A stretch of DNA of 64,000 nucleotides, taken from contig NC_051141.1 of NCBI RefSeq assembly GCF_014839805.1, positions 14,144,777 through 14,208,776 on the forward strand, in the 5' to 3' direction. Position numbers and translations under genes: made by a program. Shown here one piece after another: positions 1 through 64,000 of the stretch. The DNA comes from Manduca sexta (lineage: Eukaryota; Arthropoda; Insecta; Lepidoptera; Sphingidae). Position 1 is the first letter of the stretch, and each line of letters opens with the position of its first letter. Below the pieces are notes generated by a model that saw nothing but the letters and a program-made list of their open reading frames with translations, made no database searches and was not told the origin of the DNA.

Positions 1-88
1 AGGAGTGGTTAAAGGATAGCGATATTATTATAATTGATAATATAAGTTTACATGAAGGTTAAATTTGAACCAATACACAATCCAGGCT
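1..88. other. Haplotype 1-specific sequence at the window start
   Basis: AT-rich, with no similarity to 13357-14360, the region that should correspond to it. It holds no kon exon in either frame. It may be an extra insertion, a rearranged repeat junction or a mis-join. Confidence 0.5.
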
Positions 89-300
89 TTTATTCCCGAA
101 GGGTAGAAGTGCAACTATAACTAGAGCTTCCCCTTTTCGCCATGTGTATACCGTCTTACGTGATAAGGCGAATCAATGGCCACACATAAATTCCAGAATC
201 CGAGCTGATATGTAGTGAAAAAATAAACAATATCACTACTTTAACCGACCCGCGATTCAAGTCCGAGCCTTAAAACCAGAACTCGGGCTTTGTACACAAT
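89..300 (-). repeat. Dispersed lepidopteran repeat tail (haplotype 1)
   Basis: It contains 'ttattcccgaagggtag', 'cgccatgtgtata' and 'aactcgggctttgta', which I recognise from a very common lepidopteran interspersed repeat read on the minus strand. Its class is not decided here. Identical to 14361-14573. Confidence 0.6.
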
Positions 301-526
301 ACAACTACGCAACACCAAGGCAAGCTAACTTTAGTCGGTATAGACACGAGGAACAATAGTAACAATAAAATGCGCAATCTAGTTTCAATTCAATTATAAA
401 CTTTAAACACCCGTTGAGTTTTACATGACCAATGCGATTACTCCGTCAATAACAAAACGCCAGAAATTTCTCTCCCATCTTGGAGCATAGCTTGAATATT
501 TGTCTACTTAAAAAAAAATACTTTAC

Positions 527-3500
527 CGTTTAATGGGTGGCGTGGCTTGTGTCGGTGACGGCATAAGATGATCCGGCGGCCGAGGCAAAGGTATGGGTGC
601 GACGGCGCCCTGGTTCTGGCCGTGTATTTTGGCCATGGCGTTCTGGTCGCGACCCATCATTCTCCGTAACTTCAGAAGCCCAAATATCACTAGTATAGCG
701 AGCACGGTGCCCGATAATGCCATCAGAATCATCAAGTAGTACGATGCTGTTTCACCGTTCGACACCTGAAAGACAAATTCAATGTGACTTTATTGAAAAA
801 GAAACATATATTTTATAGTTTGACAATAAACTCATGTATATAAATAATTGAAAAATTAAATAGTAAAAACTTGGTTTCGTTCTTAGTAAATTAATATTTA
901 CGGTGTAATAATCAAAGTATGAATTATAATTGCAATTTAAAAACAATTTGTGAACCTAAAGAGTTGCACAAATTAAATATGAACTTCTAAGTATTTAAGC
1001 GATTGTGAAGAAAAATGTACTAGGATCTAGATTATATAACTATGAATAACACTCACTGGCACGCCCTCGTGACTCTCTGGATCGTTGGGGCCAGGCAAAT
1101 TCTTCTTTTGTCGATTTCCAATCTGTATCTTTACGTCGCCGACCGCAGGTTGGAATATCGTCGCCGCTAGTAAGAACCTAAAGCTATCCTCGAAGCCATT
1201 CAAGTCATTTATATTCTTTTTAGTAACATAATACATTACACCAGCCTTTACATCTTCATGTGTAAAATATGCTACTTCTCTTTCCCGAGCACTGGTTTTC
1301 TCTCCGGAACTTCTGATTATCTTTTTTATTAGGCCGTATTTTGGCTTCCTAAGTAAGGTGTATATCGGGTCGCTTGCCGTCAGCTTCGCGAGTCCGGTAG
1401 CATCGATTGTGTTCAATGTGATTTTTGTCTTATCATTATCGACTCTCAAATCGCTGAGAATCACTAACGGTTGTACGACCACTTCTATCGTGAAGGGTGG
1501 TGTCGCGTTACTGTTATGGACAAATGCGATTAACTCAAAACTATCGTTTGCTGCTGTCATGTCATTCTGCATATAAATTACTACTTTGTTAATTAAATCT
1601 TTGTGAGAAAAAAATGTTACCGGGTTACGGCCGACATAAACCATTCCATGGAGTGGAGAGCGTGTTACGTTGTACCAAACTTTCGACGTTTTCGCGTTGG
1701 TTTCAACGTATATTTGGTCCGTAGTGACAGCGGCTACATTAGAACCTTGTTGCAAATTTATCGGGTGCAGTGACGTTGCGTTCAATATGACAGGAACAAC
1801 ATCGATAGTGAAAACAGTGTAGGTAGGTTTGAACTGTCCGTCCCACACTCTAAAGTAAAAAGTAGCAGTCTGCAATATCCCTGAATGTTCGTATATGACC
1901 CTACCGTTGTTAACATCATCTTGCGTAAACTTATTTATCGACTGGGCTTCATCGACAGATTGATTTTTATCGAGCATCACTATTCGGCCTTGTGTTGGAC
2001 CACTGATGATATCGTACAGAATTCCTGCTGGCCCGGTATCGGCATCTTCCGTTAGCAAGTCACTTTTAGTTATAGTATAGTTTTCACCTTGCACTACTTG
2101 TATTTGTGGGGTGTCCGTTAATAAACGGAACGGCTGATCGTTGACCGCTATAACATGTATTGTTATAGTGACATTACAAAAGCAGAACGTAATCGGGAAG
2201 CAAGTATAGGGACATGTCAATTTTGTCCTGGACCGTATCCGAATCATCATGCACGTAATTTACAACTCCATTTTCCAATTGTGACTGGGTTAGCGAAGAT
2301 AGCAAGGGTTTCAATTCTCCGTGTGCAGGTTGCGACCACTGCGCCTCGATCTGCGGTTGACGTAAGCCCGCCTGCGTCTCCAAATACGCTATCACATTAG
2401 TCACATTCACTTTCACCGGAACTTTGTCACCTTCCTGAACTTTAATTGGCGGTATGTGCACGTATCTCGCCAACCCACCCGACGACACAGATATGTCGAT
2501 ATTAAAACTCTGGTCAGTCAATGGTTTCGCCAGAGCAGCTTCGATGGTGAATATAAAGGAGTCGTTCGTGTATAAATCAGAGAAAGGATGAGTATGTTCG
2601 TAATAAACTATGGAATTATTCACGTCTTCCTGAGTAAATTGTTTTATCGATCTATGGTGGTTCTCTCCGTTCAACATTATCAATCGGCCCAGTGTCGGCG
2701 CTCTGTCAACCTTGTAAACTATCGGTCTGGTTGAATCCGAACATTTCGACATAAGAATGTTATTCGTCAATGGTTCTCTCATAAGTGGAAATACTCGAAG
2801 GTTGTTTTGCGTATTAATTTTAAAGATACAGATTTCGTCGAAATGAGAAAAGTTATTTTAGATAATTCGTGAAGACCGTCGCTAACATTGAATATCATTT
2901 TTCCCTTTGTACCATCTGCAACAATATTTTTACAGGATGAAATAGTCTTTCTGCTACGTTATTCTTATATACTTTTCAAGAGATATATGAAATCAGGCTT
3001 ACTTCGATGTACAAAAATGACTCGGCCGTTATCAATGTCAGCTTGACTGAAGGTAAGCACGGGCGTTTCGATATCACCCGTCATAGCAATATAACCAGAC
3101 ACTATGTCGACAACCTGAATCGTAACATTTTCGAGCGGAGTATCGATATCGTTCACATCTGAAAACAAAAGTAGAAAAATTCATTATAAATTATATTTCG
3201 GCTTATTTTATTCCAGAACCTTTTATTGTTATTACGTTATATTACGTTATATATCCATCAACATGGACGACAAATGGCATGTAAAGATTGCCGGAACTCG
3301 CTAGATGCACTCTTTTAATAGTTCGGTCTAGAAATCTTTAGGCAAGGCCTATGTTCAGCAGTGAACTTCATGTGACTGATGATGGTGACTATATTCTATA
3401 ACCTATATCGACGGTTGTAAGGCTACTAATTGATTTTTAAGCAGTATTTTATTTCGGTATTAATACATACATATTTATACAATATACCTTTTTAGCGACA

Positions 3501-6500
3501 TTTGAAAATAGATTAATTTTATCTAATAAAAGATCACTTATCAATTAACTTAGTCAAATTTTAAAACTGAATAGTCACTTACAAAGTTCGTTTCTCGTGA
3601 AAGTAAAGGTGCCTCCTTCCCATACACATAGACCCGTGTTAGCCGCCACAATGGGAGTCTCGTCGTTAACCGGGACTATAGTGATTCGAACAGTGAAGGG
3701 CTCACTCTCTTTATTATTCTCAGTGAGTGCGACCAACCTAAACGAGTCTGCGGCCTCTTCCGACCCGTCGTTTACATACTAAAATCATTTGCAATTTTAT
3801 AATAAATAACAGTAATATTATAAGTGCTAAAGTCATAACATGCGGACGAGAACTGGTTGTGTCAGCTTACGATATATCACCAAATTATAGGATGTAGTTG
3901 AATTTGCAATACCGAAATCGCAATCACGAAATTATTTTATTGTAACTACATCTAGAGGCATAAAATCAAACGCGATGTTAATTACCTGTATATTTCCTGA
4001 ATTGAGCTTCAAAACGGGCAACAAATTTAACTCTTGCTCGCCCATCACAATCTTCCCGTACTTCGGTTTCTCGACCACTTTATACGACACCACTTTACCT
4101 CTGTAATATTCTGTGATCGTCTTGAACAAGTCAGGTCTGACACTAATAGCGTCACCCTCAACGACGGTTAAATTTGAAGCAAAGATGTAAAAATGTTCCG
4201 GTATTATTATAACAGTAAGTTCGAGATCACGCAGCCACACTATGCCGTTCGTGACGTCCATTTTTATTCGATCTCTGGTTCGATTTACTCCAGACTGGAC
4301 GTACATTAGTCGGTTGACGTTTATAACAGATTGGTCGAAGACTTGCGTGTGTACGGGCTCTTCGTTATAATTTTCCAACTCGACTGTGCCCGGAGTCGAG
4401 ATAATTTCGAGCCAACCATGGTAGGGGCCATCAGTCACCTTGTAAACTATGTTGGAAGGTTCAATTTGGGGATGCATAACCTGAGATATATAATATTAAT
4501 CAATTATAGAAATATATTAATCACGTTTAATAAATAATAATCATGTAATGCCATTAAAATAAAGGTTATTTAAGCTTACGATAAACAACTGAGGCAAAAA
4601 AATACATACTTCCAAAATATCCTTTGTGATGTTAACACTTGTAGATTCCTCAACGACAAGCGGTCTGTTTGCAGTTACTTTCAACGGCTCCCAGTAGCTT
4701 GATGGGAATATCTTGATATTGTACAAGCCCTCACCCCACGTGTCTAGACACATTACTTTAAACCTATAACAAATGTACTCAATTAACGGAGTTGTAAAGA
4801 ATTGTTAAAGTAAATTAAGTTCTATAAATAATGTCTTAAGGACTGATTTTCATAGATACGAAAAAGAACCTTTACCTGAATTGATCAGAAGGAGTCTTAG
4901 GCTCTCTGTGCCTGTAAGCAACTCTGCCTGCCGCTATGTCCAGCTGAGTGAATGTGTATGCTCCCTGACCCTCCCCGACTTCTATAGAACCGTGTTTAGC
5001 CTCTAAAGTGACCTCGTATCGAATATCCTCTTCAAGGCAGTTCATGTTCGTGTCCACCTTGAATATTAAACCGCTTCAATGCATTTAAAATGTTGACGTT
5101 CGGTTTATTAAATTTAGTTAGTGTCATTTTCGTACACTAAATTACATTATAAAAAATGAGTGTACACGCAGCTTTAGTTTCGGGCTGTAAAAATAAAGTA
5201 ATTTTTTAAATTGTATGTTCAAATTAATATATATCTCACCTGCATATCCTTCGAAGTTATGACCACAGCTTTGCCGTTCTCTACAATAGATCCATTCGAC
5301 GGGTACATCCTTATGAACGGCGGCGATGCCTGTATCTCCAAATTACCATTAACATCAAATACTCCATCCGATATCCAGAAAGCCATCCTTCCATATTCTT
5401 TACCCTGATGCTTGAATAACACCAAGTTCTTATTGATGTCATCCTGCGTGAAAGTTGCTATTTGTTCTGAAGGATTGTCGGCCCGAAAAATGCCGCCATT
5501 CGGAGGGTCTTTTGGCGACCTTTGAACAGTATAAACGATATCTGAAGGTTTGGTGTCCAAATCTGCGTCGTCATAACTGAGATCTCTCGCAGTTATCAGT
5601 CTAGCTCCACCGTGCACTATATGAAACACGTTATTGTTGACCCTGACCGGACTGTTGTCGTTCTTTAATATAACATCGATGTGGAAAACGCCTACGTATT
5701 GAAAATCTTCAGGTTCAGGACTCAAAGCCATAAAATGAAACGAATCATGACGACTTTCAGAATCATCGTGAGAATAATACACTCTGTCAGAATTCAATTC
5801 TTCGAGCGTAAAATACGTGGTGTTGTCTCTGAGAACCTTCAACATTTCATTGATAACTTCGATCTTGCCGTGTTTCGGCAGGCGAGTTATATTAAAAATT
5901 AAATTGGTCACAGCATCGGTCCGGAAATTTAAATGCGTGGTGGGTATAACCATTCTGGAACCTTCGGTGACTTGAAGCCTTTCTAAGGTGGTGTGCACTC
6001 GGCCGGTGGAGTGGTCGGGTAGCAGCAAGCCGGGGAGGTGTCGTATTGTCATCACGCCAGTTATATTCTCGCACTCGGTCGCGCCCACCACAAAGGAGAA
6101 CTCATCCTGTATGTGCGAATACGCGCGTCTATGCAGCCTGTACCACAGTTGGTCAGAGTCGATATTCTGTTGAGTAAACGTGCTATGAGCTTGCAAGTGA
6201 TGTTTTCCCGACGATAGATGAAGTATGCCATACTTAGGCGTTCTTAGTATTGTGTACAAAATTCTTTCGCTAGGCAGCGTCAACGGCTTCGTTTTGAAGT
6301 GCAAATGTTGTGAAGATATGAAGGCTTCTCTGGTGTTATTTAGCACTAACTCTTCATTCATCGATTGATACAATTCCAGTCTGATGAAAGTTAGTCGAAA
6401 ATCGTATAACGTGTTCGTTCGTATCGAGCCTACTGAGGCTTTAAACTGTAGAACAAATAATTCAATATTTTATATTAATTGTAAGAAAACGTAATGTTAA

Positions 6501-9500
6501 GAGCGTTTACGCGTCCGCGCGCCGTATGTCTCAAAAACAGCACTTCTCGAAGGAGATAATATCCATCAAAACATTATTTTAAAAACATAAGAATTAGTAA
6601 TCATTATAGAAAATTTTGTAGTCTAAATAGTTAGTAGAGATTTTTTTTAGATTTATTGAGTATTTGTAAATTCTTTAATGAATACTGAACAGAGGTTTTC
6701 TTATTTGCGCTTCGGACGTCTATTTCGAAGCTCAAAATATCTTAAATCACTAAGGAACATAACAATATTTTATTTTTATCTAACTAAAAAGATCCTGAAG
6801 AAAAAAGTTAGTAGAGAAAAAATATCTTTTATGTTTAATTCATGAGAAATAAAAATTCAAAGAATTCGAAAATATCACAAATGTTGGTCATTTAAATGAT
6901 TTTTTATAACTATATCTTACTTAATTGAATATAATATTGGATTACTATAATAGAAGAACATCTCCTTAAAAACATACAATTTAAAAATTCAACAAAATTA
7001 GTTCTGTTTTTTTTCTATAAATATTTTAAATATCACTATAAAACGCAACGCGCAAATCTTTTCAAATTAGTCCGCCTTGAGGCTCTCTAGAGGGAGGACG
7101 TATCGCTCTTCGCTTTGACCTGTCTCCAGTTGGCCTTTGCTGTGCGTAGAAAAAATAGTCACGTGTATACAGTGATTGCCACATCTTAGTACTTTAGTAA
7201 GTAAAATGATTTTTTCTTTAATGAGTGACAATAATTTTAGTAGTTTCTATTAATTATTATTATATTATTATGTTTCAGACACAATGGGAAGTAAAACTAT
7301 TTCTAGGCAAGATAAGGAAACGCTACAACGCTGAAACTTCGGTTAAAGCAAGAGCTAAAAGGTTGGTGTACTAATGTTATAACATGCGTCTGTAGTTGGT
7401 GTTGGTTTTACTCATTAAACACTTGAGCAACAGTTACTCAAAGGAAAAAAATGGAACCCTAAGCTAAAAACTCACAAAGCGGTATTTACCCGCGCCCGCC
7501 GTGATTGCGGGCCCGCAATTCCTAAAGCATGCAAATATATGTCAAAAATCGATTAGCCCATTAAAATGTCACATGAGCTTTGCATTTTTTAGAGGACGCA
7601 ATTTTATTTTTGGACCATGTGTGGGGGGTCAATAGAAGCTTAACCTCAAGTTTGTGGGGTCGCCACCCTTGTCCCCTGGCCGCCATCATGGATAAAAGGG
7701 TGAAAACACTTTTTTCGCGATATCTCGGAAACTGTCCGTCTTGTAAACGCCCGCCTTGCGATAATCGCTCGCCAAGTTTGCAGGACATAATCGGAACCGC
7801 GGCGGTTGCAAATCGCACAGATCTCCGGTCGTCATGAGTTTGGAAATAAAACAGCCGTTTCTCAACCACGGCGGGCGCGAGTAAAAACCGCTTCGTGAGT
7901 TCTTAGCCTTATAGGATCACTTTGCTGTGCCGTTGTCAAAACGTTTACAACTCGCCAAATTACTCAGTGCGCGACTCCCACTCGCACTTGGCTGATTTTT
8001 TTGCATAATGCATAGGTACGCTTACTTTTAACTAACAAGGTATTAGTGATCACTGGTCAGCACTATTAAAAAAAATCAAGTGACGAGAGACGAATACCTA
8101 TATCTTTCTCCTGTTTGAACCTTAGAAATAAGCGATTTGGTAATTTATGTAGCTAGTGAATAAAACAACTAGTAGTAGTTAGTATACCTATCTTCTTAAC
8201 TATTTGGGCTAGTTTAGGTTTACACGCTCATTTATTTTACATATTACTTTATCCTGACGTTTAACCCTGTGCAGGTTTCGGCGTCATTATACTTGTATAA
8301 ATTAAACGCGTCTAGATCCATATGCAGTTTTACTTAAGTATGTAGTGTTTGCGTAAACTTCGATAACAATAATAGTATGTTCTAAATATATTTTTTTAAT
8401 TTTTAGGTAATCGAACCTGAAACTACACTCAAAATAAATGAGGTTATTAAAAGCCGCAAAATTATAGATTTTCAATATTTCTTGGATCAAATTAAAATAC
8501 TCAATAACCACAACAGAGCAACAGGTTGTAGTATCGAACATTTACAACTATTGATAATGAATTAATGAAGTGTAGTATGTGCAATATGGAATTTAAGCTA
8601 TTTACCTCTAAGAGATATACTGATAGTATGGACGAATATCGTGGAGCTGTAAATGGATCTTTGATGACTGGATTTGGTAGATCAAATTTAAACGAACAGT
8701 TAGCTTCCATAGATTTATCAATATTAACGCAAAATGTTTACATGAAATGTTACGACGAGTTAACTAAATAATTGAAATCAGCTGCAGAGGACAGGATGCA
8801 AGAGGCCGCTAGGAAAGAAACTGATAAAGCTGTTGCCTGTGGCGATGTAAAAGACGGTATTCCCATACTTACAGTCATAGCTGACTGCTGTTGGTCGAAA
8901 AAAAAGTACAGAACCAACTATTTTGCTTCGTCGAGTGTCGCAAATATTATGCAAAACTATGGATACAAAACTAGTAAATTGTTATACATGGATGTACAAT
9001 CGATCGATTGATGATCGACGTCACTGAGAAGCACTACCTATTAAAAAAAAAACTATCCAAAAAAATATAACCAACTTCCGAAAAAAGAAGTCTTTTTATT
9101 TCTCACTTTTTAGTTATACACCTAAAAATGACATCTCATTACATACACCTTCTGACTCAAAATATAAATTCCAATATGTAATTTCTAATGACTTAATTAC
9201 AACTTTCAATATGCTAAATATTAAAAACTGCAGTTCTATGGAGTAATTATGTGGTCCATTATAAATATCGTAGCACAGTAATTTTCCTCTTCCTTTCCTA
9301 AGCACATGGTAATTTTCCTGATTTATTGTCTGATTACGGAGTTCTGGTGCCTATCTTTCGGCTTCATGATGAGCTCCACTTTACTAAAGTGAAAATAACA
9401 ATTTGTAAAATTGCCGTTAAAATTTGTTATAAATGTTTATTTTCTTTTATAATTACAAAATGATACATATAAACTATTTCATGAAGAATTCTTATATAAT

Positions 9501-11080
9501 TAACAATAGAATTCTTCATTCATCATAAATTCATAAATCTTAAGTTACATTCCAATTAGATTATAATTAAAGCGAAAAGATCAAAATTGGTTGGTCTGAC
9601 TATAAAGATAGCCGACGCGCCAACTCTACGCACACAGCTACGCACGGTTCTGTGTGAGTGAATTTTGCGAAGAATTACCTATAGTTGACTTCACGCGCTG
9701 CACGTAAACGCTCTTAATCAAAAAATTTTTTTCCTAAGATATCTCGAGATACGAAGCATCTCATAGTGATATATTACCTTAAACTCGTCATGGGTGGGAT
9801 TCCCAACTAGATGCATGTACCGCACCCGTCCGAATGATACCATTTCGCTAGTGAAAGAGTCGACTGTCTGCCACGTGCTGTCCAGTACCCTCAGCCGCTC
9901 CACCACACCGAACTGAGGCGGTTTTACAATATCATACCTGTTAAACAATAGATGCTTCTGTGACGATGAGGCCAAACATATTTCTAGAAGTGAAACCTAA
10001 GAACCTGTCAGTTGACAAGCAGACTTTAATTTAGTAACGGCCAACTAGCGGGTAGCAGATGGCGCCAGGTATCAGTGGCTAAAAGTTGGATTGTTTCAAA
10101 AGGTAAACCGAGGCATATTTAACAGAAAATAAGAACTTAGACAGACGTAAATAAATCTAAAAGGGAAGCCAGTAGGAATCTGGGTATATAAACGAGTATA
10201 TTCGCCACTGCAGGTGTAAGGGATGGATATGTTTTAGTTTAAGAGAGGCTTGATTCAACATTTTGTGAATTTATTGGCATGAAATGTAAATTAGCCTTAT
10301 CAAAATGTGAGTTAAATGTTAGTCTGAACTCGCACTTAACCATAAAATCCTTAAGAGCTGATTCCAATTTGAAGCCGGTTGTGAATAATTTGGGTATTTG
10401 GCTATTCATGAACACGATATTAAAGTTATTTATGAACGCATTTTATGGATCTACTCGTTACATAAATGTCCGCGTGTTAATGTTACTCACTTGACTTGTA
10501 CGTTAGTTTCGTCCGCGTTAGTGGTGAAAGTGAGATTGTCGGCGGCGATGATCGCGTAGGAGTTATGTACCAGCTGCAAACCAGTGTTGTTCACAAGTCT
10601 CACTTGAAGTGGAACTATCGATATGCGCAGTATGCCCGGACCACTTGTCTCTATTCCGTCTGATACCTGAAATTATGCGAAGTATTTTCATTAAAGCTGT
10701 TTGTATACCGATTTTAATAAACAACTTTTACCACTATGTTCGGAGCGAAAACGAACACGGGTACCAATCAGAATGATTTCTGACATGGTTATAAACGACA
10801 TATTTCGATTTATTCTTTCATTGGTACGATAGGGATTGTTTATAGAAGCCGTTCAAAGTACAAAAGTAAATATAATATTCATATAAAGACTGAAAAGCAG
10901 GTCAATTATATCAGATTGTAAGATCAATACGCATGGAGCCTCGCCTGCAATGTGACCCGTAGCGAGGTCTTGTTAAGCTGACCGCCGGCGCCGGCGCCGT
11001 GCACGTAAGATATCAGCCCCGCGTCCACGTCGTGTTGCGTGAACGAGTCCACCGGACCGCCCGACATCTCTATGTGGCCA
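527..11080 (-). CDS. kon: kon exons 22 to 12, haplotype 1 copy (3' half of the gene)
   Basis: Second allele of the proteoglycan gene. Exons, 3' to 5' along the gene: 527-765, 1057-2915, 3003-3158, 3583-3778, 3986-4480, 4610-4763, 4876-5057, 5240-6445, 9778-9937, 10491-10666, 10945-11080. They encode the CSPG repeats from about residue 624 to the transmembrane helix. Exon 12 is intact here and broken in the other copy. Exon 21 has compensating single-base differences near 2805 and 2180. Exons 11 to 1 lie on contig 3 (43188-56622). The last two exons would lie before the window start or be missing; bases 1-88 do not match them. Confidence 0.93.
8409..9011 (+). pseudogene. Decayed Mutator-like transposase segment (haplotype 1)
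   Basis: Three broken frames follow in order: VIEPETTLKINEVI to IIDFQYFLDQIKIL; CSMCNMEFKLFTSK to GSLMTGFGRSNLNEQLASI; then KDGIPILTVIADCCWSKKKY and TNYFASSSVANIM. The sequence of a hydrophobic 'FLDQIK' helix, a C-x2-C pair, 'A-V-x-G-S-L-x-T-G-x-G' and 'D-x-x-W-S-K-x-x-Y' fits the Mutator-like transposase domain found in many insect genes (Pfam PF20700, from memory). Stops at 8559 and 8769 and frame changes make it non-functional. Confidence 0.65.
9481..9519. repeat. Perfect 12-bp inverted repeat (stem-loop), also at 23756-23794
   Basis: ATGAAGAATTCT and its exact complement AGAATTCTTCAT are separated by 15 bases, inside the TTAA element. It could be a subterminal structure of the transposon. 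Confidence 0.6.
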
Positions 11081-11231
11081 CTGTTGATGAAATATAACAA
11101 TGGGTAATTAAAACGAAATGTCATTACGTTTTTATTTTATGGTCATTGAATTTTCTTTGTCTATATTGTGCATCGCTTTATCTAAGACAATATTATCTAA
11201 TCATAAAATTATGTCTAATGACTACTATGAC

Positions 11232-12856
11232 TAACGCCCGAATACTGAAACGCTACTCAACCAACCAACTTGTCTGAGGCCTACTTAAATTTAACAGGCT
11301 ACTTAATTTAAATGGCATTCTCAAACGTACATTAAAAGATTTTAAGGAAAACTCAGTTGAGGAGCAGTTAATTTGCTATAGATTATAAAAAGTTTGTTTT
11401 CGTTTACATAATTTTAATAAAATGATATTTGTGTGTCGTTTCACGCAGTATAATTTATGAAACATAAATATGATGAAATAACATAATACGCAGTTTAATT
11501 AAAAAATATTTTTAATTATTAAATTCTCAACATGGATGTGATCAATACACTCCAACTTATTTATACTTGCCACTTGGCAGTATGGTCAGTATTGACATTA
11601 GTCACTTTAGAAAAAAAAAATCTACCTAATTGGCGGCAACAATATTCATAATACTTTTTTTGTATCTATCACAGAAGTTTGTTTTATAATTATATAAATT
11701 TTCTATAATTATCAATGGAGTCTTCTAATAATAAAACCACAAAAAAAAGGGGTTGCAATTATACCCACATAGAAAAGCAAGAATTACTAGATATAGTGAA
11801 AAAGTAAGTATTGGATTTATTTTGGAGGCACATCGACTTGAGAAAAAAGGCACAGTATTAATTATTACACACATAATCGTTTTTATGATTTTAGACACAT
11901 ACATATAATTGAGAATAAGGCGACGAACGGCGCAATATTAAAAGAAAAACAAGCGGCTTGGGTCGCTATTGCCCAAGATTATAATTCTGGCGCCACAAGT
12001 GGACCCAGGACATGGGTGCAATTAAGACATCTGTATGATAATCTTAAACAACGAACAAAAAAAAATGTGGCGAAAGAAAATGTAAGTTTTGTACTGAACT
12101 ATAAAATATAATGACTGACGTACAGCCAAAATAATAGGTACATACTAATAATTATTCAGCATTATATGTCCCTATTCATCCCATTGTGCAATAAACAACC
12201 TATAAAATTAACCATAAAAACCCACTCACAGTCACCGTTCAGGTGTGAGTCACATGCCACTTCATTTGAGTTGCTTATTGACAATGCACATCAACCCTTT
12301 TATGATTTTATCTTAATAATCTTCCTGTCAAATATTACAGAGACAACAGTTCTATGAAAAAGAAAATCGTATAAAAAATGCGAAAGAAAAAGCATCTTAT
12401 GATAAAGTAAGTAATTATATAGATACTTATTAATGTTATTTATTTTACCTTTGTACTCCAGAAAAATTTACATTTATAATATTTTAATGATATATTCATT
12501 CTCTCTTATAATTTCATTGTTAGGAAATACAAGAGATATAATTGATAAGTTTATATAATACTATATTCATTTATATATTTCTGGAATAGGATTCTAATTT
12601 TGAGACTCTAGCACCCAAGTGTTTTTAGTTGTTTTTATACTGTTACCCAATGCTATTTGTTTATGTTTAGATCATATGTTTACTTCTTTTTTGGATTATA
12701 GAAACAAATGATTGAAACGGGTGGCGGATCATTTAAATCTGTTTTAACAGATACTGATGCCAAAATGTTAGCTTTAGTAGCTCCCCAAATAAAACCTTTA
12801 TGCAATCCATATGATGATGCCGCCCAATACTTTGGTTTGAACTACTTTTTTTATAT
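11232..12856 (+). mobile_element. Harbinger-like DNA transposon, left part (haplotype 1 only)
   Basis: The left terminal repeat starts at 11235 (CGCCCGAATACTGAAACGCT). The right terminal repeat on contig 3 ends at 42778; its reverse complement starts CGCCCGAATACTCAAACGCT. Over 26 bases the two differ at two positions. TAA lies outside both ends (11232-11234 and 42779-42781), and a single TAA is present in the uninterrupted allele at 25508-25510. A 3-bp T-W-A duplication plus a Myb/SANT gene is the PIF/Harbinger pattern. The transposase gene itself is not visible and would be in the gap. Confidence 0.8.
11715..12856 (+). CDS. Myb/SANT-like DNA-binding protein of the Harbinger-like element, partial
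   Basis: Four exons splice in phase: 11715-11803, 11895-12081, 12341-12406, 12702 into the gap. The product begins MESSNNKTTKKRGCNYTHIE. A Myb/SANT-like domain follows with conserved aromatics (ILKEKQAAWVAIAQDYN, GPRTWVQLRHLYDNLKQRTK), then a charged linker and KQMIETGGGSFKSVLTD. The 'W...L-x-x-L-x-x-N-L-K' pattern and 'T-G-G-G' after the linker match the zeste/MSANTD3-type proteins that PIF/Harbinger elements use as their second protein, which aids nuclear import and terminal-repeat binding. All splice sites are canonical and there is no stop, so it could be expressed. The C-terminus is lost in the 500-N gap. Confidence 0.75.
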
Positions 12857-13356
12857 NNNNNNNNNNNNNNNNNNNNNNNNNNNNNNNNNNNNNNNNNNNN
12901 NNNNNNNNNNNNNNNNNNNNNNNNNNNNNNNNNNNNNNNNNNNNNNNNNNNNNNNNNNNNNNNNNNNNNNNNNNNNNNNNNNNNNNNNNNNNNNNNNNNN
13001 NNNNNNNNNNNNNNNNNNNNNNNNNNNNNNNNNNNNNNNNNNNNNNNNNNNNNNNNNNNNNNNNNNNNNNNNNNNNNNNNNNNNNNNNNNNNNNNNNNNN
13101 NNNNNNNNNNNNNNNNNNNNNNNNNNNNNNNNNNNNNNNNNNNNNNNNNNNNNNNNNNNNNNNNNNNNNNNNNNNNNNNNNNNNNNNNNNNNNNNNNNNN
13201 NNNNNNNNNNNNNNNNNNNNNNNNNNNNNNNNNNNNNNNNNNNNNNNNNNNNNNNNNNNNNNNNNNNNNNNNNNNNNNNNNNNNNNNNNNNNNNNNNNNN
13301 NNNNNNNNNNNNNNNNNNNNNNNNNNNNNNNNNNNNNNNNNNNNNNNNNNNNNNNN
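12857..13356. other. Assembly gap (500 N) inside the Harbinger-like element
   Basis: The run is exactly 500 N, a placeholder length. The left flank lies inside exon 4 of the element's Myb/SANT gene; the right flank is the unrelated start of contig 2 next to kon exon 24. Confidence 0.99.
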
Positions 13357-13419
13357 CCAATTAGAAAATAGTTGAAAATTGTAAATGAGCACAATTTAAA
13401 TCTTAGGACTTAAACTCAC

Positions 13420-13567
13420 CCGGCTTGGGCGGTCTGGGCAAAGTATATGTGTCCTTGGGTCAGACCCAGTATTGGTTGCGCCGGAGCATCGGATTGGCGG
13501 GCGCAACGCCAGGCGTGCGGACCGGGTACGCTGACTCGCTCGCTTCGTAACTGCTCCAGTCTTCAGC
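13420..13567 (-). CDS. kon: kon exon 24: C-terminus with PDZ ligand QYWV; stop at 13460-13462
   Basis: It reads AEDWSSYEASESAYPVRTPG and ends PMLRRNQYWV-stop. RRNQYWV closely matches the NG2/CSPG4 C-terminus, which binds PDZ proteins. The 40 bases after the stop end at a strong donor (GCCGG|GTGAGT at 13419), so a 3'-UTR intron is likely. A second frame is open across all 148 bases. Confidence 0.9.
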
Positions 13568-16500
13568 CTGCGAACCGTTCTTTAAATGTGTTTAATTATT
13601 TTGTAGCATAGCAGACGGTGTATTAGAATTAGGAAATGTGTCTTTTGAGATAGTGTGGACATAAATTAACAATCGTAAAGTTCATGCGACTGAACTGTTA
13701 ATTCGATATAAACTTTGACAGTTAGTTTCGGTATAGTATCGGTTGGATTTCACAGTAGCTGAATTATGTAGAAACTACCGTACCGGTGGCAAAGTTTAGT
13801 GTGAAACATGGAACCACTACAATGTCAAAGGAATTTATTACATAAAGTTGAAGAGTTTGTTTATTTCTTTTTGAACGCTCTAATCTCAGGCACTGATTAA
13901 AAAAATCTTTAAGTTTTAGATAGCTTATTTATCTAGGATGGCTATATGCATCACGCTATGTCCAGCTGTGCTGAGCATCAGCGAAACATGTATCAAAAAC
14001 GAAAAAACATATTATTCCTTTTAAGAGCTTTCGTTGCATGCACTGCGTTAAAGTTACGCGACAATCATGTATGACGGAACTGTCCTCTTAAAAGGGCTAA
14101 AAATATTTTAATACATCCCCCGCCTCCATTGCCTGCCTGTCTGACCGAGACACACTTAACAACATCGGATTTTATTCTGGGAAGTACAGCCTAATTTCTA
14201 TCCTGGGAGAATATATAGTGCGTGTGCGTGCGTGTGTGTGTATGTGATTACTATATTTATAAAACAATTATTACTCACATCTGTATGGTCGTCAGCGCCA
14301 TATGGATACCGAGCGTTGAGGTCGGGCAGTCCGGCATCTGCCAACGGAGTCACTTTGCACTTTTATTCCCGAAGGGTAGAAGTGCAACTATAACTAGAGC
14401 TTCCCCTTTTCGCCATGTGTATACCGTCTTACGTGATAAGGCGAATCAATGGCCACACATAAATTCCAGAATCCGAGCTGATATGTAGTGAAAAAATAAA
14501 CAATATCACTACTTTAACCGACCCGCGATTCAAGTCCGAGCCTTAAAACCAGAACTCGGGCTTTGTACACAATACAACTACGCAACACCAAGGCAAGCTA
14601 ACTTTAGTCGGTATAGACACGAGGAACAATAGTAACAATAAAATGCGCAATCTAGTTTCAATTCAATTATAAACTTTAAACACCCGTTGAGTTTTACATG
14701 ACCAATGCGATTACTCCGTCAATAACAAAACGCCAGAAATTTCTCTCCCATCTTGGAGCATAGCTTGAATATTTGTCTACTTAAAAAAAAATACTTTACC
14801 GTTTAATGGGTGGCGTGGCTTGTGTCGGTGACGGCATAAGATGATCCGGCGGCCGAGGCAAAGGTATGGGTGCGACGGCGCCCTGGTTCTGGCCGTGTAT
14901 TTTGGCCATGGCGTTCTGGTCGCGACCCATCATTCTCCGTAACTTCAGAAGCCCAAATATCACTAGTATAGCGAGCACGGTGCCCGATAATGCCATCAGA
15001 ATCATCAAGTAGTACGATGCTGTTTCACCGTTCGACACCTGAAAGACAAATTCAATGTGACTTTATTGAAAAAGAAACATATATTTTATAGTTTGACAAT
15101 AAACTCATGTATATAAATAATTGAAAAATTAAATAGTAAAACTTGGTTTCGTTCTTAGTAAATTAATATTTACGGTGTAATAATCAAAGTATGAATTATA
15201 ATTGCAATTTAAAAACAATTTGTGAACCTAAAGAGTTGCACAAATTAAATATGAACTTCTAAGTATTTAAGCGATTGTGAAGAAAAATGTACTAGGATCT
15301 AGATTATATAACTATGAATAACACTCACTGGCACGCCCTCGTGACTCTCTGGATCGTTGGGGCCAGGCAAATTCTTCTTTTGTCGATTTCCAATCTGTAT
15401 CTTTACGTCGCCGACCGCAGGTTGGAATATCGTCGCCGCTAGTAAGAACCTAAAGCTATCCTCGAAGCCATTCAAGTCATTTATATTCTTTTTAGTAACA
15501 TAATACATTACACCAGCCTTTACATCTTCATGTGTAAAATATGCTACTTCTCTTTCCCGAGCACTGGTTTTCTCTCGGAACTTCTGATTATCTTTTTTAT
15601 TAGGCCGTATTTTGGCTTCCTAAGTAAGGTGTATATCGGGTCGCTTGCCGTCAGCTTCGCGAGTCCGGTAGCATCGATTGTGTTCAATGTGATTTTTGTC
15701 TTATCATTATCGACTCTCAAATCGCTGAGAATCACTAACGGTTGTACCTTGACCACTTCTATCGTGAAGGGTGGTGTCGCGTTACTGTTATGGACAAATG
15801 CGATTAACTCAAAACTATCGTTTGCTGCTGTCATGTCATTCTGCATATAAATTACTACTTTGTTAATTAAATCTTTGTGAGAAAAAAATGTTACCGGGTT
15901 ACGGCCGACATAAACCATTCCATGGAGTGGAGAGCGTGTTACGTTGTACCAAACTTTCGACGTTTTCGCGTTGGTTTCAACGTATATTTGGTCCGTAGTG
16001 ACAGCGGCTACATTAGAACCTTGTTGCAAATTTATCGGGTGCAGTGACGTTGCGTTCAATATGACAGGAACAACATCGATAGTGAAAACAGTGTAGGTAG
16101 GTTTGAACTGTCCGTCCCACACTCTAAAGTAAAAAGTAGCAGTCTGCAATATCCCTGAATGTTCGTATATGACCCTACCGTTGTTAACATCATCTTGCGT
16201 AAACTTATTTATCGACTGGGCTTCATCGACAGATTGATTTTTATCGAGCATCACTATTCGGCCTTGTGTTGGACCACTGATGATATCGTACAGAATTCCT
16301 GCTGGCCCGGTATCGGCATCTTCCGTTAGCAAGTCACTTTTAGTTATAGTATAGTTTTCACCTTGCACTACTTGTATTTGTGGGGTGTCCGTTAATAAAC
16401 GGAACGGCTGATCGTTGACCGCTATAACATGTATTGTTATAGTGACATTACAAAGCAGAACGTAATCGGGAAGCAAGTATAGGGACATGTCAATTTTGTC

Positions 16501-19500
16501 CTGGACCGTATCCGAATCATCATGCACGTAATTTACAACTCCATTTTCCAATTGTGACTGGGTTAGCGAAGATAGCAAGGGTTTCAATTCTCCGTGTGCA
16601 GGTTGCGACCACTGCGCCTCGATCTGCGGTTGACGTAAGCCCGCCTGCGTCTCCAAATACGCTATCACATTAGTCACATTCACTTTCACCGGAACTTTGT
16701 CACCTTCCTGAACTTTAATTGGCGGTATGTGCACGTATCTCGCCAACCCACCCGACGACACAGATATGTCGATATTAAAACTCTGGTCAGTCAATGGTTT
16801 CGCCAGAGCAGCTTCGATGGTGAATATAAAGGAGTCGTTCGTGTATAAATCAGAGAAAGGATGAGTATGTTCGTAATAAACTATGGAATTATTCACGTCT
16901 TCCTGAGTAAATTGTTTTATCGATCTATGGTGGTTCTCTCCGTTCAACATTATCAATCGGCCCAGTGTCGGCGCTCTGTCAACCTTGTAAACTATCGGTC
17001 TGGTTGAATCCGAACATTTCGACATAAGAATGTTATTCGTCAATGGTTCTCTCATAAGTGGAAATACTCGAAGGTTGTTTTTGCGTATTAATTTTAAAGA
17101 TACAGATTTCGTCGAAATGAGAAAAGTTATTTTAGATAATTCGTGAAGACCGTCGCTAACATTGAATATCATTTTTCCCTTTGTACCATCTGCAACAATA
17201 TTTTTACAGGATGAAATAGTCTTTCTGCTACGTTATTCTTATATACTTTTCAAGAGATATATGAAATCAGGCTTACTTCGATGTACAAAAATGACTCGGC
17301 CGTTATCAATGTCAGCTTGACTGAAGGTAAGCACGGGCGTTTCGATATCACCCGTCATAGCAATATAACCAGACACTATGTCGACAACCTGAATCGTAAC
17401 ATTTTCGAGCGGAGTATCGATATCGTTCACATCTGAAAACAAAAGTAGAAAAATTCATTATAAATTATATTTCGGCTTATTTTATTCCAGAACCTTTTAT
17501 TGTTATTACGTTATATTACGTTATATATCCATCAACATGGACGACAAATGGCATGTAAAGATTGCCGGAACTCGCTAGATGCACTCTTTTAATAGTTCGG
17601 TCTAGAAATCTTTAGGCAAGGCCTATGTTCAGCAGTGAACTTCATGTGACTGATGATGGTGACTATATTCTATAACCTATATCGACGGTTGTAAGGCTAC
17701 TAATTGATTTTTAAGCAGTATTTTATTTCGGTATTAATACATACATATTTATACAATATACCTTTTTAGCGACATTTGAAAATAGATTAATTTTATCTAA
17801 TAAAAGATCACTTATCAATTAACTTAGTCAAATTTTAAAACTGAATAGTCACTTACAAAGTTCGTTTCTCGTGAAAGTAAAGGTGCCTCCTTCCCATACA
17901 CATAGACCCGTGTTAGCCGCCACAATGGGAGTCTCGTCGTTAACCGGGACTATAGTGATTCGAACAGTGAAGGGCTCACTCTCTTTATTATTCTCAGTGA
18001 GTGCGACCAACCTAAACGAGTCTGCGGCCTCTTCCGACCCGTCGTTTACATACTAAAATCATTTGCAATTTTATAATAAATAACAGTAATATTATAAGTG
18101 CTAAAGTCATAACATGCGGACGAGAACTGGTTGTGTCAGCTTACGATATATCACCAAATTATAGGATGTAGTTGAATTTGCAATACCGAAATCGCAATCA
18201 CGAAATTATTTTATTGTAACTACATCTAGAGGCATAAAATCAAACGCGATGTTAATTACCTGTATATTTCCTGAATTGAGCTTCAAAACGGGCAACAAAT
18301 TTAACTCTTGCTCGCCCATCACAATCTTCCCGTACTTCGGTTTCTCGACCACTTTATACGACACCACTTTACCTCTGTAATATTCTGTGATCGTCTTGAA
18401 CAAGTCAGGTCTGACACTAATAGCGTCACCCTCAACGACGGTTAAATTTGAAGCAAAGATGTAAAAATGTTCCGGTATTATTATAACAGTAAGTTCGAGA
18501 TCACGCAGCCACACTATGCCGTTCGTGACGTCCATTTTTATTCGATCTCTGGTTCGATTTACTCCAGACTGGACGTACATTAGTCGGTTGACGTTTATAA
18601 CAGATTGGTCGAAGACTTGCGTGTGTACGGGCTCTTCGTTATAATTTTCCAACTCGACTGTGCCCGGAGTCGAGATAATTTCGAGCCAACCATGGTAGGG
18701 GCCATCAGTCACCTTGTAAACTATGTTGGAAGGTTCAATTTGGGGATGCATAACCTGAGATATATAATATTAATCAATTATAGAAATATATTAATCACGT
18801 TTAATAAATAATAATCATGTAATGCCATTAAAATAAAGGTTATTTAAGCTTACGATAAACAACTGAGGCAAAAAAATACATACTTCCAAAATATCCTTTG
18901 TGATGTTAACACTTGTAGATTCCTCAACGACAAGCGGTCTGTTTGCAGTTACTTTCAACGGCTCCCAGTAGCTTGATGGGAATATCTTGATATTGTACAA
19001 GCCCTCACCCCACGTGTCTAGACACATTACTTTAAACCTATAACAAATGTACTCCAATTAACGGAGTTGTAAAAGAATTGTTAAAGTAAATTAAGTTCTA
19101 TAAATAATGTCTTAAGGACTGATTTTCATAGATACGAAAAAGAACCTTTACCTGAATTGATCAGAAGGAGTCTTAGGCTCTCTGTGCCTGTAAGCAACTC
19201 TGCCTGCCGCTATGTCCAGCTGAGTGAATGTGTATGCTCCCTGACCCTCCCCGACTTCTATAGAACCGTGTTTAGCCTCTAAAGTGACCTCGTATCGAAT
19301 ATCCTCTTCAAGGCAGTTCATGTTCGTGTCCACCTTGAATATTAAACCGCTTCAATGCATTTAAAATGTTGACGTTCGGTTTATTAAATTTAGTTAGTGT
19401 CATTTTCGTACACTAAATTACATTATAAAAAATGAGTGTACACGCAGCTTTAGTTTCGGGCTGTAAAAATAAAGTAATTTTTTAAATTGTATGTTCAAAT

Positions 19501-22500
19501 TAATATATATCTCACCTGCATATCCTTCGAAGTTATGACCACAGCTTTGCCGTTCTCTACAATAGATCCATTCGACGGGTACATCCTTATGAACGGCGGC
19601 GATGCCTGTATCTCCAAATTACCATTAACATCAAATACTCCATCCGATATCCAGAAAGCCATCCTTCCATATTCTTTACCCTGATGCTTGAATAACACCA
19701 AGTTCTTATTGATGTCATCCTGCGTGAAAGTTGCTATTTGTTCTGAAGGATTGTCGGCCCGAAAAATGCCGCCATTCGGAGGGTCTTTTGGCGACCTTTG
19801 AACAGTATAAACGATATCTGAAGGTTTGGTGTCCAAATCTGCGTCGTCATAACTGAGATCTCTCGCAGTTATCAGTCTAGCTCCACCGTGCACTATATGA
19901 AACACGTTATTGTTGACCCTGACCGGACTGTTGTCGTTCTTTAATATAACATCGATGTGGAAAACGCCTACGTATTGAAAATCTTCAGGTTCAGGACTCA
20001 AAGCCATAAAATGAAACGAATCATGACGACTTTCAGAATCATCGTGAGAATAATACACTCTGTCAGAATTCAATTCTTCGAGCGTAAAATACGTGGTGTT
20101 GTCTCTGAGAACCTTCAACATTTCATTGATAACTTCGATCTTGCCGTGTTTCGGCAGGCGAGTTATATTAAAAATTAAATTGGTCACAGCATCGGTCCGG
20201 AAATTTAAATGCGTGGTGGGTATAACCATTCTGGAACCTTCGGTGACTTGAAGCCTTTCTAAGGTGGTGTGCACTCGGCCGGTGGAGTGGTCGGGTAGCA
20301 GCAAGCCGGGGAGGTGTCGTATTGTCATCACGCCAGTTATATTCTCGCACTCGGTCGCGCCCACCACAAAGGAGAACTCATCCTGTATGTGCGAATACGC
20401 GCGTCTATGCAGCCTGTACCACAGTTGGTCAGAGTCGATATTCTGTTGAGTAAACGTGCTATGAGCTTGCAAGTGATGTTTTCCCGACGATAGATGAAGT
20501 ATGCCATACTTAGGCGTTCTTAGTATTGTGTACAAAATTCTTTCGCTAGGCAGCGTCAACGGCTTCGTTTTGAAGTGCAAATGTTGTGAAGATATGAAGG
20601 CTTCTCTGGTGTTATTTAGCACTAACTCTTCATTCATCGATTGATACAATTCCAGTCTGATGAAAGTTAGTCGAAAATCGTATAACGTGTTCGTTCGTAT
20701 CGAGCCTACTGAGGCTTTAAACTGTAGAACAAATAATTCAATATTTTATATTAATTGTAAGAAAACGTAATGTTAAGAGCGTTTACGCGTCCGCGCGCCG
20801 TATGTCTCAAAAACAGCACTTCTCGAAGGAGATAATATCCATCAAAACATTATTTTAAAACATAAGAATTAGTAATCATTATAGAAAATTTTGTAGTCTA
20901 AATAGTTAGTAGAGATTTTTTTTAGATTTATTGAGTATTTGTAAATTCTTTAATGAATACTGAACAGAGGTTTTCTTATTTGCGCTTCGGACGTCTATTT
21001 CGAAGCTCAAAATATCTTAAATCACTAAGGAACATAACAATATTTTATTTTTATCTAACTAAAAAGATCCTGAAGAAAAAAGTTAGTAGAGAAAAAATAT
21101 CTTTTTATGTTTAATTCATGAGAAATAAAAATTCAAAGAATTCGAAAATATCACAAATGTTGGTCATTTAAATGATTTTTTATAACTATATCTTACTTAA
21201 TTGAATATAATATTGGATTACTATAATAGAAGAACATCTCCTTAAAAACATACAATTTAAAAATTCAACAAAATTAGTTCTGTTTTTTTTCTATAAATAT
21301 TTTAAATATCACTATAAAACGCAACGCGCAAATCTTTTCAAATTAGTCCGCCTTGAGGCTCTCTAGAGGAGGACGTATCGCTCTTCGCTTTGACCTGTCT
21401 CCAGTTGGCCTTTGCTGTGCGTAGAAAAAATAGTCACGTGTATACAGTGATTGCCACATCTTAGTACTTTAGTAAGTAAAATGATTTTTTCTTTAATGAG
21501 TGACAATAATTTTAGTAGTTTCTATTAATTATTATTATATTATTATGTTTCAGACACAATGGGAAGTAAAACTATTTCTAGGCAAGATAAGGAAACGCTA
21601 CAACGCTGAAACTTCGGTTAAAGCAAGAGCTAAAAGGTTGGTGTACTAATGTTATAACATGCGTCTGTAGTTGGTGTTGGTTTTTTTACTCATTAAACAC
21701 TTGAGCAACAGTTACTCAAAGGAAAAAAATGGAACCCTAAGCTAAAAACTCACAAAGCGGTATTTACCCGCGCCCGCCGTGATTGCGGGCCCGCAATTCC
21801 TAAAGCATGCAAATATATGTCAAAAATCGATTAGCCCATTAAAATGTCACATGAGCTTTGCATTTTTTAGAGGACGCAATTTTATTTTTGGACCATGTGT
21901 GGGGGGTCAATAGAAGCTTAACCTCAAGTTTGTGGGGTCGCCACCCTTGTCCCCTGGCCGCCATCATGGATAAAAGGGTGAAAACACTTTTTTCGCGATA
22001 TCTCGGAAACTGTCCGTCTTGTAAACGCCCGCCTTGCGATAATCGCTCGCCAAGTTTGCAGGACATAATCGGAACCGCGGCGGTTGCAAATCGCACAGAT
22101 CTCCGGTCGTCATGAGTTTGGAAATAAAACAGCCGTTTCTCAACCACGGCGGGCGCGAGTAAAAACCGCTTCGTGAGTTCTTAGCCTTATAGGATCACTT
22201 TGCTGTGCCGTTGTCAAAACGTTTACAACTCGCCAAATTACTCAGTGCGCGACTCCCACTCGCACTTGGCTGATTTTTTTGCATAATGCATAGGTACGCT
22301 TACTTTTAACTAACAAGGTATTAGTGATCACTGGTCAGCACTATTAAAAAAAATCAAGTGACGAGAGACGAATACCTATATCTTTCTCCTGTTTGAACCT
22401 TAGAAATAAGCGATTTGGTAATTTATGTAGCTAGTGAATAAAACAACTAGTAGTAGTTAGTATACCTATCTTCTTAACTATTTGGGCTAGTTTAGGTTTA

Positions 22501-25500
22501 CACGCTCATTTATTTTACATATTACTTTATCCTGACGTTTAACCCTGTGCAGGTTTCGGCGTCATTATACTTGTATAAATTAAACGCGTCTAGATCCATA
22601 TGCAGTTTTACTTAAGTATGTAGTGTTTGCGTAAACTTCGATAACAATAATAGTATGTTCTAAATATATTTTTTTAATTTTTAGGTAATCGAACCTGAAA
22701 CTACACTCAAAATAAATGAGGTTATTAAAAGCCGCAAAATTATAGATTTTCAATATTTCTTGGATCAAATTAAAATACTCAATAACCACAACAGAGCAAC
22801 AGGTTGTAGTATCGAACATTTACAACTATTGATAATGAATTAATGAAGTGTAGTATGTGCAATATGGAATTTAAGCTATTTACCTCTAAGAGATATACTG
22901 ATAGTATGGACGAATATCGTGGAGCTGTAAATGGATCTTTGATGACTGGATTTGGTAGATCAAATTTAAACGAACAGTTAGCTTCCATAGATTTATCAAT
23001 ATTAACGCAAAATGTTTACATGAAATGTTACGACGAGTTAACTAAATAATTGAAATCAGCTGCAGAGGACAGGATGCAAGAGGCCGCTAGGAAAGAAACT
23101 GATAAAGCTGTTGCCTGTGGCGATGTAAAGACGGTATTCCCATACTTACAGTCATAGCTGACTGCTGTTGGTCGAAAAAAAAGTACAGAACCAACTATTT
23201 TGCTTCGTCGAGTGTCGCAAATATTATGCAAAACTATGGATACAAAACTAGTAAATTGTTATACATGGATGTACAATCGATCGATTGATGATCGACGTCA
23301 CTGAGAAGCACTACCTATTAAAAAAAAAACTATCCAAAAAAATATAACCAACTTCCGAAAAAAGAAGTCTTTTATTTCTCACTTTTTAGTTATACACCTA
23401 AAAATGACATCTCATTACATACACCTTCTGACTCAAAATATAAATTCCAATATGTAATTTCTAATGACTTAATTACAACTTTCAATATGCTAAATATTAA
23501 AAACTGCAGTTCTATGGAGTAATTATGTGGTCCATTATAAATATCGTAGCACAGTAATTTTCCTCTTCCTTTCCTAAGCACATGGTAATTTTCCTGATTT
23601 ATTGTCTGATTACGGAGTTCTGGTGCCTATCTTTCGGCTTCATGATGAGCTCCACTTTACTAAAGTGAAAATAACAATTTGTAAAATTGCCGTTAAAATT
23701 TGTTATAAATGTTTATTTTCTTTTATAATTACAAAATGATACATATAAACTATTTCATGAAGAATTCTTATATAATTAACAATAGAATTCTTCATTCATC
23801 ATAAATTCATAAATCTTAAGTTACATTCCAATTAGATTATAATTAAAGCGAAAAGATCAAAATTGGTTGGTCTGACTATAAAGATAGCCGACGCGCCAAC
23901 TCTACGCACACAGCTACGCACGGTTCTGTGTGAGTGAATTTTGCGAAGAATTACCTATAGTTGACTTCACGCGCTGCACGTAAACGCTCTTAATCAAAAA
24001 AAAAATTTTTTTCCTAAGATATCTCGAGATACGAAGCATCTCATAGTGATATATTACCTTAAACTCGTCATGGGTGGGATTCCCAACTAGATGCATGTAC
24101 CGCACCCGTCCGAATGATACCATTTCGCTAGTGAAAGAGTCGACTGTCTGCCACGTGCTGTCCAGTACCCTCAGCCGCTCCACCACACCGAACTGAGGCG
24201 GTTTTACAATATCATACCTGTTAAACAATAGATGCTTCTGTGACGATGAGGCCAAACATATTTCTAGAAGTGAAACCTAAGAACCTGTCAGTTGACAAGC
24301 AGACTTTAATTTAGTAACGGCCAACTAGCGGGTAGCAGATGGTGCCAGGTATCAGTGGCTAAAAGTTGGATTGTTTCAAAAGGTAAACCGAGGCAAATTT
24401 AACAGAAAATAAGAACTTAGACAGACGTAAATAAATCTAAAAGGGAAGCCAGTAGGAATCGGGGTATATAAACGGGTATATTCGCCACTGCAGGTGTAAG
24501 GGATGGATATGTTTTAGTTTAAGAGAGGCTTGATTCAACATTTTCTGAATTTATTGGCATGAAGTGTAAATTAGCCTTATCAAAATGTGAGTTAAATGTT
24601 AGTCTGAACTCGCACTTAACCATAAAATCCTTAAGAGCTGATTCCAATTTGAAGCCGGTTGTGAATAATTTGGGTATTTGGCTATTCATGAACACGATAT
24701 TAAAGTTATTTATGAACGCATTTTATGGATCTACTCGTTACACAAATGTCCGCGTGTTAATGTTACTCACTTGACTTGTACGTTAGTTTCGTCCGCGTTA
24801 GTGGTGAAAGTGAGATTGTCGGCGGCGATGATCGCGTAGGAGTTATGTACCAGCTGCAAACCAGTGTTGTTCACAAGTCTCACTTGAAGTGGAACTATCG
24901 ATATGCGCAGTATGCCCGGACCACTTGTCTCTATTCCGTCTGATACCTGAAATTATGCGAAGTATTTTCATTAAAGCTGTTTTTATACCGATTTTAATAA
25001 ACAACTTTTACCACTATGTTCGGAGCGAAAACGAACACGGGTACCAATCAGAATGATTTTTGACATGGTTATAAACGACATATTTCGATTTATTCTTTCA
25101 TTGGTACGATAGGGATTGTTTATAGAAGCCGTTCAAAGTACAAAAGTAAATATAATATTCATATAAAGACTGAAAAGCAGGTCAATTATATCAGATTGTA
25201 AGATCAATACGCATGGAGCCTCGCCTGCAATGTGACCCGTAGCGAGGTCTTGTTAAGCCGCCGGCGCCCGGCACCGTGCACGTAGATATCAGCCCCGCGT
25301 CCACGTCGTGTTGCGTGAACGAGTCCACCGGACCGCCCGACATCTCTATGTGGCCACTGTTGATGAAATATAACAATGGGTAATTAAAACGAAATGTCAT
25401 TACGTTTTTATTTTATGGTCATTGAATTTTCTTTGTCTATATTGTGCATCGCTTTATCTAAGACAATATTATCTAATCATAAAATTATGTCTAATGACTA

Positions 25501-28500
25501 CTATGACTAAGTCTTTAACTCGGTGAATGTTTGCCAAAAAGTCTATACATTATGTTTTTTTTTCTAAAAAAGTATGAGGAAACCCGTAACCATAGCAGAT
25601 ACAGAGAAAGTGTTTTAGGAACGATTAGATCGTTTTTTTATAAAAACAATTTTGGCAGTTTTTTTTTGGTCAAATGTGAGTTGTCCATAAAAATGAGTCA
25701 AATGGATCATAAAGTTAATAAAATGTTTTATAATCAACGAGATAATACAATGGGTCTAGACTTATTGTCAATACTTACTGCACATTTAAAAAGTCGTTTA
25801 ATATAGATTACTATACTAATTTGAAACATTTAATTTGCCCCCAATAAAAAATACCACTTCCAAAAATGGGGCAATTTGCAGTCTTAAACAACGTATAATA
25901 AAATGGGTTTATTTAATTACCTATTGATTTCGTTCTTTCCGTGCAACACTGTATACAACAGGTCCTCGGGTAGCGTGTCGGGATCTTCTGCCCTCAGTAT
26001 ATCCGAGGTGATCACTTTACGTGTACCCTGTTGATAACAAATAAAATGTAGCCAGGTCTAATACAAATATAGGTCTCTTAATCTTTATAATTATCAATTT
26101 TAATAAATTGAAACACGAGGTGAATTATGACGAGTCATTCATTTAAGCAGACAGACACGTACTACAGAATTGTTGGTGTCGTATAATTTGTCAATATTTC
26201 TCTCATCGCAATACACGAAATAATTAGCCGCGCGCATATCTATGGGACGCTACTTAACTATAATTCCGACATATTCCGACCGTCGCAATTTAAAAGTCCA
26301 TTTCAGTCAGATAACGAGGCTGGTGTCTGTAGAAGCCGAATACTGTATTTAAATTCATCAGGCACCTAGTCCCGTAGTCCATAATATTTATGTAATGGTT
26401 AAAAAAGTAGGTAATATTAATATAATTAAATACAATTATTTAATTCATGCATGCAAATAAAAAAAGATTAAATAAAAACTGAAAATACTTACGCTCGGTA
26501 TTTAAATGTTAATCGCGTACTTGTTGTGGGTTCAATCTGTCATACAATACGTCATGCAACTACACAAAAGCAAGATTAAATTAAATCAAGCGCTGGCAAC
26601 ACTCTGCAAATAACAAAACTTATAAAACAATTATAATTTCATTGAAAATTCTGGATTATGTGCATATTTTTTTACAATCATGCAAATAATCTTCGATTTG
26701 TTCATAATTATGTTTATTACCTATATTATTTTCACGATAAAATATAACAAATTATGCATATTATCCAGTTTAGTAGCTAACAAAGAAAAGGAAATAATAT
26801 AACATGCCAATGTTAGACATGCGCGTTGACATTATTGCTACGTTGATAACAATTTATTTGGTTTTATTAAATAAATTATTACTAAATTAAAATCTACTTA
26901 TTATCTTGCGTATTAGATGATCTATTAATGTAATTCTTATAAATGAACACAATTAAAAGAAAACAATAAATGTTCTCTCCTCATTCCTAAATTTGAGCAT
27001 CAAATAACGTTACCAAATATATATTTTTGTGTGACAAAATAAAATATATACTTATAAATTAGACTGTAGCATAATTAAAAAAAAAAACTAACATCAAATA
27101 AATTGTATTTTTTCTGTACTTGACATTGTATTCTGTATTGTAGTTTACCTGAGTGAGCCTCAGAACTTTCCCTGGCAACAGATTCAGCACAGGTGGGTCA
27201 TTCACAGGCGTCACATTTACGTGGAGTACGAAGGTGTTCCGACCTTGGAGGTAGCTCGGTAGTGTGAACTTTGTCTCTTGAATCAGCTCCATGTCGAGGA
27301 CTATGGCGTCGTGGTGGTTTTCTGACCCGTCGTGGACATAACGTACCTGATAATTATAAAATTTATGTAAACCACAAATGTAATGAAGCAAGGTGGAAAT
27401 TACAACAGTGTCGATTATTCATTTACGATTGCATTACTCACCTTATCCCTAGACAGATCCAGCAACGTAAAGAACTGCTTGGATTTCCCCTCTCCTTCAA
27501 TATAGTTGTATTGTGGTGAGTTTCTCTGCAGCGACAGGTCAACTGCTATGCGTCCATGCTGAGGGGACTGAGTCACATGCAAGACCACTCCAGACGGCCG
27601 GACGCCATACTTATGATGGTCTAACACCACGTCAATGTTCTGTGTAGTAATCACAGCAACCCCACCTTCTTGTACCGTTAAGGGATACAACGCTACCAAC
27701 TCCAACTCGCTGCTTGATTTTGAGAATACCTATAGGAGTGGATTTTAGTTTTAGTATTACATAACCCAATTATAAGAACATACAGATGGTTAATAAATTA
27801 ATAAAATATTTTTATTTTCACCAACTTTACCTTATATTTCTCGCTGTAGTCCGGGTTGATACACAAGTCGGTATCACATTTACAAGTGAAGTGGTCGACA
27901 CCGTGTTGGGCGCACACCGCTTGAGGTACGCACGGGGGATTCCCAGGGCTGGCATGACACGGATACCACCACACACATTTTGGACTCACACCGTATGTTA
28001 CCACGGCGTTGGGTAATCAAAGATCTTGTCGTCAACCTCTATAGGTTTTATGCATCCCTAAAAAGTTGTCTTTGTATATCACAGTATCAAGTCCATAGCA
28101 TAGGGATATGTTTCTTTTACAACTTCCCATAGTATCATCGACAAAATTCCTTCAAAGGTTCTTGGGAAATTAATTAAAATATTTCTTAATTGATGAGTAT
28201 ACAATACATTTACGTATTCTATGTCTGTAAAACTATTTTTTAACATAAAGATGATAAAATAAAGTAACGTCTTAAGAACTATTGAAGATATATTTGCTCG
28301 ATATCTATTTTGTACAATATGTATTATTCAACATGTATAAAAAGAATTACAAATATTCTAGCAGAATGACGACGACTAAGTATTTGTAACTCACCATTAT
28401 ACTAGAGTCGGCAGCTTTAATCCCTTTAGCAAAAGCCCTCTGCCTCTTCTCGCTCTCAATGCCGCCGAGATAGAAAGAATCAGACAATTCGAGGTACCTA

Positions 28501-31500
28501 GTGCCGCCGCTTTCGATGCGCGTGCTCATCGCCACGTTATCAACTGATAGCTGTAATCAGCAATTAAATTCCGTTTGAGATACAGTGAACCCACAGTACA
28601 AAATATAAATAAAATACAGAAATATTATGTAATGTATACATATACATACATAAACAATTACACACGTACACACGTTGGCGCTTTGCATTCAAAATAGTAA
28701 GTAATAAAAATTCAAGTTTTTTTTTTTTTACATTATGATGACAAATTACCTATGGCATGTAATGTTATTTGAGCTTATATAAAATTTAAGACGACTATTT
28801 GACGTCATACGATTCGCAAAAGAATATAGAAGTTTTATTTATCAAAGTAATTCTTTACCATCATAGTCAACAGCGGTAAAAAATCTTTTATCATGTAGAA
28901 TCACTATGTGCACAACTGTACTCTGAACAACTGTACACCTTAGATAATAGGAAATATAGCGGGTACACGATTTATTGGCCTCTTCCTCAATAAACTCAAT
29001 TACTTTAACCTGTTCAACCAGTAATATGCACATAACGATTTATAGCAAACAACATTCGAAACGTTTTCCACTCGTCGAACTCTCTCAATTTCCTGTGCTA
29101 AGTTCGAAATTAACTATGCTTATTAATAAGCGTAAATTTGTTTTAACTAATCATTATTTTTATAATTGATTTCTAACTTGATATAATTCGTGAGTCAGTC
29201 AGAAACTACCTAAGTCAATCACTGATTAAAAATGTTAATAATGAATTAAATTAAAAATACGACATACGTATTACGTAATATGCATAGACTATCATGAACT
29301 GCGCGAGCAAGAAATATAAAAAAAATGCTAAAAAATTCGAAAACGAGTTTTATTTTGATTACAAAATTCGCGTAAACCCAATATATCATTATTTTAACAT
29401 AATATTTTATTAATTGCAAGAGAATACTTTTCCAAACAATTCGCTAACCATGTGTGCACGAACTATAATAAATTAAAAGCTCGCTAGCAGTAAAACATAG
29501 AATGCTTTGAGCATAATGCATAAGAAATGAATCTAAGTCTAATTATGTAAAAATGGACAAATCAAAACAAAAAGTTAACTTTACATTTCAATGATGCATG
29601 ATCGGTGAACCAAATCGCCAGCGCAACATTGCGTCAACTACTTAGACCTTTAATCTCTTAATCTCGGTCGTAGTTCGATGACTTGTACTTACTACTTGTA
29701 TTATATACCAACGTGCCATATTTGTAATTTTATTATACTTGAATAAAGTGTGAACATAAAATGTTTGTATGATACGTCGTTATGCCCAGTGTTCGTACAC
29801 GCTAGAAAAAGCTCATTAACCGATGATCTTACTGTACTTTTAGATTCTGCCAATTGTCTATAATATTTAATTAGTTGTTATTGGAAAACATTCGCCGGTA
29901 TCAATAGTATAAACTAATATAAAAATCGCATGATGGACCACGAAACATTCCATTGTAAGAGAAATAACAATAAATAATATGAGAATAAACTTTCGCTTTC
30001 GCAGAAACATTCGCATTATGCTCTAAACATACAATAGGAGCAACGCCTCATAGCGCTTCCATTATTCAAATAGACCCGTGAACTGCCAAGTAAAAATAAT
30101 AAATATATGATACGTCATACGCTCTCTGCACCAGAAATTATGAACCAAGCTCAAATAATTATAGAGATTTTACGCTTAGCACATCTAAATAATGTTAAGG
30201 TTATGTTACCATCATATTTCCAACAATAAACACGATATACGGCAATACTGCACCGGTACTATGATAATATATACGAGGATGAAAACCTCACCTCAATCAA
30301 AGACGGATTAAAGAGCAAGTGCAGTTTGTGCCATTGTCCGTCGTTCACTCGCAGCGTGTGCACGATCTGTCCTCGGGCCATTTTCACTCGGATTACTCCC
30401 TCCAATATTTCGACGGCTAGAAAGTCCGAACGGCCCCCTCCGGCGTTGTATAGTATCACCGCGTTTTGTGCTATCGTCTTGAATTCTATTTGCCATCTAA
30501 AATTATTATTATTTTTATTAAATAATGTTAGTTATATTGTTATTTTGATTAGATTACAATGCGTTTCTAATATGTATTGGTATAGATATAACATGAGGGT
30601 TTTGTACGAAATAAACAATTTAATTAGCATTTTCATTCTAAAATTAATGGAATAATATCCAAGTTATAAATAAAGTTAAACAACTAAAATAAAGTAACAT
30701 ATAGAAATATGATGTTTTATTTTATTTTGTACTATATGTATTATAAGTAAATTTCGAATATGTTGGCTTCTAAAAATACTTCTAATAAATAGGGGCGCGT
30801 TAAAGTAATATCTCAAATCTTAGGTGGTAACACATTGCCTTCATTACATGGCTCTTAACGATATTTACACAATTCAAATGTGTCACGTTGCATAAATTAG
30901 TTTACATTTGTAATACGCATATGAAGCAATGAGTCAGAAACTGCTCTTAGTAATCATCTGGCGAATTCGCAATTTCATTCAACATATAAATAATACTTAT
31001 TGGTACTAGTTTTTGTGTCCGACTACGCCTACTTAAAAGAGCGTTCTCGTAGTAAAAATACATATAGCACGATGTGTCATAGAGTGTGGCAATATATTCG
31101 AGATTTCTGATCGAAATATTTATAGTTGAATCATAGAATAAGAAATTTCATCCCAGCACACACAACCCTTACATATAATATTTTAATAAACAGGAATTAT
31201 ATATATAAAAAAAAAATGTATTCAGAGTTTTACTTTCAAATCTATACCTACACTATTATATAATGCTTAAGAGTTTCTTTGAACGAACTAATCTCCAGAA
31301 GGACCAGTTCGAAGTAAAAAAAATCTTTTATTGCTGGATAGCCCATTTATCAAGAAAGGCTATATAAACAAAAGGTATAACTACATGGTACAAGTCATAT
31401 CACTTGTACTACAAATGCTTGTTACAGTATCTTTTGTGGTTTTGTTTACCAAACACGCCTTTGTGACTTGAGGCTTGTAAAATGAGACGTGTAATCTATA

Positions 31501-34500
31501 ATACTCTATATTATTATATAAAGCTGATGAGTTTGTTTGAATGCGCTAATCTCAGGAACTACTGGTACGAACTGAAAAAATATTTTAGTATTGAATAGCC
31601 CTTTAGTTGTGGAAGGCTATATAGGCTATATATCATCACGATATGACCAATAGGAGTGGAGTAGTAATAAAAAATGTTACAATAACGGGAAAAATATATT
31701 ACTTTTGAGAGCTTCCATTGCGTGCGCTGCGTAAACAGTTAAAATTACATAACAAATATTTACAACAGATTTTAATGAAATTTGGCATTGAGATAGATAG
31801 ATACCATAGGGAGAACATTGCGGAGTTCAATCCCTGGAAAGTATATAGCGTGGTTTTATCTCGGAAAACTCTTTCACGCGGGCAAATCCGCAAGTAAAAG
31901 TTAAAAATAAAAATATTGTCATCCATTGTACCTTCCGCCAGCTCTGGAGTTAATCCTGGGCAGAATCAAGTAAGCACCTTCATCAACAAAACTTATGTCG
32001 GTGTTACTATCAGCGTCGAATTCGGGGCGCAGTTCCAGGTCACTCCTTCCACGTGCACCGAGCCGGCGCGCGACCGAGCCTTCTCTATTATTTTTACCGA
32101 ATTATAGTAAACCTATCGACAAAAAGTGTTATTATAAAACAACACCTCATAACATTACACATAGTATACGCATTAAAATTACACTACGGCATCAAACACT
32201 ACGATTATTGATAATTTATGTATAACATTATGCTGCGACAACAAATTTGAAAATATTATACATTTTTTGAGACAAAAACGGAGCAGATAATAAAATATTT
32301 TAATAAAAATAAAACTGTTTAAAACTTTTTCGAGGCTATGTTGTACATACTTTATAATTTACTATATATCCAGATTAAATTTAAACATTAGAACTGCTTT
32401 CTTAAACCAAGCTCAAGAACTGTAAACCAGATTTCAGGCCACACTCTTAATTTGATTGGATGATTGATGATTGGTTACCTAGTTAAATTTGGACAACCAA
32501 AATGAGGATGAGCTTTCGTCTATAAAATATTAGGTATAATATATATGTACCATAGTATTATATAGCATGGTAACGGGAAAAGAGTAGTATAAATCCATAC
32601 ATAAACGAATATATACTCACATCTTCCATACACCCGCGGAAGTTTTCCATATGACCCAAAAACAATTCAGAGAAGTCCCCCTGGCCGCCAAGGAACACAC
32701 CGAAATGTATGTTCAGTTCAAAGAACCTGCCCGGCAGTCGCTTTTCACTGTGCTGTCATCCACCTAAAAATAAACATGACATTATATTTAGACATGACTT
32801 AAAATTTTACCGTTTAATAAATTGTGCATTTGACTGTCTGTTATTAGTTTGTAAGCCAATAAGTTTTATCCTATAAAATAACATAAGTACAATTAAAATC
32901 AAGAAATAAATTGTTTCCAGTAATGCCAGCTGTAAACTAAAACAAATTTTAGTTAATTCTTGGGGTGCAGCCGACATAAAAGCTGTTGTTTTGATTTTAT
33001 TTCTTTATAAGATCGATACTGCCGTTAGGATACAACCCAATATACATTGGAGTTTTGCCTAACCTGAAACGGGGAGGGCAGCGGTCTCTACTTCTGCGAG
33101 GTGATTTTCTCCCGCAAGGAGAATACCAAGAGGGATCAGGAACAGTTTGATCCCTCTTACTGCTATAGAAGACATAGGAGGCGCCGGGCGGACGACTTAA
33201 CAGCGTCTCCCGCCCTTTAAATTGGGGGCGTTTGAAGAATTCCACGACGATATTTCCTGGCTGTCGTGAAAGGCGACTAATAGGGATCATCAGAAGGTTA
33301 TTGGCAAGTCGCTGGTCTGTTCCCCGTTGGCATGTTTATACACAGCCCTACGAACATTGTAAAATCCCGGAATAGTCATGATTATAACAATATATATATG
33401 TCAAAGCAATATGTTAACTATATAGTGGCAGTGTCGTTGGCTAGATCTCAGGTTGTCATTGACGCCGGGGGCCTATTTCATTGCACACATACAAAAACAT
33501 TTCTTCCTGCATCACAATCTTGGGGCTTTTTTTTATAATATAGCTCCATGTCCAACATTGTTATTTCATTCCAACTCCCCTATATCAGACTACTTGGAGT
33601 TCACTTACACTAGCGTTTATAACTGCTCTACTGTAAGTTCTCCCTAAAAAACAAAACGCACCCGAAACTATTTGCGACGCGGAACTTGGAAGCGTACCAG
33701 ACACTTAATTTCATTGTCATTCAAATCATGGACTTTTAATAGTTTTTATGAGAATGGATTATTTTATAAACAAATTATAAAATAATATGACGTACCTTCA
33801 TAGTGAGATTCGCCTCACGGCGTACGATGCTGACATGATGCCATTGGCTGTCATTGAGACTGCCCCTGGGAGAGAAGAGCTCACTCTCGCCAGCACCAAG
33901 ATTTATGTTAAGCTTAAGTCTGCCCTTTTCAAGTCGAATCTAAGAACAAAAAACAATTTAAATATTAGTATTGTTACAAATATATTATAAAATGCTTTAA
34001 TACAATTATAAAATATAATCAATTTTGTGAAAACAATAAGTACCATAAATATTCCATTTATATTTTAAACTAGCTGACCCGACAGACGTCCCATCTTAAT
34101 CAATTTGCAGTGCGCATTCTGTCAATCGCTGAAAGTTATTTTCAAACAATTGACTGTTATATAAAATTAATATTTTCTTTAAGTGTTCTTAAATTTTCTA
34201 ATTTTCCGCGCAATTTTTTGAACTTTACTTTCATAAGAACCTTCTCATGACAATAACAAACACAACAACAAAAAATAGTGAAATCGGTCCAGCCGTTCAC
34301 GCGTGATGTCGTGATCAAGGGAAATGGGGATTCATTTTTATATATATAGATTATTATAGCGCGAAAACTCTAACCGCCATGGAACTTTGATTGAAATGAA
34401 ATGATTTATTTGAATCTCTAAAATGTTATACATTGTTTAGATTCCGTCAATATTAATTCTACCACCGATTCGGAAAGTAATTCTCATCAGAGAAAAACGG

Positions 34501-37500
34501 GCAAGAAAATTTGGTGTTGCTCTTTTCAAAATCAGTTTAGGGTACAAACTAAAGTATATTATACACAGAAAAGAGAAAAATTACAATTGTTTCCTTTTAT
34601 TGCTGTTTAGAGCAGTCCATTTATATGCTCTTAAAATAAGGAATAAATTAATTTAAATTTTCATATGACTGCACAACCCTTTCAGGAATCATGAAAATTT
34701 TGTATTATACTATAATTATTTCCTCTTAACACCCTAGCAATTAGAAATAGTGAGCAAAATGGGCAGAACAGTCCCCACAAGCTGCACCCGTTCACGAGTA
34801 TGACGCATATATCAGCCATCGGCCTCCTCAATCATATTGTAAGAAAGTGGCCGACCCGTCACGCGACGCCGCCGCAGGTACAGACAGTTAGAGAGTATTT
34901 CATACCCAAGCCGCTTCCAGTTATATTACGAATAAAGGGATATATATTTCAAAGAAAATCACACAAAAATGCTTAATCCCAGGCATTTATATCCTCTAGG
35001 TATTCTGAGAACTTGTAATAAGCTTTATTACACAACTTGCGTTTAATAGTGGCTCGGAATTTCGCAATATTTAAGGACTTGATTCAAGATGTCACTCGAT
35101 ATTAGAAACAACTTTCAAATGTAACTAGTAAAATGTCAACAAAAAGAATATAAATCACATAACCGTCTCCCATTGTAAGATATTTAAAAAATGCAAATCT
35201 ATTAATAAATAACTATTAGAAAACTTGAAAATGAATTGATTGCAAACAAAATATTTACTACATATATAGTGGCGTTATGTTAATTACCGATTACCGTTTA
35301 ACACTTTTGTAGAACTGTTGTAATAAAATAATAGAAGTAATGTGTCATACTGGGCAACAATAACTTAAAGAAGTAATTAATGCCACGTGATGGTGATAAT
35401 ATTTGTATTGCTTTTATAAGATTTTTGTCCATTAAAATAGCAAAAACTACTCATAGCAGTAAAAAAATAATAATTTTCAGCTTTATGCTCTTTTGGTATA
35501 TCTTTGTATTGAAAATAAGAAAAGACATAAGCATAAGGGCAAACTAAAGCTGTAGTAGGCTCTCTAATAACGTTTAAAGTTTCGGCGACGCCTTTTAATA
35601 ACAAATTTTTAAACTTCACAACATCTAATTACATACCTTTAACAATCTTCATACATATAACAATACTACAACACAAGGATGCAATCTACTTCATATGCTC
35701 ATTAATTGTGGGAGAAATTGCCTAGTAATACTTTCAGAACCCCCAACAATGGTTCATTAACGTTTTGCTTTAGATTACAACATAGAAAAGTGTATAGCAT
35801 TCTTTGTACTTATATTATAGAGGTGCTCTGTGAAATAAATTATAATGTAGCTACTTATAAGAAATATAATACTTACCATACAGTAATCAGTCTTGCCAGC
35901 AGCCAACAGAAGTAAAGCATCAGAGATGTGTGCGAAAACGAAAACCAATGTCAGTTATACCTTTGGCTTCTTGAAGCGGGTAGGATATAAAACTGGCCCC
36001 ATAGAAAGATGCTAAAATAGAAAAAGTAATTATTATTGTTTACTTTTTGACGATAAGAACACAAATTAAGAGATTAACAGCCTAAAGAGAGATTCAGAAC
36101 TGTACTATATGCACAGCAGTGAGATAAAAAACGAAGTTTAAGTTGGTTAATACTTTTAAAAAACATCCTATAAAATGGCATTGCTTCATGTGCCAGAAAA
36201 GTACTAAGATGTATACATATGTGGGATATTGAAATTGAAAAATAGCGCACTTGTTCTAAATAAGTTTATTATTAATTGTTACACATCTTATTTACAATTC
36301 AATACAATTTTTTGATTGTGACTCCTTCGGTGACAGGCAATGATTTTGCCAATGTCAAAGTTGAAAGTAGGAAAAGTTACAGTAAATTTTTAGGGGTCTA
36401 ATATTATCTATGACTGTTGAACGGTAAATAAAGCAATGGCATTACAAAATAACCGAAAAACACTATACATAAATTCAGAATAAGAATATTACGAAAGTAT
36501 AAAAATATTAATATTCCAAATATAAGAAAATAAATGTTATTTTCTTCATACATCCTAATCATCCTTCAACTGATATTTCTGTCTTTTTTTTTATAACCGC
36601 CCAGCATCTCAAGCTGACTAAAACCTTATTAGATTAACTATTGCCATAAAAAACAAATAAAAACAAAGTACTTATAACAATTCTAATTGCTGATTCTGAA
36701 ATAAATAAAAAAAATATTTACTGACTTGTCAGTAAATTTTTGATTCACTAATAAAAAGCAACTTTTTCCCTGAACTCAATATCCTATTCATGGAAACAAG
36801 ACTATCACATCAGAACTATCAATAAGTGAGTCTTCACACTAAAATAAATAATATAGCTGAGGAGCGTACTACTCAGGGCCACTTGCACTTAAATTTTGTG
36901 ATTTTTAAATATCTCCCAGTTTGCTACTCCATGGTTTGTAGATAAAGTTTTAACTTCAAATTTATTTTGCAATAAAGAATTGAATCCAAGTTTTACTAAC
37001 CAGGCAATTTTTTGTCATAATATTGCCAATATTATTATTAAAATCTAACTCAACATAAAGAACTAACAAATATTAAACACAAGTATTTATCTCTCCCACA
37101 CACAACAGTACATAAGATTTTTATTATAGTTAGATATAAAGTGACTTTCTTGTTTAATTTGAATGTTAAGCTACATAATATTTATTATCTGTCAAATTAA
37201 TGTTTATTGCTAAGTATTTCTGATTGTGCATGCATTTTGTAATCACAATTATGTATTATTTTGTGAAATGGGAAAGGAATCTTGTTTGTGTGGCCTAAAA
37301 TTTGATAAGTACTTATTTGCTTCTTTATGATATAATATTCAAGTACAATTAATGTTCTCAGCAATACCTAGAATTCTGGTAGTCTATACAATGCCTACGC
37401 AATATGGTAAAGATAATTAATCTTGTTATCCATTACATACTTTAAACAAATTCCAGACATGTTATAATTTTTCTTTTCACATGGTTTTACTTCACATGGG

Positions 37501-38032
37501 CAGTGGGCATTTAGTATTTAGACTTCAAAACAATCCTCAATTTGGATAGGTTTTGTTGGAACTACATACAAATGCACATGTGCAAGTAGGGAGTGAAGTG
37601 TGCATACCACCGCAAAGGCTAATAAATAACAGACATAAATATTTATCCATAAAACTCTTTTTAACACATTACTACTGCATTATACAGATTAACAGTAAAG
37701 TAAACAAATCACAAAAAAATGTTAAAATCAAATGATGGCACTAACATTTAACATTTTAATCGTAGGTTAAAGATTTAACCCTTCAACTTCATAGTATTAG
37801 AGAATAAGTTATTTACCCCATGATTAGTTTTAACACTTAGCAGTGCAAGAAAAGGTTATCATTAAATTCTGTAGCAATAACTGTAGTTAACTCAGAGTCA
37901 TAGAATTTAACCCTTGAACGCAAGCGGCCTTTAAATATACATAAACTCACCTTTGTCATATGCCATTCCCAATGATGCGAAGGATAATAATATAAGAAAA
38001 AGGTCCATTATGCCACCAACATAAAATGTCAT
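13460..38032 (-). CDS. kon: CSPG4/NG2-type proteoglycan (kon-tiki/perdido orthologue), complete 24-exon copy on contig 2
   Basis: Type I cell-surface chondroitin sulfate proteoglycan. In Drosophila the family acts in muscle-tendon attachment with integrins; in vertebrates it is NG2/CSPG4. Joining exons in phase gives about 2,340 residues, close to CSPG4 and Kon length. Order: signal peptide (1-24), laminin-G domain 1 (about 30-170, ending GCMED), laminin-G 2 (about 195-355, ending GCIKPI), Cys-rich segment (about 370-420), CSPG repeats with the recurrent F-T-Q-x-D-I/V...V-x-Y-x-H signature (about 430-2190), transmembrane helix (about 2207-2230), and a cytoplasmic tail ending RRNQYWV, the PDZ ligand of NG2. 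Exon coordinates follow as separate entries. Exons 1-22 and 23-24 join with consistent phases; the 22/23 junction does not (TM exon ends phase 2, exon 23 reads in phase 0). Exons 2, 4, 5, 8, 12 and 21 each carry a small frameshift that the other copy lacks, so these look like consensus errors. Identity is sure; orthology to kon specifically is inferred from the domain order and tail. Confidence 0.95.
13830..14150 (+). repeat. Relic of a common lepidopteran interspersed repeat in kon intron 23
   Basis: It reads 'gagtttgtttatttctttt', 'ctctaatctcaggcactg', 'gagctttcgttgcatgc' and 'tgtatgacggaactgtcctc'. This is a decayed copy of the family present in opposite orientation at 62751-63515. Confidence 0.6.
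14279..14359 (-). CDS. kon: kon exon 23: cytoplasmic tail
   Basis: 27 codons reading CKVTPLADAGLPDLNARYPY then GADDHTD at a GTGAGT donor; it joins exon 24 in phase 0. The acceptor AG sits exactly where a dispersed repeat ends, and the phase does not match exon 22, so the 5' edge is uncertain by a base or an unseen exon intervenes. It is absent from the first 88 bases of the window, where haplotype 1 diverges. Confidence 0.75.
14361..14573 (-). repeat. Dispersed lepidopteran repeat tail abutting kon exon 23
   Basis: Same element as 89-300. Its end coincides with the exon 23 acceptor, and this point is where the two haplotypes stop aligning. Confidence 0.6.
14800..15038 (-). CDS. kon: kon exon 22: transmembrane helix and juxtamembrane tail
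   Basis: It reads VSNGETASYYLMILMALSG then VLAILVIFGLLKLRRMMGR: one hydrophobic span of about 22 residues followed by basic stop-transfer residues. A Pro-rich tail follows (PIPLPRPPDHLMPSP). It ends in phase 2 at a GTAAAG donor. The counterpart is 527-765. Confidence 0.95.
15329..17189 (-). CDS. kon: kon exon 21: largest CSPG-repeat exon
   Basis: About 620 codons, opening NGTKGKMIFNVSDGLHE. Five repeat cores are visible (FTQEDVNNSIVYYEHTHP, LTQSQLENGVVNYVHDDSD, FTQDDVNNGRVIYEHSG, FFSHKDLINKVVIYMQND, YFTHEDVKAGVMYYVT); it ends ESHEGVP just before the membrane exon. This copy lacks one base near 15574. The other copy (1057-2915) has three separate differences: one T missing near 2805, one extra A near 2180, and one codon fewer near 1478. 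Confidence 0.93.
17277..17432 (-). CDS. kon: kon exon 20: CSPG repeat
   Basis: It reads VNDIDTPLENVTIQVV, then LTFSQADIDNGRVIFVHR, and ends in phase 1. The counterpart is 3003-3158. Confidence 0.92.
17857..18052 (-). CDS. kon: kon exon 19: CSPG repeat
   Basis: It opens YVNDGSEEAADSFRLVALTE, the acidic D-x-F core, includes ITIVPVNDETP, and ends in phase 1 within NEL. The counterpart is 3583-3778. Confidence 0.93.
18260..18754 (-). CDS. kon: kon exon 18: CSPG repeats
   Basis: 165 codons in phase 0 with SNIVYKVTDGPYHGWLEII, VFDQSVINVNRLMYVQSG, NLTVVEGDAISV and KPKYGKIVMGEQ. It is open in both copies; the other is 3986-4480. Confidence 0.93.
18884..19037 (-). CDS. kon: kon exon 17: CSPG repeat
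   Basis: It reads RFKVMCLDTWGEGLYNIKIF, then PLVVEESTSVNITKDILE (the next repeat's V-x-E opening). The counterpart is 4610-4763. The donor is GTATGT. Confidence 0.92.
19152..19333 (-). CDS. kon: kon exon 16: CSPG repeat
   Basis: It reads VDTNMNCLEEDIRYEVTL, GAYTFTQLDIAAGRVAYRHR, and ends in phase 2 at SDQF plus two bases. The counterpart is 4876-5057. Confidence 0.93.
19516..20721 (-). CDS. kon: kon exon 15: large CSPG-repeat exon
   Basis: 402 codons, phase 0 at both ends, open in both copies (other copy 5240-6445). It contains at least three repeat cores (FTQQNIDSDQLWYRLH, FTLEELNSDRVYYSHDDS, FTQDDINKNLVLFKHQG), each preceded by a 'P-K-Y/H-G' turn. Confidence 0.95.
20773..23993 (+). mobile_element. 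3.2-kb TTAA-flanked inverted-repeat element in kon intron 14 (haplotype 2)
   Basis: Allelic to 6497-9717, with the same total length (3,221 bases including both TTAA) and only small indels. Confidence 0.6.
22687..23288 (+). pseudogene. Decayed Mutator-like transposase segment (haplotype 2)
   Basis: Allele of 8409-9011 with the same internal stops and one further base lost near 23129, which shifts the last segment. Confidence 0.65.
24058..24217 (-). CDS. kon: kon exon 14: CSPG repeat
   Basis: It encodes YDIVKPPQFGVVERLRVL, DSFTSEMVSFGRVRYMH and NPTHDEFK, a complete repeat core. The counterpart is 9778-9937. The next intron (20722 side) carries the 3.2-kb TTAA-flanked element. Confidence 0.92.
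24771..24946 (-). CDS. kon: kon exon 13: CSPG repeat
   Basis: It opens VSDGIETSGPGILRISIVPL and runs to NVQVK in phase 2, with acceptor TTTCAG and donor GTGAGT. Ser-Gly-Pro-Gly after an acidic residue is a possible glycosaminoglycan attachment site. The counterpart is 10491-10666. Confidence 0.92.
25225..25356 (-). CDS. kon: kon exon 12: CSPG repeat, GC donor
   Basis: It encodes SGHIEMSGGPVDSFTQHDVD and continues to LRVTLQ. The intact version is the haplotype 1 copy, 10945-11080 (136 nt). This copy has several indels between about 25255 and 25295 (net -4) in a GC-rich run. In both copies the 5' splice site is CAG|GCGAGG, a GC rather than GT donor. Confidence 0.85.
25508..25510. other. Empty target site (TAA) of the Harbinger-like insertion
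   Basis: GACTAAGTC here corresponds to GACTAA-[element]-TAAGTC in haplotype 1, so exactly one TAA is present. Confidence 0.85.
25921..26027 (-). CDS. kon: kon exon 11: CSPG repeat
   Basis: It reads GTRKVITSDILRAEDPDTLP to VLHGKNEIN and ends in phase 2. The counterpart is 43188-43294. The following intron holds the Harbinger-like insertion in haplotype 1 and the empty site here at 25508-25510. Confidence 0.92.
26028..27148. other. kon intron 10: nothing recognised
   Basis: AT-rich, with no ORF or repeat that I can name. A loose inverted pair (CTGGATTATGTGCAT near 26652 and its near complement near 26755) hints at a small decayed MITE. Counterpart 43295-44411. Confidence 0.5.
27149..27346 (-). 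CDS. kon: kon exon 10: CSPG repeat
   Basis: It starts VRYVHDGSENHHDAIVLDME, the Y-x-H-D-x-S-E-x-x-x-D core of CSPG repeats, and ends VNVTPVNDPPVLNLLPG, the standard repeat junction. The counterpart is 44412-44609. Confidence 0.93.
27442..27729 (-). CDS. kon: kon exon 9: first CSPG repeat
   Basis: 96 codons in phase 0. It contains LTVQEGGVAVITTQNIDV, the repeat-opening 'V-x-E-G' motif, then SPQHGRIAVDL and FFTLLDLSRDK. The identical-length counterpart is 44705-44992. Confidence 0.93.
27831..28057 (-). CDS. kon: kon exon 8: end of laminin-G 2 and Cys-rich EGF-like segment
   Basis: It begins GCIKPIEV, the end of laminin-G 2. About ten cysteines follow in some 55 residues (KCVWWYPCH, CVPQAVCAQHG, FTCKCDTDLC), an EGF-like spacing before the first CSPG repeat. 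One C is missing near 28018 relative to 45094-45321 (228 nt, open). Confidence 0.9.
28395..28550 (-). CDS. kon: kon exon 7: laminin-G domain 2
   Basis: 52 codons in phase 0. It includes the YLGG turn (SDSFYLGGIESEKRQ) expected before the closing disulfide of a laminin-G domain. The identical counterpart is 45659-45814. Confidence 0.92.
28551..30291. other. kon intron 6: nothing recognised
   Basis: AT-rich intron with short chance ORFs in several frames. It contains a poly-T run near 28717 that is 7 bases shorter in the other allele. Counterpart 45815-47564, which has about 22 extra bases near 47482. Confidence 0.5.
30292..30496 (-). CDS. kon: kon exon 6: laminin-G domain 2
   Basis: It opens RWQIEFKTIAQNAVILYN and contains VNDGQWHKLHLLF, the laminin-G W-H-x-L signature. 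This copy (205 nt) is intact. The copy at 47565-47768 lacks one base near 47671 and is frameshifted there. Confidence 0.92.
31255..31900 (+). repeat. Two decayed interspersed repeats in kon intron 5 (haplotype 2)
   Basis: Two successive copies of the 'aatctcaggaactactggt ... ctatatatcatcacgat ... gcgtgcgctgcgtaaac' family, ending 'cgcgggcaaatccgcaag'. The second ends some 30 bases from exon 5. Counterpart 49840-50480. Confidence 0.65.
31932..32112 (-). CDS. kon: kon exon 5: linker into laminin-G domain 2
   Basis: It starts VYYNSVKIIEKARSRAGSV and includes TWNCAPEFDAD and FVDEGAYLILP. One base is missing near 32023 relative to the copy at 50516-50697 (182 nt, open throughout). It ends in phase 2 at a GTACAA donor and is flanked downstream by a dispersed repeat relic. 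Confidence 0.88.
32621..32763 (-). CDS. kon: kon exon 4: end of laminin-G domain 1
   Basis: It reads VDDST to FLGHMENFRGCMED, the closing Cys motif of a laminin-G domain. It is 143 nt here against 144 nt in the other copy (51204-51347): one A is missing in the homopolymer at 32742-32745, breaking the frame in this copy only. Confidence 0.9.
32997..33360 (-). repeat. Dispersed retroelement-like repeat in kon intron 3 (also 51581-51945)
   Basis: On the minus strand it contains 'ctgatgatccctattagtcg' followed by 'cctttcacgacagccagg', a phrase common in lepidopteran non-LTR/SINE tails. It is GC-richer than its surroundings. The 97-codon ORF across it on the minus strand is a chance reading of the repeat. 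Confidence 0.5.
33796..33939 (-). CDS. kon: kon exon 3: laminin-G domain 1
   Basis: A 48-codon, phase 0 to phase 0 exon with the laminin-G core (GRLKLNINLGAGESELFS, then NDSQWHHVSIVRR). The W-H-x-V motif is typical of the domain. The counterpart at 52380-52523 is the same length. Acceptor CTTAG, donor GTACGT. Confidence 0.92.
34070..34350 (+). repeat. Dispersed insect repeat 'ctagctgacccgacagacgt' (also 52655-52935)
   Basis: It starts 'ctagctgacccgacagac' and ends 'atcggtccagccgttcacgc ... ttatatatatagatt', an arrangement frequent in insect genomes. Class unresolved. Confidence 0.55.
34380..34600 (+). repeat. Dispersed repeat fragment in kon intron 2 (also 52957-53180)
   Basis: It contains 'ctaccaccgattcggaaag' and 'gggcaagaaaatttggtgttgctctttt', resembling the 3' part of a common lepidopteran element. 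Weak identification. Confidence 0.4.
34740..34975 (+). other. Unrecognised GC-richer block in kon intron 2 (also 53325-53562)
   Basis: Surrounded by AT-rich intron, it has an open reading on the plus strand (SEQNGQNSPHKLHPFTSMTH ... RKWPTRHATPPQVQTVREYF). The reading is unbroken in both copies up to the stop at about 34975, although single-base indels shift its start. I do not recognise a family; it may be a transposon gene fragment. Confidence 0.3.
35377..35628 (-). other. Unrecognised 83-codon open stretch in kon intron 2 (also 53963-54214)
   Basis: It is open from a TAA to a TAA on the minus strand with no ATG at its head, reading KNLLLKGVAETLNVIREPTT, ALVCPYAYVFSYFQYKDIPK, to NIITITWH. 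Composition looks protein-like (many aromatic residues, two Cys) and it is identical in both haplotypes. It does not fit the laminin-G domain, whose exons 2 and 3 join without it. Possibly a captured or transposon-derived fragment. Confidence 0.35.
35877..36011 (-). CDS. kon: kon exon 2: start of laminin-G domain 1
   Basis: It completes the codon left by exon 1 and reads SFYGASFISYPL onward, a laminin-G opening, to DYCM at a GTAAGT donor. Near 35922-35925 this copy has one GA unit fewer than the other copy (54464-54600, 137 nt), which creates an immediate stop after RTHL. Only the other copy is open throughout. Confidence 0.88.
36012..37950. other. kon intron 1: nothing recognised
   Basis: AT-rich first intron of about 1.9 kb, nearly invariant between haplotypes. 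As the first intron of a regulated gene it could hold enhancers, but I see no specific motif. Counterpart 54601-56540. Confidence 0.5.
37951..38032 (-). CDS. kon: kon exon 1: start codon and signal peptide
   Basis: The ATG is followed by a hydrophobic stretch (LFLILLSFASLGMA) of signal-peptide type, then YDK; the exon ends in phase 1 at a GTGAGT donor. A second in-frame Met at residue 9 could also start a signal peptide of normal length. The haplotype 1 counterpart is 56541-56622 and encodes the same residues. No upstream coding exon was seen on this strand. Confidence 0.88.
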
Positions 38033-39445
38033 TGTAACAAGTGTGATTAAAACATAAGTGTTTATTAAAACGATATTTATATATATATATTTGTATTATT
38101 GTAACTGTTCGAAACTCAGTGGTAACATTTCAGAATAACAAGCCTGGCCTAGCGTGGCGTCAATGCAGAGAAACAAGAGAGTATTGAACACTAAGCATTA
38201 AACTAAATTATAGTCTATTGGTAATAAATTCAACATTTTTGTACCAAACTTAAGAGAACACCATTACTTTGGGTTTTTTAATAGCCATTTTAATTCGTAA
38301 ACAAAATAATAACAATAAACCGAAAACGACGGCCTAGACGAGCTTTCAACTTGCGGACAGTGTTACCACGAAAAAAAATTACCGCGACGAAGTATTTAGA
38401 GCAAAAAATGCTATAAAAGCGATTTAGGCGCAACTATATACCCTATAAAGCTAAAATAAAAATGACTTCCAATTCCAAAACCAGAATTTATAACGCGAGC
38501 CTTCTGAAATAGTGTATATGGCGACTGATTGCCATACGCAATAGTCTTATTGGCGACCATTCGCAATGTTGCTGAAATTGCTGCGTCAGTAATCGATTTA
38601 CTTCTACACGATGTAAATCCAGATAAATCTATCATCATTGCAATCATACTTGTATTTTCGTAGGTAGTCGGAAAATCGTTTGGAAGAGCAGTTTTAAAGT
38701 AAGATTGCAATAAGTGAGCAGGCTGTTCAAATTAATTAAAAGGCTCCCGGATCATCTAATAGAAATAGGGTATTACACTCTTTTTTGAAAAGTGTATCAA
38801 ATTAATCTTAAGTTGATAAAATACCACTAGAAATTTTATAAAAAAATATTCAATTATTACTTAAATGCCAACGAGAACGTAGACCTGAATGATATATTTT
38901 TTTTACATAATATTATAAGTACCTCTAGGCGTTCCTGAGAAAAAGTGTCTTAACAGACTGATGGGCAACGGTGGTTATATGGTGCGTTTTGTAGCACGGA
39001 AATTCCGTGACGGAATCCCAAAAATAAAGTAGATTTTTAGTGAGTCCATGTTGTAATTTGAAAGTTACAACCCTCAGAACAAGAACAAGCATAGAAGGCA
39101 TCTAAATTACCCTCATATACTTATCCCTTTTTTTCAAATACGCCAAAACCGTTGAAAAGAACGAGACAAATATGATGTTGCTAAGGTCAGCTTGCGTATA
39201 CTTTATAATAATCAAATGGTTACCTTTGATCATCTTTATGATGCCGAATTAAAAAGCAAATAAAATGTCAAATGTTCCAACTTGCCAACGTCAAAACAAT
39301 GTCACAAACGCGCCCACACAATTTAGTTACGTTATACTTCAGCGCGTGCTTTTCAAAAGTGGCTACATGTTGTGTAATATTTTTGTTGTTAATTTTAATA
39401 AATACGCAGTGCTGTTTAAGTAAAATATAGCCCTAGGAACAAGCA
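38033..39445. other. Intergenic region between kon (minus) and the THAP gene (plus); probable divergent promoters
   Basis: About 1.4 kb separates the two divergent start codons, so both promoters should lie here (counterpart 56623-58040). It contains an unexplained 99-codon minus-strand open frame at 38411-38710. I see no TATA box at a convincing position. Confidence 0.5.
38411..38710 (-). other. Unrecognised 99-codon ORF upstream of kon (also 57005-57305)
   Basis: It starts with ATG and reads MQSYFKTALPNDFPTTYENT, then MIDLSGFTSCRSKSITDAAI, and a hydrophobic end (GIGSHFYFSFIGYIVAP). It is conserved in both alleles, but homopolymer indels change the last residues, so the end is not constrained. 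It may be an exon of an unrecognised gene, a transposon remnant or chance. Confidence 0.3.
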
Positions 39446-40003
39446 ATGGCCTGCGTTATTGTGGGGTGTAAATCTCATTCTTCTCGTAAAGAAAATGAAA
39501 CTGAAATCATCAGCTTCCATCGGTGAGTAAACAAAAAACCTAATATATTTCCTTAAACCCTGTATGTAAGTGCAAAACTATTATTAATTATACTTTATTA
39601 TGCTGTAGTCATATTATAATCTTCTGTTGGCCATTCGATACAATAATTGTTAAGTATTTTAATGTTTACCAATTTACGTAGTCGTGTTCAATAGTGTTGT
39701 GCTGCTTATTCTGTCGATAACATAGATGTTAGTATATTGTAGTTTACTATTTTGCATAAATTGCCTTTTACTTTCAATATACGGTGGTGTAGTGGTAAAG
39801 CCACTTGGAAACCGGCTGGGTTCATGGAAACTATCTGATTTTCATAGTGTGTTTCATACAATGTGTTTCATTGCAGATTCGCCACAGATGGTGCTATGAG
39901 GCAAAAATGGATCGTTGCCATAGCTCCTCCCAATTGGCATTGGAAAAAACAGCACCGTGTTTGCTCTAAGCAGTTCGACAAAGTTTTATTAACATTGAAA
40001 TAA
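39446..40003 (+). CDS. Short THAP-domain protein, two exons (haplotype 2)
   Basis: Exon 1 (39446-39522) reads MACVIVGCKSHSSRKENE to IISFHR, and exon 2 (39877-40003) reads FATDGAMRQKWIVAIAPPNW to RVCSKQFDKVLLTLK-stop. The C-x4-C pair at the N-terminus, SFHRF, the invariant Trp and the second zinc pair identify a THAP zinc finger, a DNA-binding domain of C2CH type. The fourth ligand, normally His in C-S-x-H-F, is Gln here (CSKQF) in both alleles, and the closing A-V-P-x-x-F box is absent because a stop follows. At 67 residues it is one incomplete domain: a decayed gene, a transposase remnant, or the 5' part of a gene with further exons I could not find. Confidence 0.7.
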
Positions 40004-40553
40004 GTTATCAAACATATGTGACATGAATGATACCGCTGTGTTTAAATTTTACTGTCCCATTTTAGTAGCTTCTGTCAAATCACACCTCTTGGGTATCTTT
40101 TAATCCCTAAGAAAGTCAGAAAGAACAGAAGGCGTACTGGCTTTCTCCTAGACGAAATTCCGGCCGATTTCTTGTTTGTTAAGTACTTACAGCGGTTTCC
40201 ATTCCTTCCGAAATTTCTAACATTTTCTTAATTTAATAATCTAAATGCTAAACCATTTTTGTGTGAATGATATTTCGGAAAGCATGGAAACTGCTGTAAA
40301 TATCAAATGAAAATTGGACAAAATTTAGTTCGAAGAAAGCCGGTAGTTCTATAGTTTATTGTAATTTAACAGCTTTTTACCGAGTGCTTTTATATACCCA
40401 GACTTTTTTTGGTACTTGAATACCAAATCAGGGTTTTGATATCTTTTTAGCCTTTATCTAAAATAGCAATTTGCAACGGTTTGTAGTTGACTGACCGAAA
40501 AGTGTTTATTTTAGCAGGTCTGTGAATTTACCATAGCCGATAGACTAAGCATT

Positions 40554-40567
40554 TATCGATATCGATA
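40554..40567. promoter_or_regulatory. Doubled DRE-type motif (also 59154-59167)
   Basis: TATCGATATCGATA contains two overlapping TATCGATA octamers, the DNA replication-related element bound by DREF in insects and common in housekeeping promoters. It ends two bases before the ATG of a small ORF. Conserved in both haplotypes. Confidence 0.45.
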
Positions 40568-40569
40568 AG

Positions 40570-40710
40570 ATGTCAGAAGAGATCGCAACACAATTAAATT
40601 TCTTGCTGTCTAAGACAGAGTTTTCTGAGGACAGAGTACACTCAAATGTCATAGTGCTACTTCTATGCTTGTCATTGTTGAGTTACAACCTCAATATTAA
40701 AAAAAAATAA
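40570..40710 (+). CDS. Small 46-residue ORF with one hydrophobic segment (haplotype 2)
   Basis: It reads MSEEIATQLNFLLSKTEFSE, DRVHSNVIVLLLCLSLLSYN, LNIKKK-stop: a polar N-terminal half, a 13-residue hydrophobic stretch and a basic end, as in a small tail-anchored membrane protein. It lies directly after the doubled DRE motif. The motif being this close to the ATG means transcription must start between them or the true start is elsewhere. I recognise no family. Confidence 0.35.
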   Translation: MSEEIATQLNFLLSKTEFSEDRVHSNVIVLLLCLSLLSYNLNIKKK

Positions 40711-40727
40711 TTTTAACAAAAAATTAA

Positions 40728-41300
40728 ACCGCCTTCAAAAACCACTTAAAACACCAAATAATTTCACATAACAGTTATATATTGGATACCAATTTTGGAG
40801 TCGGTGCCTAATTAAAATTGCTAGTTAGCTAACTAAATATAACTAAATATAGCTATATTTGTTGCATAGTCCATCTATGAGCTACATTTCTTTCAAATGA
40901 ATTAAAAGGAGTAGGTTCGCGTTTCTACTAATAAACATACACAGTGAAAGGTGTAATACCAAGCACATGTATGGTGTTTCATCTTTTTCTTTCCTCTTTT
41001 TTCGGGGCAGGGTGTAATATACCCACATTTGATCAGCTATATGTAACAGGGGAAGAATTTGGGTAGTTCCTTAATAGCTTCCATTTGCTGTGCTGCGGCA
41101 GTGCGTTCATCTCCGGTGAAGATCTGACTTGCTGACTTTGTACGCTGGCAGCACATTGTTTTCGTATATTTGTTAATGTATTTATCTAGCTTAACTAGCA
41201 ATTTTAATTAGGCACCGACTCCAAAATTGGTATCCAATATATAACTGTTATGTGAAATTATTTTTTGGTTTTGAGTGGATTTTGAAGGCAGTTAAATTTT
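40728..41300. repeat. Long inverted repeat, MITE-like (haplotype 2)
   Basis: A left arm near 40728-40835 ('ccgccttcaaaaaccac ... ttggataccaattttggagt ... ttaaaattgctagtta') has its reverse complement near 41186-41298. The arms are about 110 bases and the centre about 350 bases. The arm sequence is a frequent lepidopteran repeat. Counterpart 59327-59893. Confidence 0.65.
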
Positions 41301-41339
41301 TTGTTACAATTATTTTTATTTTTTGCTTTTTTGTGTTAG

Positions 41340-41933
41340 TAAAAAATAGAGCGTCTCAATGGCATAGTTGTGTTTCGCTCACGATCCGAGTATCGCGCTG
41401 AGGAGTTACACCTTTGAGTACACTGAAAAGGGGAAAAGGTGTGATGCTATATATATGTCTGTAAGAAGTAGATTCAAGCAAACCTAACGCAAAACACAAC
41501 TGATATATTTGGCTCACAGTACAATTATCTCGCTGTGGTGTTACACCTCTACCTACCCCTGAACAGGGAAAAGGTGTGATGCTATATATACGTATGTATG
41601 TAAGAAGTAGAAAACTAAACCCAACGCAAAAACACAACTAATATGTTTCGCTCGCAGTACGACTATCGCGCTGAAATGTTACACCTCTGCCTACCCTTGA
41701 AAGGGGAAAAGGTGTGATGCTATATATATGTATGTAAGAAGTAGATTCAAGCAAACCTAACGCAAAAACACAACTGATATATTTCGATCATACTACAACT
41801 ATCGCGCTGTGGTGTTACATCTCTACCCCTAAAAAGGAGAAAAGGTGTGATGCTATATACATATATGTATGTATGTAAGAAGTAGTCAATTAAACCCAAC
41901 CCAAAAACACAACTGATATGTTTCACACACGTA
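41340..41933. repeat. Tandem array, ~135-bp unit, at the end of contig 2
   Basis: The anchor GGTGTGATGCTATATA recurs at about 41438, 41573, 41711 and 41843. Each unit has 'cgctg-ggtgttacacctct', 'gaaaagg' and a TATG microsatellite-like stretch. The array is cut by the 500-N gap. Confidence 0.85.
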
Positions 41934-42433
41934 NNNNNNNNNNNNNNNNNNNNNNNNNNNNNNNNNNNNNNNNNNNNNNNNNNNNNNNNNNNNNNNNNNN
42001 NNNNNNNNNNNNNNNNNNNNNNNNNNNNNNNNNNNNNNNNNNNNNNNNNNNNNNNNNNNNNNNNNNNNNNNNNNNNNNNNNNNNNNNNNNNNNNNNNNNN
42101 NNNNNNNNNNNNNNNNNNNNNNNNNNNNNNNNNNNNNNNNNNNNNNNNNNNNNNNNNNNNNNNNNNNNNNNNNNNNNNNNNNNNNNNNNNNNNNNNNNNN
42201 NNNNNNNNNNNNNNNNNNNNNNNNNNNNNNNNNNNNNNNNNNNNNNNNNNNNNNNNNNNNNNNNNNNNNNNNNNNNNNNNNNNNNNNNNNNNNNNNNNNN
42301 NNNNNNNNNNNNNNNNNNNNNNNNNNNNNNNNNNNNNNNNNNNNNNNNNNNNNNNNNNNNNNNNNNNNNNNNNNNNNNNNNNNNNNNNNNNNNNNNNNNN
42401 NNNNNNNNNNNNNNNNNNNNNNNNNNNNNNNNN
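41934..42433. other. Assembly gap (500 N) between contigs 2 and 3
   Basis: A placeholder-length gap. The left flank is in the ~135-bp tandem array upstream of kon; the right flank is in the 3' part of the Harbinger-like element. The flanks do not belong to one haplotype. Confidence 0.99.
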
Positions 42434-42781
42434 CAGACAATGACGAAAGTGATGAAAAGACATTATATTATATCGAAAGGGAATATAATAACTACTAAAA
42501 CAACTATAAATATTTTGTCGTAAAGATTTGAGACTAGTCACAAGCACTCTCAAATTAATCTCAATTAACAGCCATATAAGGCGGCCTTAAATAGCTGTCA
42601 AACTTTAAGCAGGGTTTGTGAATACCGTTTGCATCAATAAGCGGACCTTAAACCTTCGTCGCCTTAAATTTAAGGATAGGAAATAAGTGACGTTTCAGTA
42701 TACCAATTTCAAAGATAACGAATGCTTAAATCCGTAAGGCCATCTTAAATATTTAAGTAGCGTTTGAGTATTCGGGCGTAA
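42434..42781 (+). mobile_element. Harbinger-like DNA transposon, right part (haplotype 1 only)
   Basis: It ends with a terminal repeat complementary to the one at 11235, followed by the TAA target duplicate and then kon intron 11 sequence shared with contig 2 from 25511. At its left edge an open stretch (42436-42498) reads DNDESDEKTLYYIEREYNNY-stop, a plausible acidic C-terminus of an element-encoded protein. Confidence 0.8.
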
Positions 42782-43187
42782 GTCTTTAACTCGGTGAATG
42801 TTTGCCAAAAAGTCTATACATTATGTTTTTTTTTCTAAAAAAGTATGAGGAAACCCGTAACCATAGCAGATACAGAGAAAGTGTTTTAGGAACGATTAGA
42901 TCGTTTTTTTATAAAAACAATTTTGGCAGTTTTTTTTTGGTCAAATGTGAGTTGTCCATAAAAATGAGTCAAATGGATCAAAAAGTTAATAAAATGTTTT
43001 ATAATCAACGAGATAATACAATGGGTCTAGACTTATTGTCAATACTTACTGCACATTTAAAAAGTCGTTTAATATATATGACTATACTAATTTGGAACAT
43101 TTAATTTGCCCCCAATAATACCACTTTCAAAAATGGGGCAATTTGCAGTCTTAAACAACGTATAATAAAATGGGTTTATTTAATTAC

Positions 43188-46100
43188 CTATTGATTTCGT
43201 TCTTTCCGTGCAACACTGTATACAACAGGTCCTCGGGTAGCGTGTCGGGATCTTCTGCCCTCAGTATATCCGAGGTGATCACTTTACGTGTACCCTGTTG
43301 ATAACAAATAAAATGTAGCCAGGTCTAATACAAATATAGGTCTCTTAATCTTTATAATTATCAATTTTAATATATTGAAACACGAGGTGAATTATGACGA
43401 GTCATTCATTTAAGCAGACAGACATGTACTACAGAATTGTTGGTGTCGTATAATATGTCAATATTTCTCTCATCGCAATACACGAAATAATTAGCCGCGC
43501 GCATATCTATGGGACGCTACTTAACTATAATTCCGACATATTCCGACCGTCGCAATTTAAAAGTCCATCAGTCAGATAACGAGGCTGATGTCTGTAGAAG
43601 CCGAATACTGTATTTAAATTCATCAGGCACCTAGTCCCGTAGTCCATAATATTTATGTAATGGTTAAAAAAGTAGGTAATATTAATATAACTAAATACAA
43701 TTATTTAATTCATGCATGCAAATAAAAAAAGATTAAATAAAAACTGAAAATACTTACGCTCGGTATTTAAATGTTAATCGCGTACTTGTTGTGGGTTCAA
43801 TCTGTCATACAATACGTCATGCAACTACACAAAAGCAAGATTAAATTAAATCAAGCGCTGGCAACACTCTGCAAATAACAAAACTTATAAAACAATTATA
43901 ATTTCATTGAAAATTCTGGATTATGTGCATATTTTTACAATCATGCAAATTATCTTCGATTTGTTCATAATTATGTTTATTACCTATATTATTTTCACGA
44001 TAAAATATAACAAATTATGCATATTATCCAGTTTAGTAGCTAACAAAGAAAAGGAAATAATATAACATGCCAATGTTAGACATGCGCGTTGACATTATTG
44101 CTACGTTGATACCAATTTATTTGGTTTTATTAAATAAATTATTACTAAATTAAAATCTACTTATTATCTTGCGTATTAGATGATCTATTAATGTAATTCT
44201 TATAAATGAACACAATTAAAAGAAAACAATAAATGTTCTCTCCTCATTCCTAAATTTGAGCATCAAATAACGTTACCAAATATATATTTTTGTGTGACAA
44301 AATAAAATATATACTTATAAATTAGACTGTAGCATAATTAAAAAAAAATAACTAACATCAAATAAATTGTATTTTTCTGTACTTGACATTGTATTCTGTA
44401 TTGTAGTTTACCTGAGTGAGCCTCAGAACTTTCCCTGGCAACAGATTCAGCACAGGTGGGTCATTCACAGGCGTCACATTTACGTGGAGTACGAAGGTGT
44501 TCCGACCTTGGAGGTAGCTCGGTAGTGTGAACTTTGTCTCTTGAATCAGCTCCATGTCGAGGACTATGGCGTCGTGGTGGTTTTCTGACCCGTCGTGGAC
44601 ATAACGTACCTGATAATTATAAAATTTATGTAAACCACAAATGTAATGAAGCAAGGTGGAAATTACAACAGTGTCGATTATTCATTTACGATTGCATTAC
44701 TCACCTTATCCCTAGACAGATCCAGCAACGTAAAGAACTGCTTGGATTTCCCCTCTCCTTCAATATAGTTGTATTGTGGTGAGTTTCTCTGCAGCGACAG
44801 GTCAACTGCTATGCGTCCATGCTGAGGGGACTGAGTCACATGCAAGACCACTCCAGACGGCCGGACGCCATACTTATGATGGTCTAACACCACGTCAATG
44901 TTCTGTGTAGTAATCACAGCAACCCCACCTTCTTGTACCGTTAAGGGATACAACGCTACCAACTCCAACTCGCTGCTTGATTTTGAGAATACCTATAGGA
45001 GTGGATTTTAGTTTTAGTATTACATAACCCAATTATAAGAACATAAAGATGGTTAATAAATTAATAAAATATTTTTATTTTCCACAACTTTACCTTATAT
45101 TTCTCGCTGTAGTCCGGGTTGATACACAAGTCGGTATCACATTTGCAAGTGAAGTGGTCGACACCGTGTTGGGCGCACACCGCTTGAGGTACGCACGGGG
45201 GATTCCCAGGGCTGGCATGACACGGATACCACCACACACATTTTGGACTCACACCGTATGTTACCACGGCGTTGGGTAATCCAAAGATCTTGTCGTCAAC
45301 CTCTATAGGTTTTATGCATCCCTAAAAAGTTGTCTTTGTATATCACAGTATCAAGTCCATAGCATAGGGATATGTTTCTTTTACAACTTCCCATAGTATC
45401 ATCGACAAAATTCCTTCAAAGGTTCTTGGGAAATTAATTAAAATATTTCTTAATTGATGAGTATACAATACATTTACGTATTCTATGTCTGTAAAACTAT
45501 TTTTTAACATAAAGATGATAAAATAAAGTAACGTCTTAAGAACTATTGAAGATATATTTGCTCGATATCTATTTTGTACAATATGTATTATTCAACATGT
45601 ATAAAAAGAATTACAAATATTCTAGCAGAATGACGACGACTAAGTATTTGTAACTCACCATTATACTAGAGTCGGCAGCTTTAATCCCTTTAGCAAAAGC
45701 CCTCTGCCTCTTCTCGCTCTCAATGCCGCCGAGATAGAAAGAATCAGACAATTCGAGGTACCTAGTGCCGCCGCTTTCGATGCGCGTGCTCATCGCCACG
45801 TTATCAACTGATAGCTGTAATCAGCAATTAAATTCGTTTGAATACAGTGAACCCACAGTACAAAATATAAATAAAATACAGAAATATTATGTAATGTATA
45901 CATATACATACATAAACAATAACACACGTACACACGTTGGCGCTTTGCATTCAAAATAGTAAGTAATAAAAATTCAAGTTTTTTACATTATGATGACAAA
46001 TTACCTATGGCATGTAATGTTATTTGAGCTTATATAAAATTTAAGACGACTATTTGACGTCATACGATTCGCAAAAGAATATAGAAGTTTTATTTATCAA

Positions 46101-49100
46101 AGTAATTCTTTACCATCATAGTCAACAGCGGTAAAAAATCTTTTATCATGTAGAATCACTATGTGCACAACTGTACTCTGAACAACTGTACACCTTAGAT
46201 AATAGGAAATATAGCGGGTACACGATTTATTGGCCTCTTCCTCAATAAACTCAATTACTTTAACCTGTTCAACCAGTAATATGCACATAACGATTTATAG
46301 CAAACAACATTCGAAACGTTTTCCACTCGTCGAACTCTCTCAATTTCCTGTGCTAAGTTCGAAATTAACTATGCTTATTAATAAGCGTAAATTTGTTTTA
46401 ACTAATCATTATTTTTATAATTGATTTCTAACTTGATATAATTCGTGAGTCAGTCAGAAACTACCTAAGTCAATCACTGATTAAAAATGTTAATAATGAA
46501 TTAAATTAAAAATACGACATACGTATTACGTAATATGCATAGACTATCATGAACTGCGCGAGCAAGAAATATAAAAAATGCTAAAAATTCGAAAACGAGT
46601 TTTATTTTGATTACAAAATTCGCGTAAACCCAATATATCATTATTTTAACATAATATTTTATTAATTGCAAGAGAATACTTTTCCAAACAATTCGCTAAC
46701 CATGTGTGCACGAACTATAATAAATTAAAACTCGCTAGCAGTAAAACATAGAATGCTTTGAGCATAATGCATAAGAAATGAATCTAAGTCTAATTATGTA
46801 AAAATGGACAAATCAAAACAAAAAGTTAACTTTACATTTCAATGATGCATGATCGGTGAACCAAATCGCCAGCGCAACATTGCGTCAACTACTTAGACCT
46901 TTAATCTCTTAATCTCGGTCGTAGTTCGATGACTTGTACTTACTACTTGTATTATATACCAACGTGCCATATTTGTAATTTTATTATACTTGAATAAAGT
47001 GTGAACATAAAATGTTTGTATGATACGTCGTTATGCCCAGTGTTCGTACACGCTAGAAAAAGCTCATTAACCGATGATCTTACTGTACTTTTAGATTCTG
47101 CCAATTGTCTATAATATTTAATTAGTTGTTATTGGAAAACATTCGCCGGTATCAATAGTATAAACTAATATAAAAATCGCATGATGGACCACGAAACATT
47201 CCATTGTAAGAGAAATAACAATAAATAATATGAGAATAAACTTTCGCTTTCGCAGAAACATTCGCATTATGCTCTAAACATACAATAGGAGCAACGCCTC
47301 ATAGCGCTTCCATTATTCAAATAGACCCGTGAACTGCCAAGTAAAAATAATAAATATATGATACGTCATACGCTCTCTGCACCAGAAATTATGAACCAAG
47401 CTCAAATAATTATAGAGATTTTACGCTTAACACATCTAAATAATGTTAAGGTTATGTTACCATCATATTTCCAACAATAAACAATTCGCGTGTCACAGTT
47501 CGTCACGATATACGGCAATACTGCACCGGTACTATGATAATATATACGAGGATGAAAACCTCACCTCAATCAAAGACGGATTAAAGAGCAAGTGCAGTTT
47601 GTGCCATTGTCCGTCGTTCACTCGCAGCGTGTGCACGATCTGTCCTCGGGCCATTTTCACTCGGATTACTCCTCCAATATTTCGACGGCTAGAAAGTCCG
47701 AACGGCCCCCTCCGGCGTTGTATAGTATCACCGCGTTTTGTGCTATCGTCTTGAATTCTATTTGCCATCTAAAATTATTATTATTTTTATTAAATAATGT
47801 TAGTTATATTGTTATTTTGATTAGATTACAATGCGTTTCTAATATGTATTGGTATAGATATAACATGAGGGTTTTGTACGAAATAAACAATTTAATTAGC
47901 ATTTTCATTCTAAAATTAATGGAATAATATCCAAGTTATAAATAAAGTTAAACAACTAAAATAAAGTAACATATAGAAATATGATGTTTTATTTTATTTT
48001 GTACTTATATGTATTATAAGTAAATTTCGAATATGTTGGCTTCTAAAAATACTTCTAATAAATAGGGGCGCGTTAAAGTAATATCTCAAATCTTAGGTGG
48101 TAACACATTGCCTTCATTACATGGCTCTTAACGATATTTACACAATTCAAATGTGTCACGTTGCATAAATTAGTTTACATTTGTAATACGCATATGAAGC
48201 AATGAGTCAGAAACTGCTCTTAGTAATCATCTGGCGAATTCGCAATTTCATTCAACATATAAATAATACTTGTTGGTACTAGTTTTGTGTCCGACTACGC
48301 CTACTTAAAAGAGCGTTCTCGTAGTAAAAATACGTATAGCACGATGTGTCATAGAGTGTGGCAATATATTCGAGATTTCTGATCGAAATATTTATAGTCG
48401 AATCATAGAATAAGAAATTCCATCCCAGCACACACAACCCTTACATATAGTATTTTAATAAACAGGAATAATATATATACTTAGTCTGGCCATAAATACT
48501 GTTACACTTAATTATAAAAAAATATTACATTTGAATTTCGAATCTGTCATTTTTATACGATTGTTCATTGTGTTTTCTCATTTTGGCGCCAATACATTGT
48601 AAAATATTTTGCGATATTAAAATGGTGTGGGGTGATAAAGAGAACCGAATCGCTGTGATAGCATTACACAAAGTAGGTATGGAGCCAAATGCAATTTTTA
48701 AAACTCTCCATACACTTGGTATTAGTAAAATGTTTGTGTACCGGGCTATTAATAGGTACAATGAGACCTCCTCTGTTTGTGACAGAAAAGATCTGGCCGT
48801 CCACGTAGTGTTCGTACGAAAAAGGTGGTCAAAGCAGTAAGGGAAAGAATTCGAAGAAATCCTGTCCGAAAGCAAAAGATTTTATCTCGGGAAATGAAGA
48901 TAGCACCTAGAACCATGTCGCGTATTTTAAAAGATGACTTAGGACTTGCAGCCTATAAGAGACGCACTGGCCATTTCTTAACTGATAATTTAAAGAAGAA
49001 TAGGGTGGTAAAATCGAAACAACTACTGAAGCGGTACGCAAAGGGAGGTCACAGAAAAATTTTGTTTACGGATGAGAAAATTTTACAATTGAGCAACATT

Positions 49101-52100
49101 TTAACAAACAAAATGACCGTATTTATGCTCAAAGCTCTAAGGAAGCTTCCCAATTAGTCGACAGAGTGCAACGTGGACATTATCCGACTTCAGTGATGGT
49201 TTGGTGGGGTGTTAGCTATGAAGGAGTGACTGAGCCATATTTTTGTGAAAAGGTATCAAAACATCGGCACAAGTGTATCAAGATACCATTCTTGAGAAGG
49301 TAGTTAAGCCCCTTAACATCACCATGTTCAATAACCAAGTATGGTCCTTCCAGCAAGACTCGGCGCCGGGTCATAAAGCTCGGTCCACGCAGTCTTGGTT
49401 GGAATCGAACGTTTCGGACTTCATCAGAGCTGAAGACTGGCCGTCGTCTAGTCCCGATCTTAATCCGCTGGATTATGATTTGTGGTCAGTTTTAGAGAGT
49501 ACAGCTTGCTCTAAACGCCATGATAATTTGGAGTCCCTAAAACAATCTATACGATTGGCAGTGAAGAATTTTCCCATGGAAAGAGTGCGTGCTTCTATTG
49601 ATAACTGGCCTCATCGTTTAAAGGACTGTATTGCAGCCAATGGAGACCACTTCGAATAAGCTTTTTATATTTTTAATTGTTTTATATTTATGTATTAAAC
49701 TGACACACTGTAAAAGTAATAAATGTTATTTGCAGTTAACAATTTTCTTTTTTCTTTATTACAATATTTATGGCAAGACTAGGTATAAAAAAAAAAATTA
49801 TTCAGAGTTTTACTTTCAAATCTATACCTACACTATTATATGTATAATGCTAAAGAGTTTCTTTGAACGATCTAATCTCCGGAGGGACCAGTTCGAAGTA
49901 AAAAAAATCGTTTATTGCTGGATAGCCCACTTATCAAGAAAGGCTATATAAACAAAAGGTATAACTACATGGTACAAGTCATATCACTTGTACTACAAAT
50001 GCTTGTTACAGTATCTTTTGTGGTTTTGTTTACCAAACACGCCTTTGTGACTTGAGGCTTGTAAAATAAGACGTGTAATCTATAATACTCTATATTATTA
50101 TATAAAGCTGATGAGTTTGATTGAATGCGCTAATCTCAGGAACTACTGGTACGAACTGAAAAAATATTTTAGTATTGAATAGCCCTTTAGTTGTGGAAGG
50201 CTATATAGGCTATATATCATCACGATATGACCAATAGGAGTGGAGTAGTAATAAAAAATGTTACAATAACGGGAAAAATATATTACTTTTGAGATCTTCC
50301 ATTGCGTGCGCTGCGTAAACAGTTAAAATTACATAACAAATATTTACAACAGATTTTAATGAAATTTGGCATTGAGATAGATAGAGACCCTAGGGAGAAC
50401 ATTGTGGAGTTCAATCCCTGGAAAGTATATAGCGTGGTTTTATCTTGGAAAACTCTTTCACGCGGGCAAATCCGCAAGTAAAAGTTAAAAATAAAAATAT
50501 TGTCATCCATTGTACCTTCCGCCAGCTCTGGAGTTAATCCTGGGCAGAATCAAGTAAGCACCTTCATCAACAAAACTTATGTCGGTGTTACTATCAGCGT
50601 CGAATTCCGGGGCGCAGTTCCAGGTCACTCCTTCCACGTGCACCGAGCCGGCGCGCGACCGAGCCTTCTCTATTATTTTTACCGAATTATAGTAAACCTA
50701 TCGACAAAAAGTGTTATTATAAAACAACACCTCATAACATTACACATAGTATACGCATTAAAATTACACTACGGCATCAAACACTACGATTATTGATAAT
50801 TTATGTATAACATTATGCTGCGACAACAAATTTGAAAATATTATACATTTTTGAACAAAAACGGAGCAGATAATAAAATATTTTAATAAAAATAAAACTG
50901 TTTAAAACTTTTTCGAGGCTATGTTGTACATACTTTATAATTTACTATATTTCCAGATTAAATTTAAACATTAGAACTGGTTTCTTAAACCAAGCTCAAG
51001 AACTGTAAACCAGATTTCAGGCCACACTCTTAATTTGATTGGATGATTGATGATTGGTTACCTAGTTAAATTTGGACAACCAAAATGAGGATGAGCTTTC
51101 GTCTATAAAATATTAGGTATAGTATATATGTACCATAGTATTATATAGTATGGTAACGGGAAAAGAGTAGTATAAATCCATACATAAACGAATATATACT
51201 CACATCTTCCATACACCCGCGGAAGTTTTCCATATGACCCAAAAACAATTCAGAGAAGTCCCCCTGGCCGCCAAGGAACACACCGAAATGTATGTTCAGT
51301 TCAAAGAACCTGCCCGGCAGTCGCTTTTTCACTGTGCTGTCATCCACCTAAAAATAAACATGACATTATATTTAGACATGACTTAAAATTTTACCGTTTA
51401 ATAAATTGTGCATTTGACTGTCTGTTATTAGTTTGTAAGCCAATAAGTTTTATCCTATAAAATAACATAAGTACAATTAAAATCAAGAAATAAATTGTTT
51501 CCAGTAATGCCAGCTGTAAACTAAAACAAATTTTAGTTAATTCTTGGGGTGCAGCCGACATAAAAGCTGTTGTTTTGATTTTATTTCTTTATAAGATCGA
51601 TACTGCCGTTAGGATACAACCCAATATACATTGGAGTTTTGCCTAACCTGAAACGGGGAGGGCAGCGGTCTCTACTTCTGCGAGGTGATTTTCTCCCGCA
51701 AGGAGAATACCAAGAGGGATCAGGAACAGTTTGATCCCTCTTACTGCTATAGAAGACATAGGAGGCGCCGGGCGGACGACTTAACAGCGTCTCCCGCCCT
51801 TTAAATTGGGGGCGTTTGAAGAATTCCACCACGATATTTCCTGGCTGTCGTGAAAGGCGACTAATAGGGATCATCAGAAGGTTATTGGCAAGTAGCTGGT
51901 CTGTTCCCCGTTGGCATGTTTATACACAGCCCTACGAACATTGTAAAATCCCGGAATAGTCATGATTATAACAATATGTATATGTCAAAGCAATATGTTA
52001 ACTATATAGTGGCAGTGTCGTTGGCTAGATCTCAGGTTGTCATTGACGCCGGGGGCCTATTTCATTGCACACATACAAAAACATTTCTTCCTGCATCACA

Positions 52101-55100
52101 ATCTTGGGGCTTTTTTTTATAATATAGCTCCATGTCCAACATTGTTATTTCATTCCAACTCCCCTATATCAGACTACTTGGAGTTCACTTACACTAGCGT
52201 TTATAACTGCTCTACTGTAAGTTCTCCCTAAAAAACAAAACGCACCCGAAACTATTTGCGACGCGGAACTTGGAAGCGTACCAGACACTTAATTTCATTG
52301 TCATTCAAATCATGGACTTTTAATAGTTTTTATGAGAATGGATTATTTTATAAACAAATTATAAAATAATATGACGTACCTTCATAGTGAGATTCGCCTC
52401 ACGGCGTACGATGCTGACATGATGCCATTGGCTGTCATTGAGACTGCCCCTGGGAGAGAAGAGCTCACTCTCGCCAGCACCAAGATTTATGTTAAGCTTA
52501 AGTCTGCCCTTTTCAAGTCGAATCTAAGAACAATAAACAATTTAAATATTAGTATTGTTACAAATATATTATAAAATGCTTTAATACAATTATAAAATAT
52601 AATCAATTTTGTGAAAACAATAAGTACCATAAATATTCCATTTATATTTTAAACTAGCTGACCCGACAGACGTCCCATCTTAATCAATTTGCAGTGCGCA
52701 TTCTGTCAATCGCTGAAAGTTATTTCAAACAATTGACTGTTATATAAAATTAATATTTTCTTTAAGTGTTCTTAAATTTTCTAATTTTCCGCGCAATTTT
52801 TTGAACTTTACTTTCATAAGAACCTTCTCATGACAATAACAAACACAACAACAAAAAATAGTGAAATCGGTCCAGCCGTTCACGCGTGATGTCGTGATCA
52901 AGGGAAATGGGGATTCATTTTTATATATATAGATTATTATAGCGCGAAAACTCTAACCGCCATGGAACTTTGATTGAAATGAAATGATTTATTTGAATCT
53001 CTAAAATGTTATACATTGTTTAGATTCCGTCAATATTAATTCTACCACCGGTTCGGAAAGTAATTCTCATCAGAGAAAAACGGGCAAGAAAATTTGGTGT
53101 TGCTCTTTTCAAAATCAGTTTAGGGTACAAACTAAAGTATATTATACACAGAAAAGAGAAAAATTACAATTGTTTCCTTTTTATTGCTGTTTAGAGCAGT
53201 CCATTTATATGCTCTTAAAATAAGGAATAAATTAATTTAAATTTTCATATGACTGCACAACCCTTTCAGGAATCATGAAAATTTTGTATTATGCTTATAA
53301 TTATTTCCTCTTAACACCCCTAGCAATTAGAAATAGTGAGCAAAATGGGCAGAACAGTCCCCACAAGCTGCACCCGTTCACGAGTATGACGCATATATCA
53401 GCCATCGGCCTCCTCAATCATATTGTAAGAAAGTGGCCGACCCGTCACGCGACGCCGCCGCAGGTACAGACAGTTAGAGAGTATTTCATACCCAAGCCGC
53501 TTCCAGTTATATTACGAATAAAGGGATATATATTTCAAAGAAAATCACACAAAAATGCTTAATCCCAGGCATTTATATCCTCTAGGTATTCTGAGAACTT
53601 GTAATAAGCTTTATTACACAACTTGCGTTTAATAGTGGCTCGGAATTTCGCAATATTTAAGGACTTGATTCAAGATGTCACTCGATATTAGAAACAACTT
53701 TCAAATGTAACTAGTAAAATGTCAACAATAAGAATATAAATCACATTACCGTCTCCCATTGTAAGATATTTAAAAAATGCAAATCTATTAATAAATAACT
53801 ATTAGAAAACTTGAAAATGAATTGATTGCAAACAAAATATTTACTACATATATAGTGGCGTTATGTTAATTACCGATTACCGTTTAACACTTTTGTAGAA
53901 CTGTTGTAATAAAATAATAGAAGTAATGTGTCATACTGGGCAACAATAACTTAAAGAAGTAATTAATGCCACGTGATGGTGATAATATTTGTATTGCTTT
54001 TATAAGATTTTTGTCCATTAAAATAGCAAAAACTACTCATAGCAGTAAAAAAATAATAATTTTCAGCTTTATGCTCTTTTGGTATATCTTTGTATTGAAA
54101 ATAAGAAAAGACATAAGCATAAGGGCAAACTAAAGCTGTAGTAGGCTCTCTAATAACGTTTAAAGTTTCGGCGACGCCTTTTAATAACAAATTTTTAAAC
54201 TTCACAACATCTAATTACATACCTTTAACAATCTTCATACATATAACAATACTACAACACAAGGATGCAATCTACTTCATATGCTCATTAATTGTGGGAG
54301 AAATTGCCTAGTAATACTTTCAGAACCCCCAACAATGGTTCATTAACGTTTTTGCTTTAGATTACAACATAGAAAAGTGTATAGCATTCTTTGTACTTAT
54401 ATTATAGAGGTGCTCTGTGAAATAAATTATAATGTAGCTACTTATAAGAAATATAATACTTACCATACAGTAATCAGTCTTGCCAGCAGCCAACAGAAGT
54501 AAAGCATCAGAGAGATGTGTGCGAAAACGAAAACCAATGTCAGTTATACCTTTGGCTTCTTGAAGCGGGTAGGATATAAAACTGGCCCCATAGAAAGATG
54601 CTAAAATAGAAAAAGTAATTATTATTGTTTACTTTTTGACGATAAGAACACAAATTAAGAGATTAACAGCCTAAAGAGAGATTCAGAACTGTACTATATG
54701 CACAGCAGTGAGATAAAAAACGAAGTTTAAGTTGGTTAATACTTTTAAAAAACATCCTATAAAATGGCATTGCTTCATGTGCCAGAAAAGTACTAAGATG
54801 TATACATATGTGGGATATTGAAATTGAAAAATAGCGCACTTGTTCTAAATAAGTTTATTATTAATTGTTACACATCTTATTTACAATTCAATACAATTTT
54901 TTGATTGTGACTCCTTCGGTGACAGGCAATGATTTTGCCAATGTCAAAGTTGAAAGTAGGAAAAGTTACAGTAAATTTTTAGGGGTCTAATATTATCTAT
55001 GACTGTTGAACGGTAAATAAAGCAATGGCATTACAAAATAACCAAAAACACTATACATAAATTCAGAATAAGAATATTACGAAAGTATAAAAATATTAAT

Positions 55101-56622
55101 ATTCCAAATATAAGAAAATAAATGTTATTTTCTTCATACATCCTAATCATCCTTCAACTGATATTTCTCTGTCTTTTTTTTTATAACCGCCCAGCATCTC
55201 AAGCTGACTAAAACCTTATTAGATTAACTATTGCCATAAAAAACAAATAAAAACAAAGTACTTATAACAATTCTAATTGCTGATTCTGAAATAAATAAAA
55301 AAAATATTTACTGACTTGTCAGTAAATTTTTGATTCACTAATAAAAAGCAACTTTTTCCCTGAACTCAATATCCTATTCATGGAAACAAGACTATCACAT
55401 CAGAACTATCAATAAGTGAGTCTTCACACTAAAATAAATAATATAGCTGAGGAGCGTACTACTCAGGGCCACTTGCACTTAAATTTTGTGATTTTTAAAT
55501 ATCTCCCAGTTTGCTACTCCATGGTTTGTAGATAAAGTTTTAACTTCAAATTTATTTTGCAATAAAGAATTGAATCCAAGTTTTACTAACCAGGCAATTT
55601 TTTGTCATAATATTGCCAATATTATTATTAAAATCTAACTCAACATAAAGAACTAACAAATATTAAACACAAGTATTTATCTCTCCCACACACAACAGTA
55701 CGTAAGATTTTTATTATAGTTAGATATAAAGTGACTTTCTTGTTTAATTTGAATGTTAAGCTACATAATATTTATTATCTGTCAAATTAATGTTTATTGC
55801 TAAGTATTTCTGATTGTGCATGCATTTTGTAATCACAATTATGTATTATTTTGTGAAATGGGAAAGGAATCTTGTTTGTGTGGCCTAAAATTTGATAAGT
55901 ACTTATTTGCTTCTTTATGATATAATATTCAAGTACAATTAATGTTCTCAGCAATACCTAGAATTCTGGTAGTCTATACAATGCCTACGCAATATGGTAA
56001 ACATAATTAATCTTGTTATCCATTACATACTTTAAACAAATTCCAGACATGTTATAATTTTTCTTTTCACATGGTTTTACTTCACATGGGCAGTGGGCAT
56101 TTAGTATTTAGACTTCAAAACAATCCTCAATTTGGATAGGTTTTGTTGGAACTACATACAAATGCACATGTGCAAGTAGGGAGTGAAGTGTGCATACCAC
56201 CGCAAAGGCTAATAAATAACAGACATAAATATTTATCCATAAAACTCTTTTTAACACATTACTACTGCATTATACAGATTAACAGTAAAGTAAACAAATC
56301 ACAAAAAAATGTTAAAATCAAATGATGGCACTAACATTTAACATTTTAATCGTAGGTTAAAGATTTAACCCTTCAACTTCATAGTATTAGAGAATAAGTT
56401 ATTTACCCCATGATTAGTTTTAACACTTAGCAGTGCAAGAAAAGGTTATCATTAAATTCTGTAGCAATAACTGTAGTTAACTCAGAGTCATAGAATTTAA
56501 CCCTTGAACGCAAGCGGCCTTTAAATATACATAAACTCACCTTTGTCATATGCCATTCCCAATGATGCGAAGGATAATAATATAAGAAAAAGGTCCATTA
56601 TGCCACCAACATAAAATGTCAT
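43188..56622 (-). CDS. kon: kon exons 11 to 1, haplotype 1 copy (5' half of the gene)
   Basis: Exons: 43188-43294, 44412-44609, 44705-44992, 45094-45321, 45659-45814, 47565-47768, 50516-50697, 51204-51347, 52380-52523, 54464-54600, 56541-56622 (ATG at 56622-56620). They encode the signal peptide, both laminin-G domains, the Cys-rich segment and the first CSPG repeats. All are open except exon 6, which lacks one base near 47671. Intron 5 contains the mariner element (48480-49783) that contig 2 lacks. Continuation into exon 12 is on contig 1 at 11080, across the split Harbinger-like element. Confidence 0.93.
48480..49783 (+). mobile_element. mariner-type transposon, DD37D group, in kon intron 5 (haplotype 1 only)
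   Basis: The left end is CTTAGTCTGGCCATAAATA. The reverse complement of the right end is CCTAGTCTTGCCATAAATA. TA dinucleotides lie just outside (48478-48479 and 49784-49785), the Tc1/mariner target. The total of 1,304 bp is normal for mariner. The uninterrupted allele is near 31197-31210, where the TATATATA run carries no insert. Confidence 0.9.
48622..49659 (+). pseudogene. mariner DD37D transposase, three frameshifts
   Basis: It starts MVWGDKENRIAVIALHKVGM with an N-terminal helix-turn-helix and a GRPR-type hook, followed by a second helix-turn-helix (SREMKIAPRTMSRILKDDLG). The catalytic core shows D1 in FTDEK, D2 in QQDSAPGH and D3 in SSPDLNPLDYDLW. Counting between D2 and D3 gives 37 residues, the maT/DD37D spacing rather than DD34D. 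The frame breaks near 48797, 49083 and 49251, each consistent with a single lost or gained base, and the frame is otherwise continuous to the stop. Either the copy is dead or the breaks are the same consensus errors seen in kon exons. Confidence 0.88.
49840..50480 (+). repeat. Two decayed interspersed repeats in kon intron 5 (haplotype 1)
   Basis: Allelic to 31255-31900. They start just beyond the right end of the mariner element. Confidence 0.65.
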
Positions 56623-58040
56623 TGTAACAAGTGTGATTAAAACATAAGTGTTTATTAAAACGATATTTATATATATATATTTGTATTATTGTAACTGTTC
56701 GAAACTCAGTGGTAACATTTCAGAATAACAAGCCTGGCCCTAGCGTGGCGTCAATGCAGAGAAACAAGAGAGTATTGAACACTAAGCATTAAACTAAATT
56801 ATAGTCTATTGGTAATAAATTCAACATTTTTGTACCAAACTTAAGAGAACACCATTACTTTGGGTTTTTTAATAGCCATTTTAATTCGTAAACAAAATAA
56901 TAACAATAAACCGAAAACGACGGCCTAGACGAGCTTTCAACTTGCGGACAGTGTTACCACGAAAAAAAATTACCGCGACGAAGTATTTAGAGCAAAAAAA
57001 AATGCTATAAAAAGCGATTTAGGCGCAACTATATACCCTATAAAGCTAAAATAAAAATGACTTCCAATTCCAAAACCAGAATTTATAACGCGAGCCTTCT
57101 GAAATAGTGTATATGGCGACTGATTGCCATACGCAATAGTCTTATTGGCGACCATTCGCAATGTTGCTGAAATTGCTGCGTCAGTAATCGATTTACTTCT
57201 ACACGATGTAAATCCAGATAAATCTATCATCATTGCAATCATACTTGTATTTTCGTAGGTAGTCGGAAAATCGTTTGGAAGAGCAGTTTTAAAGTAAGAT
57301 TGCAATAAGTGAGCAGGCTGTTCAAATTAATTAAAAGGCTCCCGGATCATCTAATAGAAATAGGGTATTACACTCTTTTTTGAAAAGTGTATCAAATTAA
57401 TCTTAAGTTGATAAAATACCACTAGAAATTTTATAAAAAAATATTCAATTATTACTTAAATGCCAACGAGAACGTAGACCTGAATGATATATTTTTTTTA
57501 CATAATATTATAAGTACCTCTAGGCGTTCCTGAGAAAAAGTGTCTTAACAGACTGATGGGCAACGGTGGTTATATGGTGCGTTTTGTAGCACGGAAATTC
57601 CGTGACGGAATCCCAAAAATAAAGTAGATTTTTAGTGAGTCCATGTTGTAATTTGAAAGTTACAACCCTCAGAACAAGAACAAGCATAGAAGGCATCTAA
57701 ATTACCCTCATATACTTATCCCTTTTTTTCAAATACGCCAAAACCGTTGAAAAGAACGAGACAAATATGATGTTGCTAAGGTCAGCTTGCGTATACTTTA
57801 TAATAATCAAATGGTTACCTTTGATCATCTTTATGATGCCGAATTAAAAAGCAAATAAAATGTCAAATGTTCCAACTTGCCAACGTCAAAACAATGTCAC
57901 AAACGCGCCCACACAATTTAGTTACGTTATACTTCAGCGCGTGCTTTTCAAAAGTGGCTACATGTTGTGTAATATTTTTGTTGTTAATTTTAATAAATAC
58001 GCAGTGCTGTTTAAGTAAAATATAGCCCTAGGAACAAGCA

Positions 58041-58600
58041 ATGGCCTGCGTTATTGTGGGGTGTAAATCTCATTCTTCTCGTAAAGAAAATGAAACTGAA
58101 ATCATCAGCTTCCATCGGTGAGTAAACAAAAAACCTAATATATTTCCTTAAACCCTGTATGTAAGTGCAAATAGTATTATTAATTATACTTTATTATGCT
58201 GTAGTCATATTATAATCTTCTGTTGGCCATTCGATACAATAATTGTTAAGTATTTTAATGTTTACCAATTTACGTAGTCGTGTTCAATAGTGTTGTGCTG
58301 CTTATTCTGTCGATAACATAGATGTTAGTATATTGTAGTTTACTATTTTGCATAAATTGCCTTTTACTTTCAATATACGGTGGTGTAGTGGTAAAAGCCA
58401 CTTGGAAACCGGCTGGGTTCATGGAAACTATCTGATTTTCATAGTGTGTTTCATACAATGTGTTTCATTGCAGATTCGCCACAGATGGTGCTATGAGGCA
58501 AAAATGGATCGTTGCCATAGCTCCTCCCAATTGGCATTGGAAAAAACAGCACCGTGTTTGCTCTAAGCAGTTCGACAAAGTTTTATTAACATTGAAATAA
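58041..58600 (+). CDS. Short THAP-domain protein, two exons (haplotype 1)
   Basis: Allele of 39446-40003 with exons 58041-58117 and 58474-58600. Coding bases encode the same residues, including the Gln in place of the last zinc-ligand His; only the intron and downstream region carry indels. Confidence 0.7.
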
Positions 58601-59169
58601 GTTATCAAACATATGTGACATGAATGATACCGCTGTGTTTAAATTTTACTGTCCCATTTTAGTAGCTTTTGTCAAATCACACCTCTTGGGTATCTTTTAA
58701 TCCCTAAGAAAGTCAGAAAAGAACAGAAGGCGTACTGGCTTTCTCCTAGACGAAATTCCGGCCGATTTCTTGTTTGTTAAGTACTTACAGCGGTTTCCAT
58801 TCCTTCCGAAATTTCTAACATTTTCTTAATTTAATAATCTAAATGCTAAACCATTTTTGTGTGAATGACATTTCGGAAAGCATGGAAACTGCTGTAAATA
58901 TCAAATGAAAATTGGACAAAATTTAGTTCGAAGAAAGCCGGTAGCTCTATAGTTTATTGTAATTTAACAGCTTTTTACCGAGTGCTTTTATATACCCAGA
59001 CTTTTTTGGTACTTGAATACCAAATCAGGGTTTTGATATCTTTTTTTTAGCCTTTATCTAAAATAGCAATTTGCAACGGTTTGTAGTTGACTGACCGAAA
59101 AGTGTTTATTTTAGCAGGTCTGTGAATTTACCATAGCCGATAGACTAAGCATTTATCGATATCGATAAG

Positions 59170-59310
59170 ATGTCAGAAGGGATCGCAACACAATTAAATT
59201 TCTTGCTGTCTAAGACAGAGTTTTCTGAGGACAGAGTACACTCAAATGTCATAGTGCTACTTCTATGCTTGTCATTGTTGAGTTACAACCTCAATATTAA
59301 AAAAAAATAA
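59170..59310 (+). CDS. Small 46-residue ORF (haplotype 1)
   Basis: Allele of 40570-40710 with one substitution that changes residue 4 from Glu to Gly; the frame is otherwise unchanged. Confidence 0.35.
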   Translation: MSEGIATQLNFLLSKTEFSEDRVHSNVIVLLLCLSLLSYNLNIKKK

Positions 59311-59326
59311 TTTTAACAAAAAATTA

Positions 59327-59893
59327 AACCGCCTTCAAAACCACTTAAAACACCAAATAATTTCACATAACAGTTATATATTGGATACCAATTTTGGAGT
59401 CGGTGCCTAATTAAAATTGCTAGTTAGCTAACTAAATATAACTAAATATAGCTATATTTGTTGCATAGTCCATCTATGAGCTACATTTCTTTCAAATGAA
59501 TTAAAAGGAGTAGGTTCGCGTTTCTACTAATAAACATACACAGTGAAAGGTGTAATACCAAGCACATGTATGGTGTTTCATCTTTTTCTTTCCTCTTTTT
59601 TCGGGGCAGGGAGTGTAATATACCCACATTTGATCAGCTATATGTAACAGGGGAAGAATTTGGGTAGTTCCTTAATAGCTTCCATTTGCTGTGCTGCGGC
59701 AGTGCGTTCATCTCCGGTGAAGATCTGACTTGCTGACTTTGTACGCTGGCAGCACATTGTTTTCGTATATTTGTTAATGTATTTATCTAGCTTAACTAGC
59801 AATTTTAATTAGGCACCGACTCCAAAATTGGTATCCAATATATAACTGTTATGTGAAATTATTTTTTGGTTTTGAGTGGATTTTGAAGGCAGT
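59327..59893. repeat. Long inverted repeat, MITE-like (haplotype 1)
   Basis: Allelic to 40728-41300, with the same arms and centre. Confidence 0.65.
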
Positions 59894-59939
59894 TAAATTT
59901 TTTGTTACAATTATTTTTATTTTTTGCTTTTTTGTGTTA

Positions 59940-60665
59940 GTAAAAAATAGAGCGTCTCAATGGCATAGTTGTGTTTCGCTCACGATCCGAGTATCGCGCT
60001 GAGGAGTTACACCTTTGAGTACACTGAAAAGGGGAAAAGGTGTGATGCTATATATATGTCTGTAAGAAGTAGATTCAAGCAAACCTAACGCAAAAACACA
60101 ACTGATATATTTGGCTCACAGTACAATTATCTCGCTGTGGTGTTACACCTCTACCTACCCATGACCAGGGGAAAAGGTGTGATGCTATATATACGTATGT
60201 ATGTAAGAAGTAGAGGAAACTAAACCCAACGCAAAAACACAACTAATATGTTTCGCTCGCAGTACGACTATCGCGCTGAAATGTTACACCTCTGCCTACC
60301 CTTGAAAAGGGGAAAAGGTGTGATGCTATATATATGTATGTAAGAAGTAGATTCAAGCAAACCTAACGCAAAAACACAACTGATATATTTCGATCATACT
60401 ACAACTATCGCGCTGTGGTGTTACATCTCTACCCCTAAAAAGGAGAAAAGGTGTGATGCTATATACATATATGTATGTATGTAAGAAGTAGTCAATTAAA
60501 CCCAACCCAAAAACACAACTGATATGTTTCACACACAGTACGACTATTGCGATGAAATGTTACGCCTCTGCCTACCCCTGACACGGGGAAAAGGTGTTAT
60601 GCTATATGTATAAGTATGTGAGAAGTACAGTCAACCAAACTCAACGCAAAAACATAACCAAATAC
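59940..60665. repeat. Tandem array, ~135-bp unit, complete in haplotype 1
   Basis: The same unit is anchored at about 60039, 60176, 60317, 60450 and 60593 (five copies), the last decayed (GGTGTTATGCTATATG). Units differ from each other by about 10-20%, whereas allelic units are nearly identical, so the array predates the haplotypes. Confidence 0.85.
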
Positions 60666-60714
60666 GTCACAAGAAAGCTAAATTCGCGATTTCGTTTTCT
60701 TAGACGACATAATT

Positions 60715-60925
60715 ATTCTAGTTTTTTTAATTTTAAAATCAAACTACCGAAGCGATGTTGAAAAAAATTTTATGGGACCAATCTGGAGAGAAATTCTATC
60801 GAATAAAAAAAGAATTTTCCAAATCGGTTCATAAATGACCGAGTTCTGAGGTAACAAACATACAAAAAAAAAATTCACGTCGAATTGATAACCTCCTCCT
60901 TTTTTGAAGTCGGTTAAAAAAACTT
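60715..60925 (-). repeat. Dispersed repeat fragment
   Basis: On the minus strand it reads 'accgacttcaaaaaaggagg', 'aggttatcaattcgacgtg', then 'acctcagaactcggtcattt', a common lepidopteran repeat phrase. The 64-codon minus-strand ORF across it is incidental. Confidence 0.55.
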
Positions 60926-61123
60926 CACTTATTCCCATTCTTTTTTTTCTCTCTGGGACTTATTCCTATTATAGGTATAATAACGATACCAATTGATTTT
61001 TGAAGATAAAGATTTTTAACAAAATTTCCAATGATTTAATTAAGTTCCCATCATTGACAATAACTGTGTATAAAAATGTATACTTACACCTGCATTCACT
61101 ATTATGTTACTATCGAAATTTGT

Positions 61124-61623
61124 NNNNNNNNNNNNNNNNNNNNNNNNNNNNNNNNNNNNNNNNNNNNNNNNNNNNNNNNNNNNNNNNNNNNNNNNNNNNN
61201 NNNNNNNNNNNNNNNNNNNNNNNNNNNNNNNNNNNNNNNNNNNNNNNNNNNNNNNNNNNNNNNNNNNNNNNNNNNNNNNNNNNNNNNNNNNNNNNNNNNN
61301 NNNNNNNNNNNNNNNNNNNNNNNNNNNNNNNNNNNNNNNNNNNNNNNNNNNNNNNNNNNNNNNNNNNNNNNNNNNNNNNNNNNNNNNNNNNNNNNNNNNN
61401 NNNNNNNNNNNNNNNNNNNNNNNNNNNNNNNNNNNNNNNNNNNNNNNNNNNNNNNNNNNNNNNNNNNNNNNNNNNNNNNNNNNNNNNNNNNNNNNNNNNN
61501 NNNNNNNNNNNNNNNNNNNNNNNNNNNNNNNNNNNNNNNNNNNNNNNNNNNNNNNNNNNNNNNNNNNNNNNNNNNNNNNNNNNNNNNNNNNNNNNNNNNN
61601 NNNNNNNNNNNNNNNNNNNNNNN
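61124..61623. other. Assembly gap (500 N) between contigs 3 and 4
   Basis: A placeholder-length gap; nothing in either flank shows whether contig 4 is truly adjacent. Confidence 0.99.
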
Positions 61624-62518
61624 GGCTATTAGTTGAGTACTTAGATAGGCCCGTAAGTAGTTTCAGCCCAGGGTCCCACAAATTCTAGATCCGTCCCTGC
61701 ATTCAGTGGTTCATGCGTTAACTTCTCACAAATATCCTTACGCATTTCCAAAATGATATTTTTATATTAGCCGGATTTTGAGATTTTCATACACCAATAA
61801 TTAGTCCAGTGCATTAAAAACACTACTATAAATAGAATACAATTATTAACATATTTGTTGATATTAAACCGTGTTTCATTATACATATTGTAATGTAATT
61901 ATCCCATCTCCCATTACGTAGAACACAAATTTCAAACAAATCGAGATTCGTTGATTTAAATCATCTCTTAGAAAGAAAATTTACGATATCAAACTTTACA
62001 CCTACGGTAGTACTAAAGTTCTATTATCCATTATTATTCAGTATCATTTAGTCACCGTTAAAATCCCTACAAGTTACTCGACTTCTTAACAATCTGAAGC
62101 ACTGAGATATTGTCCTGCAACTCGAAGTTAGAAGAGGGAATTATGCGACAATATAAAAGTAACCCGGTTCGTGGCTATTGTTAGATAAAACGAATGGAGA
62201 TGAGTCGAAAGTTTCACAATTAGTTTAGTCCATATACTTTCCGAAAAGGCAGCACGAAAGCAGATACCAGTATCAATCCAACTTTTGTATTATAAGCCAA
62301 CTTATGATGTGGCAAGAGTAGGTATATCAAATATGGGTACGACCAATAACGTGTCATAAAAACATCTTAGAGCTAAGATGTTTTTATTACATAGATACAT
62401 TGTCCGAGCTCAATACTGACAAGACGAAAGTAAGGTAATTGCCCGACATTCACTTAGTCAACCTCCAACCACTGTCGCCGCTAGTCGGCTTACTAACTTT
62501 TGTATTTTTAGAAATAAA
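61624..62518. other. Start of contig 4: nothing recognised
   Basis: AT-rich unique sequence with one stem-loop at 62358-62385 and no gene or repeat that I can identify. It presumably includes the promoter of the THAP exon at 62519. Confidence 0.5.
62358..62385. repeat. Stem-loop: 12-13-bp arms, 3-4-base loop
   Basis: AAAAACATCTTAG then AGC then TAAGATGTTTTT pair almost completely. The function is unknown; the T-run on one arm could resemble a terminator, but this is a eukaryotic context. Confidence 0.5.
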
Positions 62519-62592
62519 ATGCCTTCCTGTGTTTTTAGACGATGTACAAATTATACTCCAACTGTGAATGAAAAAAACGTTCCATTTCATAC
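62519..62592 (+). CDS. First exon of a second THAP-domain gene, partial
   Basis: It reads MPSCVFRRCTNYTPTVNEKN, VPFH, then a phase-2 donor (AC|GTTAGT). C-x4-C at residues 4 and 9 and the aromatic-His before the splice site match a THAP N-terminus. The intron falls at the same place and phase as in the THAP gene at 39446. The next exon is not visible before the window end; the dispersed repeat at 62751 would lie in the intron. Confidence 0.6.
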
Positions 62593-62750
62593 GTTAGTAA
62601 TAAGTATACACTATTTAACTTATTTAACTAATAAATGCATTTTATTCGACCGTCATGGCGACGGCGGTCGACGCTCGGGCCCATTCGGATATACTCGGGC
62701 TCACTCGGCCCGTATCAATGCGAGCCGCTTGGGCTGTGACTATAGTAAAC

Positions 62751-63515
62751 TAGCTTTTGCCCGCGGCTCCGCTCGCGTTATAAAGTTTTTCGGGATAAAG
62801 TATTCCGTTATAAAAGTCACGGTATATATTTTCCCGGGAGCCTATGTTCTTCCCAGGGTCTCAAACTGTCTCCATACCAAATTTCATCTTAATACGTTGG
62901 GTAGTTTTTGAGTTTAACACGTCCAGGCAAACGGATGCAGCGGGGGACTTTGTTTTATAATATATTTTTGTAGAACTTTTTAAGAGGAACAATCCCGTCA
63001 TACATCATTGTTGCATAACTTTAACCGTTTACGCAGCGCACGCAACGGAAGCTCTCAAAACTAATAAATTTTCTCCGTTTTTGCAACATGTTTCATTACT
63101 GCTCCGCGCCTATTGGTCATAATGTGATGATATGTCTATAGCACTCCACGAACAAAGAGCTATCCAACACAAAAAGAATTTTTCAGATCGAACCAATAGT
63201 TCCTGAGATTAGCCATTACTGCTCCGCTCCTATTGGTCATAGCGTGATGATATATAGCCTATAGCACTCCACGAACAAAGAGCTATCCAACACAAAAAGA
63301 TTTTTTCAGTTCGAACCGGTAGTTCCTGAGATTAGCCATTACTGCTACGCTCCTATTGGTCATAGCGTGATGATATATAGCCTATAGCACTCCACGAACA
63401 AAGGGCTATCCAACACAAAAATAATTATTCAGTTTGAACCGGTAGTTCCTGAGATTGGCGCGTTCAAACAAACAAACAAACAAACTCTTCAGCTTTATAT
63501 AATAGTATAGAAGTA
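62751..63515 (-). repeat. Long dispersed lepidopteran repeat copy
   Basis: It runs from 'ctagcttttgcccgcggctc' to 'aacaaactcttcagctttat' and includes 'ccagggtctcaaactgtctc', 'catcattgttgcataactt' and 'gcgcacgcaacggaagctct'. This family is abundant across Lepidoptera; relics of it lie in kon introns 5 and 23. Confidence 0.75.
63094..63458. repeat. Internal triplication of a ~122-bp segment
   Basis: Three consecutive units start at about 63094, 63214 and 63337, each beginning 'cattactgct-cgc-cctatt' and ending 'agttcctgagatt-g'. The second and third are more alike than either is to the first. Confidence 0.8.
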
Positions 63516-64000
63516 TAGATACTGCGCTGTTTTCATGTGCAATTTTGTTAGTGTATGACGCGTCTATTTGTAAAACGTCATTGTCTTAGAGTACAACTAC
63601 TTCAACGACCATTATGTTTGTCTAGTATATTAACTTTTAAGAATTGATCTGACACTTGGTGACCTCGTGTTATAAACAATATTACAGGCGCAATAAATGA
63701 TCAAACAATAACAAAACAGTCATGAAATAAAATTGTAAAATACTAATAATAAAATTCAATTTCATAATGCGTCTGCGGTTTAGAAGAAAATTACCTTCTC
63801 CCTTTACGCTATCATAGCAAAGAGCATCCAAGCCTTTTTTTATTAAGCTTACAAGTTAATTTAAACCTTTAGTAAGTATTTATTCCTTGGTTGCAGCCAT
63901 CCGTTGGCCTAACGACAGCGTATATGAGCTATATACCGAGACATCCAATGAGCAACTGTCAGATTAACTTGTTTTTAATTGAAGATTTTTCCTAGATCTA
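63516..64000. other. End of window: nothing recognised
   Basis: AT-rich sequence with no supported gene, repeat or RNA. Confidence 0.5.

Follow-up and report, generated by a model that had tools for sequence, protein, structure and literature searches.

A kon/CSPG4 locus of Manduca sexta that appears to have been assembled twice, with the redundant contig scaffolded into a break in the other copy's transposon

False duplication is a known and ordinary assembly artefact without biological novelty. In the Vertebrate Genomes Project paper, heterotype duplications are those in which two haplotypes have both been kept, and homotype duplications are those in which the same sequence appears twice, often at contig boundaries and over approximately a read length; a case combining the two is also given there (PMC8081667). 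Ko et al. 2022 name as marks of false duplication gaps that separate the copies, half read depth, discordant read pairs, and k-mers present in single copy (PMC9516828). A heterotype duplication leaves two haplotypes of one locus in the primary scaffold, separated by gaps, and mimics a gene duplication (PMC9516828, PMC8081667). Among the papers listed on haplotypic duplication in Lepidoptera (8 of 824) and on haplotigs at transposon insertions (5 of 5), the opening lines of the abstracts do not describe the locus treated here. We are highly confident, from comparison of the assembled pieces with one another, that a kon/CSPG4 locus was assembled twice and that one contig, which was left unpurged, was scaffolded into the break between two others.

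The window, by which we mean the whole 64,000-nucleotide stretch of NC_051141.1 that was analyzed, consists of four pieces split by three runs of N, each exactly 500 N long (12857–13356, 41934–42433, and 61124–61623). Hi-C scaffolders, for example 3D-DNA or SALSA, write gaps as runs of 500 N. Contig 1 (1–12856), which continues beyond the start of the window, is read as the left part of haplotype A, and contig 3 (42434–61123) as its right part; contig 2 (13357–41933), which lies between them, is read as a redundant copy of the locus from haplotype B. Self-comparison of the window gives collinear matches of 87–11234 in contig 1 to 14360–25510 in contig 2 (99.67% identity), of 42779–48479 in contig 3 to 25508–31207 (98.73%), and of 49784–60536 in contig 3 to 31204–41930 (99.31%). 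Apart from 1,003 bases at its start and 3 at its end, contig 2 thus aligns to sequence in the interior of contigs 1 and 3. The unaligned 1,003 bases (13357–14359) are unlike the 86 bases that lie to the left of the match in contig 1. Judged from this alignment, contig 2 repeats the locus. The claim of the preliminary description that one locus is present twice therefore stands, with 14360–41930 of contig 2 covered by contigs 1 and 3. As in heterotype cases, the duplicated pair lies on one scaffold and is separated by 500-N gaps (12857–13356 and 41934–42433).

Tandem repeats occur near the right ends of both copies. In contig 2, a unit of ~138 bp is present in 4.0 copies (41373–41924), and the contig ends 9 bases further on; its counterpart in contig 3 has a unit of ~141 bp in 4.9 copies (59974–60658). 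Contig 4 contains three copies of a 123-base tandem repeat (63094–63456), which is ~70–86% similar to interspersed pieces at 13880–14123, 31494–31755, and 50078–50339.

By its similarity and domain content, the gene within the duplicated sequence is the orthologue of kon/CSPG4 in Lepidoptera. When a rough, splice-based gene model was used as a protein query, the 120 matches listed of 233 included chondroitin sulfate proteoglycan 4 from numerous moths and butterflies, together with orthologues from other insects; one of these, from Anopheles darlingi, is named kon-tiki. In a comparison of five exon pieces of 402, 165, 513, 96, and 66 residues, the best match was 88.2% identical (Heliothis virescens, Helicoverpa armigera). 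Pfam identifies Cadherin_3 (CSPG) repeats and laminin G domains, the C-terminus reads QYWV (...NQYWV), and a transmembrane segment is recognized by orthologue alignment and by eye. These are the features of kon-tiki, the CSPG4 orthologue that is also called perdido, and orthologues are present in moths, mosquitoes, and flies. Unlike those orthologues, both assembled copies have broken reading frames, and a portion of exon 23 is missing from contig 2. No match was obtained when the largest exon fragment was searched against the PDB.

The gene comprises 24 exons on the minus strand. When the Anticarsia gemmatalis orthologue (P0013) was compared with contig 2 by tblastn, 24 collinear pieces were obtained; some exons are split by frame breaks and some pieces overrun neighboring exons, and after sorting they represent exons 2–13 and 15–24. 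Exon 14 was placed from the splice-based model, which missed exons and placed a spurious intron across the frame break of exon 21; apart from serving as the protein search query, that model was used for the position of exon 14 only. Exon 1 was located separately from the P0013 match, and contig 3 carries the same exon 1 unchanged. In contig 2, exons 22 to 1 occupy 14800–38008 (minus strand), and exon 24, which encodes the C-terminus and is seen in contig 2 only, lies at 13463–13573 (minus strand; tblastn, P0013 residues 2322–2358), with its 5' boundary being approximate. The assignment of exons 22–12 to contig 1 and of exons 11–1 to contig 3 in the preliminary description agrees with our map, in which exons 2–22 were projected from contig 2 and exon 1 was matched.

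A key observation concerns a transposon in the intron that separates exons 11 and 12. Contig 1 ends inside this element, of which it holds the left 1,622 bp (11235–12856, plus strand), and contig 3 starts inside it with the right-hand 345 bp (42434–42778, plus strand). The terminal inverted repeat matches at 22 of 23 bases and lies at the exact ends of the element (right end, 42756–42778), a match that none of 20,000 shuffles of these halves attained. The element is flanked by a TAA target-site duplication, with the left copy at 11232–11234 and the right copy at 42779–42781. When 40 bases of each flank were joined and one TAA was taken out, the resulting 77 bases matched contig 2 exactly at 25471, which identifies an uninterrupted, empty target site at 25471–25547. 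The left half also encodes a Myb/SANT-like domain (11842–12108; Myb_DNA-bind_5, PF13873; E = 1.4e-15; 57.4 bits versus a cutoff of 21.7). Elements of the PIF/Harbinger superfamily produce 3-bp target duplications of the TWA type, and a gene for a Myb/SANT-like protein is typical of them. The split element has such a gene, a 3-bp duplication (TAA), and terminal inverted repeats (22 of 23 bases); the Myb/SANT-like domain and the 3-base duplication point to PIF/Harbinger. The middle of the element is absent, and the unity of its halves rests on the ends, the target site, and the duplication, not on sequence that runs through. Two independent insertions at one site were considered and rejected, since the two pieces represent opposite ends of an element, their inverted repeats match, and they share one duplication.

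Because the transposon halves match and contig 2 contains the exact empty site, contigs 1 and 3 are neighbors on one chromosome, and contig 2 has been wrongly scaffolded between them. The earlier statements that a single transposon ends contig 1 and begins contig 3, that contig 2 has the uninterrupted target site, and that the order contig 1, contig 2, contig 3 is impossible for a chromosome are all upheld by the inverted repeat, the TAA duplication, and the 77-base match. In the proposed sequence of events, one assembly path (contigs 1 and 3) would have followed the haplotype with the PIF/Harbinger-like transposon, with the contig breaking inside the repeat, and another (contig 2) would have followed the haplotype without it. 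Contig 2 would then have escaped purging, and the scaffolder, having presumably seen linkage among the three pieces, would have put it into the break. Unlike described heterotype cases, the second copy here sits inside a break in a transposon that it lacks, and the order error follows from the sequence alone.

A second transposon, which the preliminary description did not mention, also distinguishes the copies. The element at 48480–49783 in contig 3 (1,304 bp, plus strand) is absent from contig 2; it has TA at both ends together with matching inverted ends, and a single reading frame within it is similar to the transposases of Sleeping Beauty (E = 5e-10) and Mos1 (E = 3.2e-6). The TA duplication, the inverted repeats, and the superfamily transposase match resemble Mariner/Tc1, and we describe it as mariner-type; against this likeness, its Pfam DDE_3 match is below the cutoff (23.4 versus 28.6 bits) and its transposase frames are broken.

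Sequence differences between the copies divide the duplicated region into two tracts. From 24343 of contig 2 onward, there are 90 substitutions in 17,562 columns, in addition to the two transposon presence/absence differences. The left tract (87–10062 versus 14360–24342 in contig 2) contains 0 substitutions in 9,969 aligned columns, against ~45 expected at 0.45%, and 14 indels of 1–4 bases; the preliminary description did not mention this substitution-free tract. Haplotype-specific differences, as in heterotype duplications, are therefore found from 24343 on and are absent from the left 9,969 columns, and only the right part looks heterozygous. The earlier reading of the copies as two haplotypes fits the right part, whereas the left columns contain no heterozygous site. 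From its identity, collinearity, and small differences, we infer that contig 2 represents the second allele and not a paralogue that was misplaced, and the substitution-free left 10 kb is probably either the same sequence or one identical by descent. The right part thus fits the heterotype class, and the left part would fit either the homotype class or a tract identical by descent. The left tract resembles homotype duplications in having ~10 kb near a contig end with small indels and no substitutions (PMC8081667). Unlike homotype cases, contig 2 runs on for 1,003 bases of different sequence past the shared tract. The whole pattern agrees with published false duplications that combine heterotype and homotype parts (PMC9516828, PMC8081667).

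Contig 2 might instead be a real second kon copy, a recent segmental duplicate from elsewhere that was misplaced into the gap. The order error holds for an allele and a paralogue alike, and identities of 98.7–99.7% also fit a very young duplicate. However, a substitution-free 10-kb tract beside a tract with 0.5% divergence, together with a match over the whole locus, suits alleles better, and the named lepidopteran species show one CSPG4 each, apart from isoforms, fragments, and second assemblies (an unsystematic count over the 120 matches listed of 233). We consider a segmental duplicate very improbable. That the order is real, with one kon copy inserted within another kon copy's transposon, is scarcely credible: the scaffold is written in this way, and nothing else speaks for it, whereas each junction is a gap of 500 N and the locus would need to have landed inside itself.

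For the left 10 kb taken separately, homozygosity by descent competes with one sequence having been assembled twice at a contig boundary. Long identical tracts can be common to two haplotypes, as would be consistent with substitutions in 0 of 9,969 columns. Against this, the identical tract gives way at 14360, without transition, to wholly different sequence, and the homotype duplications described from contig boundaries have approximately the length of a read (PMC8081667). Homozygosity by descent is accordingly a real possibility for this tract, falling somewhat short of an even chance. For the locus as a whole, assembly of two copies of one locus remains the preferred reading.

The small differences between the copies bear on the quality of both sequences. 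The reading frames differ at nine coding sites, six of which are broken in contig 2 (exons 2, 4, 5, 8, 12, and 21; indels, in order of position, at 15576, 25284, 28018, 32023, 32742, and 35922) and three in contigs 1/3 (one site in exon 6 and two in exon 21; indels, in order of position, at 16452, 17078, and 30398, also in contig 2 coordinates). At all nine sites, the opposite copy keeps the frame of the orthologue used. This comparison is blind to breaks common to both copies, and the P0013 matches gave no sign of any. Coding substitutions number seven in 2,139 columns, with six of them falling within a single run of 15 poorly aligned bases in exon 12. Among the small indels, 41 of 56 touch a homopolymer of at least 3 bases (the TAA duplication is counted among the 56); the figure for 3,000 random positions is 33.4%. 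This indel pattern resembles the consensus error that remains in long-read assemblies, and the frame breaks are probably errors of a noisy consensus, not signs of two decayed genes.

The left end of the alignment between contigs 1 and 2 was examined at exon 23. The alignment stops, to within one base, at a breakpoint inside this exon (14359–14360); the remaining part of exon 23 in contig 2 (14279–14359, minus strand) is truncated at its 5' side and lacks ~23 codons and the acceptor. Exon 22 of contig 2 ends in PPIKR at 14800 with two codon bases left over, and exon 23 begins abruptly at CKV at 14359; read by hand, the phases of exons 22 and 23 are incompatible with any AG just before CKV. Among the 120 homologues listed, PPIKR is present in 36 and is followed by YV in 36 of 36. 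The stretch from YV to CKVTPL or CRVTPL, measurable in 34 of these 36, spans 23 residues in 33 homologues and 21 in the remaining one. The missing segment was sought across the whole window, and nothing convincing was found. Within the window, contig 1 ends short of exon 23, and exons 23 and 24 are visible in contig 2 only. The preliminary description of contig 2 as carrying a complete 24-exon gene is therefore correct in that 24 exons are present and needs amending in that exon 23 is cut at 14359 and six exons are frame-broken. Complete divergence at 14360 beside a substitution-free 10 kb is unexplained by a simple allele pair. A faulty end of contig 2 is more likely than a real deletion, as the next 10 kb is free of substitutions. 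That the contig 2 haplotype has truly lost the acceptor and first ~23 codons of exon 23 would, on the sequence at hand, be unlikely.

Our analysis has consequences for how this scaffold is used. A gene count or synteny analysis performed on it would give two kon genes, one of them split. An unpurged copy placed inside the other copy's transposon can be recognized from sequence alone by the empty site. Removal of contig 2 from the primary path, as was earlier advised, would lose the only visible exons 23 and 24. Automatic purging is risky here, as the redundant contig holds the window's only copies of these exons, and contig 2 should not be purged before contig 1 has been followed leftwards. 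Should the exon 23 deletion be real after all, the animal would be heterozygous for a kon allele without a conserved part of the cytoplasmic tail.
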